Shown here in pieces: positions 1 to 64,000 of a stretch of DNA of 64,000 nucleotides. Made by a program: the position numbers and the translations under genes. Source of the DNA: Kibdelosporangium persicum (GTDB taxonomy: Bacteria; Actinomycetota; Actinomycetes; Mycobacteriales; Pseudonocardiaceae); NCBI RefSeq assembly GCF_013280595.1, contig NZ_JAAATY010000009.1:62001-126000 (forward strand). Reading direction: 5' to 3'. The notes beneath the pieces are model-generated. The model worked only from the letters and a program-made list of their open reading frames with translations, searched no databases and was not told the DNA's origin. Each line of letters begins with the position of its first letter. Positions within the stretch are counted from its first letter, which is position 1.

Positions 1-2625
1 CACCCGCTCCAGGTCACGGCGTGCGCGGTCCAGATCACCCAGCCGGTAGTACTGATCGGCCAGCCGCGTGGTCGTCATCGCCGGATCCGGCGACGGCCCG
101 AGTTCGACCTCCAGTGCCCTCGCCTCGTTGTACAGCTCGATCGCTCCAGCGATGTCACCGTTGGTCGACCGGGCGCCGGCCAGACCGCTCAACGCGATGG
201 CCATTCCCCAGCGGTCGCCGATCCCGCGGAACCGGCGGATCGCGGCGGAATGCCAGCGCTCCGCCTTGCCGAACTCGCCGAGGTTCTCCGCCGCCATCGC
301 ACCGCCCAGGGTGACCACCGCACGCGCCCAGGGGTCGGAGTTCCTCAGCGCACGCCGGAAAGCCGCCTCGGCACCGTCGAAGTCGTGCAGCATCGCGTAC
401 GACACCGATTCGATCAACGGGCCCAACGGCGCCGCCTTGGCCCCGTCGGTCCGGCACAGCTCGATGATCGCCCGGATCTCGGTGACATCCGGTTCGTTGA
501 CCCCGCCGATGACCGTCAGCATCCGGAAGAGCAACCGGGTGCCGCGCGGCGCGCGGTCCTCCATCTGACGCATCCGGTTGAGCGGCAACAACTCTTCGGT
601 CAGCGCCTCACCGAACACGCCTTGGCGCAACAGCCAGTACCACGTCCACGCGGCCAGAATCCGGAAGGAGGTCTCGGCGTCGTCGCGGCCGACCGTGTAC
701 CGGATCGCCTCGATCACGTTGGACCGCTCCGCGTCCAGCATCCTGAGCCAGCGGACCTGTTCGGGACGGCGCAGCATCGGCTCGGCTTTCTCGACCATCC
801 CCATCACCCACGCCGCGAACCGGTCCTTGGTCCGCCGCGCGTCGTCCAGCCGCGCGGCGGCGAACGCCTTGACCGTCTGCAGCATCCGGTACCGCGGCTG
901 ACCGTCCCGGCCTTCTTCGGCCTCCACAAGGGATTTCTCCACCAGCGAAGCGAGGACGTACAGCACGTCGTCCGCGGGCAGGTCGGCACCGGCGCAGACC
1001 GCGGTGATCGCGTCCATTGTAGACGGATTGGCGAACACCGAGAGCCTGGTCGCCAGCGTGCGTTCGGCGTCGGTGAGCAGGCTCCAGCTCCACTCCACCA
1101 CCGCGCCAAGGGTTTGGTGCCTCGGCAAGGAAGTCCGGCTGCCGCCGGTCAGCAGCCGGAACCGGTCGTCCAGTCGCTCGGCGACCTGCCCGACCGTCAT
1201 CGAGCGCAGCCTCGCGGCGGCCAGTTCGAGAGCGAGTGGCAGGCCGTCGAGCTGACGGCAGATCGCCACCACAGCAGCCGCGTTGTCCTCGTCCACAGTG
1301 AACCCGGGACGGACGGATCCGGCGCGGTCGAGGAAAAGCCGGACCGCGGCCCGTTCGACCGCTTGTGCCGCCGGCGAGTTCTCCTCGGGCAGCTCCAGAG
1401 GCCCGACCGGGAACAGGGTCTCACCGGTGATCGCCAGCGGTTCCCGGCTGGTGGTCAGGATCCGCAGCCGTGGACACCCGGCCAGCAGCGCCTCGGCCAG
1501 ATGCGCGACCGCGGAGACCAGGTGCTCGCAGTTGTCCAACACGATCAGCTCCGACCGGTCGGCGAGCGCGTCGAGCAACCGCGTCATGACGTCCACCGGC
1601 CGGCGCCAGGACTGGGGTTTCCCGGAAACCCGCGCGTCGCCAAGGCCCAGAGCGGTGGCCAGCGCCGCGGGAACGTCGGCCGCTTCGCTCAGCCCGGCGA
1701 GGTGGACGAACCAGACCGGTTCGGCCGTCCGGCCCGCCGCTTCCGTTGCCAGCCTTGTCTTTCCGGCACCGCCCGGACCCACGAGCGTGATCAGCCGGTC
1801 TTGCCGGAGCAGTCGTTCCAGTTCGGTCAGTTCGTGGCCACGGCCGACGAAGCTGGTCAGCGGCGCGGGCAGCCGTGAGCCGCCGTTGGGCACCTCCGCG
1901 GGCGTCGACCTCAGCAGCTCCAGGTGGGCTTCCTGCAGTTCCGGGCTCGGATCGACGCCCAGTTCGGTCCCGAGGTTCTGGCGCGCGATCTCGTAGGCCG
2001 CCAGGGCGTCCGCCTGGCGGCCTGCCTTCCGCAGTGCCTTGATCAGCAGCGCGGTCAGGCGTTCCCGAAGCGGGTGTTCCCTGGTCAGGGCATACAGCTC
2101 GACGATGGCGGCGGTTTCGTGGCCGCGCCGGATGTCCGCCTCGATCCGGTCTTCCATCGCGGTCAGGCGCAGTTCGGCCAGGCGTGCCACCGTCGCGGCG
2201 GCGAAAGGGGCGTCGGCGACGTCCACGAGGGCCGGACCGCGCCACAGATCGAGAGCCTCCCCCAGCACCCGGGCCGCTTCGTCCGGCTTGTCCTGCTTGA
2301 GCAGACGGCTGCCTGCCACGGCAAGGCGCTCGAACTGCTCGGCGTCCACTTCCGACGCCGCCAAGCGGTACCCGGCCGGAGAGGACTCGATGAGCGTGGC
2401 CAGCCCGGTCTTGCGGAGCCGGGACACCAGCGACTGCAAGGCGTTCGTGGCGTCGACCGGCGGTTGCGTGCCCCACAGCCCGTCGATCAGGGACTCGGCC
2501 GGCACGACCCGGTTGGCTTCGAGGGCCAGGCGGACCAGCAGCATGCGCAGCCGCGGACCGCCGACCTCGATTTCCTGGCCGGCGGTGTCCTTCAGGCACA
2601 ACGGCCCCAGCACAGCCACACGCAC
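1..2625 (-). CDS. AfsR/SARP-family regulator with ATPase and TPR domains (3' end outside window)
   Basis: The reading frame stays open from a GTG at 2625 to the left edge: 875 codons with no stop, so the C-terminus is missing. In order I read an N-terminal winged-helix DNA-binding domain, a bacterial transcriptional activator domain (to about residue 250), an NB-ARC/AAA-type ATPase with Walker A GPGGAGKT at residues 283-290, and a signature LDNCEHL at about 360. Helical TPR-like repeats (for example ADQYYRLGD near the edge) follow. Known AfsR-type proteins activate secondary metabolism or differentiation genes; the target here is unknown. The start could also be the GTG two codons downstream. 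It lies downstream of clpC but is separated from it by a strong terminator, so it is probably transcribed alone. Confidence 0.9.
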   Translation of the reverse strand, partial: MRVAVLGPLCLKDTAGQEIEVGGPRLRMLLVRLALEANRVVPAESLIDGLWGTQPPVDATNALQSLVSRLRKTGLATLIESSPAGYRLAASEVDAEQFERLAVAGSRLLKQDKPDEAARVLGEALDLWRGPALVDVADAPFAAATVARLAELRLTAMEDRIEADIRRGHETAAIVELYALTREHPLRERLTALLIKALRKAGRQADALAAYEIARQNLGTELGVDPSPELQEAHLELLRSTPAEVPNGGSRLPAPLTSFVGRGHELTELERLLRQDRLITLVGPGGAGKTRLATEAAGRTAEPVWFVHLAGLSEAADVPAALATALGLGDARVSGKPQSWRRPVDVMTRLLDALADRSELIVLDNCEHLVSAVAHLAEALLAGCPRLRILTTSREPLAITGETLFPVGPLELPEENSPAAQAVERAAVRLFLDRAGSVRPGFTVDEDNAAAVVAICRQLDGLPLALELAAARLRSMTVGQVAERLDDRFRLLTGGSRTSLPRHQTLGAVVEWSWSLLTDAERTLATRLSVFANPSTMDAITAVCAGADLPADDVLYVLASLVEKSLVEAEEGRDGQPRYRMLQTVKAFAAARLDDARRTKDRFAAWVMGMVEKAEPMLRRPEQVRWLRMLDAERSNVIEAIRYTVGRDDAETSFRILAAWTWYWLLRQGVFGEALTEELLPLNRMRQMEDRAPRGTRLLFRMLTVIGGVNEPDVTEIRAIIELCRTDGAKAAPLGPLIESVSYAMLHDFDGAEAAFRRALRNSDPWARAVVTLGGAMAAENLGEFGKAERWHSAAIRRFRGIGDRWGMAIALSGLAGARSTNGDIAGAIELYNEARALEVELGPSPDPAMTTTRLADQYYRLGDLDRARRDLERV

Positions 2626-2645
2626 AGTGTCAGCATCCCACGAGC

Positions 2646-2680
2646 AAGGGCCCCGGTTTCACCAGGAAACCGGGGCCCTT
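2646..2680 (-). terminator. Hairpin terminator of clpC
   Basis: A perfect 15-bp inverted repeat (2646-2660 with 2666-2680) with a 5-nt loop lies 18 bases after the clpC stop and before the start of the AfsR-type gene. AAGGG/CCCTT at the stem ends gives a short U run on the minus strand. Confidence 0.85.
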
Positions 2681-2698
2681 CACCTCGTCATTCGGATA

Positions 2699-5254
2699 TC
2701 AGCCGTGGTCCTCGCGGCCCTCGGCCTCGCCGGAGCCCGGCGAAGCGGCCAGGTCCACCGGCGGCGAGTCCGGGACGTTGCGCGGCTTGGCCTCACCACG
2801 GAAGGTGAAGTGCGCCTTGTCGTCCGAGCCCTCGCCGGTCCAGCCCTCGACGTCGCCGATCACGATCTGACCCGGCTCGAGCTCGCCGAACAGGATCTTC
2901 TCGCTCAGCTGGTCCTCGATCTCGCGCTGGATGGTCCGGCGCAGCGGCCGGGCGCCCAGCACGGGGTCGAAACCGCGCTTGGCCAGCAGCTTCTTCGCCA
3001 ACGGAGTCAGCTCCAGAGCCATGTCCTTGTTGCGCAGCTGGACCTCGACGCGGCCGATCATCAGGTCGACCATCCGGATGATCTCGTCCTCCGTGAGCTG
3101 GTGGAAGACGATGATGTCGTCGATCCGGTTGAGGAACTCCGGGCGGAAGTGCTTCTTCAGCTCGTCGTTGACCTTCTGCTTCATCCGCTCGTAGTTGTTC
3201 GACTGCTCCTGGCCGCCGGCGAAACCGAGCGACACGGCCTTCGAGATGTCCTGGGTGCCCAGGTTCGAGGTGAAGATGATGACCGTGTTCTTGAAGTCGA
3301 CCGTACGACCCTGACCGTCGGTCAGGCGGCCGTCCTCCAGCACCTGCAGGAGAGTGTTGTAGACCTCCTGGTGGGCCTTCTCGATCTCGTCGAACAGCAC
3401 GACGGAGAACGGCTTGCGGCGGACCTTCTCGGTCAGCTGGCCGCCCTCTTCGTAGCCGACGTACCCCGGAGGGGCACCGAACAGACGCGAAGCGGTGTAG
3501 CGGTCGTGGAACTCGCCCATGTCGATCTGGATCAGGGCGTCGTCCTCGCCGAACAGGAAGTTCGCCAGCGCCTTGGACAGCTCGGTCTTACCGACACCGG
3601 ACGGGCCGGCGAAGATGAACGAGCCGCTCGGGCGCTTCGGGTCCTTCAGGCCGGCACGGGTACGGCGGATCGCCTTGGAGACGGCCTTGACGGCCTCCTC
3701 CTGGCCGATGATCCGCTTGTGCAGCTCGTCCTCCATGCGCAGCAGGCGGGTGGTCTCCTCCTCGGTCAGCTTGAAGACCGGGATGCCCGTCCAGTGCGCG
3801 AGGACCTCGGCGATCTGCTCCTCGTCGACCTCGGCGACGACGTCGAGGTCGCCGTCCTTCCACTGCTTCTCCCGCTCGGCCTTCTGGCCAAGCAGCTGCT
3901 TCTCCTGGTCACGCAGCTTCGCGGCCCGCTCGAAGTCCTGAGCGTCTATGGCCGATTCCTTCTCCCGGCGCACGTCGGCGATCTTCTCGTCGAACTCGCG
4001 CAGGTCCGGCGGAGCCGTCATCCGGCGGATCCGCATCCGGGCACCGGCCTCGTCGATCAGGTCGATCGCCTTGTCCGGCAGGAAGCGGTCGTTGATGTAC
4101 CGGTCGGCCAGCGTGGCCGCCTGCACCAGCGCGCCGTCGGTGATCGAGACGCGGTGGTGCGCCTCGTACCGGTCGCGCAGACCCTTCAGGATCTCGATCG
4201 TGTGCTCCAGGTTCGGCTCACCGACCTGGATCGGCTGGAACCGCCGCTCGAGCGCGGGGTCCTTCTCCACGTACTTGCGGTATTCCTCGAGGGTGGTCGC
4301 ACCGATGGTCTGCAGCTCACCACGGGCCAGCATCGGCTTGAGGATGGACGCCGCGTCGATCGCGCCCTCGGCGGCACCCGCCCCGACGAGCGTGTGGATC
4401 TCGTCGATGAACAGGATGATGTCGCCGCGGGTGCGGATCTCCTTGAGCACCTTCTTCAAGCGCTCCTCGAAGTCACCGCGGTAACGCGAGCCCGCGACGA
4501 GCGATCCGAGGTCCAGCGTGTAGAGCTGCTTGTCCTTCAGCGTCTCGGGCACCTCGCCCTTGACCACCATCTGCGCCAGTCCCTCGACGACGGCCGTCTT
4601 GCCGACACCCGGCTCGCCGATCAGGACTGGGTTGTTCTTGGTACGGCGGGACAGCACCTGCATGACCCGCTCGATCTCCTTGGACCGGCCGATCACCGGG
4701 TCCAGCTTGCCCTCCCGGGCGCTGGCGGTGAGGTTGCGGCCGAACTGGTCGAGCACCAGCGACGAGGAGGGGGTTCCCTCACCACGGCCGCCCTGCTCGG
4801 TCTCCGGCTTGCCGCCGGAGTAGCCCGACAGGAGCTGGAGAACCTGCTGGCGGACCCGGTTGAGGTCGGCGCCGAGCTTGACCAGCACCTGGGCGGCCAC
4901 GCCCTCGCCCTCACGGATCAGCCCGAGCAGGATGTGCTCCGTGCCGATGTAGTTGTGCCCGAGCTGCAGCGCCTCACGCAGCGACAGCTCAAGCACCTTC
5001 TTCGCCCGAGGCGTGAAGGGGATGTGCCCGCTTGGCGCGTGCTGCCCCTGGCCGATGATCTCCTCGACCTGCTGACGCACGCCTTCCAGGGCGATCCCGA
5101 GCGACTCGAGCGCCTTCGCCGCGACACCTTCACCCTCGTGGATCAAGCCCAGGAGGATGTGCTCGGTGCCGATGTAGTTGTGGTTGAGCATCCGGGCCTC
5201 TTCCTGGGCCAGGACAACCACCCGCCTCGCGCGGTCGGTGAACCTCTCGAACAT
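2699..5254 (-). CDS. clpC: ATP-dependent Clp protease ATP-binding subunit ClpC
   Basis: 851-residue Hsp100 AAA+ unfoldase that feeds substrates to ClpP. Visible parts are two N-terminal Clp repeats (residues 1-145), AAA module 1 with Walker A GEPGVGKT (213-220), a UVR/coiled-coil middle region (about 420-500), AAA module 2 with Walker A GPSGVGKT (550-557), and a charged C-terminal tail after residue 810. Length and domain order are those of actinobacterial ClpC1. I chose the ATG at 5254 because AGGGAG lies 6 nt upstream and the protein then begins [10 protein letters not shown], the usual ClpC start; the open frame extends 13 codons further. A ClgR-like site lies upstream at 5466. Confidence 0.97.
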
Positions 5255-5465
5255 TCGCACTCCCTGACTGCTGCGCCGGCGGCCCTTCACCACTCGTCAT
5301 GTCGGTGGATTCAGCACCGTAGGACCACTGTAGTCGTCCGGCCTGTCGCGCTCAGTGCCACGCACGACCACAGATTGATGACGGACCAGGAACTTCGCCT
5401 GCCGTCACCGGCGGACACCCCTTACAACGTGCGGTCACCGGGGCGGATTCCACTTATCGGAACCT

Positions 5466-5482
5466 GTCCGCTATCCGCGAAC
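5466..5482. promoter_or_regulatory. ClgR-like operator upstream of clpC
   Basis: GTCCGC-N5-GCGAAC, a dyad close to the GTTCGC-N5-GCGAAC type of site bound by ClgR in actinobacteria, about 210 bp upstream of the clpC start. ClgR is known to control clp genes; its action here is inferred. The rest of 5255-5544 holds no gene that I can support and is best read as the clpC upstream region. Confidence 0.4.
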
Positions 5483-5544
5483 AGCATGCGCCCGAACGTG
5501 ACCGCGATCACTTTCTCACTCGATCGGCGCAACTGCCAGTCCCC

Positions 5545-5592
5545 CCTCGTGAGTGTTTATCGGCGTTAGAACACTGATAAACACTCACGAGG
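5545..5592. repeat. 48-bp palindrome, copy 1 (likely terminator)
   Basis: Two 16-bp arms (5545-5560 and 5577-5592, CCTCGTGAGTGTTTAT and its complement) with the centre partly paired as well. It sits 14 nt after the stop of the iron ABC ATPase on the minus strand. Other copies are at 29827 and 39977. Confidence 0.85.
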
Positions 5593-5605
5593 AGTGAGCT
5601 GGGGT

Positions 5606-6436
5606 TCAGCTGGCTGCCGCGGCGGCCGCCGTCGCCGCCCGGTGCCGGGAACCGATCGGGACGACCATCGGCGTGCCCGCGACCGGATCGGTCAGGATCT
5701 TGGCGTCCAGGTCGAAGACGTCACGGAGCAGGTCCTCGGTCAGCACGTCGCCCGGGTCACCCTGGGCCACGATCTTGCCCGCCCGCATCGCCACGAGCCG
5801 GTCCGAGTACCGGGCCGCCAGGTTCAGGTCGTGCAGGACCATCACCACGGTCGTGCCTCGAGTCGTGTGCAAGTCGTGCACGAGGTCGAGCACGTCGACC
5901 TGGTGGGCCAGGTCCAGGTACGTGATCGGCTCGTCGAGCAGCAGCAGCTCCGTGCCCTGGGCGAGGGTCATCGAGATCCAGGCGCGCTGACGCTGCCCGC
6001 CGGACAACTCGTCGACCACTCGGTTGGCGTGTTCCTGCATCTTCGTCAGGCGCAGGGCGTCGGTGACGGCCGCTTCGTCCTCCACGGACCATTGGCGGTA
6101 CCAGGTCTGGTGCGGGTGCCTGCCCCGGGCGACGAGGTCCGCGACGGTCAGGCCGTCGGGCGCGACCGGGGTTTGCGGGAGCAGGCCGACGGTCCGCGCC
6201 ACCTCTTTCGTCGGCAGCTTGTCGATGCGCTTGCCGTCCAGCAGGACCTGGCCCGCGCGCGGCGAGAGCAGCCGGCCGAGTGCGCGCAGCAGGGTCGACT
6301 TGCCGCAGCCGTTCGGGCCGATCACCGAGGTCACCGTGCCGGTGGGGACGTCGAGGTCGAGGTTGTCGACCACGAGCCGCTCGCCGTAACCGAGCCCGAG
6401 TTCGCTCGCCCGTAGCCGTACCTGGGTCGTCGTCAC
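5606..6436 (-). CDS. Iron-siderophore ABC transporter ATP-binding protein (FecE/FepC-like)
   Basis: 276-residue ATPase with Walker A GPNGCGKST (residues 40-48), signature ELSGGQRQRAW, Walker B LLLLDEPITYLD and the switch His in VMVLHDLNL. The sequence is closest in style to ferric-siderophore and cobalamin importer ATPases (FepC/FecE/BtuD group). The GTG at 6436 was chosen because GGAGG ends 5 nt upstream; a TTG five codons earlier is possible. An iron box at 6481 immediately upstream supports iron repression. Neither permease nor binding protein is encoded next to it, so it must pair with components elsewhere. Confidence 0.9.
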   Translation of the reverse strand: MTTTQVRLRASELGLGYGERLVVDNLDLDVPTGTVTSVIGPNGCGKSTLLRALGRLLSPRAGQVLLDGKRIDKLPTKEVARTVGLLPQTPVAPDGLTVADLVARGRHPHQTWYRQWSVEDEAAVTDALRLTKMQEHANRVVDELSGGQRQRAWISMTLAQGTELLLLDEPITYLDLAHQVDVLDLVHDLHTTRGTTVVMVLHDLNLAARYSDRLVAMRAGKIVAQGDPGDVLTEDLLRDVFDLDAKILTDPVAGTPMVVPIGSRHRAATAAAAAAS

Positions 6437-6480
6437 CAGCACCTCCCGCAAGATCCGCCCGGAGCATAGCCCCGGGCTGG

Positions 6481-6499
6481 TTAGGTAAGGCTAACTGAC
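6481..6499. promoter_or_regulatory. Iron box (IdeR/DmdR-type operator)
   Basis: TTAGGTAAGGCTAACTGAC matches the IdeR/DtxR/DmdR consensus TTAGGTTAGGCTAACCTAA at 15 of 19 positions, 45 bp upstream of the ABC ATPase start. It predicts repression when iron is plentiful. Confidence 0.8.
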
Positions 6500-6535
6500 C
6501 CTCCTGGCCTGCCCCAACCCCGGAATCGGGCACGT

Positions 6536-6567
6536 AAAAAGGCCCGCAGCTCACGCCGCGGGCCTTT
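6536..6567 (-). terminator. Rho-independent terminator of lsr2
   Basis: A 10-bp stem (6538-6547 with 6558-6567) ends in a U run on the minus strand (AAAAA at 6536-6540 on the plus strand), 16 bases after the lsr2 stop. Confidence 0.85.
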
Positions 6568-6582
6568 GGGGCTGAAGGATTG

Positions 6583-6936
6583 TCAGTCCCTGTTGGTGTG
6601 GTAAGCCTCGGTGACTTCCTTCGGGATACGGCCGCGATCGGAAACTTTGTATCCCTTCTTGCGCGCCCACTCCCGAATTGCCTGGTTCTGGTCGCGGTCA
6701 ACGGAAGCCGTCCTGGGCACCTTGCCGCCGACACTCAGCTTGCCCGCCGACCGCTTACGGCCGCCGGAACGGCGGGCGTGTTCCACATAGTCGCTCAGGA
6801 TCTCCCTGAGCTTCCCGGCATTGTCACCGGACAGGTCGATCTGGTATGAAACGCCATCCAGTCCGAACTCAAGGGTCTCTTCGGCTTCCGAACCGTCAAT
6901 GTCGTCGACGAGGGTCACCGTGACCTTCTGCGCCAT
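6583..6936 (-). CDS. lsr2: Nucleoid-associated protein Lsr2
   Basis: 117-residue H-NS-like xenogeneic silencer. The N-terminal half (about 1-55, starting [15 protein letters not shown]) is the beta-sheet/helix dimerisation domain, a basic linker follows, and the C-terminal helix pair carries the AT-hook-like RGR at residues 101-103 that inserts in the minor groove of AT-rich DNA. Length and all key residues are typical. It lies between lysS and the iron ABC ATPase on the same strand, with its own terminator, as is usual in this part of actinobacterial chromosomes. Confidence 0.97.
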
Positions 6937-7036
6937 ACGCCGCCTCCTCGGGGTGAATACCGGTACGGAATGATTCTCACTCGGAGGTAGGTTAGCGCAA
7001 ATCGAGATGGATTTGGATAGCCGGTTCCACCATGTT

Positions 7037-8545
7037 TCATTGCGGGCGAACGAGTGGGAACAGGATCGTCTCCCTGATCCCGAGTCCGGTCAGTGCCATC
7101 AGCAGCCGGTCGATACCCATTCCGACTCCACCGCTGGGCGGCATTCCGTACTCCAGTGCGCGCAGAAAGTCCTCGTCCAACTGCATCGCCTCATCGTCGC
7201 CCGCGGCACCGAGCCTGGCCTGATCGACCAGCCTTTGCCGTTCGACGACCGGGTCGACAAGCTCGGAGTATCCGGTGCCGAGTTCGAAACCACGCACGTA
7301 AAGATCCCATTTTTCCGCGACTCCCGGCGTGTCGCGATGCTGGCGTGTCAACGGGGAAGTCTCCACCGGGAAATCCCGCACGAAAGTCGGTGCGTGCAGG
7401 TCGTTGCCGACCAGGTGCTCCCACAGCTCCTCGACCAGCTTGCCGTGGCCCAGCTTGGGGTCCACTTCCAGGTCGTGCCGCTCGGCGAACTTGCGCAACT
7501 GCTCGACCGAGGTCTCCGGGGTGACCTCTTCGCCGAGGGCCTCGGACAACGACCCGTACATTGTCAGCGCGTTCCATTCCCCGGAAAGGTCGTACTCCGA
7601 ACCGTCCGCGAGCGTGACCACCTGAGTACCGAAAACGGCCTCGGCGGCCTCCTGGATCAGCTCGCGGGTCAGCACGCCGACCGAGTCGTAAGTCGCGTAG
7701 GCCTGGTAGAACTCCAGCATCGCGAACTCCGGCGAATGCGAGGAATCGCTTCCCTCATTGCGGAAGTTCCGGTTGATCTCGAAGACCTTCTCGATCCCGC
7801 CGACCACGCACCGCTTGAGGTACAGCTCCGGGGCGATCCGCAGGTAGAGGTCGATGTCGAAGGCGTTGGAGTGGGTCGTGAACGGCCGCGCGGCGGCACC
7901 GCCGTGCAACGTCTGCAGCATCGGCGTCTCGACCTCGGTGAACCCGCGCCTGTGAAAACTGTCACGCAACGAGCGCATCACCGCGGCCCTGGTCCGCACC
8001 ACGTCGCGGGCCTGCGGGCGCATGATCAGGTCGACGTAGCGCTGCCTGATCCGGGTCTCCTCGGACAGCTCCTTGTGCGCGACCGGCAGCGGGCGCAGCG
8101 CCTTGGCGGCCATTCGCCATTCCTCGGCCATCACCGACAGCTCACCGCGCCTGGAGGTGATCACCTCGCCGCGGACGAACACGTGGTCGCCGAGGTCGAC
8201 GTCTGCCTTCCAGGCGGCCAGCGCCTCCTCGCCGACGTTGGCAAGGCTGAGCATGGCCTGCAGTTCGGTGCCGTCACCTTCGCGCAGCGTGGCGAAGCAC
8301 AGCTTGCCGGTGTTGCGCAGGAACATCACCCGGCCGGTGACCCCCACCACCTCGCCGGTGGCCGCGCCGGGCTCCAGGTCGGGGTGTTGCGCCCGGACCT
8401 GCGCCAGCGTGTGGGTCCGCGGCAGTTCGACCGGATAGGCCTCGACACCGGCGGCGAGCAGCCGCTCCCGCTTCTCCCGGCGGATGCGCATCTGCTCAGG
8501 GAGGTCGTCTTGCTCGGGCGCTGGGGAAACGTGCTCGTCACTCAC
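7037..8545 (-). CDS. lysS: Lysine--tRNA ligase, class II
   Basis: 502 residues from the GTG at 8545. An N-terminal OB-fold tRNA-binding domain (about 60-180, with [11 protein letters not shown]) is followed by the class II catalytic core with motif 2 ([14 protein letters not shown]) and motif 3 (GMGIDRLLM) near the C-terminus. It charges tRNA-Lys in the cytoplasm. The open frame continues 62 codons upstream, but family proteins start near this GTG; the ribosome-binding site is weak, so the exact start is uncertain. It is separated from coaX by a decayed gene on the other strand. Confidence 0.95.
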
Positions 8546-8590
8546 GCCTGCAAAGGGTACGGAAAAGCCTGGCGGCGAAGCGAACCGGAT

Positions 8591-9127
8591 ATGGCTACCG
8601 TCGCGGCCGGGACCGGACCGGATCTCGAACCGCACGCCAGGCGGGCCGGTTCGTTCGGCCGACAGGCCGGGCGGTACGCGGAGTACCGCCCCGGTTATTC
8701 GTCCGAGGCGATCGACTGGATGCCGCCGCAAGCCGCCGCCGACGTTCTCGATCTCGCCGCCTGCGCCGGAAAACCGAACTGGAGAAAACGATTTCCCTCG
8801 GCCACCGCGCTGACCGGCGCGGCGGAACGGATCCCGTTGCGGCGTGTTGGGCGCGGTGTGGAACTACGAGGACGACCGCGTTCCGTGGGTTTCCGCATTC
8901 GACGAGGCACCCGGACCGATCCGAGCCGACCGTGGCGGCATCCCGGAACATCCCGCTGTTCGGGTCCGTCAAACGCAAAGATTTTCCACATTCGGTCCGG
9001 CGCACCGTGAAAAGCATGGTGGGCACGCATTCCCGCACGCTGATGGCGAGCGACGAGGAACGCCGGCGAGTTCGGCTTTCCCGTCGAGGCGATGACCTAC
9101 CGGGCAAAACGCGTGGTCACGACCTGA
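8591..9127 (+). pseudogene. Decayed class I SAM-dependent methyltransferase
   Basis: Pieces of one methyltransferase are spread over all three plus-strand frames. From the ATG at 8591 comes a typical N-terminus ([19 protein letters not shown], then VLDL where the SAM motif begins). Near 8840, in another frame, is [18 protein letters not shown], the late core of such enzymes. Near 8965 follow SVKRKDFPHSVRRTV and VGTHSRTLMASDEERRRV. Near 9065, in yet another frame, comes the end piece [18 protein letters not shown] and a TGA at 9125. Total length is well short of a normal 250-residue gene, so there are internal deletions as well as frameshifts. It overlaps the coaX stop by about 10 bases. Confidence 0.8.
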
Positions 9128-9902
9128 CGTTGCGTTCGAACACCAGCCGCAGGCCGAGCAGAGTCAAATCCGGGTGGTGGTGCCGGATGGTCGCCGACTC
9201 GGCGATCACCAGTGGCGCGAGGCCGCCGGTGGCGATCACGGTCACCGGCCCGGCTTTGTCGTGCCCCTGGGACCGCAGTTCCGCGATGATCCTGGCCACC
9301 AGCCCGTCGACCTGGCCCGCGAATCCGTAGAGAATGCCCGCCTGCAGGCATTCCACGGTGTTCTTGCCGATCACCGAACGCGGCCGGACGAGTTCCACCT
9401 TGCGCAACGCGGCCGCGCGGGCGGCCAGCGCGTCCACGGAGATCTCGATGCCCGGCGCGAAAACGCCGCCGAGGAATTCGCCCTTGGCGGAGATCACGTC
9501 GATGTTCGTCGACGTGCCGAAGTCGACGACCACACAGGCGGTGCTGTACAGGTGGTGCGCGGCCAGGGTGTTGATCACCCGGTCGCCGCCGACCTCCTTA
9601 GGATTGTCCACAAGCAACGGAACGCCGGTACGGATTCCCGGCTCCACAATGAGTTGCGGCACGTCGGCGTAGTAGCGGCCGAGCATGACCCGGAGTTCCC
9701 GCAGCACGGCGGGAACCGTGGACAACGCGGACACCGCCGTGACGCGGTCGGCGTGCTCCCCCAGCAGGCCCCGCATGGTGAGGGCGAGTTCGTCCGCGGT
9801 CATCCCGGCGACGGTGCGCATCCGCCAGTCGCGGACGAGCTTCTCGCCGGAGTACAGACCGAGGGCGATGTTGGTGTTGCCGACGTCGATCGCGAAGAGC
9901 AC
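9117..9902 (-). CDS. coaX: Type III pantothenate kinase
   Basis: 261-residue kinase of the acetate/sugar kinase fold; it phosphorylates pantothenate in the first step of CoA synthesis. Motifs are DVGNTN (6-11, phosphate loop), GGDR (105-108) and DFGTSTN (127-133). It begins with GTG one base after the panD stop, so it is translationally coupled to panD. The order DUF2520-panC-panD-coaX is the usual actinobacterial pantothenate/CoA cluster. Confidence 0.96.
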
Positions 9903-9903
9903 G

Positions 9904-10386
9904 TCAGGAATTCTCCGGCTGGAGCAAGGCGTCCAGCGCGGCGGCGTCCGCCGTCTCCGCCGACGGCGCGGCCTGTTCGACGTCGGCCCCGCTGAGCAGG
10001 CCGGAGTCCTCAGGCGCGTGCGCCGGGTCGGTACCGAGGTCGACGACCTTGTTCTGCCCGTCGACGAACACGACCTTGGGGCGGAAGGCCGAGGCCTCCG
10101 CGTCGGCCATGATCCCGTAGGCGATCATGATCACGATGTCACCGGGGTGCACCAGGTGCGCGGCGGCACCGTTGATGCCGATCACGCCGCTGCCCCGCTC
10201 GCCCTCGATGACGTACGTCTCCAGGCGCGCGCCGTTGGTCACGTCCACGATGGTGACCTGTTCGCCCGCCAGCAGGTCGGCGGCTTCCATCAGGTCGGCG
10301 TCCACCGTGACCGAGCCGACGTAGTGCAGGTCGGCCTGGGTGACGGTGGCCCGGTGGATCTTGGACTTCAGCATCGTGCGCAACAT
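9904..10386 (-). CDS. panD: Aspartate 1-decarboxylase (pyruvoyl enzyme)
   Basis: 160 residues from the ATG at 10386, which has AGGGGG about 9 nt upstream. It makes beta-alanine for pantothenate. The self-cleavage site is Gly24-Ser25 in HYVGSVTVD, which yields the pyruvoyl group. The C-terminus carries about 25 extra Ala/Glu-rich residues beyond the core found in most homologues, as other actinobacteria also show. The start overlaps the end of panC. Confidence 0.95.
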
Positions 10387-10403
10387 GGTGGTGTACCCCC
10401 TTG

Positions 10404-11300
10404 TCACAGCCCCGGCTCGGGCGGTTCGCCCAGCCGGAGGCCGGTGTTGTCGATGAGTCTCGTGGTGCCGACCCGGGCGGCCACGAGCAGCCTCGCCTCC
10501 CCCTGCTCGGGGGCCGGACCGAGGTCAGGAGCACGCAGTTCGAGGTAGTCGACGGCGACCTCGGGATGCTCCGCCAGCACTCCGCGGGCGGCTTTGAGCA
10601 CCTCTTCGTGCCCACGGCGGCCCGCGAAGGCACCCGCCGCCAACGCGGCGGACAGCGCGACAGCGCTCTCGCGTTCGGCGGGATCGAGATAGACGTTCCT
10701 GGACGACAGCGCGAGACCGTCGGGTTCGCGGACCGTCGGCACGCCGATCACGTGTGTGTCCATGTCCAGGTCGGCGACCATCCGCTTGATCAGCACCAGT
10801 TGCTGGTAGTCCTTCTCGCCGAACAGCGCGTAGTCCGGCCGCACGATGTTGAACAGCTTGTTCACCACGGTGAGCACGCCCGCGAAGTGTCCTTTCCGGA
10901 CACTTCCTTCCAGGTCGTCGCCCAGCGGTCCAGGATGGACAGTCACCTGCGAGCCCGGCGGGTACATGTCCTCGCGCTCCGGCGTGAACACGATCTCCAC
11001 CCGTTCCTCGCGGCACGCCTCCAGGTCGGCCTCCAGCGGCCGCGGGTAGCGGTCCAGATCCTCACTCGGCCCGAACTGCAAGGGGTTCACGAAGATCGAC
11101 GCGACCACCACGGTGTTCGGGATGTTGCGCGCACGGCGCAACAGCTCACGGTGACCGGCGTGCAACGCGCCCATCGTGGGCACGAGCACGATCTTGTTGC
11201 CCACCGCGCGCAGCGCGCGGGTGATCCGGGCGACGTCTTTCGGGCTGCTGTGGACGTGCAGCGCGCCACGGGTGAACTCGGGTGCCTTCGGTGCCGTCAC
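10404..11300 (-). CDS. panC: Pantothenate synthetase
   Basis: 298-residue ATP-dependent ligase joining pantoate and beta-alanine. Visible are the nucleotide-binding [10 protein letters not shown] (HIGH-like) motif near residue 41, [22 protein letters not shown] and the SSRN signature that closes the active site. It overlaps the upstream DUF2520 gene by 4 nt and runs past the start region of panD, so the genes form one operon. Confidence 0.96.
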
Positions 11301-12190
11301 TCAGCGCTCTCCTCATCGATGGCCTGGAAAACGTCCGGCGCGAGATCCCCGCGCAGCAGGCCGCTGCCGGTCGCCCGGCGCGCGGCCCGCCGCGCCAGCT
11401 CCCGGTAACTCGGCAGCAGCTCAGGCGCGTTGTCCCGCAACACTTTCAGGTGCTTGCGCACGGTACCGGCGTCGCCCCGGGCCACCGGCCCGGTCAGCGC
11501 GCGGTCGCCGTGCCGCAGTGCATTGTCCAGTGCGGCCGACAGGAGCGGTCCGAGCATGCGCTCCGGGGAGCCGATGCCGGACTGCCTCAACAGGTCGGCC
11601 GAGTCGGCGACCAACGTGATCAGGTGATTCGCCGCGTGCGCCAACGCCGTGTGATACGCCGGACGAGCCGCCGAGGGCACCCGGATCGGGTCGGAGCCCA
11701 TCTCCACGACCAGCGCCTCGCCGACGTTCCACGCCGCCTCGTCGTCGTCCTGAGCGGTCACCCCGACCGAACATGCGACAAGCCGGTCAAGATCCTCGGC
11801 ACGACCGGTGAACGTCATCACCGGGTGCAGGGCCAACGGCAAAGCACCCTGGTCCGCCGCGGGCTGCAGGACGTCGACGCCGTACGCCCCGGACGTGTGC
11901 ACGACGATCTGCCCCGGCCGCAACGCACCCGCGGCCGCGAGCCCGCGCACCATGCCTTCCAGTGCGTCATCCGGTAACGCCAGCAGCACCAGGTCGGCCT
12001 TGCTCACCACCTCGTCCGGCGGGAGCAACGGAACGCCAGGCAGCAACTCCTCGGCGCGCCGCACGGAGTCACGCGACACCCCCGACGCGGCGACCACCGC
12101 GTGTCCGGCCCTGGCCAGCGCGGCGCCCATCACCGCACCGACTCGGCCAGCGGACACCACGCCCACTCCGAGGCGCGCGGGACGGCTCAT
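11297..12190 (-). CDS. Rossmann-like and DUF2520 domain protein
   Basis: 297 residues. The N-terminus has a dinucleotide-binding pattern (GVGVVSAGRVGAVMGAAL) and resembles NADP-dependent dehydrogenases of the ketopantoate reductase type; the C-terminal half is the all-helical DUF2520 domain (SAARPAYHTALAHAANHL). Its constant position before panC in actinobacteria suggests a part in pantoate supply or pantothenate control. The reaction has not been assigned here, so I give no gene name. Confidence 0.88.
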   Translation of the reverse strand: MSRPARLGVGVVSAGRVGAVMGAALARAGHAVVAASGVSRDSVRRAEELLPGVPLLPPDEVVSKADLVLLALPDDALEGMVRGLAAAGALRPGQIVVHTSGAYGVDVLQPAADQGALPLALHPVMTFTGRAEDLDRLVACSVGVTAQDDDEAAWNVGEALVVEMGSDPIRVPSAARPAYHTALAHAANHLITLVADSADLLRQSGIGSPERMLGPLLSAALDNALRHGDRALTGPVARGDAGTVRKHLKVLRDNAPELLPSYRELARRAARRATGSGLLRGDLAPDVFQAIDEESAE

Positions 12191-12228
12191 TACCCTTGTC
12201 CTTTCGTCAAACCAAGGTCAGAGCGTAA

Positions 12229-13368
12229 CTATTGGCGCTTTGCGGCGCTGACCGCCGTGGCCCGGCTCACGCGAACTGCCTGTGTCAACAGCTGCTCGTC
12301 TTCGCCGTCGGCATGGCTGTGACGGTGAAACGCCAGCTCAGTGACGGCGGTCTGGTAGTCGGCGACGGCCCGCCCGGCCTGCGGCCCGGCCTTGCGGGCG
12401 ACCTTGCGCCGCCACTCCCGGCGACGTTTGAGGTTGGACAGCAACTCGACCTCGTTGGCCGCGATGAGCCCCTCGTCGACCAGTCGCGGCAAGGCGACCG
12501 CGATGATCTTCGCCTCCCGTTTGCGCGCCCAGTTGGCGAGCAGCGCGGCGCCGAGGAACACCGGCAACATGATCAGGAAGTACACGTTGAGGAACGTCGT
12601 GGCATTGCCCAGAGTCGCCGCCGAGTTCCACAGCGAGTGCAGCACGACCGCGGCCAGATACCCGCCGAGCGGCCCGGCGACCCGTACCCACTGTCTCCGG
12701 GTGCCCGCGGCGATACCGATCCCGACCCCGGTCATGATCGTGAACAACGGATGCGTGAACGGCGACAGCACCCCACGCAGGATGAAAGCGGCCACGACCC
12801 CGGCGGTCTGCGCCGTCCCGAACCCGTGCTCCCCGAAGATGCGCCCGAAGTAGTAGATGTTCTCGGTGAACGCGAACCCGGCCGCGCACATCCCGGCGTA
12901 CACGATGCCGTCGATGACACCGTTGAACTCCTGCCGCTTCCACAGGTAGACGCCGAGCACGAACGCGGCCTTCGCGGCCTCCTCGATGAGCGGCGCGGAG
13001 ACCACGGCCGCGACCGCGTCCCCGTTGCCCTTGCCCAGGAGCAAGTCGCCAACGGCCTCAGCGGTGTTGTTGATGAGAAGCGCGGTGATGGTGGCGCCAC
13101 ACGCGCCCCAGGCGAACGCCAGCCACAGCAGCCTCGCGGGTTCCGGCTCCCACCTGTCGATCCAGAGGAACGCGGCGACGACGGGCCCGACCGGCAGCAG
13201 CGCCACCGCCAACCCGACAAGCTCGGCGACAACGCCCACGCTGGCCGTGAGATACGCGAACACGCCGATGCCGCACAGGCTCAGCAGAATCAGCCCGACC
13301 ATGGGCAGCAGAACGGTCCTGCGCCGTGGCGTCGGCCGAACAGGCACAGCCGGCTCCTGGATCATCAC
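12229..13368 (-). CDS. PrsW-family intramembrane metalloprotease
   Basis: 379-residue multipass membrane protein. Hydrophobic segments run from about residue 18 to 275, followed by a basic soluble tail. Family motifs are present: EEAAK (129-133), FTENIYY (167-173), THPLF (205-209) and HSLWN further on. PrsW proteases cut anti-sigma factors or other membrane proteins; the substrate here is unknown. The starting codons MMIQEP leave two possible starts one codon apart. Its upstream region (13369-13917) holds a tandem repeat array and a promoter-like module facing this gene. Confidence 0.9.
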   Translation of the reverse strand: MMIQEPAVPVRPTPRRRTVLLPMVGLILLSLCGIGVFAYLTASVGVVAELVGLAVALLPVGPVVAAFLWIDRWEPEPARLLWLAFAWGACGATITALLINNTAEAVGDLLLGKGNGDAVAAVVSAPLIEEAAKAAFVLGVYLWKRQEFNGVIDGIVYAGMCAAGFAFTENIYYFGRIFGEHGFGTAQTAGVVAAFILRGVLSPFTHPLFTIMTGVGIGIAAGTRRQWVRVAGPLGGYLAAVVLHSLWNSAATLGNATTFLNVYFLIMLPVFLGAALLANWARKREAKIIAVALPRLVDEGLIAANEVELLSNLKRRREWRRKVARKAGPQAGRAVADYQTAVTELAFHRHSHADGEDEQLLTQAVRVSRATAVSAAKRQ

Positions 13369-13498
13369 AGCGGGAGACCTTAGCCGCCCGGTTTCCGGCC
13401 GAATGCGGAGTTACGCCAAAGTGGGCGATTCCGCCCCTCACCCCACCCGCACACTGCGCCGACACCCCACGACCACGACTTCGCCCGCCCCTTGCCAT

Positions 13499-13542
13499 GC
13501 CCCCACCACTCCCGGGGGGCGACCCCGTGGCCAGTCTACCGG
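13499..13542 (-). other. Conserved promoter-hairpin module, copy A
   Basis: Read on the minus strand: CCGGTAGACTGG, then GGGGTCGCCCCCCGGGAG and TGGTGGGGGC. TAGACT resembles a -10 box, with TGTGAC 17 nt upstream as a possible -35. GCCCCC pairs with GGGGGC to form a hairpin. 40 of 44 positions are identical to copy B at 35145. It points toward the PrsW-like gene, whose start lies 130 bp further on. Confidence 0.6.
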
Positions 13543-13629
13543 GGATAGTGCCTGGTCACAGGGGTTACCGGCCGGTTGTGGACAACTGGTTTCGCGAACG
13601 GTTCCGTTCGCTAGTCAGGGCCGCCGGGC

Positions 13630-13915
13630 GGTGCCGGACCGGATGCTTCACGGTGCCGGAACGCGCATCTCAAGGTGCTGGACTGGTGGACACGACCTGC
13701 CGAAACGGCGGACACGCAATGCCGGAACGCGCGACTCGGGGTGCCGGAACGCGCGACTCGGGGTGCTGGAACGCGCATCTCGGGGTGCTGGAACGCGCAA
13801 CACGCGGTGCCTGAGCGGTGGACACGACCTGCCCGAGCGGTGGACACGGCGTGCCGGAACGGGGGACACGGCGTGCCGGAGTGGGCGTTTCACCGTGGTG
13901 GAGCGGGCGGGAAGG
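13630..13915. repeat. Tandem array of 13 units of 22 bp (array A)
   Basis: Thirteen consecutive 22-bp units with no spacers; the consensus is close to GGTGCCGGAACGCGCGACTC plus GG. Units 5 to 8 are nearly identical and the outer ones diverge. The array ends 2 bases from the stop codon of the DUF6779-like gene. A 22-bp period is not a multiple of three, so any reading frame would shift at every unit; I read this as non-coding. The 13543-13629 spacer holds CGAACGG/CCGTTCG, a short palindrome also seen at copy B. Confidence 0.9.
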
Positions 13916-13917
13916 GG

Positions 13918-15309
13918 TCAGTCCTTCTTGCGGCGCCTGCGTCGGGGTTTGTCGCCGCCTGCGCCGTAGGCCGCCAGCAGCTCGTTGACCGACTTGCCCT
14001 CGGCGTGCGAGCCGGTGGGCTCCGGCGGTGGGGCGGGTTTGGCGTGGCTGCCGGACGGTTGCTCTTGCTGCCGGGCCTGGAACGTCTCCTGCCAGGACGG
14101 GGCGTCGTCCGGCTTGCGTCGACGCCCGCCACCGGCGGCCTCGGGACCAGGCGACTCGGGGGCGCGGCGGCGGCCCGCGCTCTCGTCGATGGTCGGTGGG
14201 ACCTGCACGACGCGGGTCGCAGGTTCGGGTTTGCGGACCGGCGGGGGTGGCGGGGGCGGTTCCGGTGATCGGACGACCGGCTTGCGGACCGTGGGCTCCG
14301 GAGTCTCCGGCAGGGGCTGGATCTGCGTCGGGGCCTCGGGCTCCGGGCGCGGCATCGGACGGCTCGGCTGCGGCTCGGGCTTCTTCGGCGGCCGGGGCGG
14401 GCGGCCTGCCTGCGGCCGGGATGGCGGCTGGGATGGCGACTGGGATGGCGGCTGGGACCCGTTGCGCTCCCACGACGGGGTCCAGTCCGGGTCGATGCCC
14501 TCGCCCAGGCTGTTGGCCGAGTCACCGGCCACCGGACGGTGGTACTGCTGGTTCACCGGCGTCACCGGCTCCCACCAGCCCGAACCCGGGTCGGCGGGGT
14601 CGTCACGGCGGGGCGGGCGGATCTGGACCTGGCGTTCGGCCGGTTCGCGCGCCGGGCGTTGCTGCTGGGGCCGCTGCGGCTGCGGACGGGCGTTGCCGCC
14701 GCGCGGACGGTCCGCCGGGACGCGGTCGATCAGCTCGGTCTGCGGGTCGCTCGGGATGATCACCTGCTGCTGGTTGCCTGCCGGGTTCAGGCGCTTCATC
14801 ATCTGGCCCTGCTGGGGCAGTTGGTGGGACTCGTCGGGCAACGACCGCATCCGGGTCGCCTGCGCCTGGAGGGCGAACCGTTCGACGAGGACTTCGCCGC
14901 CGAGCAGCGACTGCAGCGTCTCCCGCAGCTGGCCGAGCTCGGAGCGCAGGGCCTCGATGTCCGCGCGGGACTGTTCTTCCGCCTTGCGCTTGACCTCGGC
15001 TTCCAGCTCCAGTTCGAACTCGCGCCGCGCGGCGATCTCCCGCTCCAGTTCGAGCTCGTAGACCGCCTGCATACTGGCGGCGTCATCGGTCTTGTCGGCC
15101 ACCTGACGGCGGAACCGCGCGGCCAGGAAGGCGCCGACCAACGCGGCCCACAGCGCCGCGAGGATGCCCATCTTGAGGAACCGGGCGTCGTCGGTGAGGA
15201 CCAGGATCAGTGTCGCGCCGAGGACCAGGACCAACGCGCCGCCCAGCAGCAGCCGCGCCGTGCTCGGCACTCTGCTGGAGTCGCGCGTCGGGGCGGCACG
15301 GCCGGACAT
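13918..15309 (-). CDS. DUF6779-like membrane protein with proline-rich tail
   Basis: 463 residues from the ATG at 15309 (a GTG three codons earlier is possible). Two membrane segments lie at about 18-38 and 43-65, then a charged coiled coil (about 75-140, ELELEREIAARREFELEL), then a long Pro/Arg/Gln-rich low-complexity cytoplasmic tail ending in RRRRRKKD. It follows folK and DUF3180 on the same strand, the usual actinobacterial order. The function is unknown; the layout suggests a scaffold or envelope protein. Confidence 0.8.
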   Translation of the reverse strand: MSGRAAPTRDSSRVPSTARLLLGGALVLVLGATLILVLTDDARFLKMGILAALWAALVGAFLAARFRRQVADKTDDAASMQAVYELELEREIAARREFELELEAEVKRKAEEQSRADIEALRSELGQLRETLQSLLGGEVLVERFALQAQATRMRSLPDESHQLPQQGQMMKRLNPAGNQQQVIIPSDPQTELIDRVPADRPRGGNARPQPQRPQQQRPAREPAERQVQIRPPRRDDPADPGSGWWEPVTPVNQQYHRPVAGDSANSLGEGIDPDWTPSWERNGSQPPSQSPSQPPSRPQAGRPPRPPKKPEPQPSRPMPRPEPEAPTQIQPLPETPEPTVRKPVVRSPEPPPPPPPVRKPEPATRVVQVPPTIDESAGRRRAPESPGPEAAGGGRRRKPDDAPSWQETFQARQQEQPSGSHAKPAPPPEPTGSHAEGKSVNELLAAYGAGGDKPRRRRRKKD

Positions 15310-15388
15310 GCCTAACACCGTACCCGTCAGTTACCGGTCCGAGACCTGCTCGTGGCCGAACCAGCGCTCAATTCACGCTTTGGAACGA

Positions 15389-15847
15389 TCAACGGTCGTC
15401 CGGCTCCTTGGGGTCATCCGGGGTCCGGCAGCAGTGCTCCAGCCACAGACCGGCCGCGATCAGTGCTGCCGAACACAACGCGCCGACGACCGCACTGGAC
15501 GTGTCGTTCGCCGCCGCCAGGACATCTGCCCGTTTAGGAAGCACGTAAACCAGCACGCCGAGCCAGGCGCCGAGCATGATCGCGCCGAGCACGGACGAAG
15601 CCTTGGCCAACGCGACCGCGCGAGCCGCCGTCAGCGCCTGCACCGGCTTGCCCGGGTTGGTCCCCTTGATCCGGGATCTCAGGGAGAATCCCAACGCGAC
15701 GTCGACGATCGCGATGATGACCAGGCTGATGCCCGCCAACGTGGGCAACGGCGGCAGCGAGCCGTAGGCCGACTGCATGATCAGATACAGCACGACCGCG
15801 GCGAGCAGTCCCGCTATGACCAGGTCACGCGGCCTGGTGAACCTCAC
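15389..15847 (-). CDS. DUF3180 membrane protein
   Basis: 152 residues with four predicted membrane segments (about 8-26, 31-52, 75-95 and 112-130). The GTG start at 15847 overlaps the folK stop in a GTGA arrangement, so it is translationally coupled to folate synthesis. It is conserved next to folK in actinobacteria; its role is unknown. The upstream extension of the frame overlaps folK completely and is not real. Confidence 0.88.
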   Translation of the reverse strand: MRFTRPRDLVIAGLLAAVVLYLIMQSAYGSLPPLPTLAGISLVIIAIVDVALGFSLRSRIKGTNPGKPVQALTAARAVALAKASSVLGAIMLGAWLGVLVYVLPKRADVLAAANDTSSAVVGALCSAALIAAGLWLEHCCRTPDDPKEPDDR

Positions 15848-16329
15848 ACCGCCTCCAGCTTGAGATCGTCCCGGCGCCGCACGCCCTCGTCCGCCAGCCG
15901 CGCGACCAGGTCGGCGATCCGGCCGTGGCCCGGCAGTTCGGCGTCCGGCTGCACGTCCAGCCACGGCACCAGGACAAACGCCCGCTCGTGCGCCCGCGGA
16001 TGCGGCAACTCCAGCCGCGGGTCGATGCTCGTGACCCCGGTAACCGTAATCACGTCCACGTCGAGCGAACGCGGGCCCCACCGGACATCCCGGACACGCC
16101 CGGCGGCGTTCTCCAGTTCGTGGGCGCGGCGCAGCCAGTCCCACTCGCCGAAGCCCTCGTGGGACGCGATCACGATCGCGTTGAGGAAGTCGTCCTGGTC
16201 CGTCACGCCCCACGGCGCCGTCTCGTACACAGCGGACACGGCCAACGCGGGCAGACCGTCCACTGCGGACTGCAGGTGCGCGAGCCGATCGCCCATGTTG
16301 GAGCCGATCGACAGGACGGCGGTGGTCAT
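15844..16329 (-). CDS. folK: 2-amino-4-hydroxy-6-hydroxymethyldihydropteridine pyrophosphokinase
   Basis: 161 residues. It transfers pyrophosphate from ATP to the pterin, giving the substrate of FolP. Typical motifs: SIGSNMGDR near the N-terminus, YETAPWG, and DVRWGPRSLDVDVI with the metal-binding Asp pair, then LPHPRAHERAFVLVP. Its ATG overlaps the folB stop. Confidence 0.96.
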   Translation of the reverse strand: MTTAVLSIGSNMGDRLAHLQSAVDGLPALAVSAVYETAPWGVTDQDDFLNAIVIASHEGFGEWDWLRRAHELENAAGRVRDVRWGPRSLDVDVITVTGVTSIDPRLELPHPRAHERAFVLVPWLDVQPDAELPGHGRIADLVARLADEGVRRRDDLKLEAV

Positions 16330-16700
16330 CAGCGGTCCCGCCGCACGGTGACCGAGACGTCCGCGAAGGTCAGCGGGATCGGCGCGGACGGCTTGTGCAC
16401 GGTCACCTCGACCGCGGTGACGCGCTCGTCGGTCATCACGTCGTCGGCGATCTCGCCGGCGACCGATTCGATCAGGTCACGTGCCGGTCCGGCGACGATC
16501 GCGGCCGCGCGCTCGGCCAGTTCGCCGTAGTGCATGGTCTTGGCCAGGTCGTCGGTCTTCGCGGCGTCGGTCAGGTCCAGCCAAACCGTGATGTCGACGA
16601 CGAAGTCCTGCCCGTCGCGCTTCTCGTGCTCGAAGACACCGTGGTTGCCGCGTACCCGCAGCCCGGTGAGCGTGATCCGGTCGCTCAAGCCCGCCCCCAT
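16329..16700 (-). CDS. folB: Dihydroneopterin aldolase
   Basis: 123 residues from the ATG at 16700; a TTG four codons later ([10 protein letters not shown]) fits the usual family start and is an alternative. It carries the [14 protein letters not shown] motif, the catalytic Glu in the FEHE segment and the Lys of the VHKPSAP loop. It converts dihydroneopterin to the hydroxymethyl pterin used by FolK. The start overlaps the folP end by 16 nt. Confidence 0.95.
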
Positions 16701-17521
16701 TCCGCCACCACTCGTACCGCGTCGAGCGACCGCATGACGTCGTGCACCCGCACACCCCAGACGCCTTTCGCGGCGGCCATCGTGGAGATCGCGGCGGTCG
16801 CGTCCTCACGGCCGTCGGGCGGGCGGGGAGTGCCGTCCTTGCCGGCCAGCAACCGGCCGATGAAACGTTTGCGCGACGCCCCGACCAGCACGGGATACCC
16901 CAGGTCGATGAAGACGTCCAGGCCGCGCAGCAACGCCCAGTCGTGCGGGGCCTGTTTCGCGAACCCGAGCCCGGGGTCGATCACGACCGCGTCCGGTGCC
17001 ACCCCGGCGGCCAGCGCCGCGTCCACCCGCCGGCACAGCTCGTCGCGGACTTCGGCGACGACGTCGGTGTAGTCGGCCAGCGAGTTCATGTCCTTGCTGT
17101 GGCCACGCCAGTGCATCAGGATCCACGGCACCTGCGCGTCCGCGACGACCCGCGCCATGTCCTTGTCCGCCAGGCCGCCGGACACGTCGTTCACGACGGT
17201 CGCGCCCGCCGCCAGCGCGGCCTCGGCGACACGGGCCCGCATGGTGTCCACGCTGATCCGGACGCCCGCCGCGGCCAGTTCCCTGATCACCGGCTCGACC
17301 CGGCCGATCTCCACCTCGGCGGCCACCCGCTCGGCGCCCGGCCGGGTCGACTCGCCGCCGACGTCGATCAGGTCGGCGCCCGCTTCCCACATCTCGTGCG
17401 CGTGCCGCAGCGCATCGTCCACAGTGAAGTAGCGGCCGCCGTCGGAGAACGAATCCGGTGTCACGTTGAGGACACCCATCACCACGCAGCGGCCCGGGTC
17501 GGGCAGCAGCCGGTGCGTCAT
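16685..17521 (-). CDS. folP: Dihydropteroate synthase
   Basis: 278-residue TIM-barrel enzyme joining the pterin diphosphate and p-aminobenzoate; it is the sulfonamide target. Motifs: [15 protein letters not shown] near residue 20, [32 protein letters not shown] and GASRKRFIG. The ATG at 17521 overlaps the folE stop (ATGA); the upstream part of the open frame lies inside folE and is a shadow. Confidence 0.96.
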
Positions 17522-18138
17522 CGCCGTGCCTTGATCAGGTCCAACGCCTCCGCACGGGACGACGCCGACGTCTTGAACTGGCCGCGCACAGCCGAAGTCG
17601 TCGTACGCGCGCCGGGCTTGCGGATGCCGCGCATCGACATGCACAGGTGCTCGGCCTCGACGACCACGATCACCCCGCGCGGCCGCAACGTGCGCATCAG
17701 CGAGTCGGCCACCTGGGACGTCAGCCTCTCCTGGACCTGCGGCCGTTTGGCGAACGCGTCGACCAGCCTGGCCAGTTTGGACAGTCCGGTGACCTTGCCG
17801 TGCTCGTTCGGGATGTACCCGACGTGGGCGACGCCGTGAAACGGCACGAGGTGGTGTTCGCAGGTCGAGTACATCGGGATGTCGGTGACCAGGACGAGTT
17901 CCTCATGGGACTCGTCGAAGGTCTTGGCCAGCACGGCATCCGGGTCCATGTACAGGCCGGCGAACATCTCGCGGTACGCGCGGGCCACCCGGGCCGGGGT
18001 GTCGGCGAGACCCTCGCGGTCAGGGTCCTCGCCGCAGGCCAGCAGCAGCTCACGCACGGCCTTCTCGGCACGTGCCTGGTCGAAAACGGGACGAACGGAG
18101 CGGGCACCGTCCGCTGGGGACGCACCCGCTCCGTTCAC
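17518..18138 (-). CDS. folE: GTP cyclohydrolase I
   Basis: 206 residues with GTG start. It opens the folate pathway by converting GTP to dihydroneopterin triphosphate. The zinc ligands sit in [11 protein letters not shown] (Cys and His) and HLCMSMRG (second Cys); [13 protein letters not shown] closes the active site. It starts 11 nt after the ftsH stop and overlaps folP, so ftsH-folE-folP-folB-folK look co-transcribed. Confidence 0.97.
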
Positions 18139-18149
18139 TGACTCGATGC

Positions 18150-20321
18150 TCAGTTCCTACCGTCCCGATCATCCTTGTCCGGCTGCGGCGGCGAGGTCGC
18201 CGGACGCCAGCCGGGAGGCGCGCCGTAGTTCGGCGGGCCACCGGGCCTGCCCTCGGAGGACGGCACGTACGGGCCGGGGCCGGCAGGCAGGCCGTTCGGC
18301 AGCGCGCCGTTGCTGGCGGCCTCCTTCGGCAGGTCCTTGGCACCGCCGACGGCACCGACCGGGGTCGGCTCCGGCTCCTCCTGGATCGGCGGCCACGGCT
18401 CGCCACGCTCCATCGCCAGCTCGCCGCGGGTCTTGATCGGCGGCTTGTCGGACGGCACACGCTCGCCGAAGTCGTTGAACGCGGTGATCCGGGGCCGCTT
18501 CTCCACCCGGGAGAAGATCCGCTCGAGGTCCTTGCGCTGCAAGGTCTCCTTGTCGAGCAGTTCGACCACGAGCTCGTCGAGCACGTCGCGGTAGGTGTTG
18601 AGCACCTCCCACGCCTCGGTGTGCGCCGCCTCGATGAGCTTGCGCACCTCCTCGTCGATCTCGTGCGCGACTTCGAGCGAGTAGTCCACGGCGTGGCCCA
18701 TCGACCGGCCGAGGAACGGGTCGCCGTGCTCCTGGCCGTACTTCACGGCACCCAGCCGGGCGCTCATGCCGTACTCGGTCACCATCGCCTTGGCGATCTT
18801 GGTGGCCTGCTCGATGTCCGAGGACGCGCCGGTGGTCGGCTCGTGGAAGACGAGCTCCTCGGCCGACCGGCCGCCCAGTGCGAACACCAGGCGCGCGATC
18901 ATCTCCGAACGGGTCATCAAGCCCTTGTCGTCCTCGGGGACGACCAGGGCGTGCCCACCGGTGCGGCCACGCGGCAGGATCGTCAGCTTGTAGACCGGTT
19001 CGAGGTCCGGCATCGCCCACGCGGCCAGCGCGTGCCCGCCCTCGTGGTAGGCGGTGATCTTCTTCTCCTTCTCGGAGATGATCCGGCTCTTGCGGGCCGG
19101 GCCGCCGATCACGCGGTCCACCGACTCCTCCAGCGCGGCGCCGTCGATCAGCGTGCCGTTCTGGCGGGCGGTCAGCAGGGCGGCCTCGTTGAGCACGTTC
19201 GCCAGGTCCGCGCCGGACATGCCGACCGTCCGCTTGGCGAGACCGCTCAGGTCCACGTCGGGTGCCATCGGCTTGCCCTTGGCGTGCACCTCCAGGATCT
19301 TCTTGCGCCCGGTCAGGTCCGGTGCGGAGACCGGGATCTGCCGGTCGAACCGGCCGGGGCGCAGCAGCGCCGGGTCGAGGATGTCCGGGCGGTTGGTCGC
19401 CGCGATCAGGATGATCCCGCCGCGTGCGTCGAAGCCGTCCATCTCGACCAGCAGCTGGTTGAGGGTCTGCTCACGTTCGTCGTGGCCACCGCCGAGGCCC
19501 GCGCCACGCTGGCGGCCGACGGCGTCGATCTCGTCGACGAAGATGATGCACGGCGCGTTCTGCTTGGCCTGCTCGAACAGGTCGCGAACGCGGGAGGCAC
19601 CCACACCGACGAACATCTCGACGAAGTCGGAGCCGGAGATCGTGTAGAACGGCACTCCCGCCTCACCGGCCACCGCCCTGGCGAGCAGGGTCTTACCGGT
19701 TCCCGGCGGCCCGTAGAGCAGCACGCCCTTCGGGATCTTCGCGCCGAGCGCCTGGTAGCGGCCCGGGTTCTGCAGGAAGTCCTTGATCTCGTAGAGCTCT
19801 TCGACGGCCTCGTCGGCCCCGGCCACGTCGGCGAACGTGGTCTTGGGCATGTCCTTGGACAACTGCTTGGCCTTGGACTTGCCGAAGTTCATCACCCGGT
19901 TCCCGCCACCCTGGACGTTGTTCATCATCCAGAGCAGGAGCAGGCCGAGCAGCACCAAGGGGATCGCGAACAACAGGATCTGCGTGAAGAAGGACTCCTG
20001 TGTGACCTTCGTCTCGAAGTCCACGTTGTTCGTGCGCAGAACGTTGAACACGTCGTCGCCGGCCTGCGCCGGGAAGGACGTGATGATCTGCTTCTGGTTG
20101 TCCGCCTTCGCCGGGTCCCTGAGGATCAGCTTCAGCTGCTGCTCTTTGTCCTCGAGCGTCGCCTTCTCCACGTTGCCGCTGTTGATCTGGGCGATCGCCT
20201 TGGTCGTCGAGACCTGGGCGAACCCGCGGTTCGAGTCGAAGATCGTGCTGAACGCGAGGTACAGCAGGACCACTGCCAGGATCCAGAGCAGCGGGTTACG
20301 GAGCAGTCGCTTGCGGTCCAT
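18150..20321 (-). CDS. ftsH: ATP-dependent zinc metalloprotease FtsH
   Basis: 723-residue membrane-anchored AAA+ protease that degrades damaged membrane and regulatory proteins. Membrane segments are at about 9-25 and 112-130; the AAA module has GPPGTGKT and the second region of homology [19 protein letters not shown]. The zinc site HEGGH is at residues 426-430, with Gly where many bacteria have Ala; mycobacterial FtsH has the same form. The C-terminal 110 residues are a Pro/Gly-rich tail typical of actinobacteria. A 225-bp gap (20322-20546) to hpt may hold its own promoter. Confidence 0.97.
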
Positions 20322-20546
20322 TCACTTACGGCCGCCGGGCGGCCTCGACCCTCCCTGACTTGCATTTCGGGTAGTGAGCCCCACTACCCGGCCGGCGGGG
20401 CAATCCGGTCCATCCAGCGTACCGCCCACTTCCAGCGCGTCACGCGCCAAGTGAACGAGGGTAGCTCGTTTCCGGTGGATCCGCGCTGGACAGTGGAGAC
20501 AACGGGCGAATCGCACGACCGGTTCCCAGCGAACCTGAGGGCTTCC

Positions 20547-21101
20547 TCAGGATGAGTAGACGGCCGGTGCCAACGTGCCGATGTACGGCAGGTCGCGGTA
20601 GCGCTCGGCGTAGTCCAGGCCGTATCCGACGACGAAGTCATTCGGGATCTCGAACCCGACGTACTCGACCGGCACGTCCACCTTGATCGCCTCGGGCTTG
20701 CGCAGCAGCGTGCAGACCCGCAGCGTGGCGGGGCCGCGCGAGGCCAGGTTCTTCAGCAGCCACGACAGCGTCAGGCCCGAGTCGATGATGTCCTCGACGA
20801 TCAGCACGTCCCGGCCGGCGATGTCCCGGTCGAGGTCCTTGAGGATCCGCACGACGCCCGAGCTGGACGTGGCCGATCCGTACGAGCTGACCGCCATGAA
20901 CTCGAGCTGGACGGGCACTGGCAGCGCACGCGCCAGGTCCGTCATGAACATCACCGCGCCTTTGAGCACACCGACGAGGACAAGGTCCTGCCGGGCGCCG
21001 CCGGCCGGATAGTCCTCGGCTATCTGCTTGGCGAGTTCGGCGATCTTCTCGTTGATCTCTTGTTCGGTGATCAGCACGGAGGCGATGTCGCCGTCGTACA
21101 C
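20547..21101 (-). CDS. hpt: Hypoxanthine phosphoribosyltransferase
   Basis: 184 residues. It salvages hypoxanthine and guanine with PRPP. The PRPP loop [14 protein letters not shown] is intact, and the nucleobase-binding tail [20 protein letters not shown] is present. It lies 18 bp downstream of tilS and upstream of ftsH, the standard bacterial tilS-hpt-ftsH order. Confidence 0.96.
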
Positions 21102-21119
21102 GCCTGCTCCCTCTCGGTT

Positions 21120-22046
21120 TCAAGTCCGGCCTGGCGGTTGCACGCAGAGCCTGCCATGCGAGCGGCACGCCACAAAGCCGCCGGGCAACCAGACGCCACC
21201 CTGACCACGCCACTCGCCCACCAGAGCGTCGACCGAACGCAGATGACCGTCGGTGAGTTCGGGCACTCCGGCATCTTTCAGCCACCTTCGCAGCACCCGG
21301 CGGCGCAGCGCGGCCGGATGCGGTAGCAGGCCCGCTACCAGCATGTTCTCGTTGTCCCGGTAGATCGTTTCGGCCAGCGCGTCCAACGCGTCGAGGTCCT
21401 CGCGCAACTGACCGGCCGTCCGCGCGAGCGCGCCGGCCACACCGCCTTGCAGCACCTCCTCCATGAGGGGGATCACTTCATGTCTGAGGCGCACACGGGT
21501 GAACACCGGGTCGCTGTTGTGTGGATCGCACCACGGCTTGAGGCCGAGTTCCGCGCACGCGCCGGCGGTCACGGTCCGTCTGATCTTCAGCAGTGGCCGT
21601 CCCCACGGCGGGTCGAGCGGCCGCATGCCCGCGATGGACCGCGGCCCGGAGCCGCGGCCGAGCCCGAGCAGCACGGTTTCGGCCTGGTCGTCAAGGGTGT
21701 GGCCGAGCAGGATCACGCCGTCGTGGGCGGCTCGGAGGGCTTCGTAGCGTGCACGCCTGGCCGCCGCCTCTGTCCCGCCGGGGCCGTTCACCCGTACTTC
21801 GAGGATCTCGGCCCGGATGTCCAGCGGTTCGAGCTGAGCCGCGGCCTCCCTGGCGACCTCGGCCGAGCCCTGTTGCAGGCCGTGATCGACGATCAGTGCC
21901 CTGACCTCGGTCACCATTCTCGCCGCCGCGGCGAGGGCGAGCGAGTCGGCGCCGCCGGACACCGCGACGGCGACCGGGCCTTCGATGCTGGGCAGCAGAT
22001 CCTTGACGGCCTTGCGGACGATCAGGGCCGCACTCGCCGCAACCAT
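21120..22046 (-). CDS. tilS: tRNA(Ile)-lysidine synthetase
   Basis: 308 residues from the ATG at 22046. It modifies the wobble C of the CAU-anticodon tRNA-Ile so that it reads AUA. The N-type ATP pyrophosphatase loop SGGADS lies near residue 30, followed by GHTLDDQAETVLLGL. It is shorter than E. coli TilS and lacks most of the C-terminal tRNA-binding domain, as actinobacterial forms do. Its start overlaps the end of the DUF2342 gene. Confidence 0.94.
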   Translation of the reverse strand: MVAASAALIVRKAVKDLLPSIEGPVAVAVSGGADSLALAAAARMVTEVRALIVDHGLQQGSAEVAREAAAQLEPLDIRAEILEVRVNGPGGTEAAARRARYEALRAAHDGVILLGHTLDDQAETVLLGLGRGSGPRSIAGMRPLDPPWGRPLLKIRRTVTAGACAELGLKPWCDPHNSDPVFTRVRLRHEVIPLMEEVLQGGVAGALARTAGQLREDLDALDALAETIYRDNENMLVAGLLPHPAALRRRVLRRWLKDAGVPELTDGHLRSVDALVGEWRGQGGVWLPGGFVACRSHGRLCVQPPGRT

Positions 22047-23083
22047 GCGTCCGGGTCCGTGATCTCCGAGCGGCGCGGCAGCGTCTCGGCCGACGTCCAC
22101 ACCGCGTTGAACCCGGCCATCCCGGCCTGGTCGACGACGTGCCGGGTGAACTTGGCACCCGCCGCGTACTGCTTGACCTTGGCGTCCACCCCGAGCAGCG
22201 TGCGCAGCACCCGGTCGAGCAGGCCGCCGCCGCGGCGGCGCTCGGTGAACCGGTCGCGGATGACCTCGACGCTCGGCACGACCGACGGGCCGACCGCGTC
22301 CATCACGAAGTCGGCGTGGCCTTCGAGCAACGTGGACAGTGCGATGAGCCGGTCGAACACCTCGCGCTGTTCGGGCGACTGCAACAGTTCCATCAACGTG
22401 ACCGGGCCGGACGACGCGTCCGGGTCGAGCGACCGGCGGCGCGCCTCCTTGATGACGTCCGGGAACCGGTTGAGCGCGCTCGCGGCGGTGTCGTCCATCC
22501 CGGACAGGAACGCGCGGACCTGGCCGGAGAAGTAGTCCCTGAGCCACGGCACGGCGGTGAACTGCAGCCGGTGCGTGCACTCGTGCAGGCAGACCCACAT
22601 CCGGAAGTCGCTCGCCGCGACGTCCAAAGCCCGTTGCGCGCCAATGATGTTGGGCGCGACGAGCAGCAGACGGCCGTCGTTGAACGGGTCGTACTGGCCG
22701 AGCACACGGCTGCCGAGGAACGCCAGCACCATGCCCGCCTGCACACCCGCGCTGCCCGCCATGACGGCGCCGACCGGGCCGGTGTAGGCCCTCGGCAACG
22801 CGCCCTCGGTCAGGACTTCGAGGCCTTCGGCGGACGCCCTGATCCAGCCGGGCCGGTCCACCACCTCGCCGGGCGGGAGGGGAAGGCCGTGCCCGAGACC
22901 GGTGAGCTCACGGACGTGCCCCTCGGCGACGTCGGTGGCGTCCCGCAGATCCCGGACCGTGGCCTCGGCCTCCGCCATCGGCACATCGGGTCCACGCCGC
23001 ACCAGGCGTTGCCCGGTCGAGATGGCCAGGGACCAGTCGACCGGCGACCCCGCCCCGCGCCTGAGCTCCGTAGCCGCTTCCAC
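22022..23083 (-). CDS. DUF2342 zinc-dependent metalloprotease-like protein
   Basis: 353 residues from the GTG at 23083 (the frame is open to 23143). The zinc motif HECTHRLQF and a downstream EGHADFVMD fit the DUF2342 family, also labelled a coenzyme F420 biosynthesis-associated protein. Substrate and true role are unknown. It overlaps tilS by about 25 nt and follows dacB with a 46-bp gap; the dacB-DUF2342-tilS order is common in actinobacteria. Confidence 0.87.
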   Translation of the reverse strand: MEAATELRRGAGSPVDWSLAISTGQRLVRRGPDVPMAEAEATVRDLRDATDVAEGHVRELTGLGHGLPLPPGEVVDRPGWIRASAEGLEVLTEGALPRAYTGPVGAVMAGSAGVQAGMVLAFLGSRVLGQYDPFNDGRLLLVAPNIIGAQRALDVAASDFRMWVCLHECTHRLQFTAVPWLRDYFSGQVRAFLSGMDDTAASALNRFPDVIKEARRRSLDPDASSGPVTLMELLQSPEQREVFDRLIALSTLLEGHADFVMDAVGPSVVPSVEVIRDRFTERRRGGGLLDRVLRTLLGVDAKVKQYAAGAKFTRHVVDQAGMAGFNAVWTSAETLPRRSEITDPDAWLRRVRP

Positions 23084-23129
23084 GACACCGACGCTACCTG
23101 AGCATTTGTGCCCTGTGTGATTGCGTACT

Positions 23130-26100
23130 TCAATTGCAGCCACAAGTTCGGAGCGCCGCGGCCACCGTGTCGAGCGCGGGCCGGGCCGCGAGAGTGTCGC
23201 TCTCGCTCGTCATCAGGGCGAACACCAGCAGCCTGCCGTCCGCGTCGAGCACGACACCGGCCAGGGAGTTGATCCTGGCCAGCGGCAACGTGCCGGTCTT
23301 GGCCCGCACGTAACCGCGGCCACCGGCGGCGGGCTGGCCCTCGGCGAACCGTCCGGCCAGCGTCCCGCTGCCGCCGGCGACCGGCAGGCCGCCGAGCATC
23401 GGCCGCAGTTTGGCCGTCCGCGGGTCTTTGCCGTCCCCCGCCGCCACCGAGAGAACCTGGGCGAACAGCCGTGCCGGCACCTTGTTGTTCGTCGACATAC
23501 CGCTGCCGTCGAACAGTTCGGCGCCGGTGACGTCGAAACCGTGCTCGGACAGGACTTTCAGCGTCGCCCTGCGCACGCCGGCCAACGACGGCTCCTCGCC
23601 CGCGGCCTTCGCGACCTCGCGGGCGATGACGTCCGCGAGCACGTTGTCGGAAGCCTGCAGGAACTGGTCGACGAGCTCGGTGAGCGGTGCGGACTTCACC
23701 TCACCGAGCACCTGGGCGTCGGCCGGAGCGGTCACCTCGGGCTTGGCGGCCACGGGCGCCCCGACGCGCTTGGCGAACTCGGTCGCGGCCGACTTCGCCG
23801 GGTCGGAGCTGCGTGGGCTGCGGTCCTTGGTCGGGTCCTGCCGGGCCCCGTCCAGCATCAGGGGCGCGGCCGGGGAGACGTACCCCTCCTGCACGTCACC
23901 CGGCAGCACCCCGGGCGCGAGGCCGTCGGCGGTGTAGCGGCTGCGGTCGAAGTAGACCTGACTGACCGGGCCCTTGGCTTTCACTTGCGCGACAAGGTCA
24001 TCGAGCCGTGCGGAGCCGGGGAAGACGGAGTTCCTGCCTGCCGGCAACGAGTTCAGCGTGGCGTCACCGCCACCGACGATGATGACGCTGCCGGCCTCCG
24101 GGCCCGCGACGACCTTGGTGCCGAACTGCTGGCCGTGCGGGATCTTGAGCAAGGCCGCCGCGGCGGTCAGCAGTTTTGTGGTCGAGGCCGGGGTGAGCGG
24201 AGTCGTCGGGTTCTTCTCCCACAGGACGTTCCCGGTCGCGGCATCGATGACCGATCCCGTCAGCGTGCCCAACGCGGGGTTGCCCGCTGGGCCGGACAAC
24301 GTGCTCTGGACACCCTGCGGCGTGGGCGCGTTCGCTTCGGCGCTGGGCGGCTTCAGGTTCGGCGTGAACGCCACCGGAGCGGGCGGCGGGGCGATCGCGG
24401 CATCGGTCCCGGACTCGCCGAGCCCCAGGTTCTCCCTGACCCCGGGAACGAAGAAGACGACACCGGCCGCCAGCGCGACGATCACGACGATGGCCGCGAG
24501 AACGAGCAGGCGCGTGTTCTTCTTCTTGCCGGGCAAGGGCGTGAGGGCGCGGTGAGTGTCCTCATTGGAGGGTGGTGGCTGCTCGTTGCCGTCGGATTCG
24601 CCGCGCGGCTTGATATCGGGCGCGGGCAGCCGGGACTGGCCGGACGACTCCAGCCCCATCGGCGCGACAGGCCGGTTCGGCGGCCGCACCGGCTGGTTGC
24701 GCGGTCCGGGGAAAGCCGGGCCACTGGGCGGCGTGGGCCGGACCGGCGGGCGGCCAGTCGGCTCCAGCCCTCGCGGAGCCGCGGGCCTGACCGGCGGCCG
24801 CATCGGCGGTGGCACCGGCCTGCTGGGGCGCGCGACCGGTTCGGTCCTGTCCGGCCTGGCCGGAGGCGGTAGCGGTTGGCTGCGCGTCGGAGCGTCGAAC
24901 AACGACCGGGGCGGCGTGACGAACACGGTCTTCTCGGCGGCCGCCGTTCGGTCGTCACCACGGCGTTCCGGCTCGGCCCTGGTGTCCCGCGGCGGCCGGG
25001 ACCGGCCTGATTCCGGCACAACCGGCGTGACGAACGCGGTCCGCTCACTGGAGGACGAAGCCTCAGCGCGGCCTTCCGAATCGCGCGGCGGCACGTCGAA
25101 CAGCGACCGCCCCGGTTGCGACGCCTGCCTCTTGGCCTCGCCGTCTTTCGACTGGGTGCGCGGCACGTCGAACAACGACGGACCCGGCTCGGGCGCGGCC
25201 TGCCTCTTGGCCTCGCCATCCTTCGGCTCGGTGCGCGGCACGTCGAACAACGACCGGCCCGGCTCCGGCGCGACAGCCGCCGGACTGTCGGGCTTCGGCG
25301 CAACCGGCGTGACGAACGCGGTCCGCTCACTGGAGGATGTGACCTCCTCATCACCGCGGACTTCCGGCTCGCGCGGCGGAACGTCGGACTGGTCAGGCTC
25401 GTCCGGTTCTGGCCGCGCCTCGGCAGTGCTCTCGGATTCAGGCGCGACCGGCGTCACGAAGTCCGTCTTCTCGGCGGGCTTCTTTTCCTCGTGGCTTTCC
25501 GCCTGCTGGGCGGTGGGCGCGGGTTCCTCGCTCTTCTCGCCGGACGCGTCACTTGTGGGTGCCGAATCCTCCTGCGGCACGTCCGGAGGGGCAGCCCCCG
25601 CAACCGACTCCGGCACGACCGGCGTTTCCCCGGACTCGTTGTCCGGCTCGCCGTGTGACGGCTCGTCAGTCGGCTCGGAAGCTTGCGACTCATCCGAGGG
25701 CGGCTCCGCAACGACAGCCTCGGGCTCCGGCTCGGCACGCTCCTCCGCGACCTGCCCGTCCTCCGGCTGCTCGGGCTCAGCAGCCTGCCCAACGACAGGC
25801 TCCGGCTCAGCAGCCTCCTCGGCTACAGGCTCCGGCTCAGCAGCCTCCTCGGCTACAGGCTCTGACTCGGCACGCTCGTCGTTGATCTGCGCGGATTCGG
25901 CGTCATCCTCCGCGACTTGCCCGTCCTCCGACTGCCCGGGCTCCGACTCCACGGCGACAAGCTCCGACTCGGCAGCCTCCTCGCCCACCTGCGCGGACCC
26001 GGCGTCGTACTCCGCGACTTGCCCGTCCTCCGACTGCTCGGCCTCCGGCTCGGCAGCCTTCCCAGCGACGAGCTCCGACTCGGCAGCCTCCTCAGCGACA

Positions 26101-26816
26101 GGTTCCGACTCGGCAGCCTCCTCGGCGACAGACTCCGGCTCGGCACGCTCGTCGCCGACCTGCGCGGACTCGGCGTCATCCCCCGCGACTTGCCCGTCCT
26201 CCGACTGCTCGGCCTCCGGCTCGGCAGCCTTCCCAGCGACAAGCTCCGGCTCAGCAGCCTCAGCGACAGGCTCCAACTCGGCAGCTTTCCCGGCGACAGA
26301 CTCCGACTCAGCGGCCTCCTCGCCGACCTGCGCGGATTCGGCGTCATCCTCGGCGGGCTCGGGCTCGGCGCGCCCCTCTGCGACCCGCTCGTCCGCCGAC
26401 TGCTCGGGCTCTGATTCGGCGCGCTCCCGCACGTCGGGCTCGGGCTTCTCGGTTTCCGACTGGTCGGCCGCGCTGTCCGACACCTGTGATTCGCCACTCG
26501 GGGGTTCCGGAATTTCACCCACTTCGGTGACGCTGCGTACCTGTTCGGTCTTCTCCGCCGCGGGTTCCGCGGGTGGTTCCGGGGGTGATTCGAACCACGT
26601 CGAGGCGCCCGCGGGCGGCTCGCTTTTCAGCTGCGCCGGCCTCGGCGGCTTGCCCGGTTCGAAGCGCATCGGCATCGCGCGCGGCGGCAGCGGCATCGCC
26701 ATCGGGGTCGTGTACTGCTCGGGCGGCCGCTGCTTGTCCGGGTCTACCTGCGGGAATCCAGTCGACGGCCGATCGTCGTCGGCCGTCGGCCACGCCGGGT
26801 GGTCCTGGTCTGCCAC
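23130..26816 (-). CDS. dacB: D-alanyl-D-alanine carboxypeptidase (PBP4/DacB, S13) with giant N-terminal repeat region
   Basis: 1228 residues. The C-terminal 400 form the penicillin-binding S13 domain that trims peptidoglycan peptides: catalytic Ser878 and Lys881 in ASTTK, SDN at 1056-1058, and KTG at 1173-1175. One membrane segment at about 767-790 anchors it with the enzyme outside. The 765-residue N-terminal part is predicted cytoplasmic: a Pro-rich start, degenerate acidic repeats (roughly residues 130-370, built from AEPEPVAEEAAE-like units with DGQVAEDDAESAQV), then FVTPVAP and SLFDVPR repeats, then a Pro/Arg-rich stretch. Homologues normally total about 400-500 residues. The GTG start has GGGAGAGG upstream. 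Confidence 0.93.
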   Translation of the reverse strand: MADQDHPAWPTADDDRPSTGFPQVDPDKQRPPEQYTTPMAMPLPPRAMPMRFEPGKPPRPAQLKSEPPAGASTWFESPPEPPAEPAAEKTEQVRSVTEVGEIPEPPSGESQVSDSAADQSETEKPEPDVRERAESEPEQSADERVAEGRAEPEPAEDDAESAQVGEEAAESESVAGKAAELEPVAEAAEPELVAGKAAEPEAEQSEDGQVAGDDAESAQVGDERAEPESVAEEAAESEPVAEEAAESELVAGKAAEPEAEQSEDGQVAEYDAGSAQVGEEAAESELVAVESEPGQSEDGQVAEDDAESAQINDERAESEPVAEEAAEPEPVAEEAAEPEPVVGQAAEPEQPEDGQVAEERAEPEPEAVVAEPPSDESQASEPTDEPSHGEPDNESGETPVVPESVAGAAPPDVPQEDSAPTSDASGEKSEEPAPTAQQAESHEEKKPAEKTDFVTPVAPESESTAEARPEPDEPDQSDVPPREPEVRGDEEVTSSSERTAFVTPVAPKPDSPAAVAPEPGRSLFDVPRTEPKDGEAKRQAAPEPGPSLFDVPRTQSKDGEAKRQASQPGRSLFDVPPRDSEGRAEASSSSERTAFVTPVVPESGRSRPPRDTRAEPERRGDDRTAAAEKTVFVTPPRSLFDAPTRSQPLPPPARPDRTEPVARPSRPVPPPMRPPVRPAAPRGLEPTGRPPVRPTPPSGPAFPGPRNQPVRPPNRPVAPMGLESSGQSRLPAPDIKPRGESDGNEQPPPSNEDTHRALTPLPGKKKNTRLLVLAAIVVIVALAAGVVFFVPGVRENLGLGESGTDAAIAPPPAPVAFTPNLKPPSAEANAPTPQGVQSTLSGPAGNPALGTLTGSVIDAATGNVLWEKNPTTPLTPASTTKLLTAAAALLKIPHGQQFGTKVVAGPEAGSVIIVGGGDATLNSLPAGRNSVFPGSARLDDLVAQVKAKGPVSQVYFDRSRYTADGLAPGVLPGDVQEGYVSPAAPLMLDGARQDPTKDRSPRSSDPAKSAATEFAKRVGAPVAAKPEVTAPADAQVLGEVKSAPLTELVDQFLQASDNVLADVIAREVAKAAGEEPSLAGVRRATLKVLSEHGFDVTGAELFDGSGMSTNNKVPARLFAQVLSVAAGDGKDPRTAKLRPMLGGLPVAGGSGTLAGRFAEGQPAAGGRGYVRAKTGTLPLARINSLAGVVLDADGRLLVFALMTSESDTLAARPALDTVAAALRTCGCN

Positions 26817-26907
26817 GGAGCCTCTCCCTGTCCAACATCACATCGGCCACCGACCGCCGTGATGCCGGCCGAGCGCGAGTCGTAGTCCAGACTAGTGCCG
26901 GGCACTG

Positions 26908-26974
26908 GACCGAAGACCTGCTTGCCAGGGTCCAGCATTGGTACCGAAGACCTGCTTGCAGGGTCGAGCACTGA
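26908..26974. repeat. Two imperfect direct repeats of about 33 bp upstream of ppa
   Basis: ACCGAAGACCTGCTTGC occurs at 26910 and again at 26943, each followed by AGGGTC-AGCA. The pair lies between dacB and ppa, within the divergent promoter region, 30-95 bp before the ppa start. Confidence 0.7.
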
Positions 26975-27002
26975 CACAGCTGATGATGAGCGAGGAACAG
27001 GC

Positions 27003-27506
27003 GTGGAGTTCGACGTCACGATCGAGATCCCCAAGGGCGTACGCAACAAGTACGAGATGGACCACGAAACGGGGCGGATCCGGTTGGACCGGACTCTGTT
27101 CACCGCCACCCAGTACCCGGCCGACTACGGGTTCGTCGACAACACCCTCGGTGAGGACGGCGACCCGTTGGACGCGCTCGTGCTCGTGCAGGAACCGACG
27201 TTCCCCGGCTGCCTGATCCGCAGCCGCGCGATCGGCATGTTCCGCATGACGGACGAGAAGGGCGGCGACGACAAGGTGCTGTGCGTGCCCGCAGAGGACC
27301 CGCGGACCGAGCACCTGCGTGACATCCACCACTTGAGTGAGTTCTACCGGCTGGAGATCCAGCACTTCTTCGAGGTCTACAAGGACCTCGAGCCGGGCAA
27401 GAGCGTCGAGGGCGCGACCTGGGTGGGCCGGGCCGAGGCCGAGGCCGAGATCCAGCGTTCGTACGAGCGGCTCAAGGCGGAGCACGCCGACAACGAGCAG
27501 CACTGA
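27003..27506 (+). CDS. ppa: Inorganic pyrophosphatase, family I
   Basis: 167 residues from the GTG at 27003, with GAGGA 8 nt upstream. It hydrolyses pyrophosphate. The active site signature [11 protein letters not shown] carries the metal-binding Asp residues; [11 protein letters not shown] and [10 protein letters not shown] are conserved. The frame is open 36 codons further upstream, but that stretch contains the direct repeats and lacks homology. It is divergent from dacB. Confidence 0.96.
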
Positions 27507-27521
27507 ACCGCCGGCACGGCG

Positions 27522-27560
27522 AAGGCCCCGCCCCGGGAGATCCGGAGCGGGGCCTTCTTT
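27522..27560. terminator. Bidirectional terminator between ppa and the DHA2 exporter
   Basis: A 10-bp stem, 27522-27531 with 27547-27556, ends in a T-rich tail on the plus strand (CTTTC). It lies 16 nt after ppa and before the convergent exporter stop at 27577. Confidence 0.8.
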
Positions 27561-27576
27561 CTTCGTGGTGGGAAAC

Positions 27577-29202
27577 TCAGTGCACCGCGGCGACCGGCGC
27601 CGGGGCGTCGTCGCCTTCGGTGGCCGCCCGTTGCAGGCCCGACTTGTTCGACAGCGGGACCTCCTTGAGGAACCAGATCAGCGCGAACGCGATCAGGACC
27701 ACGATCCCGCCGACCATGAACACCGTGTCGAGGGAGCTGGCGAACCCGTCCAGCACCGGCCGGGCCTCACGAGGCGGCAGCGCGTTGATGAACGCCGTGT
27801 CGTTCAGGTCGAGACCACCCGCGCCGACCGGGACCGGCGGCAGGCTCGCCGCGGCCCGTGCCGCCGCGATCCGGTCCCCGACGATGCCGAACAGGATCGA
27901 CAGGAACACCGCGGTACCGACGGTGCCGCCGATGGACCGGAAGAACGTCGCCGACGAGGTGGCCACGCCCATGTCCTTCACGGGCGCGTCCGCCTGGATC
28001 GCCAGCAGCAGGCTCTGCATGCACAGACCCAGTCCGGCGCCGGCCAGCGTCATGATCAGCATCGTCTGCCACAGCGCGGTGTCCGTGCCGATCTGGGCGA
28101 ACAGGAACAGCGCGACCGTGGTCGCGGCCAGGCCGACGATCGGGAAGATCCGGTAGCGCCCGGTCCTGGAGGTGACCCGGCCGCTGACCGTGGCCGACAC
28201 CAGGATGCCGAACGTCATCGGCAGCGTCATCAGGCCCGACTCGGTCGGCGACGCCCCCTTGACGATCTGCAGGTACAGCGGCAGGGACATCATCATGCCG
28301 AACATCCCGACGCCCAGGATGAAGTTGACGACGTTGGTCAACGCGAACACCGGGCGCCGGAACAGGCGCATCGGCAGCAGTGCCGCGTCACCCATCAGTC
28401 GCTCGACGAACACGAACGCCACCAGACCGAGCACACCGGTCACGTACATGGCGATCGAGGCACCGGAGGCCCAGCCCCACTCGCGTCCCTGCTCGGCCAC
28501 GATCAGCAGCGGCACCAGCCCGATCGTCAGGGTGGCCGCGCCCCAGAAGTCGATCCGCTGCGGCACCTTGGTGTGCGGGACGTTCAGCACGCGGCTGACC
28601 ACGACCAGCGCGATCAGGGCGACCGGCACGTTGATCAGGAACACCCAGCGCCAGCCGGTGATCCAGAGGAACGTGTCCATGCCGGCGAACATGCCGCCGA
28701 CCAGCGGACCGGCCACACTGGACAGTCCCCACACGCCCATGAAGTAGCCGGTGTAGCGGCTGCGCTCACGCGGTGACGTGATGTCCGCGATGATCGCGAA
28801 CGCCAGCGACATCAGGCCACCGGCGCCAAGGCCCTGCACCGCGCGGTAGGCCGCGAGTTCGTACATCGAGGTCGCGATGCCCGAGAGCAGCGAACCGAGC
28901 AGGAAGAACGAGATCGCCGTCAGGTACATCGGCTTGCGGCCGAAGATGTCGGACAGCTTGCCGTACAACGGGGTCGAGATGGTCGCGGTGATCAGGTAGG
29001 CCGTGGTCGCCCAGGCCTGGATGGTCTGACCGTGTAACTCGTCGGCGATCGTCTTCATGGCCGACGCCATGATCGTCTGGTCAAGAGCCGCCAGCAGCAT
29101 GCCGAGCATCAGCCCGGACAGGATCGTCAGGATCTGGCGGTGGCTCAGCGCGCCGGCCCCTGCGGGGGCTGCCCCAGCGGCGGCTGTTGCCTGTTCGGAC
29201 AT
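27577..29202 (-). CDS. DHA2-family MFS drug exporter (EmrB/QacA type)
   Basis: 541 residues with about 14 membrane segments. The first is followed by the DHA2 motif LAALDQTIMASAM (motif D1) and GKLSDIFGRKP (motif A); motif C (GLSSVAGPLVGG) sits in the fifth segment. It is a predicted proton-driven efflux pump for hydrophobic drugs or dyes. Its ATG overlaps the marR-type stop (ATGA), so the regulator and pump form a two-gene operon. Confidence 0.93.
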   Translation of the reverse strand: MSEQATAAAGAAPAGAGALSHRQILTILSGLMLGMLLAALDQTIMASAMKTIADELHGQTIQAWATTAYLITATISTPLYGKLSDIFGRKPMYLTAISFFLLGSLLSGIATSMYELAAYRAVQGLGAGGLMSLAFAIIADITSPRERSRYTGYFMGVWGLSSVAGPLVGGMFAGMDTFLWITGWRWVFLINVPVALIALVVVSRVLNVPHTKVPQRIDFWGAATLTIGLVPLLIVAEQGREWGWASGASIAMYVTGVLGLVAFVFVERLMGDAALLPMRLFRRPVFALTNVVNFILGVGMFGMMMSLPLYLQIVKGASPTESGLMTLPMTFGILVSATVSGRVTSRTGRYRIFPIVGLAATTVALFLFAQIGTDTALWQTMLIMTLAGAGLGLCMQSLLLAIQADAPVKDMGVATSSATFFRSIGGTVGTAVFLSILFGIVGDRIAAARAAASLPPVPVGAGGLDLNDTAFINALPPREARPVLDGFASSLDTVFMVGGIVVLIAFALIWFLKEVPLSNKSGLQRAATEGDDAPAPVAAVH

Positions 29203-29723
29203 CAGTTCTCTCCTTTGGAGCGCGCCATCAACTCAGCGTGCTCGTTGATGAAGTTCGGAATGTTGCGCTCGTGGTCGGCCAGGAACCGCTCGAGCAGTTC
29301 GACGAACCGCTCGCGGTCCTCGGCGGGCCAGTGCGCGAGCATCCGCGCCAGCGAACAGCTGCGCTGGTGGTGACGGGCCTCAAGCAGGTCCCGTCCTTTC
29401 TCGGTGACGGCGAGCAGGCTGGCCCGCCCGTCCGCCGGGTCGGCGCGCCGCTCGATCAGCCCGTCCCTGACCAGCCCGGCCACCTGCCGGGAGATCGTCG
29501 ACGGGTCCGAGTAGACCGCCTCGGCCAGTGCGTTGGACCTGACCGGGCCGATCTGCCTGAGCGCACCGAGCAGCAGCATCGACGTCTTGTCGATGCCGAC
29601 CTTGCTCAGCTGGGACGACACCGCCGCCCACTGCCGGCCGAGCCCCATCATCGCGTCCCCGAGACGCGACCCCAACTCGATTTCGGCCTTGGTGAGCTCT
29701 CCGGATGCGGTTGTGTCGACCAT
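29202..29723 (-). CDS. MarR-family transcriptional regulator
   Basis: 173 residues from the ATG at 29723, with AAGGGG 6 nt upstream. Winged helix with the recognition segment NALAEAVYSDPSTISRQV and a wing DPADGRASLLAVT. Likely a local repressor of the overlapping efflux gene, released by the pump's substrates. An inverted repeat at 29758 upstream is a candidate operator. Confidence 0.92.
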   Translation of the reverse strand: MVDTTASGELTKAEIELGSRLGDAMMGLGRQWAAVSSQLSKVGIDKTSMLLLGALRQIGPVRSNALAEAVYSDPSTISRQVAGLVRDGLIERRADPADGRASLLAVTEKGRDLLEARHHQRSCSLARMLAHWPAEDRERFVELLERFLADHERNIPNFINEHAELMARSKGEN

Positions 29724-29757
29724 GCCGGCCCCTTGACTTGCTTGCATCACCCAATTA

Positions 29758-29772
29758 CTTGCTCGATACAAG
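29758..29772. promoter_or_regulatory. Candidate MarR operator
   Basis: CTTG-N7-CAAG inverted repeat (CTTGCTCGATACAAG), 35 bp upstream of the marR-type start. A second CTTGCTTGC occurs at 29737-29745. Spacing and half-sites fit the MarR family. Confidence 0.45.
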
Positions 29773-29826
29773 CATGCGCTTCGCCGGCTTGTTCCGGCAA
29801 CCGAATTACCTGAGACCCAGCTCACC

Positions 29827-29874
29827 CCTCGTGAGCGTTTATCAGTGTTCTAACGCCGCTAAACACTCACGAGG
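29827..29874. repeat. 48-bp palindrome, copy 2 (likely terminator)
   Basis: Same family as 5545 and 39977, with a few changes in the arms (GAGCGTTTAT in the left arm). The TGA stop of the ROK kinase lies inside the right arm, in TCGTGAGTG read on the minus strand. Confidence 0.85.
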
Positions 29875-30727
29875 CTTGAGCTGCGAGGGCGGCTGCTCCG
29901 ATGGCCACCGCGTGGGCTCCGAGCCGCGCTGTCTCGATCACCAGGTCGGCGTTGGTCGGCAGCACGGTTGCCTGGACGGTCGCACGGCACGTGGGTTCGA
30001 GCAGGTCCCAGGCACCGGCCACACCACCGCCGAGCACGGCGATCTGGCTGTCCAGGACAGTTGCCACGACCGCGACCGCCTGACCGAGGGCAGCGCCCGC
30101 CTCAGCGAAGACCCGGCGTGCCTCCTCGTCGCCGTTTCGCGCCCGGTCGGCTATCACAGCCGCACTGACCGCCTGCCCGTAGCGGCGGCTGATGGACAGT
30201 CCGGACGCGATGGACTCGAGGTGTCCCCGAGCGCCACACGTGCAGGGCTCGTCACCGAAGCCCGGCGTATGGCCGATCTCCCCCGCCCCACCGCTGGCTC
30301 CACGCAGCAGGACGCCGTCGCTGATCACCGCGCCGCCGATGCCCGTGCCGACCGTGATGCCGAACGCGTGCCGGTAACCACGTGCCGCACCGGCCGTCGC
30401 CTCGCCGTGCAGGAAAGCGTTCGCGTCGTTGTCCACGACCACCGGCAGGCCGAGTTCCCTGCTGACGACGTCGGTGAGCCGCGTGCCTTCCCACCCCGGG
30501 AAGACCTCGGTCGTCGCGGCCACCGCGCCACTCGGATCGATCACCCCGGCCGCGCCGATCCCGATGCCCTTGGCGTCCCCGGCCAGTTCGGCGGCCAGTT
30601 CGACGGCGGTGGCGAGGATCTTGCCCCGGGGCGATTCGGCACGGCGGCTGTCCAGCACGCGCAGGTCGTCGTCACACCGCACGAGCTGGATTTTCGTGCC
30701 ACCGATGTCCACTCCGAGCCAGCTCAC
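29867..30727 (-). CDS. ROK-family sugar kinase
   Basis: 286 residues from the GTG at 30727. The N-terminal phosphate loop is GVDIGGTKIQLV; a DNDANAFLHGE active-site segment and GTGIGGAVISDG follow. The ROK zinc loop near residue 160 is CTCGARGHLE, with His where the third Cys normally is. It likely phosphorylates glucose or an amino sugar; the exact sugar cannot be told. Its start lies only 15 bp from the start of the divergent cutC. Confidence 0.88.
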   Translation of the reverse strand: MSWLGVDIGGTKIQLVRCDDDLRVLDSRRAESPRGKILATAVELAAELAGDAKGIGIGAAGVIDPSGAVAATTEVFPGWEGTRLTDVVSRELGLPVVVDNDANAFLHGEATAGAARGYRHAFGITVGTGIGGAVISDGVLLRGASGGAGEIGHTPGFGDEPCTCGARGHLESIASGLSISRRYGQAVSAAVIADRARNGDEEARRVFAEAGAALGQAVAVVATVLDSQIAVLGGGVAGAWDLLEPTCRATVQATVLPTNADLVIETARLGAHAVAIGAAALAAQAS

Positions 30728-30742
30728 TGGATACTCGCGATC

Positions 30743-31483
30743 ATGGCAGTGCGAGTGCGGGTGGAGATCAGTGTCGAGTCGATCGAGGGCGTCCGGATCG
30801 CGGCCCGCCACGGCGCCGACCGGGTGGAGCTGTGCGGCGCGTTGTCCGACGGCGGGCTGACGCCGAGCGCGGCGTTGATGGAACTCGCGTCGGCACGGGC
30901 GGACAAGACCGAGGTGCACGCCCTGATCCGGCCGCGCCCCGGCGACTTCCGGTACACCCCCGACGAGGTCTCGGTGATGATCCGGGACATCCGGGCCGCC
31001 GACAGAGCCGGAGTCACCGGGATGGTGATCGGCGCGCTGGGCGAAGACGGCCTGCTGGACCCGATCTGCGAGAGGTTCGTCGACGCCGCCGAGCACAAGC
31101 CGGTCACGCTGCACCGCGCGATCGACGTCAGCGCGGACCCTCGCCGAGTGCTGGACCAGGCCATGGAGCTGGGTTTCAAGCGGGTGCTGACCTCCGGGCA
31201 GCAGCGGTCCGCGCTGGACGGGGCGCCGTTGATCAAGTCACTGGTCGCCCAGGCAGGCGACGACATCGAGGTGATGGCCTGCGGCGGGGTCAGAGCGTCG
31301 AACGTGCTGGAAGTCGTTGCGGCGACCGGGGTTTCCGACGTGCACGCCGGCGTCCGCGCACCGGTTCGTGGTGTCGCGGGCGGTGCGGTGTCATACGCGG
31401 GAATCGGCGTGCCCGAAGGGTTCGACCACTTCGAGACCGACGCCGACGGGGTCGCGGCGCTGATGTCGGTCATCCGCGGCTGA
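30743..31483 (+). CDS. cutC: CutC-family protein
   Basis: 246 residues. TIM-barrel protein with the family motifs VEISVESIEG at the start, RVELCGALSDGGLTPS, IRPRPGDFRY and LTSGQQRSALDG. CutC was once tied to copper tolerance in E. coli; that role is doubtful and its biochemical function is open. A GTG two codons in is an alternative start. It is divergent from the ROK kinase and overlaps the end of the convergent peptide ABC ATPase by 14 nt. Confidence 0.9.
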   Translation: MAVRVRVEISVESIEGVRIAARHGADRVELCGALSDGGLTPSAALMELASARADKTEVHALIRPRPGDFRYTPDEVSVMIRDIRAADRAGVTGMVIGALGEDGLLDPICERFVDAAEHKPVTLHRAIDVSADPRRVLDQAMELGFKRVLTSGQQRSALDGAPLIKSLVAQAGDDIEVMACGGVRASNVLEVVAATGVSDVHAGVRAPVRGVAGGAVSYAGIGVPEGFDHFETDADGVAALMSVIRG

Positions 31484-33035
31484 CCCGTCGTTCACGCTGC
31501 TCCACCGGGTCCGGTACGGGCGCCGCGGCCAGCAGTCGCTTCGTGTACTGCTCCCGCGGGTCGCCGAAGACATCGGCGCGGCTGCCCTGTTCGACGATCC
31601 TGCCCTTGTGCATCACCGCGACCCGGTTGGCCAGCATGTCGACCACCGCGAGGTCGTGGCTGATGAACAGGCACGAGAACTTCAGCCGCCGTTGCAGGTC
31701 AAGGAAGAGTTCGAGGATGCTGGCCTGCACCGAGACGTCCAGCGCGCTGGTCGGCTCGTCCGCGATCAGCAGGTCGGGGTCCAGGGCGAGTGCCCTGGCG
31801 ATGCTCACCCGTTGCCGTTGCCCGCCGGACAGCTCGTGCGGATAACGGTCCCTGGTGACGGACCCCAGCTCGACCGCGTCCAGCAGCTCGGTGATCCTTT
31901 CCTTGTGGTTCTTGGCCTTGTGCAGGACCAGCGGTTCGGCGACACATTCGGCAACCGTCATCCTCGGGTCCAAAGAGGACGCGGGATCCTGGAAGATCAT
32001 GCCGATCCTGGCGGTGAGCGGGCGCATCCCGCGGGTCGACAGCCTGGCGATGTCCTGACCGAACAGTTCGACACTGCCGTGCGTGGGCTTCTGCAGGCCG
32101 ACCGTGCAGCGCCCGGCCGTGGTCTTGCCGGACCCGGATTCCCCGACCAGCCCGAGGACTTCGCCCTTGCCGATCTCGAAGGAGATGTCGTCGACCGCGC
32201 GCTGACCGGCGAACGACACGACCAGGTTGCGTACCTTGAGCACCGGCTCGGTGGCCGCTTCGGCCTGCCGTGAACCGCTGCCGAGCCGGGGAACGGCTGC
32301 GAGCAGGCGTCTGGTGTAGTCGTGGCCTGGCCGGATCAGCACGTCCTCAACGTCGCCTTGTTCGACGACCTCACCTCGGTACATCACCACCACCCGGTCG
32401 GCGAGGTCGGCCACCACGCCCATGCTGTGCGTGATCAGCACGATCGCCGTGCCGAGACGGTCCTTCAGTTCCCGCAACAGGTCCAGGATCTCGGCCTGGA
32501 CCGTGACGTCGAGCGCGGTGGTCGGCTCATCCGCGATGATCACCTTAGGATCACAGGCAATCGCCATCGCGATCATCACGCGTTGCCGCATCCCGCCGGA
32601 CAGCTCGTGCGGGTACTGCTTGAGCCGCTGTTCCGGCCGGTCGAGGCCCACCATGGTCAGCAGCTCGACGGCTTTCTGTTTCGGGTCGGCGATGTCCTGG
32701 TGCAGCGTGATCGCCTCGACGAGCTGCCAGCCGATCGTGTGCACCGGGTTGAGCGCGGTCATCGGCTCCTGGAACACCATCGCGATCTCGTTGCCGCGCA
32801 GCTCCCGGAGCTCCTTGTTGGTCAGTTGCCGGATGTTCCGGCCGCCGAGCACGATCTCGCCGGTGACTTCGGCCTTGCGCGGCAGCAGACCCATCGCGGA
32901 CATCGCGGTGACGGTCTTGCCGGAACCGGACTCGCCGACGACCGCGACGACCTCGCCTGGCCGGACGCTGAAGCTGACTGCTTTCGCGGCCTCCACGTCG
33001 CCGAACGTGATGGAAAGGTGGTGGTAGTCCAGCAT
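31470..33035 (-). CDS. Peptide ABC transporter, fused double ATPase (DppD-DppF type)
   Basis: 521 residues from the ATG at 33035, which overlaps the permease stop. Two complete ATPase halves: the first with GESGSGKT near residue 36 and LSGGMRQRV, the second with GESGSGKT near 312 and LSGGQRQRVSIARAL. Both Walker B motifs (IIADEPTTALD, LIADEPTSALD) are intact. It powers the two permeases encoded upstream. Confidence 0.95.
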   Translation of the reverse strand: MLDYHHLSITFGDVEAAKAVSFSVRPGEVVAVVGESGSGKTVTAMSAMGLLPRKAEVTGEIVLGGRNIRQLTNKELRELRGNEIAMVFQEPMTALNPVHTIGWQLVEAITLHQDIADPKQKAVELLTMVGLDRPEQRLKQYPHELSGGMRQRVMIAMAIACDPKVIIADEPTTALDVTVQAEILDLLRELKDRLGTAIVLITHSMGVVADLADRVVVMYRGEVVEQGDVEDVLIRPGHDYTRRLLAAVPRLGSGSRQAEAATEPVLKVRNLVVSFAGQRAVDDISFEIGKGEVLGLVGESGSGKTTAGRCTVGLQKPTHGSVELFGQDIARLSTRGMRPLTARIGMIFQDPASSLDPRMTVAECVAEPLVLHKAKNHKERITELLDAVELGSVTRDRYPHELSGGQRQRVSIARALALDPDLLIADEPTSALDVSVQASILELFLDLQRRLKFSCLFISHDLAVVDMLANRVAVMHKGRIVEQGSRADVFGDPREQYTKRLLAAAPVPDPVEQRERRVSRG

Positions 33036-33886
33036 CAGCGGCCCTCGAATCTCACGTCGAACGCGTCCCGCAGCCCGTCGCCGATGAAGTTGAAGGCGCA
33101 CACGGTCATCACGATCAGCAGGCCGGGCGGCAGGATCAGCCACCAGGCGCCGTCGTGCGCGTAGGTCAGGCCCTCACTGAGCATCCCGCCCCAGTTCGCG
33201 GCGGGCGGCGGAATCCCCAGCCCGAGAAAGCTGACGTACGCGACCAGCAGGACAGCGTCGGCGATCTGGAAAGTCACGTTGACGATGACCGTGCCGATGG
33301 CGTTCGGGATGATGTGTTTGCCGATGGCGCGGACACTTCCGCCGCCCATCACCTTCATGGATTCGACGTACGCCCTGCTGCGCAGGGCAATCGACTCCGC
33401 CCGCATCAACCTGGCCGGGACGAGCCACGACACGAGCCCGATCACCAGGATCAACATCGGCACGCTGGGTGTGGCGATCGCGGCCGCGACGACGAGCAGG
33501 AACAGCGCCGGGATGGCGATGCCCGCGTCGACGATCCGCATCATCACCGCATCGACCCAGCCGCCCGCGTAACCCGCGATCGTGCCCCACAACGTGCCGA
33601 TCATCGTGGCCAGAACCCCGGCGGCCAGCCCGATGACGAGCGACGTCTGCCCGCCGAGCATGAGCCTGCCCAGCAGGTCGTACCCGAGGTCGTCGGTGCC
33701 AAGCGGATGCCCGTTCACGCCCGGTTCGAGCTTGCTGTCCGCGAGGGACGTCAGCACCTGCTCGGTGTGGTAGACCAGCGGGCCGGCAAAACAGAAGAGG
33801 ACCAGCAGACCGAGCATCGTGATCCCGGCGACCGCGAGTTTGTTGCGCCGGAAGACTTTGAGTCGCCGCGCGGTAGGGCCGCTCAT
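33035..33886 (-). CDS. Peptide ABC transporter permease (DppC type)
   Basis: 283 residues with about six membrane segments. The N-terminal OppC-like part (RNKLAVAGITMLG) precedes the BPD permease domain; the EAA-type loop (ESMKVMGGGSVRAIGKHIIPNAIG) that docks on the ATPase is present. It overlaps the upstream permease by 4 nt. Confidence 0.95.
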   Translation of the reverse strand: MSGPTARRLKVFRRNKLAVAGITMLGLLVLFCFAGPLVYHTEQVLTSLADSKLEPGVNGHPLGTDDLGYDLLGRLMLGGQTSLVIGLAAGVLATMIGTLWGTIAGYAGGWVDAVMMRIVDAGIAIPALFLLVVAAAIATPSVPMLILVIGLVSWLVPARLMRAESIALRSRAYVESMKVMGGGSVRAIGKHIIPNAIGTVIVNVTFQIADAVLLVAYVSFLGLGIPPPAANWGGMLSEGLTYAHDGAWWLILPPGLLIVMTVCAFNFIGDGLRDAFDVRFEGR

Positions 33887-34836
33887 GCCTTCACCCGCCT
33901 CGTCCTCGGGTCGATCAACGCTTGCGCCACGTCCGCGAGCAGACTGCCGGTGACCGTCGCGATCGAGATGATGAGCACGACCCCGAGCAGGATCGGGAAG
34001 TCACTGGTCTGGGCGGCGTTCCAGAACAGCAGACCCATTCCGGGGTAGTTGAAGAGCTTCTCGGTGACCAGGGCGCCGCTGAACAGCACCGGCAGGTAGT
34101 AGCCGAGCATCGCGACGAGTGACGTGAGCGAGTTCTTCAGCACGTGCCTGGTGACGATCCTGGCTTCGGACGCGCCTTTCGCCCTGGCAGTGCGGACGTA
34201 GTCCTCGTCCAGATTGTCCACAACGGACGACCGCAGGTACCGGCTGAACACGGCGAGCACGACTCCGGCACCCGTGAGGACCGGCAGAACAAGCGCTTGG
34301 GAGTCCGCGAAGACCCCGGCCACGGTGTCGGCCTGGGGCGCTTCGACCGGGAACCACGCCGCGTTGATCGCGAAGACGATGATGAAGATGAAGCCGACCA
34401 GGAAGACCGGCGTCGAGTAGATCAGCAAGGTGAGCGCGCTCAGCAGGTAGTCCGTCGGCCGGTTGCGCCGCACGGCCTGCCAGACACCCAGCGGGATGGC
34501 CACGAGCAGTGCCACGAGAGTACTCAGGACCGTGAGGACCAGCGTTTTCGGCAGGCGTGCGCCGATCAGGTCGGCCACCCGCTGGTTGAGCTGGAAGGAC
34601 TCGCCCAGATCCCCTTGCAGGAGCCGGCCGAGGTAGTGCAGGTACTGGATCGGAACCGGCTGGTCGTAGCCCTGCGCGTGCTCGAAGGCCTTGATCTGGT
34701 CTTCGGTCGCCTGGACGCCGAGGATTCCGCGGGCCGGTCCGCCCGGGATCTGGTGCAGCAGGAAGAACACGACCACGGTGACCACGAAGATCACCACGGC
34801 CGCCTGGAGCACGCGCCAGAGCAGATACCTAGCCAC
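33883..34836 (-). CDS. Peptide ABC transporter permease (DppB type)
   Basis: 317 residues from the GTG at 34836, with AGAGGTG 5 nt upstream. N-terminal membrane anchor (LLWRVLQAAVVIFVVT), IPGGPARGILG and the EAA loop (YVRTARAKGASEARIVTRHVL). In related operons the binding-protein gene is directly upstream, but here a 678-bp repeat-filled gap separates them. Confidence 0.94.
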   Translation of the reverse strand: MARYLLWRVLQAAVVIFVVTVVVFFLLHQIPGGPARGILGVQATEDQIKAFEHAQGYDQPVPIQYLHYLGRLLQGDLGESFQLNQRVADLIGARLPKTLVLTVLSTLVALLVAIPLGVWQAVRRNRPTDYLLSALTLLIYSTPVFLVGFIFIIVFAINAAWFPVEAPQADTVAGVFADSQALVLPVLTGAGVVLAVFSRYLRSSVVDNLDEDYVRTARAKGASEARIVTRHVLKNSLTSLVAMLGYYLPVLFSGALVTEKLFNYPGMGLLFWNAAQTSDFPILLGVVLIISIATVTGSLLADVAQALIDPRTRRVKA

Positions 34837-34935
34837 GCCGCACCTCTGGCCTCGGCTTTCCTGTTCGCGTGTTCTCAACGGCTCGGCGTTCGGCAGCCGT
34901 CGTTGGCCCCTCAGCCGATCGCGAAACGTCGCTCC

Positions 34936-35075
34936 GGCACCGGGCAGGTCGCTGGCACGTCACCCGCCCTCGCTGGCACGCCGCCGGTCGCCGCTGGCAA
35001 GCCACTCCCCCTCGCTGGCACGTCACCGGCCCTCGCTGGCACGTCGCCGGTCGCCGCTGGCAAGTCACCCGTCGG
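34936..35075. repeat. Tandem array of 21-bp units (array B1)
   Basis: Five full units plus partial ones at each end, consensus near GGCACGTCACCGGCCCTCGCT. Three successive units form a 63-bp higher-order repeat that occurs twice. It lies upstream of conserved module copy B, in the same relative order as arrays A and C to their modules. Confidence 0.88.
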
Positions 35076-35144
35076 AGTGAACCTCGTACGAACGGACCGT
35101 TCGCACCGGTTCGCCCCGCGAAAACCCCTTCCACCAGGCCAAAC

Positions 35145-35188
35145 CCGGTAGAATGGGTCCGGGGTCGCCCCCCGGGAGTGGTGGGGGC
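35145..35188 (+). other. Conserved promoter-hairpin module, copy B
   Basis: CCGGTAGAATGG, then GGGGTCGCCCCCCGGGAG and TGGTGGGGGC, 40 of 44 positions equal to copy A. TAGAAT resembles a -10 box. Upstream at 35090 is CGAACGGACCGTTCG, nearly the palindrome found before copy A. It points toward array B2 and the 3' end of the binding-protein gene, against that gene's direction. Confidence 0.6.
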
Positions 35189-35197
35189 TGTTTGGGG

Positions 35198-35518
35198 GCC
35201 GGAGTTGCTCTTGGCTGCTCGAACACCGCGGTTGGTCATTCCTGCTTGGGGACCGAAGTCGCCCGTAGCCGCCGGAAGACCGGAGCCGACTGTGGCCACC
35301 TGAGCACCGCGGTCTGCCATAGCTGCCTGAGGGCCGGGGTTGGCCGCCGCCGGAAGACCGGAGCCAGCTATGGCCATCTGACGGCTGGGGTCGGCCATAG
35401 CCGCCTGAGAACCGGGGTTGGTCATGGCGGCTCGATGACCGCGGTCGGCCACAACTGCTTGGGGGCCGGGGGTTGGCCAAAGCTGCCTGAAGACCGCGTT
35501 AGGGGCGGGGTTGGTCAT
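35198..35518. repeat. Tandem array of about 12 units of 27 bp (array B2)
   Basis: Units such as ACCGCGGTCTGCCATAGCTG plus CCTGAGG repeat at 27-bp steps, one unit being 24 and one 28 bp. The last unit ends at the stop codon of the binding-protein gene (35515). Because the periods of B1 and B2 are multiples of three, a 229-codon minus frame (35518 to 34829) stays open across the whole gap. Its ATG overlaps the binding-protein stop and its stop overlaps the DppB-type start. I do not call it a gene, but it should be tested. Confidence 0.85.
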
Positions 35519-37290
35519 GAAATGGTCCAGCGCTGGGGTTGCATGTTCGCCAACGGGTCCTGGTGGCCGATGTTCAGGTTCTTCTTCACCGCGGAGATCT
35601 GGTACACGGGGTTCGGCAGCCAGATCACCGGCAGGTCCTTGGCCAGGTGGTCGCCGTATGCCTTCATCGAGTCGTGGGCGGCGGTCGACGTCGTGGCGGC
35701 GATCAGCTCATCCGCCTTGGGGTCGCTGTAGCTGCCGAGGTTCGAGGTCGCGCCGGTGCCGAAGATGCGCTCGCCGCTCGGGTACGCGTTGAAGTACCAG
35801 CTTCCCTGCGTTCCGAAGAACGACATCTGCCATGAGCACTCGGGCTGAGCCGGCTGGCAGGCCTTGCTGTTGCCGAGCACCGTGTTCAGCGGTGCCTGCT
35901 TCAGGTCGAGGAACACGCCGATCTTGGACAGCGAGGACTTCAGTTCCGCCATCGTGTTGTCGGTCTCTTTCGAGCCGCTCTCCGCCAGCAGCGTGAACTT
36001 CAACTGGGCGCCTGCCGCGATGCCCGGGCCGCACTTCGCGGGGTCGCCGCACACGGCGATGCCGTCGGGCCCTGGGGTCCAGCCGTGGGATTCCAGCAGT
36101 GCTTTGCCCTTGGCGATGTCGAACGGGTACGGGTTGTTCTTCTGCGTGTCGGACAAGTACGGCGAGGACGGGTCCTGCGGGACTGGGCCGTATCCGGCGA
36201 CTGCCATGTCACGCCAGATGTTCTTGACGATCGAGTCCTGGTCGACCGCGTGCTGGATCGCCTGGCGCACGTACAGCTGCTTGAAGATCGCGCCGACCTG
36301 CGGGTTGTTGAAGTTGTACGGGATGTACGTGATCGCCCAGCCCTTCCAGGGCTGCACCTGGTACCCCTTCGACTCCAGCGAGGATCGCTGGTTGAGGTTC
36401 GCCGACGCCAGGTAGCCGTAGTCCACACCGCCCGTCTGCAGCACGTTGAACTCGGCGTCCGCGCTGGTGAACGGCTTGAACGTGACCTTCTCGACCTTGG
36501 CGGCGTCCTCGCCCGTGTACTTGGGGTTCTTCACCAGGGTCACCTGGCCGCCGGTGGTGTACTCCTGCACCGAGAACGGGCCGTTGCCGGTTTTCCACAG
36601 TGGATTGGTCTGGTACGTCGGCAGGTCCTTCGCCTGCGCCACCAGGAAGTCGAACACCTGCTGGGCGCCCGCTTCGGTCCGGTCGTGGTCGCCGATCGGA
36701 CCGTCGGCGGAGGTCTTGTCCCACGCCTTCTGCGGCATCGGCCGCACGTTCGCCAACTGGTTCGCGGTGAACCAGTCCGGGCTGTAGGGCTTGTCCAGCA
36801 CCAACTGGAAGGTCTGCGTGTCGACCGTCCTGAACTCGACGATGTTGTCCGGCAGCCGCCCCTTGGCGTAGCCGCCCCACTTGGTCTTGTTGTGCTTGAC
36901 CAGGTTGAACCAGAACTCGACGTCCCTTGTGGTCAGTTTCGAGCCGTCCGCCCAGGTCAGGTTGTCCTTCAGCTTCACCGTGACGGTCTTGCCGTCGGCG
37001 CTGTATTCCGGCTTCTGCGCGGCGCCCGCCTTCTCGTCCAGCGCGACCGTCCCGGAGGTGCCGTTGTACACGTACAGCGGCACGAAAAGCAGGGTGTAGA
37101 TGGTCGAGTTGTACGACGCCAGGTGCCCGGGAATGCCCAGCGGCAGGATCCAGTTCGGCGTCGCGTTCGGCGGCAGGGCGAACGTGACCGTGCCGTTCTG
37201 GGCCATGGCCTGACCCGAATCCGACGAGCTGCTACAGCCCGCCACGAGCAGTGCCACCGCCAGCGCGGCGGTCAGGAAACGGCGGGACAT
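35515..37290 (-). CDS. Peptide-binding lipoprotein (ABC substrate-binding protein family 5)
   Basis: 591 residues. Lipoprotein signal with lipobox LVAGC, so Cys19 is lipidated after export. The SBP_bac_5 fold follows (LTWADGSKLTTRDVEFWFNLV is the family hallmark). It captures peptides or similar oligomers for the downstream permeases. Its ATG has GGGGAGG 4-5 nt upstream. It is divergent from the ROK repressor, which probably controls it. Confidence 0.95.
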   Translation of the reverse strand: MSRRFLTAALAVALLVAGCSSSSDSGQAMAQNGTVTFALPPNATPNWILPLGIPGHLASYNSTIYTLLFVPLYVYNGTSGTVALDEKAGAAQKPEYSADGKTVTVKLKDNLTWADGSKLTTRDVEFWFNLVKHNKTKWGGYAKGRLPDNIVEFRTVDTQTFQLVLDKPYSPDWFTANQLANVRPMPQKAWDKTSADGPIGDHDRTEAGAQQVFDFLVAQAKDLPTYQTNPLWKTGNGPFSVQEYTTGGQVTLVKNPKYTGEDAAKVEKVTFKPFTSADAEFNVLQTGGVDYGYLASANLNQRSSLESKGYQVQPWKGWAITYIPYNFNNPQVGAIFKQLYVRQAIQHAVDQDSIVKNIWRDMAVAGYGPVPQDPSSPYLSDTQKNNPYPFDIAKGKALLESHGWTPGPDGIAVCGDPAKCGPGIAAGAQLKFTLLAESGSKETDNTMAELKSSLSKIGVFLDLKQAPLNTVLGNSKACQPAQPECSWQMSFFGTQGSWYFNAYPSGERIFGTGATSNLGSYSDPKADELIAATTSTAAHDSMKAYGDHLAKDLPVIWLPNPVYQISAVKKNLNIGHQDPLANMQPQRWTIS

Positions 37291-37339
37291 CGCGCCTCCC
37301 CGGGTTGATCAGTGATTTTCGGGACGCTAATCCCCGAGA

Positions 37340-37427
37340 CGAACAAAAAACAAGACCCCTCGTCGTAAGTTCTGGATTGAGGTAACGTTTCCGACGTAAC
37401 TTGGTTCGTTTTCGAACAAAGAACGAA
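37340..37427. promoter_or_regulatory. Divergent promoter region with candidate ROK operator
   Basis: GTTCG-TTTT-CGAAC is at 37404-37417, directly before the ribosome-binding site of the ROK repressor. CGAACAAA occurs there (37413) and again at 37340 nearer the lipoprotein gene. The sites suggest joint control of both divergent units. Confidence 0.4.
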
Positions 37428-37437
37428 GGAGGGTCAC

Positions 37438-38556
37438 GTGCCGCAACCGCCGACGGCCGAGATCCTGCGGCTGGTGTCCTCCGGCGAGGCCTCGTCCCGC
37501 ACGGATCTCGCCCGCGTCCTCGGCCTCGCGAGATCCACCGTGTCGCTGCGCGTCCAGGAGCTCATCGACGCCGGTCTGCTGACCGAGACCGGCGAAGGGC
37601 CGTCCCGTGGCGGACGTAAGCCGCGAGTCCTGCGGCCCGCGGGTGACGGCGGTTACGTGATCGGCGCGGACATCGGCGCGCGGCACGTCCGGCTCGCCGC
37701 TTACGACCTGTCCGGCGAACGTCTGCACCTCACCGAGGTCGGACTGGACATCACCGCGAGCCCGGAAGCGTGCCTCACCGCGCTGCTCGACATCATCGGC
37801 GAGCTCAACACAACCCTTGCCGGACAACGACTTCTCGGGCTCGGTGTCGGCCTGCCCGGGCCGGTCAACTTCGCGGACGGACGGGTCGAGCGCCCGGCGA
37901 GGATGCCGGGCTGGCACGGCTTCGAGGTCCGGGACTGGCTGGCCGGACGCCTGGACATCCCGGTCGCGGTGGACAACGACGCGAACGTCGTGGCGCTGGG
38001 CGAACTGCACACGCGCAACCGCGGCCCCGAGCACCTGGTGGTGGTCAAAGCCGGAACCGGTGTCGGCTGCGGGGTGATCGCGTCCGGCGTCATTCACCGT
38101 GGTGCGAATGGAGTTTCCGGCGACGTGAGCCACGTGCGCGTCCAGGCTGCTGGTGACACTCCCTGTGCCTGCGGCAATACCGGGTGCCTCGAAACCATCG
38201 CTAGCGGAGCTGCCGTGGCACGCGGCGTCGGCGCGCGTGACACCGGACATCTCGTGGAACTGGCCAACGACGCCGAACCGCACGCGACCGCCGCGGTACG
38301 GCGTGCCGGAGGACACCTCGGCGAGGTGCTGTCCACAGTGGTCAACTTCTTCAACCCGCACGCGGTGCTGCTGACCGGCCGTCTGTCCTCAGTGGAACCG
38401 TACGTCGCCGCGGTGCGCGGCGCGCTCTACGAACGATGCCTGCCGATGGCGACCCAGAACCTGGAGGTCGCGGTCGCCATGGCCGGGCAGGACGCCGGGC
38501 CGCTCGGCGCCGGAATGCTGGCGCTGCAGCAGGTTCACCGCAAGGAAAGGAACTAG
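37438..38556 (+). CDS. ROK-family transcriptional repressor
   Basis: 372 residues from a GTG with AGGAGGG 5 nt upstream. The N-terminal winged helix (RTDLARVLGLARSTVSLRV) binds DNA; the ROK domain follows with GADIGARHVRLAAYD, VDNDANVVALGE and an intact zinc loop CACGNTGCLE. Such proteins sense sugars or amino sugars. It sits between the peptide transporter and the M81 gene, 4 bp ahead of the latter, so it likely controls both. Confidence 0.93.
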   Translation: MPQPPTAEILRLVSSGEASSRTDLARVLGLARSTVSLRVQELIDAGLLTETGEGPSRGGRKPRVLRPAGDGGYVIGADIGARHVRLAAYDLSGERLHLTEVGLDITASPEACLTALLDIIGELNTTLAGQRLLGLGVGLPGPVNFADGRVERPARMPGWHGFEVRDWLAGRLDIPVAVDNDANVVALGELHTRNRGPEHLVVVKAGTGVGCGVIASGVIHRGANGVSGDVSHVRVQAAGDTPCACGNTGCLETIASGAAVARGVGARDTGHLVELANDAEPHATAAVRRAGGHLGEVLSTVVNFFNPHAVLLTGRLSSVEPYVAAVRGALYERCLPMATQNLEVAVAMAGQDAGPLGAGMLALQQVHRKERN

Positions 38557-38560
38557 GCCA

Positions 38561-39976
38561 GTGCGCATCGGGATCACCGGGATCGGCATCGAGAGCAGCA
38601 CGTTCTCGCCGCACCGCACCGGCTTGGCCGACTTCAGGGTGACCAGGGGTGCGGATCTGCTCGGCCGCTACACGTGGACCGAGGACGCGTCGCTGGACGT
38701 CGAGTGGGTGCCGCTGCTGCACGCGGTGTCCCTGCCCGGCGGCGCGGTTCTCGCGGACGTCTACACCGGACTGAAGACCGAGATCCTGGACCGTATCCGC
38801 GAAGCGGGTCCGTTGGACGGACTGCTGCTGGACATCCACGGCGCGATGAGCGTGGTCGGCATGCTGGACGCGGAAGCCGACCTGGCCAAGGCGGTCCGGG
38901 ACGCGGTCGGCCCGGATGTGCTGATCTCCGCGGCGATGGACCTGCACGGCAACGTGTCGTACGACTTCGTGCGGAACCTCGACCTGGTCACGTGTTACCG
39001 CATGGCCCCGCATGAGGATGCCTGGCAGACAAAGGAAAGAGCGGCCCGCAACCTCGTCGCACGGCTACGCGAAGGCGGTAAGCCGCATCTGGCGTGGGTA
39101 CAGATCCCTGTGCTGCTGCCCGGCGAGAAGACCAGTACCCGGATCGAACCGGCGAAGAGCCTGTACGGCCAGCTCGAGGACATCGAGGCGATGGAAGGGA
39201 TTCTGGACGCCTCGATCTGGGTCGGCTACGCGTGGGCCGACGAGCCTCGTTGCCAGGCAGCCGTGGTCGTGACGGGCGACGACGCCGAGCTCGTGCAACA
39301 GCAGGCGACCAAGCTGGCGAACGACTATTGGCGGGTACGTGAGGAGTTCGCCTTCGTCGCGCCGACAGGAAGTCTCGACCACTGCATCCGGGAGGGCTTG
39401 GCCAGCGATGCGCGGCCGTTCTTCATCAGCGACTCGGGCGACAACCCGACCGCCGGCGGCGCCGGGGATGTCTCGTGGACGTTGCGAGTCCTCAGGGCCT
39501 ACCAGTCACGCACGATCATCTACGCGTCCATTGTGGATCCCGAGTCCGTCGCGATCGCCAAGGCGGGCGGTGAGGTCGACCTGATGGTCGGCGGGAAGAT
39601 CGACTCCGGACCGGCCGGACCGGTTCCCCTGTCCGGCACGGTCGTGAAGGTGCACGAGGACCCGGTGGGCGGCACGATCGTGGTGGTCCGGTCCGGCGGG
39701 CTGCACGTCGTCATCACCGAGCGACGCAAGCCGTACCACCTGGTCAAGGACTTCACCGACCTCGACCTGGACCCGGCGGCCGCCGATCTGACGGTGGTGA
39801 AGATCGGCTACCTGGAGCCGGAGATCTACGACCTGGCCAAGGGCTGGTTGCTGGCCCTGACTCCAGGCGGCGTCGACCAGGACCTGATCCGGCTGGGACA
39901 CAAGCGGATCGTGCGGCCGCTCTACCCCTTCGACCCCGACATGCCCACCCCCGGCCTGACATCCCGCCTGCTCTGA
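38561..39976 (+). CDS. M81-family metallopeptidase (MlrC-like)
   Basis: 471 residues from a GTG, 4 bp after the ROK repressor. MlrC-type N-terminal domain (GIESSTFSPHRTG; LLLDIHGAMSV; SAAMDLHGNVS with likely metal ligands Asp/His) and the MlrC C-terminal domain (SDSGDNPTAGGAGD). MlrC in sphingomonads cleaves small peptides from microcystin breakdown. Next to a peptide importer, an intracellular role on imported peptides is a fair inference. The stop is followed at once by palindrome copy 3. Confidence 0.92.
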   Translation: MRIGITGIGIESSTFSPHRTGLADFRVTRGADLLGRYTWTEDASLDVEWVPLLHAVSLPGGAVLADVYTGLKTEILDRIREAGPLDGLLLDIHGAMSVVGMLDAEADLAKAVRDAVGPDVLISAAMDLHGNVSYDFVRNLDLVTCYRMAPHEDAWQTKERAARNLVARLREGGKPHLAWVQIPVLLPGEKTSTRIEPAKSLYGQLEDIEAMEGILDASIWVGYAWADEPRCQAAVVVTGDDAELVQQQATKLANDYWRVREEFAFVAPTGSLDHCIREGLASDARPFFISDSGDNPTAGGAGDVSWTLRVLRAYQSRTIIYASIVDPESVAIAKAGGEVDLMVGGKIDSGPAGPVPLSGTVVKVHEDPVGGTIVVVRSGGLHVVITERRKPYHLVKDFTDLDLDPAAADLTVVKIGYLEPEIYDLAKGWLLALTPGGVDQDLIRLGHKRIVRPLYPFDPDMPTPGLTSRLL

Positions 39977-40024
39977 CCTCGTGAGTGTTTATCCGTGTTC
40001 TAACACCGATAAACACTCACGAGG
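39977..40024. repeat. 48-bp palindrome, copy 3 (likely bidirectional terminator)
   Basis: Starts directly after the M81 stop; 16-bp arms identical to copy 1. It lies between the convergent M81 and glyA genes. Confidence 0.88.
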
Positions 40025-40083
40025 GCCCGGTGCAGCGGGAATCCGTCGTGGCGCGGCCTCTGACGTACGTCAGCCGACGTACG

Positions 40084-41346
40084 TCAACGCCAGCCCGGCA
40101 TCGGGTAAGCGGCGAGCAGCTCACGGATCTCGCCCGCGATGCGCTCGATCGTGGCCTCGTCACCGGCGTTCTCGGCCTGGACGACCTGGTCGATCCACTC
40201 GGCGATCTTCGGCATCTGCTCGGTGCCCAGGCCCCGGGTGGTGATCGCGGCGGTGCCGAGCCGCAGGCCGGAGGGGTCGAACGGCTTGCGCGGGTCGAAC
40301 GGGACCGTGTTGTAGTTCAGCTCGATGCCCGCCCGGTCCAGCGCCTTGGCGGCCGGCTTGCCCGCGATGCCCTTGTTGGTCAGGTCGATCAGGATCAGGT
40401 GGTTGTCCGTACCACCTGACACCAGGTCGAAGCCACGCTCGGCCAGCGCCCCGGCCAGCGCCTTGGCGTTGGCGACGATGGCGTGCGCGTACGACGAGAA
40501 CTCCGGCTTGGCGGCCTCGCCCAACGCGACGGCGATGGCCGCGGTGGTGTGGTTGTGCGGACCGCCCTGCAGTCCCGGGAAGACGGCCTTGTCCAACGCC
40601 TTCGCGTGCTCGGCGTCCGACATCAGCATGGCGCCACGCGGGCCGCGGAGGGTCTTGTGCGTGGTGGTCGAGATGACCGGCGCGTGCCCGACCGGCGACG
40701 GGTGCGCCCCACCGGCGATCAGGCCGGCGATGTGCGCGATGTCGGCGACCAGGACGGCCCCGACTTCCCGGGCGATCTCCGCGAAGCCCGGGTAGTCGAT
40801 GGTGCGCGGGATCGCGGTACCACCGCAGAAGATCAACTTGGGTCGTTCGGCCAGCGCCAGCTCACGGACCTCGTCGAGGTCGACCTGGCCGGTGTCCTTA
40901 CGCACGCCGTAGGCGACACTGCGGAACCACTTGCCGGTCGCGGAGACGTTCCAACCGTGCGTGAGGTGACCGCCCGCGGGCAACGCCATACCCATGACGG
41001 TCTCGCCGGGCTGGAGGAACGCGAGGTAGACGGCGAGGTTGGCGGGCGAACCGGAGTACGGCTGCACGTTGGCGTGGTCGACGCCGAACACCGACTTGGC
41101 GCGCTCGATGGCGAGGGTCTCGATCGGGTCGACGAGCTGCTGACCCTCGTAGTACCGCTTGCCGGCGTATCCCTCGGAGTACTTGTTGGTCAACACCGTG
41201 CCGGTCGCTTCGAGGACCGCGGTGGACACGTAGTTCTCCGACGCGATGAGCCGGATCTTCTCGTACTGACGCTTGGCTTCCGCTTCGACGAGACCCGCGA
41301 TCTCGGGGTCCGCGGCGGCGAGGTCGGTAATCGCGGGCTGATGCAC
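40084..41346 (-). CDS. glyA: Serine hydroxymethyltransferase
   Basis: 420 residues. PLP enzyme that interconverts serine and glycine and charges tetrahydrofolate. The PLP lysine is in ISTTTHKTLRGPRG; ASENYVS, YYEGQQ and the YSGSPANLAVYL segment are typical. Divergent from the hotdog protein gene, with 51 bp between starts. Confidence 0.97.
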   Translation of the reverse strand: MHQPAITDLAAADPEIAGLVEAEAKRQYEKIRLIASENYVSTAVLEATGTVLTNKYSEGYAGKRYYEGQQLVDPIETLAIERAKSVFGVDHANVQPYSGSPANLAVYLAFLQPGETVMGMALPAGGHLTHGWNVSATGKWFRSVAYGVRKDTGQVDLDEVRELALAERPKLIFCGGTAIPRTIDYPGFAEIAREVGAVLVADIAHIAGLIAGGAHPSPVGHAPVISTTTHKTLRGPRGAMLMSDAEHAKALDKAVFPGLQGGPHNHTTAAIAVALGEAAKPEFSSYAHAIVANAKALAGALAERGFDLVSGGTDNHLILIDLTNKGIAGKPAAKALDRAGIELNYNTVPFDPRKPFDPSGLRLGTAAITTRGLGTEQMPKIAEWIDQVVQAENAGDEATIERIAGEIRELLAAYPMPGWR

Positions 41347-41397
41347 GGTTCCGAATCCTATCGCCCGCCGATGTTACCGGTGAGTAGTATCGACGCC

Positions 41398-41844
41398 ATG
41401 GACTTGAGCACGCTCGGCGAAGCCATGAAGAGCACCGTGCCCTGGGTGCGGACCGCGGGGATCGAGTTCAAGGAGGTCACCGCGACCCGCGTGGTCACGG
41501 TCCTCCCGGACGATCCGGCGAACCACAACCACGTCGGCGGCGCGCACGCGGCCGTCGCGTTCGGCCTGGCCGAGACGGCCTCCGGCGCGGTCGTGCTGGC
41601 GTCGTTCAGCGAGCAGCTGGCCAGGGCGACGCCGCTGGTCAAGCGTTCGGAGATCGACTACAAGAAGGTCGCGATGGGCGACCTGACCGCCGAGGCCGTG
41701 CTGGGCCGCCCGGCTGAGGAGATCGTCGCCGAACTGGACAACGGCACTCGTCCGGAGTTCCCGGTGCACGTCACCATCCGCAACGCGGAGGACGTGCCGA
41801 CCGCCGAGGTGACCGTGACCTGGACGCTGCGCCCGAATCGCTGA
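41398..41844 (+). CDS. DUF4442 / hotdog-fold thioesterase-like protein
   Basis: 148 residues from the ATG at 41398; an in-frame ATG at 41371 would add nine residues. The NHNHVGGAHAAVAFGLAETASG segment is the hotdog helix seen in acyl-CoA thioesterase relatives. A thioester hydrolase role is possible but the substrate is unknown. A small hairpin (ACCGG-T6-CCGGT at 41844-41859) follows the stop. Confidence 0.82.
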   Translation: MDLSTLGEAMKSTVPWVRTAGIEFKEVTATRVVTVLPDDPANHNHVGGAHAAVAFGLAETASGAVVLASFSEQLARATPLVKRSEIDYKKVAMGDLTAEAVLGRPAEEIVAELDNGTRPEFPVHVTIRNAEDVPTAEVTVTWTLRPNR

Positions 41845-41881
41845 CCGGTTTTTTCCGGTGTCCGCGTTCTATTCTGGGAAG

Positions 41882-42022
41882 ATGAACGACTTCGGCGACT
41901 GCCTGGACATCCGTGACTGGCGTGAGCGGGCGAAGAACGACGAGAAGTGCGTCGAGGTCCGTGATCTCGCCACGATCCTCAGGGAGGCCGCCGAGGCGAA
42001 CTCGCCCCGGCAACCCCGCTGA
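41882..42022 (+). CDS. Small hypothetical protein (46 aa)
   Basis: ATG with GGGAAG 2-3 nt upstream and TATTCT further up as a -10-like box; 46 codons, acidic and basic residues mixed, two Cys (MNDFGDCLDIRDW and NDEKCVEVRDL). Codon use is GC3-rich like real genes here. I do not recognise the family. It ends directly against the stop of the L11 paralogue, so the two are convergent. Confidence 0.5.
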   Translation: MNDFGDCLDIRDWRERAKNDEKCVEVRDLATILREAAEANSPRQPR

Positions 42023-42412
42023 TCACCCGACCCGCACGCCCATCGACCGCGCGGTGCCTTCGATCGTGCGCATCGCCGCCTCGATGTCGGTCGTGTTCAG
42101 GTCCGGCAGTTTGCGTTGCGCGATCGAGCGCAACTGATCACGGCTGATCGTCCGGTCGCCGTTGACCGCCTGCTTGATCAGGAACGACGTCGGCGGCGTC
42201 TTGAGTTTCAGCGCGAAGCTGCGATCCTCGAAGATCGTGATCACCGCGGGCACGATTTCGCCGCGCTGGGCCGCGGTGGCCGAGTCGTATTCCTTTTTCA
42301 GCGCGACCAGGTTGACCCCGGTCATGCCGAGCATCTTGCCCAGCTCGGCAACCGGCGCCTCACCTGCGGGAAGCTCCATGGTGACCTGGTGGGCCGTTTT
42401 CTTGGGTGGCAT
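42023..42412 (-). CDS. Stand-alone paralogue of ribosomal protein L11
   Basis: 129 residues, versus about 144 for the usual L11. The C-terminal RNA-binding half is clear (QRGEIVPAVITIFEDRSF, KTPPTSFLI, LPDLNTTDIEAAMRTIEG, TARSMGVRV). The N-terminal half keeps AGEAP and TGVNLVALKKEY. The segment between, which in normal L11 is rich in prolines (PAPPVGPALG), here reads PVAELGKMLG. The linker after KTPP is about ten residues shorter. It has no nusG, rplA or other ribosomal neighbours. Whether it enters ribosomes is unknown. Confidence 0.92.
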   Translation of the reverse strand: MPPKKTAHQVTMELPAGEAPVAELGKMLGMTGVNLVALKKEYDSATAAQRGEIVPAVITIFEDRSFALKLKTPPTSFLIKQAVNGDRTISRDQLRSIAQRKLPDLNTTDIEAAMRTIEGTARSMGVRVG

Positions 42413-42475
42413 CGCTCGCCGTCCTTTCTCCGACGGCGAGCGACGCTAAAGTTTCCGGTGGCTGGAGAGTCAAAA

Positions 42476-43330
42476 CTATTTACGGAACCGCCACGTCTTG
42501 CTGTCGAACAACAGGCAGACGCTGGGCGACAGCACGACCACCCGCAGTGTGCCGTCCCGTTCGTCGTAGTCGATGCCTTCGACCTCGAAATCACCGCTGC
42601 ACCCGCTCTCCAGCGGCAACTGCCCGAGCGCGGTCACCCGGCCCGCGACGTCACTGCCGTTCAACGGACCGGCGAGATCCACCTGCAGCAACGGTTTCCT
42701 GATGCCGAACAGCGTCCCGTCGGGATCGTCCGACGCACACAGCAACTGCGTCGCGGACGTGAAGTCGCAGCCCTGGATGTCCCGCACCGGCCTGTCCAGC
42801 CGGATCTGCCCGGCCAGCGGCAGGTTCTGGCTCGGCGTCGTGAACGCGATTCCCGGCATCGGGTGCACGAGCAGGCGGCTCATCGTGCCCCACTCACCCG
42901 CGACCATCCACCGCCCGTCCGGCGACACCGCCGAGAACGAGTTGTTGTTGGCTTCCCACGACTCCAGCGCGTGCTGGTACTCCGACCACGAGTTGTCCGG
43001 CGCCTGGACGCGGAACAGCTTGGCGCCGCGGTCGTCGCGCTGGTAGGGCTCGACGTAGTAGCCATGGCCCGCGCCCGGGTCCCCGACGTGGTTCCACCCT
43101 CTTGAGGACACTCCCACCGGGATGGTGCCGACCCCGGTGTAGCGGATGATCGTCTGGTTCGGACGGACGATGGTGGCGAGGCCCTGGCTTTCGTCGAGCG
43201 GGCGAGCCCGATCGGAACCGATCGGGTTCCACGGTCCCACCGGCGACGCGGCCTGCGCGACGGCTGGGAGCAGGGACATGGTCACGGCCGCGATCGCGGT
43301 GACAGCGGCAACACTGGCAACTCTGCGCAT
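42476..43330 (-). CDS. Secreted protein of unknown function
   Basis: 284 residues from the ATG at 43330. A signal peptide (about 1-27, ending AVAQA before ASP) is clear. The mature part has repeated short motifs of beta-propeller character (SPDGRWMVAGEWG, LLCASDDPDGTLFGI, VEGIDYDERDGTLRVVVLSP) and four Cys that could pair. I do not recognise the family. The open frame continues upstream into the repeat region and that part is not credible as protein. Confidence 0.8.
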   Translation of the reverse strand: MRRVASVAAVTAIAAVTMSLLPAVAQAASPVGPWNPIGSDRARPLDESQGLATIVRPNQTIIRYTGVGTIPVGVSSRGWNHVGDPGAGHGYYVEPYQRDDRGAKLFRVQAPDNSWSEYQHALESWEANNNSFSAVSPDGRWMVAGEWGTMSRLLVHPMPGIAFTTPSQNLPLAGQIRLDRPVRDIQGCDFTSATQLLCASDDPDGTLFGIRKPLLQVDLAGPLNGSDVAGRVTALGQLPLESGCSGDFEVEGIDYDERDGTLRVVVLSPSVCLLFDSKTWRFRK

Positions 43331-43550
43331 GCGCTGTGCATACCTGGCGTGAACGACCTTCCGGAAGCCGCCACATGAACCATATTCACGTTTTATCGGC
43401 CAGCGTCCGAACGCGAGATGAACAACTTCCAGGCTCCCCGGCGTCTTCGCCCCGGAAGCACCGTCCGCCAAGGACGGATCACCTCGAACCCCAGCCGCTG
43501 AACCGGATCCCGAGCCAACCATCGCCCGGCCCCCGCCACACACCCGGGCA

Positions 43551-43605
43551 GCCCCCACCGCACCGACAATTCCTCTGGGGGAACCCCTGATTTCAACGCT
43601 ACCGG
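43551..43605 (-). other. Conserved promoter-hairpin module, copy C (divergent)
   Basis: On the minus strand: CCGGTAGCGTTG, then AGGGGTTCCCCCAGAGGAAT and GTGCGGTGGGGGC. It keeps the CCGGTAG box, GGGGT-CCCCC and the closing GTGGGGGC of copies A and B, but with a longer loop. A 67-codon minus frame (43596-43393) runs through it; its reality is doubtful. Confidence 0.45.
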
Positions 43606-43662
43606 AGGGGTCCGACAAAACCGGCGCGCGCCGTGTCTGACCTGCGCGGACGACGGTAAGCG

Positions 43663-43806
43663 CGGCGCGCGAACCCAGCCGCGGGCTACAGCCGCGCGCG
43701 AACCCAGCCGCGGGCTACAGCCGCGCGCGAACCCAGCCGCGGGCTACAGCCGCGCGCGAACCCAGCCGCGGGCTACAGCCGCGCGCGAACCCAGCCGCGG
43801 GCTACT
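43663..43806. repeat. Tandem array of five 29-bp units (array C)
   Basis: GAACCCAGCCGCGGGCTA recurs at 43671, 43700, 43729, 43758 and 43787, exactly 29 bp apart, joined by CAGCCGCGCGC; the five copies are practically identical. The last unit contains the TAG stop of the LysR gene. There are no spacers. The remaining bases from 43331 to 43662 hold module C and nothing else that I can support. Confidence 0.92.
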
Positions 43807-44803
43807 GCGGTGAGCTCGGCCGGGCCAGCCGCAACGCGGCGTCGAGCTCCACGTGGGCCTCGGGATGCTCGGCCCACCACTTCGTGAAGTGCGGATTCCG
43901 GTCCACCACAGCCCGATAGGCATGCGCCGCACAAGCGAACGCCTCATGCGCCCGGCCGGCGACCAACCCGTCGGTCCGCGTGGCGACCATGATCCGGATC
44001 GAGATCGGGTCCCCCAGCAGGGGCCGGATCGCGATCCCGTCCCAGTTCCGCGACGCCGGCGAAGCCAGGGACACCGCCCCGTTGGCCACCAGCGCCCTGG
44101 CGTTCCCGGTCTCGATGACGTGGTGGGTGATCCGAGGCGTGAATCCCAAGGCGGCGCATGCGGTGTGCAGCTGCATCCGGGCGCTGTCGTACTCCGGCGG
44201 CAACGCGACCCAGTCGTACGCCTCCAACTCGGCGAGCGGCACGACGTCGTACGCGGCGAGCGAGCTCTCGGCCGACACCGCCACGAACTGCGGCTCGTGC
44301 AGCAGCGTCCGGACCTCGATGCCACTCAGATGCCTGCGGTCGACGCCTTCGAAGTAGTCGAACACCGCGAGGTTGGCGCGTTTGGACACGAGCATGTCCA
44401 GCAGCGTCTGCCATGACCAGTCGATCTCGGTACGCACCTCGGTACAGCGGAAGCGGGCACGCAGTTCGTCGACGAGCTGACTGACCCAGAGCATCGGCAT
44501 GGCCGCGGCGACGAGCGGTCCCTGCGACGGGACGCTGGCGCGTTCGCGGGCGGACGACAACAGCTGGGACAGGTCGTCCAGGACGATGTGTGCCGAGCGG
44601 ACCACGTACCGCCCGAGGTCCGTGGGCACGCTGCCCGCCGGGGTCCGCTCGAACAGCTGACCGCCGACCAAGCGCTCGACCGACCTCAGCTGCGCGCTCA
44701 GGGCGGGCTGGGTGAGTCCGAGCCGCGCCGCGGCCTTCGTCACACTGCCTTCTTCGGCGATGGCGCAGACCGCTCGGAGGTGGCGTAGCTCCAACTCAGC
44801 CAT
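43802..44803 (-). CDS. LysR-family transcriptional regulator
   Basis: 333 residues from the ATG at 44803. Winged helix-turn-helix at the N-terminus (GSVTKAAARLGLTQPALSAQL), then the effector-binding domain. The upstream part of the open frame lacks homology. The nearest divergent gene is the MFS transporter at 45080, its likely target; the 276-bp gap between them holds no gene I can support. The stop codon lies in the first unit of array C. Confidence 0.92.
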   Translation of the reverse strand: MAELELRHLRAVCAIAEEGSVTKAAARLGLTQPALSAQLRSVERLVGGQLFERTPAGSVPTDLGRYVVRSAHIVLDDLSQLLSSARERASVPSQGPLVAAAMPMLWVSQLVDELRARFRCTEVRTEIDWSWQTLLDMLVSKRANLAVFDYFEGVDRRHLSGIEVRTLLHEPQFVAVSAESSLAAYDVVPLAELEAYDWVALPPEYDSARMQLHTACAALGFTPRITHHVIETGNARALVANGAVSLASPASRNWDGIAIRPLLGDPISIRIMVATRTDGLVAGRAHEAFACAAHAYRAVVDRNPHFTKWWAEHPEAHVELDAALRLARPSSPQ

Positions 44804-45079
44804 AAGTGTTCTTGATACCCCTTTCGGATGAGCCGGAGCTAGTACCTGGCGCCAACATTTCGATATCCGGTCCGTTGCCCCGTCGGCGACAGCGAGAGAA
44901 CCACTCCACAGGGAGGTGGGCACCGGGTCGACGCCAGACCGACCCGGTGCCGCTGTCGATCACCGTATGTGTTCACATACACCACGCGCGTGAACCACTG
45001 ATTCCGAGCGGTATTGGCTTAGTGACCGTCGGCACCTACATTGGGTGTCGACATGACAAGCAGCCGGTGACGGGGGAGC

Positions 45080-46312
45080 ATGGGGCAGTTGGCGCAGCAG
45101 CGTTCTGGCTTCAGGGCGGCCTTCGGCGTACGCGAGTTCCGCGCGCTGTGGGCGGCTGAAGCGCTCTCCCAGCTCGGCGACCAACTGGCCCGCGTCGCCC
45201 TCGCCGTCCTGGTCTACTCGCGGACGAACTCCGCCGCGCTGGCCGCGCTCACCATCGCCCTCAGTTACACACCGTCGTTGCTGGGCTCGGCGTTGCTGTC
45301 CGGATTGGCCGACCGCTTCCCCCGGCGCGAGGTCATGATCGTCTGTGACATCGTCTCCGCGTCGCTCGTCATCATCATGGCGTTCCCGGGGACGTATCTG
45401 ACCGTGGTCTGCATAGCCATGGCCGGTGTGGCGCTCGTCGGCGGTCCGTTCAGGTCCGCACGGCTGGCGTTGCTGCCCGAAGTGCTCAGTGGCGAGGCGT
45501 ACGTCGCCGGGCTGGCGATCCGGAGCATCACCATCCAGACCGCGCAGCTGCTCGGCTTCGCCGTGGGCGGTGTGGTGGTCGCGCTGATCAACCCGTACGT
45601 CGCCCTCGCCGTCGACGCGCTCACGTTCCTCGCGTCCGCGCTGCTCCTGCGCTTCGGCGTGCCCTATCGGCCGGCGCCGCAGCAGTCGAAGACCCGGCGG
45701 CCGTTCTGGTCTTCGTCGATGCACGGCGCCCGGGTGATCGGGAGCATCCCGGGCCTGCCCGCGTTGTTCGTGCTCGGCATGCTCGCCGGCCTGTACATCG
45801 GTCCGGAGGGGCTGGCGGCCGCGTGGGTGGCGGAGATGGGTGAGACGACCAAGACGGTCGGCCTCGTCATGGGCGCTCCCGCTGCCGGTCTGGTCGTCGG
45901 CGCATGGCTGATCACCAAGTACGTGCCCGCCGAGACGCGGCTACGGCTCGTGGGACCGATGGCGGCGCTCGCCGGCGCGACGCTGGTGCTGTGCGCGCTG
46001 CGTCCCGGGCTGTGGGCCGCGCTGGCGATCCTGTTCGTCAGCGGGGTTTTCACCGGCTACCAGGTTCTCGTCGGCGCCTCGTTCGGCACGTCGACGCCGC
46101 CGGACAGCCGCGCGCAGGTGATGGGCCTGCTCAACTCAGGAGTGCTGACAGCGCAAGGCGTCGGCGTGTTGCTCGCCGGGATTCTGGCGGACTACGTCGG
46201 CGTGGCCCAGACCGTCGCCATCGCGGGCGCGCTGGGCGCCCTGATCGCGATTCCGGCGGCGGTGGCCTGGAATCGGGCCACCACCGCTCCACAACCCGCT
46301 CACGGTGGGTGA
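45080..46312 (+). CDS. MFS transporter
   Basis: 410 residues with about 12 membrane segments. ATG with GGGGGAG 2-3 nt upstream. Start region FGVREFRALWAAEALSQLGDQL and loop LADRFPRREVM (motif A) match the MFS_3/enterobactin-exporter-like group. Substrate unknown. Its expression is probably governed by the divergent LysR. Confidence 0.9.
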   Translation: MGQLAQQRSGFRAAFGVREFRALWAAEALSQLGDQLARVALAVLVYSRTNSAALAALTIALSYTPSLLGSALLSGLADRFPRREVMIVCDIVSASLVIIMAFPGTYLTVVCIAMAGVALVGGPFRSARLALLPEVLSGEAYVAGLAIRSITIQTAQLLGFAVGGVVVALINPYVALAVDALTFLASALLLRFGVPYRPAPQQSKTRRPFWSSSMHGARVIGSIPGLPALFVLGMLAGLYIGPEGLAAAWVAEMGETTKTVGLVMGAPAAGLVVGAWLITKYVPAETRLRLVGPMAALAGATLVLCALRPGLWAALAILFVSGVFTGYQVLVGASFGTSTPPDSRAQVMGLLNSGVLTAQGVGVLLAGILADYVGVAQTVAIAGALGALIAIPAAVAWNRATTAPQPAHGG

Positions 46313-46428
46313 GGGAATTCAGTACTCGACACCGCGCATGGCCGGTACCTCTTTCACGTGCATCGATTCGGCAAGTCAGAGTGTAGCTTGAAGACATCCG
46401 CGTTCCAGTGGTTGAGCGGGGAGGAACT

Positions 46429-47703
46429 TTGAGCGGGCCGACAAAGCCGAATAGCCGCGGCACCCATCCACGCAAGTGGTCGCTGTGGCGGCAGCCGCGT
46501 GCGCTCGTCAGATTTTTCCTCACGATCGAACTCGCCGTAGCCGCGCTGACAGTGTTTTTCGCTTTCCGTGACGACGTGGTCACAAAACACTGGTGGGAGT
46601 TCGCCGTCCTGTGCGTGCTGGCGCTGATCCAGGCCGAGGCGAGCCGCAAGATCGAGCAGGTCCGGCGGCTCATCACCAACGCACCGCACGTGAACATGAC
46701 GTCGGTCTGGGTGTTCGCCGGTGTCCTGCTGCTGCCGTACAGCCTGTCCGGGCTGCTGGTCATCATCGTGTACGGCCATTTGTGGCTGCGGATCCAACGC
46801 AAGATGGGCACGCGGCCGGTGCACCGCGTGGTGTTCTCCACATCGATGATCATGCTGAGCGCCTACGCGGCCGCGGGTGTGTACGCGGCGGGCAGGATGC
46901 TGCAGCAGAGCAGCAACTGGTCCGGCGCGACGACGACACCGATCATCATCGCCGTGGCGACGCTGGTGTTCCTGGTCGTCAACAACGTCCTGGTGGCCAT
47001 CGCCGCCTCGCTGCACGGCAGGCCCAGCCACGTGATGATCTCGTGGGCCGACTTCGGGCTGGAGATCGCGACGCTGTGCCTGGGCGCGCTCGCCGCGCTC
47101 GCCCTGGACAACGTGCCGTACCTGATCGTGCTGATCCTGCCGCCGTTACTGGTGCTGCACCGCGCGGTGCTGGTCAAGCAACTGGAAGAACTGGCGATCA
47201 CCGACCAGAAGACCGGTCTGCTCAACGCGACGGCATGGCACGAGGCCGCCAAGAACGAGCTGTCCCGCGCCGCCCGGCAGAATTCGTGTTTCGGTGTGAT
47301 GATGGTCGACCTCGATTACTTCAAACGGGTCAACGACACGTACGGCCATTTGGCAGGCGACGAAGTGCTGAAGGCGATAGCCCGAATGCTGAAGGACGAA
47401 CTGCGTGACTACGACTCGGCCGGCCGGTTCGGCGGCGAGGAGTTCGCGGTGCTGATCCCCGATTCGTCGCCGGCCGATGTCGTGGCCACCGCGGAACGGC
47501 TCCGCAGGCGCGTGACCGAACTCGAAGTGCTCGCGCCGACCGAGAACGGCGAAACGCTCATCACCAAACTCAGTGCCTCGATCGGCGTGGCCATCTACCC
47601 GACCAGCGGCACCACCCTCGAGCAGTTGATGCTCACCGCAGACTCGGCCGTGTACACCGCCAAGTCCAACGGCCGCAACCAGGTCGTCACGCTCTCGACG
47701 TAA
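46429..47703 (+). CDS. Membrane-bound diguanylate cyclase (GGDEF)
   Basis: 424 residues from the TTG at 46429, preceded by GGGGAGGA; a GTG at 46408 is the alternative. About seven membrane segments (roughly residues 24-240) form the sensory part. The cyclase domain has an intact GGEEF at 335-339 and an inhibitory RxxD (RDYD, 326-329) five residues before it. It should make cyclic di-GMP with product inhibition. There is no EAL domain. Confidence 0.93.
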   Translation: MSGPTKPNSRGTHPRKWSLWRQPRALVRFFLTIELAVAALTVFFAFRDDVVTKHWWEFAVLCVLALIQAEASRKIEQVRRLITNAPHVNMTSVWVFAGVLLLPYSLSGLLVIIVYGHLWLRIQRKMGTRPVHRVVFSTSMIMLSAYAAAGVYAAGRMLQQSSNWSGATTTPIIIAVATLVFLVVNNVLVAIAASLHGRPSHVMISWADFGLEIATLCLGALAALALDNVPYLIVLILPPLLVLHRAVLVKQLEELAITDQKTGLLNATAWHEAAKNELSRAARQNSCFGVMMVDLDYFKRVNDTYGHLAGDEVLKAIARMLKDELRDYDSAGRFGGEEFAVLIPDSSPADVVATAERLRRRVTELEVLAPTENGETLITKLSASIGVAIYPTSGTTLEQLMLTADSAVYTAKSNGRNQVVTLST

Positions 47704-47733
47704 ACCGCTGGCCCGGCCGAATACGCTTGAAAG

Positions 47734-48732
47734 GTGGTCGCCGAAGAAGTCGAGCGGATCGCCGGGGAGACCGGATTCACCGGAGTCGTGTCGGTGGATC
47801 GCCGTGGTGCGGTCGAATTCGCCAAGGCCTACGGATACGCACACCGCGGCCTCGAGATCCCGAACACGCTCGACACCAGGTTCGGCATCGCCAGCGGCAC
47901 CAAGGGGTTGACCGCACTCACGGTGATGAGCCTGATAGCCGACGGCGTCCTGGAATTGTCGACAACCGCACGGTCGGTCCTCGGTGCGGATCTGCCGCTG
48001 ATCGACGACGCGGTGACCGTCGAACATCTGCTGGGGCACCGATCCGGCATCGGGGATTACTACGACGAGAACACCCACGGCGACATCTCGGACTATCTGC
48101 TGCCGGCGCCGCACCACGAACTGCTTGACACCGAACAGTACGTGGCGGTGCTCGACGGTCATCCGCAGGAGTTCATTCCAGGCACCGACTTCAAGTACAA
48201 CAACGGCGGTTATGTCGTGCTCGCGCTGATCGCGGAACGCACCAGCGGGACACCGTTCCACACGCTTGTCCGTGAACGTGTCTGCGTCCCGGCAGGCATG
48301 ACATCGACGGAGTTCCTGCGCGCGGACGAACCCGGCCCGCGCACCGCACTGGGGTACGTCCACATCGACGGGGTGTGCCGGACCAACGTGTTCCACCTGC
48401 CGATCCGTGGAACCGGCGACGGCGGGATCTACTCGACCGCGCCGGATTTCACCCGGTTCTGGCCGGCGCTGCACGAAGGGGCGATCGTCCCGCCCGATCA
48501 GGTCGAGTTGATGACCCGTCCGCGCAGCGACTACCCGGAGCAGGATCTGCGCTACGGACTCGGATTCTGGCTGCCCGCCGGAAAGAACACGGTGATGCTC
48601 GAAGGCTACGACGTCGGCGTGTCATTCCGCAGTACCCACAACCCGGAATCGGGCCTGACGTACACAGTCATCTCGAACGACGCGGAAGGCGCATGGCCGA
48701 TCGCCCGGCGTCTTTCGGAAATCCTGGACTAG
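47734..48732 (+). CDS. Serine hydrolase, beta-lactamase/class C family
   Basis: 332 residues from a GTG. Catalytic SxxK is S54-G-T-K57 and YxN is Y155-N-N157, as in penicillin-recognising esterases and D-aminopeptidases. No signal peptide, so probably cytoplasmic, which argues against a true beta-lactamase. The substrate is unknown. Its stop overlaps that of the convergent 122-residue gene. Confidence 0.88.
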   Translation: MVAEEVERIAGETGFTGVVSVDRRGAVEFAKAYGYAHRGLEIPNTLDTRFGIASGTKGLTALTVMSLIADGVLELSTTARSVLGADLPLIDDAVTVEHLLGHRSGIGDYYDENTHGDISDYLLPAPHHELLDTEQYVAVLDGHPQEFIPGTDFKYNNGGYVVLALIAERTSGTPFHTLVRERVCVPAGMTSTEFLRADEPGPRTALGYVHIDGVCRTNVFHLPIRGTGDGGIYSTAPDFTRFWPALHEGAIVPPDQVELMTRPRSDYPEQDLRYGLGFWLPAGKNTVMLEGYDVGVSFRSTHNPESGLTYTVISNDAEGAWPIARRLSEILD

Positions 48733-49097
48733 AGATCGGGAAGCGGGTCAGGTGGCAGGTAGTCGGGCGTGAGGATCTCCGCGTCCGCCGCCCGCACGAC
48801 CGACACGTACTCCTCGTCGATCTCCAGCAACAACGGCCCCAACGTCACCGTTGGCGACAATGAACCGTACAACTCCACGGGTCCCAGCTTGGTCCGCCGC
48901 GGATATGTCGCCAGTACGGCCGAAGGTCTGTGACGACTGAACCACCGGCACCCCAACACCATGACTGTGTTGTCGGTGACGACGATCAGATACTCCGCCA
49001 TGGCCGCCACCGAACTCGCGGGGAACAGGTACCTGATCGACTCGCCGTCGGGTAACAGCTCCCGGCACCGTTTGCGCACCACCGAGGACACCGGCAT
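48729..49097 (-). CDS. Hypothetical protein (122 aa)
   Basis: ATG with GAGGGGG 7 nt upstream. The sequence (ELLPDGESIRYLFPAS; YLIVVTDNTVMVLGCRWF; LELYGSLSP-like) resembles small PH-like or YokE-like domains seen in actinobacteria. That resemblance is by eye only; no function is claimed. Confidence 0.7.
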   Translation of the reverse strand: MPVSSVVRKRCRELLPDGESIRYLFPASSVAAMAEYLIVVTDNTVMVLGCRWFSRHRPSAVLATYPRRTKLGPVELYGSLSPTVTLGPLLLEIDEEYVSVVRAADAEILTPDYLPPDPLPDL

Positions 49098-49214
49098 CCT
49101 CGTACCCCCTCACCCCGTCCTGCCTCCCCAGTCTGCGCACCAGCCCGCCCCCGTCAAGCCCCCATTGGCACTGGTCATGCGGGGCTTGCGAGTGGATCAT
49201 CGGACGACATGGAA

Positions 49215-49249
49215 CCGGGGCCGTACCGTCGATGGCGGTACGGCCCCGG
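49215..49249 (-). terminator. Terminator of the GH87-like gene
   Basis: A perfect 14-bp stem (49215-49228 with 49236-49249) and 7-nt loop, 13 bases after the stop at 49262. Confidence 0.85.
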
Positions 49250-49261
49250 AGCACTACTTCC

Positions 49262-52200
49262 CTAGTTGTTGATGACGATGGTGAATGTGGTTGTGGTGTT
49301 CTTGATGTCCTGATGGTTGTTGGCGAACCTCAGGTTGTCGAACGTCACCGAGCCGACCGCCGGACCCTGGCCGGGTTCGGGCATCTCGTTGGCCCACAGT
49401 CCGAAACCGGACTTGGCCTCGAACTGGTCACCGGAGAGGCGGGCGCCGCTGATCGAGACGTTCGTCAGCACCGAGTCGGTGATCGGGTTCTCCGGCTGGC
49501 TGCCGTTGTACTTCGTCTGGAACATGATCCCGCTGTACGTCGGGTCCACTATGTCCACATCGGACACCCTGATGCCGCGGTAGACCTTGCTGGCGGAGAA
49601 CATCCAGATCGCGCCGAAGGTCTGCGCGCCCCAGAAGTGCCCGCCTGCCCGGACCAGCGAGATGTTCTGGAACGACGTCACCCCCGGCCCGAAGCCCTCC
49701 ATCGGGTAGCCGAAGTCCAGCGAGCTGATGGTGACACCGGAGTACGTCAACGTGTCCGCGATGTACAGGTTGCGGAACGTGTTGTTCTGGCCGCCGTACA
49801 CGGCGAGGCCCGCGGCACGCCAAGTCGTTGTGGAGGACAGGTTCTCGTACACGTTGCCGCTCTGCCCGCTTCCGCCCGCGTCGGTCGCGGCGAACAGCGC
49901 GAAGCTGTCGTCACCGGTGGACCGGGCGTCGACGTTGCTGATGCGGTTGTTCTTGCTGCCGTTGGTCATGTTGACGCCGTCGGCCCACATGTTGCGGATG
50001 CGCGAGTTGGTGATCGAGATGTTCTGCACGTTCGCGCCCCAGAACAGGCACACCATGTGCTCGGTCCAGACGTTGTCGATCGTCAGGCCGGTGACGCCGT
50101 TGGCGTCGAAGACCTTGCCCGGCCCGTCGATCCGGTTGACGTAGTTGCCGAAGTAGGCGAACCCGGAGAACTTCGACGCACCGGCCGACGTCTCGATCCG
50201 GAACCCGATGTCGGTGCCTTCCTGGCCGGCCGGGGCGAGGAACCGCGAGAACCACGGCCCGGCGCCGACGACCTGCACGGGCTTGCCGTACACCTGGAAC
50301 TTGCTGCCGGTCTGGTAGTCACCCCTCGGCAGGTAGACACCGGCCAGGGTGCCGGTGGTGTCCATCCGGACCCGGTCCAGCGCGTTCTGCACGTCCTGGT
50401 GGGTGAAACCGGCGGGCACGGTGAACTTGGCCGGGTCCGGGTTCGGCGTCTCCGTCACCTGCTCGAAGTCCACGAAGTCGATCGCGTACGTGCTCGTGTT
50501 GGACGCGCTCTTCTGCAACCGGATCTTGCTGCCCGCGGGCACGGTCGTGTTGAGCAGGACGCTGGCCTCGTCGTAGATGTGGCGCGGGCCGCCGGCGCCG
50601 GGGCTGTTGCCCGGGCTGGCTTCGTTGCCGTACACCCACGAGTAGCGCGAGGTCAGGTCGATCGCCTTGTGGTACGTGCCGTTGACGAAGATGTCCAACG
50701 TGGCGTTGATCCCGCCGCCGCCCGGCGCGTCCGGGATGGAGAAGCGGGTGACCAGCGTGTTGGTCGGCTGCCGGTTGGTGAACTCGACCGAAGCTCCGGT
50801 GCTGGTCAACGTCACCGCACGCCGCCCGGACGCCTCACCGGCGAGGTCCCCGATCGTCCTGTTCGGACCGACGACCGCCGCGCCGCCGCCGAGCACACCG
50901 GTCTCGGCTTCGTAGTGGTCGTAAGGCATGTTGGCGCCGCGACCCACGAACAGGGTTTGCGTGGTGGTGTTGTTCCCTTGCTTGACGGGCAGTTCGTTGC
51001 CGTCGTTGGCGATCACGGTCCGGATCGTGTACCGGCCGTTGGCCGCGGTCCACGTACCGAGGGCCACGGGCGCCGTCGTGGCCCCAGCAGCGATCACGCC
51101 GTTGTGCGCGCCACTGAGGTTGGCGACAACGGCGCCCGTGTCCGCGTTCGCCACCTGCAGGGTGACGTTGTGCGCGCCGCTCGCCGACGCGATGCTGCCC
51201 TGGTTCTTGATGGCGACCGAGAAACTCACGGCGTTGCCGGCCGACGGGTTGTCCGGCGTCCAGCTGACCGGCGAGGCGATCAGGTCGGAGGTGGCGACCG
51301 GGTTGACCACGAGCGAGCTCGCGTTGGTGAACGTGTTGTTCGCTTCGCTCTGTTCGACGACCTTGTTCGGCTCGTCGACCTTGGCGATCAACTGGTACGA
51401 ACCGGCCGTCTGGGCACCGATGTTCGCCGAGACCGTGGTCTGCGCGCCGGCTGCCAGCGTGCCGACCTGCGCGGTGCCGACCTTCGTCGTGCCCAGGTAG
51501 AAGTTCAGATCCGTGGCACCGGCCGCGACCGCACCGGCGTTATGGACCGTCGCGCTGGCGGTGATCGTGTCGGACTCCACCGGCGCCGAGGGCGACCACG
51601 AGGACGCCGTGATCGTCAGGTCGGGGTTCGGCGCGGCGGCACCGATGACCTGGAACTCCGCCGCCTGTCCGGCAGGCGCGCCGGAGTTCGCGGTGAACCG
51701 CAACTGGACGTCGGCCACGCGGGCCGAGACCGGAATGGTCACGGAATTGCCTGTCGCGGGGTCGAAGTCGTACGTCGTCGCCGGGACGAGGCTGGTGAGC
51801 CCGGACGCGCTCTGCTCACGGCCGAGGACCTGGATGGTCTGCGTGCGCGGGCCCCAGATCGTGGCCGGGTTGAGCCGGACGACCACCGAGCTGGTGTCCA
51901 CATTGGAACCGAGCTGCACGGTCAGGGTGTTCGGGTACGAGCCGCCCGCGCCTTCCCAGTACGTGTTCACGTCATTGTCGTTGGCGTTGGCGGCAACGAA
52001 CGTGTGCACGGTCGAGGACGCGGTGATCGGCTTGCCGGCCGCGAGGTTCGTGCCTCCGTTGCCGGTTCCCGTACGCGTGACACTGTTGCTGTTCGGCGAC
52101 TGGTTGCCCGCCGCGTCCTTGGCACGCACGAAGTACGTGACCGTGGCGCTGTCGGGCTGGTTGTCCGTGTAGGACAGTCCGGTCACGCTGGTGCGCAGGA

Positions 52201-53182
52201 CGTTGTTGGCGTAGACGTCATATCCGGTGACGCCGACGTTGTCGGTCGCCGCGTTCCAGGCGAGGTTGATCTGGCCGGACCCCGGCTGCGTGAACCGCAG
52301 GTTGCCCGGCGCCGTCGGCGGCTGGCTGTCGCCGGTGTCCGGGCCGTAGACCTCGAACTCGGCGACCTGTGCCGCGGGCCAGCCGGTGTTCCCGCTGACG
52401 TTCAGCCGCAGATACCGTTGGGTCGTCGCGTTGTAGTTGATCGTGACGGTGTTGTTGGTGGCCGGGTTGAACTGGTAACCGGCCGACGCCACGATGTCGG
52501 AGAACGTGCTCCCGTTGGCGCTGCCCTGGACGGTCAGGGTCTGTGTGCGGGCGCCCCAGTTGGCCACCGGCAACTTCAGCACGATCTGCGTCGTGCTGAC
52601 CGACGCGCCCAGATCGACCTGCAACCACTGCGGGAACGCGTTGTTCGTGCTTTCCCAGTAGGTGTTCTGGTTCGAGTCGTTGCTGTTGCCAGGGCCGTAA
52701 CCACCGGCTGAGCCGCTGGCGGTGATCGTCTTGCCCAGCGCCAGGTTCGGGCCTGCCAGGATCGTGGGCGTCGTCTCGATCTCGGCGAGCGCGCCCCCGG
52801 CACCGGCGAAGTCCACGCGGACGTAGCGTGTCACCGTGGCACCGAAGGGAATCTGGACGGTGTTGTTCTCGCGGGGTTCGAACTTGTAGTCCCTGGCCGC
52901 GACGATGGTGGAGAACCCGACGCCGTCGTAGCTGCCCTGCACGGACAGGTGCTGCGTCCGCGTCTCCCACTTGGCGGGCAGTTTGAGCACGACGCCGGAG
53001 ATGCTCTTCGGCCGGCCGAGGTCGATCTGCGCGGGGGCGCCGTCGCTCTGCCAGTACGAGCTCTGGTCACCGTCGCTGATGCTGCTGATGTCGGTGCTCG
53101 GGGTCGCGGCGGCAGGGGTTGTCACGCCGATCAGGCCGAGGCTTGTGGTGATGAGTGCGGCTAACAGCCGGGATCTGGTCAT
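49262..53182 (-). CDS. Secreted multidomain alpha-1,3-glucanase-like enzyme (GH87, beta-helix)
   Basis: 1306 residues with a signal peptide (1-26, ending PAAA). Domains in order: discoidin (about 28-140), discoidin (145-285), FN3 (290-375), discoidin (380-515), two CARDB-like modules (520-760), a CBM6/35-like module (775-920) and a right-handed beta-helix to the end. The helix carries WTEHMVCLFWGANVQN and WADGVN with Asp1068, then STGDDS with Asp1091 and Asp1092; this spacing matches the acidic triad described for GH87 alpha-1,3-glucanases. It likely degrades fungal or microbial alpha-glucan. A plain pectate-lyase-like fold is the alternative. Confidence 0.85.
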   Translation of the reverse strand: MTRSRLLAALITTSLGLIGVTTPAAATPSTDISSISDGDQSSYWQSDGAPAQIDLGRPKSISGVVLKLPAKWETRTQHLSVQGSYDGVGFSTIVAARDYKFEPRENNTVQIPFGATVTRYVRVDFAGAGGALAEIETTPTILAGPNLALGKTITASGSAGGYGPGNSNDSNQNTYWESTNNAFPQWLQVDLGASVSTTQIVLKLPVANWGARTQTLTVQGSANGSTFSDIVASAGYQFNPATNNTVTINYNATTQRYLRLNVSGNTGWPAAQVAEFEVYGPDTGDSQPPTAPGNLRFTQPGSGQINLAWNAATDNVGVTGYDVYANNVLRTSVTGLSYTDNQPDSATVTYFVRAKDAAGNQSPNSNSVTRTGTGNGGTNLAAGKPITASSTVHTFVAANANDNDVNTYWEGAGGSYPNTLTVQLGSNVDTSSVVVRLNPATIWGPRTQTIQVLGREQSASGLTSLVPATTYDFDPATGNSVTIPVSARVADVQLRFTANSGAPAGQAAEFQVIGAAAPNPDLTITASSWSPSAPVESDTITASATVHNAGAVAAGATDLNFYLGTTKVGTAQVGTLAAGAQTTVSANIGAQTAGSYQLIAKVDEPNKVVEQSEANNTFTNASSLVVNPVATSDLIASPVSWTPDNPSAGNAVSFSVAIKNQGSIASASGAHNVTLQVANADTGAVVANLSGAHNGVIAAGATTAPVALGTWTAANGRYTIRTVIANDGNELPVKQGNNTTTQTLFVGRGANMPYDHYEAETGVLGGGAAVVGPNRTIGDLAGEASGRRAVTLTSTGASVEFTNRQPTNTLVTRFSIPDAPGGGGINATLDIFVNGTYHKAIDLTSRYSWVYGNEASPGNSPGAGGPRHIYDEASVLLNTTVPAGSKIRLQKSASNTSTYAIDFVDFEQVTETPNPDPAKFTVPAGFTHQDVQNALDRVRMDTTGTLAGVYLPRGDYQTGSKFQVYGKPVQVVGAGPWFSRFLAPAGQEGTDIGFRIETSAGASKFSGFAYFGNYVNRIDGPGKVFDANGVTGLTIDNVWTEHMVCLFWGANVQNISITNSRIRNMWADGVNMTNGSKNNRISNVDARSTGDDSFALFAATDAGGSGQSGNVYENLSSTTTWRAAGLAVYGGQNNTFRNLYIADTLTYSGVTISSLDFGYPMEGFGPGVTSFQNISLVRAGGHFWGAQTFGAIWMFSASKVYRGIRVSDVDIVDPTYSGIMFQTKYNGSQPENPITDSVLTNVSISGARLSGDQFEAKSGFGLWANEMPEPGQGPAVGSVTFDNLRFANNHQDIKNTTTTFTIVINN

Positions 53183-53239
53183 ACCGGGCTGACCTCTCGT
53201 CCGGGGGCAGGGGGCAACGAGAAGGTTGGATCTTCCGAT

Positions 53240-53258
53240 CGAAAATGACGGATTTTCG
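53240..53258. promoter_or_regulatory. Inverted repeat upstream of the GH87-like gene
   Basis: CGAAAAT-GACGG-ATTTTCG, 7-bp arms and 5-bp spacer, 58 bp before the start codon. A candidate repressor site; the regulator is not known. Confidence 0.4.
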
Positions 53259-53358
53259 GTTGTCTGTCGTTTTCTTGCGGAGCGGAGTCCAAGCGTTACA
53301 GATGCGCTACGGCCACGTCAATGGCCAGTTAGCAGAGGGAGAAGGGAACGCGGACGGA

Positions 53359-53646
53359 TCAGGGCATCAGGCCGCGCAGGCGCACGCCCGAGGTGACCCG
53401 CTCGAAGCCGTGACCGGCCAGCACGATGTCCGCGCTCTGCCCCTTGACCATCTCGGCGAGGAACTCGCCGTGGTACACGATGGCGCTGACCTTCAGCGCG
53501 ATGTCGTGTTTGCCGCCGCCCCCACGGGCCTCGGTGAAGAAGTCCCCGACCCGGACCGGGCCCTTGTAACAGCGTCCGGTGATTCGCACCCCGTTGCCGT
53601 CCGCGACAGGACCGCTGCCCAATTCGGCGAATTCGATCTTGCGCAT
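53359..53646 (-). CDS. Small protein resembling EF-Tu domain II
   Basis: 95 residues, ATG at 53646. The pattern FAELGSGPVADGNGVRITGRC, YKGPVRVGDFF and FERVTSGVRLRGL resembles the beta-barrel second domain of translational GTPases, without any GTP-binding part. Such free-standing barrels occur in actinobacteria; the function is unknown. Confidence 0.7.
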   Translation of the reverse strand: MRKIEFAELGSGPVADGNGVRITGRCYKGPVRVGDFFTEARGGGGKHDIALKVSAIVYHGEFLAEMVKGQSADIVLAGHGFERVTSGVRLRGLMP

Positions 53647-53833
53647 GCGTCCTCCGGACGTCCGCCCGCGTTGGTGAACCGCTGCATGCTCCCCGAGCGA
53701 ACGACCGGCCGCAAGGCTCTTGACCTTGATATTTCCGAAGTGTGATAACGCGGGACGGATACCTCGTACACACTGTTGTTCGCCTGACCGTCCGGTGCAA
53801 GCCAGCCAGTGAAGGCCGCGACAGCCGTAAAGT

Positions 53834-54532
53834 GTGGTCGTGCGGGTGCTGGTGGTTGAGGACGAAGAAGGCTTGGTGAATGCCTTGCGTGCCGGGTTGA
53901 CCAGAGCCGGCTACGCCGTCGACGCGGCCCGGACAGTGGCCGAGGCGACCGAGAAACTCGCGGTGACCGGTTATGACCTGATGATCCTGGACATCATGTT
54001 GCCGGACAGCGACGGGCTGTCGCTGTGCCGCGCGGTCCGCGGTGGCGAATTCGACCTGGCGCCGGGTACTGACCTGCGCATCCTCATGCTGACCGCGCGT
54101 TCCGGGCTGGCCGACCGGGTACGCGGCCTGGACTTCGGCGCCGACGACTACCTGACCAAACCGTTCGCGCTCGCCGAACTGCTGGCCAGGGTGCGTGCGC
54201 TGATGCGTCGCAACGTCAGCAACGGCTCGACGGTGCTGCAGGTCGGTGACATCACCCTGGATTCCGCCCGGCATCTCGCCACGCGCGGTGGCCGGACGTT
54301 GTCGTTGACGCTCAAGGAGTTCGGCGTGCTGCGCTACCTGATGTCCCGGCCGGGCCACGTGATCTCCACCGAGGAGTTGCTTGAGCACGTGTGGGACGAG
54401 AACGCCGATCCGTTCACCGAGACGGTGCGGGTCACCGTGGGCACGTTGCGCCGCAAGCTCACCGCCGAGGCCGGACAGTCGCCGATCGACACCGTGATCG
54501 GCCGTGGGTACCGGCTGCGGGCGGACACGTGA
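53834..54532 (+). CDS. OmpR/PhoB-type response regulator
   Basis: 232 residues from GTG (a second GTG two codons later is possible). Receiver domain with acidic pocket VEDEE, phospho-Asp in LMILDIMLP and the conserved Lys in YLTKPF; the C-terminal winged helix ends in DTVIGRGYRL. Its stop overlaps the start of the sensor kinase gene. Confidence 0.95.
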   Translation: MVVRVLVVEDEEGLVNALRAGLTRAGYAVDAARTVAEATEKLAVTGYDLMILDIMLPDSDGLSLCRAVRGGEFDLAPGTDLRILMLTARSGLADRVRGLDFGADDYLTKPFALAELLARVRALMRRNVSNGSTVLQVGDITLDSARHLATRGGRTLSLTLKEFGVLRYLMSRPGHVISTEELLEHVWDENADPFTETVRVTVGTLRRKLTAEAGQSPIDTVIGRGYRLRADT

Positions 54533-55791
54533 CGACCGCGTGGGCACGGACCATCCGCTTCCGGCTCGCGGCCACCTATTCGTCCGTCCTGTTCGGACTG
54601 ACCGCGCTCGTGGTGACCGGCCTGTACCTGGTGTTGTCGTCGGTGCTGGAGGCCGGGCCGCTGGAGTCCTCGCCGAAGATGGCCAAGGACGACCAGGGCA
54701 ACTGGACGGTCACCGAGGGCGCCCGGTTCGACGCGTCGGACATGGCGGCGGTCGAGGCCGCCGCGAACCACAAGACGCTCGGCATCCTGCGTGACCTGTC
54801 ATTGCAGGCGATGGTCGTGCTGTTCGTCGCGAGCCTGGTCGTCGGCTGGTGGCTGGCCGGCCGCGCACTGCGGCCGGTCCGGCGGATCACCTCGACCGCG
54901 CGGGACATCTCGGCGACCGACCTGTCCCGGCGGATCGACCTCGACGGCCCGCGCGACGAGTTGCGCGAACTGGCCGAGACGATCGACGGCATGCTCGGCC
55001 GGTTGGAGGCGGCGTTCGCCGCCCAGCGGCAACTGGTCGACGATGCCTCGCATGAGCTGCGTAACCCGCTCGCGGTGATCCAAGCCAATGTGGACGCCGT
55101 GCTGGCGATGGACGACACCACACCGGCCGCGCGGGCGACGGCGGCCGCGCTGGTGGGCCGGGCGGTGAGCCGGATGACCCAGTTGGTCGAGGACCTGCTC
55201 TCCTCGGCCCGGCGAGGCTCGCCCGCGTTCGTGGACGTCGAAGTCGACCTGGCCGTGATCGGCATCGAGGCGGCCGACGAGTACGCGCTGCTGGCCGCCG
55301 AGCGGGATCTGGGACTCGACCGGCGGCTGTCCCCGGGCCCGGTGGTCGCGGGCGACCCGCACGCGTTGCGGCGCGCGGTGGACAACCTGCTGTCCAACGC
55401 GGTCCGGCTCGCCCCACGCGGCAGCGAGATCACCGTGGCCGTCGGCAGCAGGGACGGGTGGGCGTGGATCGCCGTACGTGACCAGGGCCCGGGCATCCCG
55501 GCCGGGGACCTGGAACAGATCTTCGACCGGTTCTTCACCGCCGCCCGGCAGGTCGCCGAATCCCCTGCCGACGCAGGCAAACGGTTCGGGCAGGCCGGAC
55601 TGGGGCTGGCGATCGTGCGGCAGATCGTGGAGAGCCACGACGGGCTGGTCGCCGTGCACTCCACCGAGGACGTCGGCAGCACGTTCGTGCTCTGGCTACC
55701 CGACCACGGCGCCACCGAGCGCGGTGCGGAACGCACAGCCCGCCCGCCGGGGGACAACCCGCTGCCCCTCTCCCCCGTCCGGACGCACTGA
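54529..55791 (+). CDS. Sensor histidine kinase
   Basis: 420 residues from the GTG at 54529 (GTGA overlap with the response regulator). Two membrane segments (about 13-36 and 85-108) flank a short external loop; then HAMP, HisKA with DASHELRNPLAV (Asn where most kinases have Thr), and the ATPase with N box LLSNAVRLAP and DQGPGIP. The stimulus is unknown; the next gene downstream starts 51 bp later. Confidence 0.94.
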   Translation: MTTAWARTIRFRLAATYSSVLFGLTALVVTGLYLVLSSVLEAGPLESSPKMAKDDQGNWTVTEGARFDASDMAAVEAAANHKTLGILRDLSLQAMVVLFVASLVVGWWLAGRALRPVRRITSTARDISATDLSRRIDLDGPRDELRELAETIDGMLGRLEAAFAAQRQLVDDASHELRNPLAVIQANVDAVLAMDDTTPAARATAAALVGRAVSRMTQLVEDLLSSARRGSPAFVDVEVDLAVIGIEAADEYALLAAERDLGLDRRLSPGPVVAGDPHALRRAVDNLLSNAVRLAPRGSEITVAVGSRDGWAWIAVRDQGPGIPAGDLEQIFDRFFTAARQVAESPADAGKRFGQAGLGLAIVRQIVESHDGLVAVHSTEDVGSTFVLWLPDHGATERGAERTARPPGDNPLPLSPVRTH

Positions 55792-55842
55792 CCCTGGACG
55801 CGCTTTCGGCCGATCTTCGGGTGTCGTTGCTTCCATGGGCGC

Positions 55843-56304
55843 ATGACGCTGAGACTGACGGTGAACGATCAGCGGCGACGGGTCGAGACGGACCCGGAAA
55901 CGCCGCTGCTGTGGGTGATCCGGGAGCAGTTGGGGCTCACCGGAACCAAGTTCGGATGCGGCGCCGGCGTGTGCGGCGCGTGCACCGTCCAGCTCGACGG
56001 GAAACCGGTGCAGTCCTGCTCGGTCCCCGTCGGCGACGTCGGCAGGCAGCCGGTGACCACCATCGAGGGAGTTGACGGCCCGGTCGCCGAGGCGGTCCGG
56101 CGGGCGTGGCTCGAGCTGGACGCAGCCGAGTGCGGGTACTGCCAGCCGGGCATGATCGTCGCCGCGATCGCACTGCTGCGGCGCAAACCCCATTGCACCG
56201 ACAAGGACATCGACGATGCCCTGCGCGGCAACATCTGCCGCTGCGGCATCTATGACCGGATTCGCGCCGCGGTCCACCTGGCTGCCAGGAAACTGGAGCG
56301 ATAG
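55843..56304 (+). CDS. (2Fe-2S) subunit of molybdenum hydroxylase (IorA-like)
   Basis: 153 residues. Plant-type cluster motif CGAGVCGACTV and the second cluster site GYCQPGM plus NICRCG; all eight Cys are present. It passes electrons from the molybdenum subunit encoded 2 bp downstream. No FAD subunit is encoded, as in the isoquinoline 1-oxidoreductase type. Confidence 0.95.
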   Translation: MTLRLTVNDQRRRVETDPETPLLWVIREQLGLTGTKFGCGAGVCGACTVQLDGKPVQSCSVPVGDVGRQPVTTIEGVDGPVAEAVRRAWLELDAAECGYCQPGMIVAAIALLRRKPHCTDKDIDDALRGNICRCGIYDRIRAAVHLAARKLER

Positions 56305-56306
56305 CC

Positions 56307-58496
56307 ATGCCGGAGACCCCGCTGCTCGGCCGTCGCTCGATCCTCAGAGGCGCGGCCGTCGCCACCACCGGCCTGGTCATCGGCCTGTACGTCCCCGAGC
56401 GCGGTCGCGCCGCCGGCCGGTCCGAACCGCTCGCCCCCAACGCTTTTCTCCGGATCAGCCCGGAGAACGAGGTGACGGTCGTCGCCAAGCACGTCGAGTG
56501 GGGCCAGGGCATCCACACCACGCTGGCGATGATGATCGCCGAGGAGCTCGACGCCGACTGGGGCCAGGTGCGGGTCGTGCCGGCACCGGCGGACCCGGAC
56601 CTCTACGCGAACCTCATCTTCGAGGCGCAGGTTACGGCGGGCAGCAACAGCGTCCGCAACTCGTGGGAGCAGTACCGGCGGGCCGGGGCCACCGGCCGCG
56701 CCATGCTCGTCGCCGCCGCGGCGCAGCGGTGGAATGTGCCGGCCGCCGAGATCACCGTCGACCAGGGTGTGGTGCGCCATTCGCGAACCGGACGGAAGGC
56801 CACGTTCGGCGAGCTGGCCGGGGCGGCGGCGACGCAGCCGGTGCCCACGGACGTGCCGCTCAAGGACATCGGCCGGTTCCGGCTGATCGGCACGCAGGGC
56901 GTGCACCGGCTCGACACTCCGTCCAAACTGGACGGCAGTGCCCGGTTCGCCATCGACGTCACGCAGCCCGGGATGCTGACCGCGCTGGTCGCCCGCTCAC
57001 CCCGGTTCGGCGGCAGGGTGGCATCGGTCGACCGCGCGGCGGCCCTGCGCGTGCCCGGCGTGCGGCACGTCGTCCAGATCCCGACCGGGATCGCGGTCGT
57101 GGCCGACACGTTCTGGGCGGCCAAGAAGGGCCGTGACGCGCTCGACGTCCGGTGGGACGACACGGGCGCGGAGACCAGAAGCACCACCGATCTGGTTACG
57201 GAGTACCGGGCGCTGTTGGACCGGCGCGGCGACATCGCCCGCAAGGACGGCGACGCCGAACGGGCATTGGCGGGCGCGGCGCACACCATCACCGCCGACT
57301 TCGAGTACCCGTACCTGGCCCACGCCCCGCTGGAACCCGTGGCCGTGGCCGTACGCCGCACCCGGGACGGCGTCGAGGTCTGGACCGGCGAGGGATCAGT
57401 CCAGGGCGCGCAGGAGGGCGCGGCGGAACTCCTCGGGCTCACCCGCGAGCAGGTCACCGTGCACTCGGTGTACGCGGGCGGCTCCTTCGGCCGTAAGGAC
57501 GGCACAACCCTGGAGGCGGTCGAGATTCTGCGGGCCATCGGCGGCAGCGCGCCGGTCAAACTGGTCTGGACCCGCGAGGACGACCTGCGGCACAGCTTCT
57601 ACCGGCCGATGTACGTCCACCGGATGACGGTCGGGCTGGACCGCCGTGGCGACATCACCGCCTGGCACCACCGCATCGTCGGCCAGTCGATCTTCCCGTG
57701 GGAACCGGTCAACGGCGTCGACTGGGTCTCGGTGGACGGCGCGGGGAACATTCCGTACGACATCCCGAACATCTTGGTGGACCTGCACACCACGCAAACC
57801 GGTGTGCCGATCAACACGCTGCGAGGGACCGCCGGGGCGCACACCGTGTACTCGGTTGAGACCATGCTCGACGACGTGGCCGCACGGACCGGCCGCGACC
57901 CGCTCGCGCTGCGCCGGCAGTTGATGTCCCGCGACCCGAACACCAAGCAGATCGAGATCCTGTCGATCGCGGAAGCGGACCGGCCGACGGTGTTCGCCGA
58001 GTTCCCCCGGCAGCGCCGGACACTGGAACTGGCGGCCCGGCGGGCCGGGTGGGGCAGCCGGCTCGGGCGTGGCCGGGGCCGCGGACTCGCCGTGCACTAC
58101 GGCTTCCTGACCTCGGTGGCGATGGTCGCCGAGGTGACCGCGCACCGGGAGACGTTCCGGGTGGACCGGGTGGTCTGCGCGGTCGACTGCGGGATCGCGG
58201 TGAACCCGGACATCGTGCGCTCGCAGATCGAGGGCAGCGTGGCCTGGGGGCTGAGCATCATGCTGGACGGGGCGATCACCCTCGACCGCGGTGTCGTGCA
58301 GCAGTCCGGCTTCCACGACTACCGGGTGCTCCGGATGGACCAGATGCCCAAGGTGGAAGTACACATCATGCCTTCCTCGGCGCCGCCGAAAGGAGTTGGC
58401 CAGGTGGCGGTCGCCACCGTCGCACCCGCCGTGGCCAACGCGTTGTTCGCGGCGACCGGCCGTAGGGTTCGCCGGCTGCCGTTCTCAGCCGGCTGA
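56307..58496 (+). CDS. Molybdopterin-binding subunit of aldehyde/isoquinoline oxidoreductase type (IorB-like), catalytic Glu replaced
   Basis: 729 residues. A Tat signal (RRSILRG near residue 9) suggests export with bound cofactor. Typical segments: VEWGQGIHTTLAM, YAGGSFGRKDG and LRGTAGAHTVYSVE around the cofactor. At the place of the usual GVGE active-site Glu the sequence reads GVGQ (Gln699, codon CAG at 58401). No FAD partner or cofactor-insertion gene is adjacent. It may act on aldehydes or N-heterocycles, if it is active. Confidence 0.92.
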   Translation: MPETPLLGRRSILRGAAVATTGLVIGLYVPERGRAAGRSEPLAPNAFLRISPENEVTVVAKHVEWGQGIHTTLAMMIAEELDADWGQVRVVPAPADPDLYANLIFEAQVTAGSNSVRNSWEQYRRAGATGRAMLVAAAAQRWNVPAAEITVDQGVVRHSRTGRKATFGELAGAAATQPVPTDVPLKDIGRFRLIGTQGVHRLDTPSKLDGSARFAIDVTQPGMLTALVARSPRFGGRVASVDRAAALRVPGVRHVVQIPTGIAVVADTFWAAKKGRDALDVRWDDTGAETRSTTDLVTEYRALLDRRGDIARKDGDAERALAGAAHTITADFEYPYLAHAPLEPVAVAVRRTRDGVEVWTGEGSVQGAQEGAAELLGLTREQVTVHSVYAGGSFGRKDGTTLEAVEILRAIGGSAPVKLVWTREDDLRHSFYRPMYVHRMTVGLDRRGDITAWHHRIVGQSIFPWEPVNGVDWVSVDGAGNIPYDIPNILVDLHTTQTGVPINTLRGTAGAHTVYSVETMLDDVAARTGRDPLALRRQLMSRDPNTKQIEILSIAEADRPTVFAEFPRQRRTLELAARRAGWGSRLGRGRGRGLAVHYGFLTSVAMVAEVTAHRETFRVDRVVCAVDCGIAVNPDIVRSQIEGSVAWGLSIMLDGAITLDRGVVQQSGFHDYRVLRMDQMPKVEVHIMPSSAPPKGVGQVAVATVAPAVANALFAATGRRVRRLPFSAG

Positions 58497-58517
58497 TTCC
58501 CGTCGTCGCTGACCAAC

Positions 58518-58550
58518 GACCGCGCTGGCCACTCGTTCGCCAGCGCGGTC
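58518..58550 (+). terminator. Terminator of the molybdenum hydroxylase genes
   Basis: A perfect 12-bp stem (58518-58529 with 58539-58550) and a 9-nt loop, 21 bases after the stop. There is no clear U run. Confidence 0.7.
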
Positions 58551-58634
58551 CGTCGAACCGTGGAGCTCACGGCTGTCCTATTCGGACCGTCCGACGAACG
58601 TTGACACGCCGGATACAACAGCCTACGGTGAACT

Positions 58635-58650
58635 CGGAAAGCGTTTTCCG
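58635..58650. promoter_or_regulatory. LacI-type operator before the pectate lyase
   Basis: CGGAAA-GCGT-TTTCCG, very close to the GGAAAGCGCTTTCC sites of LacI-family repressors of carbohydrate genes, 35 bp before the start codon. No LacI gene is present in the window. Confidence 0.55.
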
Positions 58651-58684
58651 ACTGGCGAGGCCCGGCACGCTGGAAGGAACTCCT

Positions 58685-59695
58685 ATGTGGACACGTTTGG
58701 TCAGGACAACCCTGGTGATAGCGCTTTCATCGAGTGCGGTCGTACTCGGACCATCACAAGCTGGTGCCCTGCAAGCCGTCGCGGACGGTTTCGCCTCCGT
58801 GAACGCCCTTGGCCAGAACGGAACAACAGGCGGCGCCGGTGGCTCGACTGTCACAGCGACAACGACTGCGCAGTTCCTCGACTACATCGCACGCCCCGAA
58901 CCTCTTGTCGTCCAAGTGCGCGGCACGATCACGCTCCCGACAGGCACCAGCGACGGGATGCACAACGTCAAGTCCCACAAGACGATCATCGGCCTCGGCA
59001 CCGACGCGACGCTCGTCGGCGGCGGCCTGAACATCGGTCTGCCGGCCAATGACCGGATCACGTCCCCTCCGCCGGACACCGTGCACAACGTCATCATCCG
59101 CAACCTCACGATGACCGGCGCCACCGACGATCTGATCAACGTCCAGATGTTCTCCCACCACATCTGGATCGACCACAACACCTTCGCCAACGGCGATGAC
59201 GGCGCCGTCGACATCAAGCGTGGCTCCGACTTCGTCACCGTGTCGTGGAACCGATTCCACGACCATGACAAAACCATGCTGCTCGGCCACGACGACGACA
59301 ACGGCGCGCAGGACATCGGTCGCCTGCGAGTGACCTATCACCACAACTACTTCGACGGTTCCGACCAGCGCAACCCCCGAGTCCGCTTCGGCTCACCGGT
59401 GCACGTCTACAACAACTACTACCGGGACAACAGCTACGGCGTGGCCTCGACGATGAACGCGGGCATCGTGCTGGAGGGCAACTACTTCTTCAGCGTCAAC
59501 AACCCCGGCCGGGTCGACTTCAGCGGCGACCTGGGCCGGATGGTGGCCAGGGACAACATTCTCGTGGAGTGCAACCACGAGATCGAGACGCGAGGTTCCG
59601 TCGTCGAACCGCGGACCTTCTACCCGTACACCCCGCACCGCGCAGCCGAGGTTCCCACGGTCGTACCGGCTGGCGCCGGCACCGGCAAGATCTGA
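58685..59695 (+). CDS. Secreted pectate lyase, family PL1
   Basis: 336 residues from the ATG at 58685, with GGAAGGA 7 nt upstream. Signal peptide about 1-28. Parallel beta-helix with HIWIDHNTF (Trp161 region), VSWNRFHDHDKTMLLGH and the catalytic Arg segment DQRNPRVRFG (229-236). It cleaves pectate by beta-elimination outside the cell. Likely induced through the LacI-type site. Confidence 0.94.
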   Translation: MWTRLVRTTLVIALSSSAVVLGPSQAGALQAVADGFASVNALGQNGTTGGAGGSTVTATTTAQFLDYIARPEPLVVQVRGTITLPTGTSDGMHNVKSHKTIIGLGTDATLVGGGLNIGLPANDRITSPPPDTVHNVIIRNLTMTGATDDLINVQMFSHHIWIDHNTFANGDDGAVDIKRGSDFVTVSWNRFHDHDKTMLLGHDDDNGAQDIGRLRVTYHHNYFDGSDQRNPRVRFGSPVHVYNNYYRDNSYGVASTMNAGIVLEGNYFFSVNNPGRVDFSGDLGRMVARDNILVECNHEIETRGSVVEPRTFYPYTPHRAAEVPTVVPAGAGTGKI

Positions 59696-59825
59696 AGATG
59701 GCAGACTTTAATGCGGCTCAGCACACTTGCTAATCGGGCCGCGCTGGAGTGACGTCATGCTCCTCGAACATGATCACGCCGGGCTGCGTACTGCAGCGAG
59801 GCGCCTACGAAAAACCGACGTCGTG

Positions 59826-59953
59826 TTGCCCACAGGCGTTTCGCGGCATCCACAGGCTTGAGCTGGACAAATCGTCCCAGCCGCCTGTCGTTGTCCACAT
59901 GCGGCTGTCAAGCTTTCTGGATCTGTCCACATCCGCACGGCGTGTTGTCCACG
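59826..59953 (+). other. Cluster of DnaA-box-like sequences
   Basis: TTGCCCACA at 59826, TTGTCCACA (exact actinobacterial consensus) at 59891, CTGTCCACA at 59923 and TTGTCCACG at 59945: four boxes with at most one mismatch, same strand, within 128 bp of non-coding DNA. TCCACA also occurs at 59849. The rest of 59696-60031 shows no gene that I can support. Confidence 0.5.
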
Positions 59954-60031
59954 TAGCGCTCCACAGCGGTGCCAAGCTACCGTGCGCAGCTCAACACTCC
60001 CAGTCTGGACCGACCGCTGGAGCGCGACACC

Positions 60032-60388
60032 GTGAATGCTCAAGAACGTCGTGGCGACCTTAGCCTACAAGAATTTTCAACGTGGGCGAGTCAACAGACC
60101 AAGCGCCTGGCGGCAAACTTCGGTCTTGACAGCACAGCCGATCGCGACATGTTCGCGCTGGCACAGACAGCCAAACTAGGCGAAGAGGTTGGCGAACTTC
60201 ACGCCGAGGTTCTCGGCGCCATTCGCTATTGCCGCGCGGACAAGGTCAGCCGCTACACCGACGAGACGCTGGCCGGTGAGCTTGCCGACGTCATGGTCTG
60301 CACCATGCTGCTCGCCCAAATATTCGACGTCGATGTCGCCCATGCCATAAAGAGCAAGATTGACTTCCTCGACGAGCGGCAGTTCTAA
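60032..60388 (+). CDS. MazG-like nucleotide pyrophosphohydrolase
   Basis: 118 residues from a GTG. All-alpha MazG-type fold with metal-binding KLGEEVGELHAEV and a second site ELADVMVCTMLLAQ. It may hydrolyse nucleoside triphosphates or house-clean damaged ones. GC content is visibly lower than in the neighbours. It is convergent with the orphan gene at 60400. Confidence 0.85.
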   Translation: MNAQERRGDLSLQEFSTWASQQTKRLAANFGLDSTADRDMFALAQTAKLGEEVGELHAEVLGAIRYCRADKVSRYTDETLAGELADVMVCTMLLAQIFDVDVAHAIKSKIDFLDERQF

Positions 60389-60399
60389 CTTCAGCTGGT

Positions 60400-60720
60400 T
60401 CAGTCGATCGTCATCATCGTCCGCTCGAGATACTTGTTCATGTGGTTCTCTTTGTAGGGAAACTGATTCCACAACTCGGTCACTGAACTTTCGCACAGAT
60501 TGCCGAACGGCTCCAAGCAGTCGGGTTCCGACCACACCGGCGATGCGATGGCGCGACCGTCCGGCTCGACCAGGATGGCATGACCTGGTCCGATTTTCAT
60601 CCAGTCGGCGATCGTAATCCGTGGCGTCCAGCCATGACGTTCCTTCTCTTCGGCCAGATACGCGTACAGCTGGTCGAGCTCCTCGCCTGTCGTAAAATCG
60701 TCGAAAAGATTCTTGCTCAT
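60400..60720 (-). CDS. Orphan hypothetical protein (106 aa)
   Basis: ATG with AAAGG 3 nt upstream; 106 acidic residues rich in Trp (MSKNLFDDFTTGEELDQLY; ADWMKIGPGHAILVEPDG; ELWNQFPYKENHMNKYLE). I do not recognise the family. Codon use and lower GC match the adjacent MazG-like gene more than the housekeeping genes, so the two may have arrived together. Confidence 0.65.
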   Translation of the reverse strand: MSKNLFDDFTTGEELDQLYAYLAEEKERHGWTPRITIADWMKIGPGHAILVEPDGRAIASPVWSEPDCLEPFGNLCESSVTELWNQFPYKENHMNKYLERTMMTID

Positions 60721-60795
60721 ACCTTTAGGGATTGTGGTGAGAATCTTTACTTTCTTCGCAAACGTGGTGCGAGAGTGCGCGGGATGAGTTTCGTC

Positions 60796-61434
60796 CTAGC
60801 GGGCGTCGCGGACCAGCAGCGCGACCTCGACGCGGTTCGCACAGTTCAGCTTCGTCAGCAGGCGGCTCACGTACGTCTTGATCGTAGGTTCGCTCATGTG
60901 GACGCGGCGGCCGATGTCCGCGTTGGACAGGCCTTCGGCGACCAGGGCGGCGATCTCGCTCTCCCGAGGGCTGAGCACTGCCAGCCTGGCCGCGGCCTGC
61001 TGCCGGCGGCCCGCCACCGGGGTGACCATGCCGAGCACGAGCCGGGTGACTTCGGCGGAGAGGTACGCGTCGCCGTTGTGCGCGGCGCGGACCGCGCGGA
61101 TCAGCTCGTCCGGTGCGCAGTGCTTGAGCACGAACCCGGCCGCGCCGTCCTGTAGGGCCTGCAGCACATTGGATTCGGTGCCGAACGACGTCAGCATCAC
61201 CGCCCGCACATCCGGTGCCTGCCGCCGCAGTTCACCGAGCGCGCCGAGGCCGTCGAGCACCGGCATGGTGATGTCGAGCAGGACCACGTCCGGTCGGTGC
61301 CGCACCGCCTCAGCGACGGCCGCGCCGCCGTCGGCCACGGTGGCCACGACCTCGATGTCGTCGGCGGACTCGAGCACGGTCCGGATGCCCGCGGTGATCA
61401 GCGGTTCGTCGTCGGCGACCACGACCCGGACCAT
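60796..61434 (-). CDS. NarL/FixJ-type response regulator
   Basis: 212 residues. Receiver with VVADDEP, phospho-Asp in VVLLDITMP and Lys in FVLKHCAP; LuxR-type helix-turn-helix at the end (LSPRESEIAALVAEGLSNAD). It overlaps the kinase gene stop. Known relatives next to ABC-2 exporters control those exporters. Confidence 0.94.
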   Translation of the reverse strand: MVRVVVADDEPLITAGIRTVLESADDIEVVATVADGGAAVAEAVRHRPDVVLLDITMPVLDGLGALGELRRQAPDVRAVMLTSFGTESNVLQALQDGAAGFVLKHCAPDELIRAVRAAHNGDAYLSAEVTRLVLGMVTPVAGRRQQAAARLAVLSPRESEIAALVAEGLSNADIGRRVHMSEPTIKTYVSRLLTKLNCANRVEVALLVRDAR

Positions 61435-62513
61435 CAGCCGCTCACTCCGATGACGAGACCGGCAGGCAGCAGCAAGAACAGCAGCACCGCGGTCGCCGCG
61501 CCCAGTATCGCGATCTGGCTTCTGCGCGACCGCGGTTCCGGCGGCAGGTCCGGGGGCGTGGTCGGCAGCATCGCCACGAGCCGGAACTCACCGTCCACCA
61601 CGCGGTGGTCGACGAAACCTCCCGCGGCGCCGGCCCGTTCCGCCAACCCGGCGAGGCCAAAGCCACCGCCGCGCACCGTGGTCGCGGCTACTGGGTTTGT
61701 CACGGTCACCACCAGTGCGTCCGTTTCGCGGGTCAGCTGAATAGCAACGGGTTGGCCAGCGGCGTGCTTGGCCGCGTTGGTCAGCCCTTCCTCAACGACC
61801 CGGTACGCGGCCCGCGACACTGCCAGCGGCAACTCCCCGGCCGCTCCGCCGGTCACCACCGCCACCCCGGCGGTCCGGAACTCCTCGACGAGCGCCGGGA
61901 TCTGTTCCGCGCCTGGCGTCTCGTCCGCGGCGCCCCGCAGGGAACCGATCAGCTGGTACAGCTCAGTGACCGCATCGCGGGCGCTGCTGGCGAGCGCGGT
62001 GACGGCCGCCTTCCGCTCCGGTGGCAGGTCGGTGACCTCCAGCGCCGCCGCCTGCACGGACACCAGGCTGAGCCGCCGGCCCAGCGAGTCGTGCATGTCC
62101 CGGGCGATCCGCAGCCGCTCCCGCAGCTGTTCCCGCTCGGCCAGCAGCGCCCGTTCGGTACGCAGCTGCCGGTTGTGCGCCTCCAGCGTGCGCATGAGCC
62201 TGCGGTGCTGGGCGAGATAGCGGCCGACCACCAGCGGCAGCACCACGAACACCACGAATCCCGACATCTGCTGCAGCACACCGGCGGGCGTGAACGTCAC
62301 CTGCAGTGCGCCCAATGCGAAGGCAGTACCGACAACGACCGCGAGGTCAGTCCGCGACGGCAGGGTGCGCCCGGTGAGGTAGGCGGTCCACGCCAGCACC
62401 CCGTACCCCGCCAGGATCAGCAGCCCGAACCACCCCTGGCTCGCGTGTTCGGTGGCGACGACCACCGCGACGTTGGCTACGACGACGGCGGCAGTGGCGA
62501 CATATCGGCCCAT
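61434..62513 (-). CDS. Sensor histidine kinase of the HisKA_3 type
   Basis: 359 residues. About four N-terminal membrane segments (10-100), then the phospho-acceptor helix with ARDMHDSLGRRLSLV, and a HATPase domain (VVEEGLTNAAKHA and GGGFGLAGLAER). An extra C-terminal membrane segment (about 335-355) is unusual. It pairs with the downstream regulator and is divergent from the ABC exporter. Confidence 0.93.
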   Translation of the reverse strand: MGRYVATAAVVVANVAVVVATEHASQGWFGLLILAGYGVLAWTAYLTGRTLPSRTDLAVVVGTAFALGALQVTFTPAGVLQQMSGFVVFVVLPLVVGRYLAQHRRLMRTLEAHNRQLRTERALLAEREQLRERLRIARDMHDSLGRRLSLVSVQAAALEVTDLPPERKAAVTALASSARDAVTELYQLIGSLRGAADETPGAEQIPALVEEFRTAGVAVVTGGAAGELPLAVSRAAYRVVEEGLTNAAKHAAGQPVAIQLTRETDALVVTVTNPVAATTVRGGGFGLAGLAERAGAAGGFVDHRVVDGEFRLVAMLPTTPPDLPPEPRSRRSQIAILGAATAVLLFLLLPAGLVIGVSG

Positions 62514-62530
62514 GACAGCAGATTACGGGG

Positions 62531-62569
62531 CGACTTTCGTTGACAGTACAGACGACTTTCGACGACAGT
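62531..62569. promoter_or_regulatory. Direct repeat in the kinase/exporter divergent promoter
   Basis: CGACTTTCGTTGACAGT at 62531 and CGACTTTCGACGACAGT at 62553, 15 of 17 bases the same and 22 bp apart, about two helical turns. A candidate binding site for the NarL-type regulator controlling both directions. Confidence 0.5.
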
Positions 62570-62601
62570 GCCCGCCGGGCCCGGCTGTCTAGCGTTGCGG
62601 C

Positions 62602-63498
62602 GTGATCGAAGTGGCAGGACTCACCAAGCGATACGGCCGTACGGTCGCGGTCGACGACCTGACGTTCACGGTCGAGCCGGGTCGGGTGACCGGTTTCCTC
62701 GGGCCCAACGGTGCCGGCAAGTCGACGACCATGCGGATGATGCTCGGCCTGGACCGGCCGGACGCGGGCCGGGTGTTGATCGACGGCCGGCCGTACCGGA
62801 CGTTCACCGAGCCACTACGGCGGGTGGGTGCCTTGCTGGAGGCGCGGTCGGCACACGGCGGCCGCCGCTGCCGTGACCACCTGAGCTGGCTCGCGCAAAC
62901 CAACCGGATCCCGGCCTCGCGGGTGGACGAGGTGCTCGATCAGGTCGGGTTGGCCGGCGTGGCAGGCAAGCGGGTCAGCGGGTTTTCGCTCGGCATGCAC
63001 CAGCGGCTCGGCTTGGCCGCCGCGCTGCTGGGTGATCCGCCGGTGCTGCTGTTCGACGAGCCGGTCAACGGCCTGGACCCGGAAGGCATCGTCTGGCTGC
63101 GCAACCTCATGAAGGGCCTGGCCGCCGAGGGGCGAACGGTGTTCGTGTCGAGCCACCTGATGAGCGAGATGGCGTTGACCGCCGAGCACCTGGTCGTGAT
63201 CGGCCGCGGCCGGCTCCTCGCCGACACCTCGGTCGAGCGGTTCATCGCCGAGAACACCCAGTCATATCTACGAATCGCCACCCCGGAACGTGACCGGCTC
63301 CGTGCCGTGCTGGCGGCGGAAGGAATACGTGTGACTGACACGGACGACGGTGCACTGGCCGCCCACGGCGCCGACCCGGCGCGCATCGGTGAGCTGGTCG
63401 CCGCCCACGGTGTGGTGGTGCACGAGGTCGCCCGACAGTCCGCGTCACTGGAGGAGGCGTTCGTGCGCATGACCGGTGAGGCGGTGGAGTACCGGTGA
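62602..63498 (+). CDS. ABC-2 type exporter ATP-binding protein
   Basis: 298 residues. Walker A GPNGAGKST near residue 35, signature GFSLGMHQRLGLA (a changed LSGGQ, common in this group), Walker B LLFDEPVNGLDPEG. A C-terminal extension of about 80 residues resembles drug or lantibiotic exporter ATPases (DrrA, BcrA). Its stop overlaps the permease start. Confidence 0.94.
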   Translation: MIEVAGLTKRYGRTVAVDDLTFTVEPGRVTGFLGPNGAGKSTTMRMMLGLDRPDAGRVLIDGRPYRTFTEPLRRVGALLEARSAHGGRRCRDHLSWLAQTNRIPASRVDEVLDQVGLAGVAGKRVSGFSLGMHQRLGLAAALLGDPPVLLFDEPVNGLDPEGIVWLRNLMKGLAAEGRTVFVSSHLMSEMALTAEHLVVIGRGRLLADTSVERFIAENTQSYLRIATPERDRLRAVLAAEGIRVTDTDDGALAAHGADPARIGELVAAHGVVVHEVARQSASLEEAFVRMTGEAVEYR

Positions 63499-64000
63499 TG
63501 AACCTCGTTCTGGCCGAGTGGACCAAGGCCCGCACCGTCCGCTCCACCTGGTGGAGCCTGTTCACGACCGCCGTCCTCAGCGTCGGGCTCGGCCTGCTGC
63601 TGGGTGTCCAGATGGCCAACAACTACGACGAGATGACGGCCGACCAGCAGGCCACCATCGCGCAGATCAGCTTCTACCCGCCGCTTCTCGGGCAGGTCGC
63701 CCTGGTGGTGTTCGGGGTGTTGCTGGCGAGTGCGGAGTACACGACCGGCACGATCCGCGCGTCGCTGGCGGCCGTACCGCGCCGGGGCGCGTTCCTCGCG
63801 GCGAAGGCGTTGGTGGCGACCGGGGTCGCGGGCGTGCTGTCGGTAGTGGTCGCGTTCGGCACGTTCTTCGCCACGCAGGCGTCGCTCGGCGAGCACGCCG
63901 TGTCCCTCACCGATCCGGGGATACTGCGGGCGGTGCTGGGCGAGTGCGCCTACCTGACGATGATGTGCGTGTTCGCGACCGGGGTCGCCATGATCCTGCG
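63498..64000 (+). CDS. ABC-2 type exporter permease (3' end outside window)
   Basis: At least 167 residues: the frame is open to the right edge. ATG overlaps the ATPase stop (TGATG). N-terminal LAEWTKARTVRSTWWSL and three membrane segments are visible, with EYTTGTIRASLAAVPRR between them, the typical loop of these permeases. It likely exports a peptide or drug under the two-component system next door. Confidence 0.9.
   Translation, partial: MNLVLAEWTKARTVRSTWWSLFTTAVLSVGLGLLLGVQMANNYDEMTADQQATIAQISFYPPLLGQVALVVFGVLLASAEYTTGTIRASLAAVPRRGAFLAAKALVATGVAGVLSVVVAFGTFFATQASLGEHAVSLTDPGILRAVLGECAYLTMMCVFATGVAMIL

Follow-up and report, generated by a model that had tools for sequence, protein, structure and literature searches.

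Two of three intergenic loci in a 64,000-nucleotide stretch of the Kibdelosporangium persicum genome (the window) carry copies of a dispersed repeat, here called family 1, that by its sequence looks like a DnaA-responsive promoter. We lean towards the view that these copies, A and B, represent a DnaA-responsive, promoter-like interspersed repeat that also serves as a DnaA sink, and that the tandem arrays beside it are a consequence of its presence.

Sites A, B and C in the window

The first-pass annotation of the window had described three copies of one compound element, each with a tandem array 60–90 bp upstream of a conserved module. TRF recovered arrays at all three sites, and a module was present at each (Table 1). 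The modules of A and B are identical at 40 of 44 positions counted from CCGGTAG, and the CGAACGG/CCGTTCG palindrome was found in both, as first described. Element C is not a third copy, being absent from the 51 matches of the A/B model (E ≤ 1) and having a separate family. The distance between array and module, measured to CCGGTAG, fell within the proposed range at B (~73 bp) and outside it at A (~109 bp) and C (~59 bp); B is also flanked by a second array downstream.

Table 1 Features of the three sites, in window coordinates
Feature	Position	Strand	Basis
Element A (family 1), full conserved unit	13494..13615	-	CM R1 match 5.2e-30 at C9:75494-75615 (62,000 above the window position)
A palindrome GCGAACGGTTCCGTTCGC, upstream	13594..13611	no strand	read from sequence
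A DnaA box TTGTCCACA	13577..13585	-	read from sequence
A -10-like box TAGACT	13533..13538	-	read from sequence
A G-run/C-run/G-run segment, presumed initially transcribed	13499..13526	-	sequence and column profile; putative start site
A upstream tandem array, 22-bp unit	13652..13881	no strand	TRF
B upstream tandem array, period 21/63	34949..35071	no strand	TRF
Element B, family 1	35084..35192	+	CM match 1.8e-20
B -10-like box TAGAAT	35149..35154	+	read from sequence
B downstream tandem array, period 27/78	35250..35496	no strand	TRF
Element C, second family: P1/PafBC-like promoter motif and GGGG/CCCC segment	43546..43624	-	nhmmer family, 10 matches
C motif TTGTCG-N11-TAGCGT, layout tTGTCR...TannnT	43596..43618	-	sequence, family profile, consensus in PMC5656591
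C tandem array, 29 bp x 4.9, 100% matches	43665..43805	no strand	TRF

Copy number and distribution of family 1

In 1.43 Mb of the K. persicum genome, nhmmer matched A at E = 4.7e-30 and B at E = 9e-19, values far beyond chance that are partly by construction, since the 19 seed copies included both; those of 26 further matches at E ≤ 0.01 are not. The genome holds 45 copies at this threshold, so the module is the repeated unit that had been proposed and is not unique to the three sites. All eight genomes of the genus carry family 1, with 12–82 copies each, and the core was matched exactly 125 times in Actinokineospora inagensis. Within the Pseudonocardiaceae the family was present in 27 of 46 genera and 95 of 297 genomes sampled, and the core was found in none of 244 genomes from other families of the same order. 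A core variant present in all four exact sibling copies occurred in none of the 21 exact K. persicum copies. A phage or plasmid source was rejected, as the exact core had no match in viral contigs and one 125-bp copy had no blastn match in plasmids or phages at E 0.001.

A promoter-like core with DnaA boxes at fixed distances

The unit of ~120 bp comprises DnaA boxes, a TAGACT -10-like box and, after it, runs of G and of C. A strict DnaA box (TTRTCCACA) lay upstream on the element strand in 217 of 241 copies compared with 0.1 in shuffles, while 24 copies, B included, have none; these boxes lie outside the core profile used for finding copies, and related copies are not independent observations. 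The boxes occupy fixed upstream places, 236 of 251 lying 47 or 66 bp (±1) ahead of the -10-like box (-46 to -48 and -65 to -67), which is the layout of a DnaA-regulated promoter. The first T of the A box, TTGTCCACA, is 47 bp ahead of the first T of its -10-like box, and the same sequence is present three times in the K. persicum oriC. DnaA boxes at fixed distances do not figure in the first-pass annotation.

The -10-like box read TAGACT in 209 copies, TAGAAT in 15 and TAGGCT in 13, and is separated from the G-run GGGG by six bases, four of them variable; copies were found with core patterns and profiles and filtered for TAnnnTGG, so the invariance of the core is by construction. The -35 region is poorly conserved: in only 37 of the 241 copies do the 40 bp ahead of the box contain TTGAYC or TTGAC at any position. 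A motif for a G-quadruplex was present between +12 and +60 in 204 of 241 copies, versus 74.6 in shuffles, but was given little weight because the conserved G-runs produce it by themselves. In the 1.43 Mb, GAACGG-N0-2-CCGTTC occurred 16 times, 10 of them inside called elements, and the narrower GAACGG[AT]CCGTTC 11 times, with nine in elements and two at weak, diverged copies.

The same anatomy could belong to a repeat that works as DNA only, in which the boxes and the G/C-run segment serve as sinks for DnaA or as sites of replication timing, with the -10-like box unused. DnaA boxes are indeed the clearest upstream feature, 47 of the 81 strict boxes in 793 kb of A. inagensis lie inside elements, the -35 consensus is missing, and RNA folding is no better than that of shuffles. 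However, the fixed spacing between box and TAnnnT and the four variable bases before GGGG fit a promoter and not a pure sink, and we regard this explanation as fairly unlikely.

The dnaA-dnaN region of K. persicum contains a diverged family 1 copy that includes the palindrome (R1 E 0.027). Among 12 further sequences (L376–L387), three gave weak or partial matches (L381, L384, L385), eight gave none and one of 95 bases (L387) was too short, and another sequence, L366, had no family 1 match. With most of these lacking a match, oriC was rejected as a universal source of family 1, and the dnaA-dnaN copy is therefore one more site rather than a fixed part of the origin.

Folding of the presumed transcript

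The first-pass annotation had suggested that the unit drives a short structured RNA with a GCCCCC/GGGGGC hairpin. The hairpin can be drawn, but the four presumed transcripts that were folded had energies resembling those of shuffles (z +0.50 to -1.28), so that a structured RNA finds no support in folding. The suggested covariation check found stem pairs that are nearly invariant, leaving nothing to count, and the module had no Rfam match in the window or at 18 loci. The RNAalifold structure for R1 disagreed with the hairpin and served solely as a search model. A multicopy gene for a short structured regulatory RNA would account for the promoter-like box, for sequence conserved from the expected start onward, and for CCCC-N5-12-GGGG in 240 of 241 copies. 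We nevertheless consider such a gene improbable, given the folding, stem and Rfam results and conservation at a shared site that, judged by eye, stops with the G-run.

Genomic context and tandem arrays

Elements favoured convergent gene pairs, both in K. persicum (9 of 18 element regions versus 89 of 670) and in A. inagensis (12/31 versus 42/359), with genes called by a custom script and one K. persicum copy inside a possibly artefactual gene (C34:80100) left out of region counts. The preference for gene 3′ ends is weaker in A. inagensis: there 20 of 45 intergenic copies come after a gene that points away, versus 4 of 18 in K. persicum. Comparison with sibling genomes identified seven loci sharing an element and seven at which the K. 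persicum site is empty; at these empty-site comparisons, whose flanks have diverged, neither target duplications nor terminal repeats could be recognised by eye. We presume that species differ here through gain of elements and not through their loss.

The first-pass annotation had named absence of arrays beside most copies as a result that would count against its proposal. This was borne out in part: of the 18 intergenic regions with elements in the 1.43 Mb that were scanned, 10 had no array, yet the eight that carry one exceed the 2.4 expected from matched controls. Arrays without elements occurred in 41 of 670 K. persicum regions. The association was weaker in A. inagensis, where, among regions of at least 200 bp, arrays were present at 11 of 31 versus 30 of 156 (P 0.058).

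Orthologous sites differed in their arrays. Copies resembling the 22-bp unit of site A numbered eight in K. persicum, three in G003, one each in G001 and G005, and none in G004, G006 and G007 (G002 was not resolved); two element-free relatives carry a single copy of the 21-bp sequence that is amplified in the array. Site B measures 662–674 bp in K. persicum, where it has two arrays, and 329 bp in G003, where an 18-bp array is present; in G007 it is 146 bp long and has no array. Neither of the orthologous sites, L045 and L059, has the upstream array; in place of the downstream one, L045 has no array at score 50 and L059 has an 18-bp array of other sequence. At site C, six of seven relatives have only 16–36 bp (G007 was not resolved). 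Another K. persicum region (C2:58450) contains 157 bp of repeats and its ortholog L044 none, and at L143 a downstream array with a 34-bp unit repeats the G-run end of the module itself.

Because element B is bare, one-array or two-array depending on the species, the arrays look secondary to the elements. The converse, that the element inserts preferentially into pre-existing tandem repeats, would fit the enrichment of arrays beside elements and the repeats that occur at element-free sites, such as site A in G003 and G007. It is already disfavoured and very doubtful, as the shared element B is arrayless in one species and differently arrayed in two others, and element-free relatives hold only 0–3 unit-like copies at A or the short gap at C. 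The first-pass proposal of a repeated non-coding unit that makes new tandem repeats where it lands agrees with these comparisons: the unit is promoter-like, sister species differ in whether they carry it at corresponding sites, and new arrays arise beside its copies.

Comparison with known elements

No element like family 1 was found in the literature among the matches listed, and no named family matched. GTAG/CGTC REPs, REPINs and BIMEs resemble it in being short, high-copy and mostly extragenic, sometimes within genes and sometimes clustered; family 1 differs in its promoter-like core with DnaA boxes and in having no palindrome abutting GTAG. The Y1 transposase domain PF01797 had no match in two high-copy genomes, K. 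persicum and A. inagensis; matches occurred in 6 of 16 genomes, three of them element-rich (G001, G002, G005) and three with no family 1 match (G012, G014, G019). GTAG followed by a G/C inverted-repeat sequence, extragenic location and high copy number would fit a REP of the GTAG type that is mobilised by a RAYT (REP-associated tyrosine transposase). That reading is rejected as extremely improbable, given the missing transposase in these two genomes, the replacement of the G of GTAG by A in 10% of copies, the six bases that part box from G-run with no GTAG at the palindrome foot, and a host phylum different from those named in the GTAG REP survey, whose text mentions no actinobacterium (PMC3733652).

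The datA and DARS loci and DnaA-regulated promoters such as that of dnaA likewise have DnaA boxes that act as a sink or lie beside a promoter, but are described as single loci (PMC4585315, PMC8203912), whereas family 1 is a dispersed unit with up to 125 core copies and fixed box spacing. Like MITEs, it is apparently non-autonomous, interspersed, and present or absent between relatives, but it has no recognised terminal inverted repeats, target duplications or partner transposase (PF01797 search only).

A possible mechanism and its significance

A and B are copies of a ~120-bp interspersed repeat of the Pseudonocardiaceae for which no enzyme of its own was found. Its promoter-like core consists of one or two DnaA boxes at a fixed distance, TAGACT, the six bases, GGGG at the expected start and the C-/G-runs. 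In the mechanism that we favour, DnaA most likely binds the boxes and would set transcription from the element as activator or repressor, with the many copies also serving as a DnaA sink. Copies favour convergent gene pairs and occupy sites of which some are common to sister species and others not; a copying or conversion process probably keeps them alike within a lineage. Slippage, to which the G/C-run segment and promoter activity probably contribute, would duplicate sequence beside an established element, whether that sequence belongs to the host or to the 3′ end of the element.

A bolder version, which we regard as speculative and unlikely, is that the element is a DnaA-responsive mobile promoter and a miniature origin-like site, where DnaA binding, together with transcription across the G-rich segment, would open the DNA; local synthesis or slippage would then seed arrays and help the element copy itself to new sites, and so couple the birth of repeats to the replication initiator.

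If DnaA uses the copies, the Pseudonocardiaceae would possess a lineage-specific set of promoters tuned by DnaA across the whole genome, and since more than half of the strict boxes in the A. inagensis stretches lie in the repeat, its copy number could adjust the control of replication. A shared site at which the element occurs both bare and arrayed offers a natural system for studying the birth of intergenic tandem repeats, and the element is also an example of repeats that enter coding frames, between protein domains.

The element at site C

Element C has 10 nhmmer profile matches, with relatives of its own apart from family 1. All 10 contain [TC]TGTCR-N11-TAnnGT, resembling in sequence the mycobacterial P1 (RecA-independent, PafBC/ClgR) promoter consensus tTGTCRgtg-8 nt-TannnT, as given in PMC5656591, with TGTCR and TA..GT at the right spacing. 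Unlike P1 promoters, the motif sits in a dispersed repeat and does not keep the gtg part. Three C-family copies lie inside a coding frame. A possible link of the TGTCGGACC motif to 13E12/HNH genes plays no part in these readings.

Repeat families at the three sites

The first-pass annotation had described three copies of one element, each a tandem array next to a promoter-hairpin module. All three arrays and all three modules (sites A, B and C) were confirmed in the window sequence, and A and B were identical at 40 of 44 core positions and shared the GAACGG..CCGTTC palindrome. A and B could be retained as one family (family 1), whereas C falls into a separate family with its own relatives. A search of the Kibdelosporangium persicum genome with the core pattern gave 23 distinct places after merging of overlapping duplicates, 21 of A/B type and 2 of C type, with no matches to the reversed pattern used as a control. 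A covariance model (R1) built on 19 copies (alignment A1) had 45 hits in this genome at E ≤ 0.01, and relaxing the threshold to E ≤ 1 raised the number to 51, with 150 of ~7,000 first-look candidates scored. At the sequence level there is good support for A and B as members of a new family of interspersed repeats, the core of which is promoter-like and has DnaA boxes.

Coordinates of repeat copies and associated features (C2 and C9, K. persicum contigs; L, collected loci)
Feature	Location	Strand	Context
Site A	window 13494-13615	-	family 1
Site B	window 35084-35192	+	family 1
Site C	window 43546-43624	-	second family
Long tandem repeats, periods 15 to 273 bp	window 25088-26349		within overlapping long ORFs of both strands
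Diverged A/B-family copy with palindrome	C2:341867-341983		dnaA-dnaN (oriC) region
Cluster of 2-4 strict DnaA boxes	C9:187372-187424		intergenic, no called element
Cluster of 2-4 strict DnaA boxes	C2:247263-247410		intergenic, no called element
Cluster of 2-4 strict DnaA boxes	C9:276975-277077		intergenic, no called element
Cluster of 2-4 strict DnaA boxes	C2:161559-161580		intergenic, no called element
Rfam sRNA Ms_IGR-5 (RF02471, 77.7 bits)	L038:1249-1486		immediately upstream of an element copy
Three elements with arrays	L174:3301-5400		in frame within a type I PKS ORF, Actinokineospora inagensis
Three C-family copies	L408:3-1499		in frame within a biotin carboxylase ORF, K. persicum

Anatomy of the A/B family

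A core profile yielded 242 distinct copies in the collected loci, and removal of one without TAnnnTGG left 241, in which the -10-like box read TAGACT (209), TAGAAT (15) or TAGGCT (13). GGGG starts 12 bases past the first T of this box, the expected start-site position, and the four bases preceding it are variable. A well-conserved -35 was not found among the 241 copies, only 37 of which had a -35 match. A strict DnaA box was present upstream of the core in 217 of the 241, compared to 0.1 in shuffles; 22 strict boxes lay on the strand opposite to the element, and 236 of the 251 on the element strand were at -65 to -67 or -46 to -48. Kibdelosporangium copies use only the -46 to -48 place, the palindrome occupying that of the other box.

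TT(G/A)TCCACA is the classic DnaA box according to PMC4210621, where the oriC of Kutzneria albida is also reported to have none. Three classic boxes are present in the K. persicum oriC. In 1.43 Mb of K. persicum, TTGTCCACA occurs 46 times against 3.3 for shuffled words, an overall excess of the box; the elements contain 14 of the 46, and boxes also form intergenic clusters outside the element. We would propose, in order of falling strength, control of the element by DnaA, its transcription, a mechanism of mobility and the seeding of arrays.

The short structured RNA that had been suggested as a product found no support in folding, as four presumed transcripts folded about as well as their own shuffles. 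The hairpin stem columns are almost invariant across copies, so covariation is uninformative either way, and we regard a hairpin in A/B-family RNA as a possibility only.

Taxonomic range and turnover

R1 matched all eight Kibdelosporangium genomes, with 12-82 copies each, and at least 95 of 297 genomes and 27 of 46 genera in a family-wide search, in which stricter filters and the scoring of 12 candidates per genome make the counts lower bounds. Across the order, the core pattern matched 14 of 54 genomes of the same family and none of 244 from other families, the reversed control also giving none. In A. inagensis, 125 exact core matches were found (control, 0). A scan of named genomes gave at least 106 stretches with the core, and the 80 loci listed came from Kutzneria, Actinokineospora, Amycolatopsis, Kibdelosporangium, Lentzea, Labedaea and one record labelled Rhodococcus rhodnii. 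This public record (NRRL B-16535, locus L151) is identical in sequence there to Kibdelosporangium genome G005 and is probably mislabelled. In genus g33, one copy was present in each of the seven genomes listed with a match; at L103 the copy is flanked by genes resembling cydA and cydB (named by eye) and is antisense to them, at L105 the ORFs are comparable in size and placement, and a near-parS sequence adjoins the copy in both.

Thirty loci from sibling species, one place being present twice, were compared with the collected K. persicum contigs. Seven (L043, L048, L050, L058, L064, L065, L066) had both flanks but no element in K. persicum, seven (L044, L045, L047, L051, L056, L059, L067) shared the element at five K. 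persicum sites, three (L042, L053, L057) matched incompletely, and thirteen had no match longer than 250 bases in the contigs compared. By eye, the palindrome, box, -10 and G-run were best kept in the aligned shared sites, and the sequence right after the G-run had diverged. TAGAATGGCGTC occurred in 4/4 exact sibling copies and 0/21 K. persicum copies.

Genomic position and tandem arrays

Five of the 89 K. persicum contigs (1.43 Mb) held 19 elements at E ≤ 1e-4, 18 of them intergenic. These 18 regions were convergent in nine cases, tandem in nine and divergent in none, compared to 89, 361 and 220 of 670 other intergenic regions, a convergent excess (Fisher P = 2.7e-4); the preceding gene ran in the direction of the element in 14/18. 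A. inagensis was covered over 793 kb, with 46 elements and 31 element regions; 12/31 of these regions were convergent compared to 42/359 others (P = 2.7e-4), four of the 31 were divergent, and the preceding gene had the same direction for only 25/45 intergenic copies.

Tandem repeats were present in 8/18 K. persicum element regions and 41/670 others. The observed repeat bases were reached in 2/2000 length-matched draws and, with orientation also matched, in 29/5000; the latter draws averaged 2.4 regions with repeats, and eight or more occurred in 4/5000. In A. inagensis, with elements masked, repeats were found in 11/31 element regions compared to 39/359 (P = 6e-4), but the contrast weakened to 11/31 against 30/156 (P = 0.058) for regions of at least 200 bp, indicating that much of the raw difference reflects region length. 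In 80 of the at least 106 named stretches, with elements unmasked, repeat coverage was 0.08-0.09 at 100-400 bp upstream of the element and mostly below 0.02 past 1 kb (exceptions up to 0.054), and a repeat lay within 600 bp of 35/95 copies.

At site B, relative G007 has the element in 146 bp with no array at score 50, G003 has the element and an 18-bp array in 329 bp, and in K. persicum (662-674 bp) arrays different from that of G003 flank the element on both sides. The K. persicum region at C2:58450 has 157 bp of repeats and its ortholog L044 has none. Site A is 57-158 bp long and element-free in four relatives. Of the six relatives with a resolved sequence there, G001 and G005 each have a single copy of the K. 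persicum array unit, G004, G006 and G007 have none, and G003 has three, without the element and with a transposase-like insertion. Site C measures only 16-36 bp in six of seven relatives (G001 to G006). L064 carries two elements with arrays in 878 bp, and the corresponding K. persicum site is 54 bp.

The C family and elements inside genes

The C family gave ten hits, seven in the 1.43 Mb of K. persicum and three in a piece of contig C40; the stretches from A. inagensis contained no hit. By eye, each of the ten has [TC]TGTCR-N11-TAnnGT, a layout like that of the mycobacterial P1 promoter, tTGTCRgtg-8 nt-TannnT (PMC5656591), apart from the gtg part. Of the seven places in the K. persicum contigs, those with tandem repeats nearby are the window copy and one pair on contig C34.

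Copies of both families were also found within open-reading frames. In the translated piece of the A. inagensis PKS, the three elements and arrays lie between two dehydratase-domain matches, PKS_DH_N (residues 30-116) and PS-DH (464-586). In the biotin carboxylase, the three C-family copies fall within a 117-residue stretch that is preceded by the Pfam domain CPSase_L_D2 (ending at 157) and followed by Biotin_carb_C (starting at 275).
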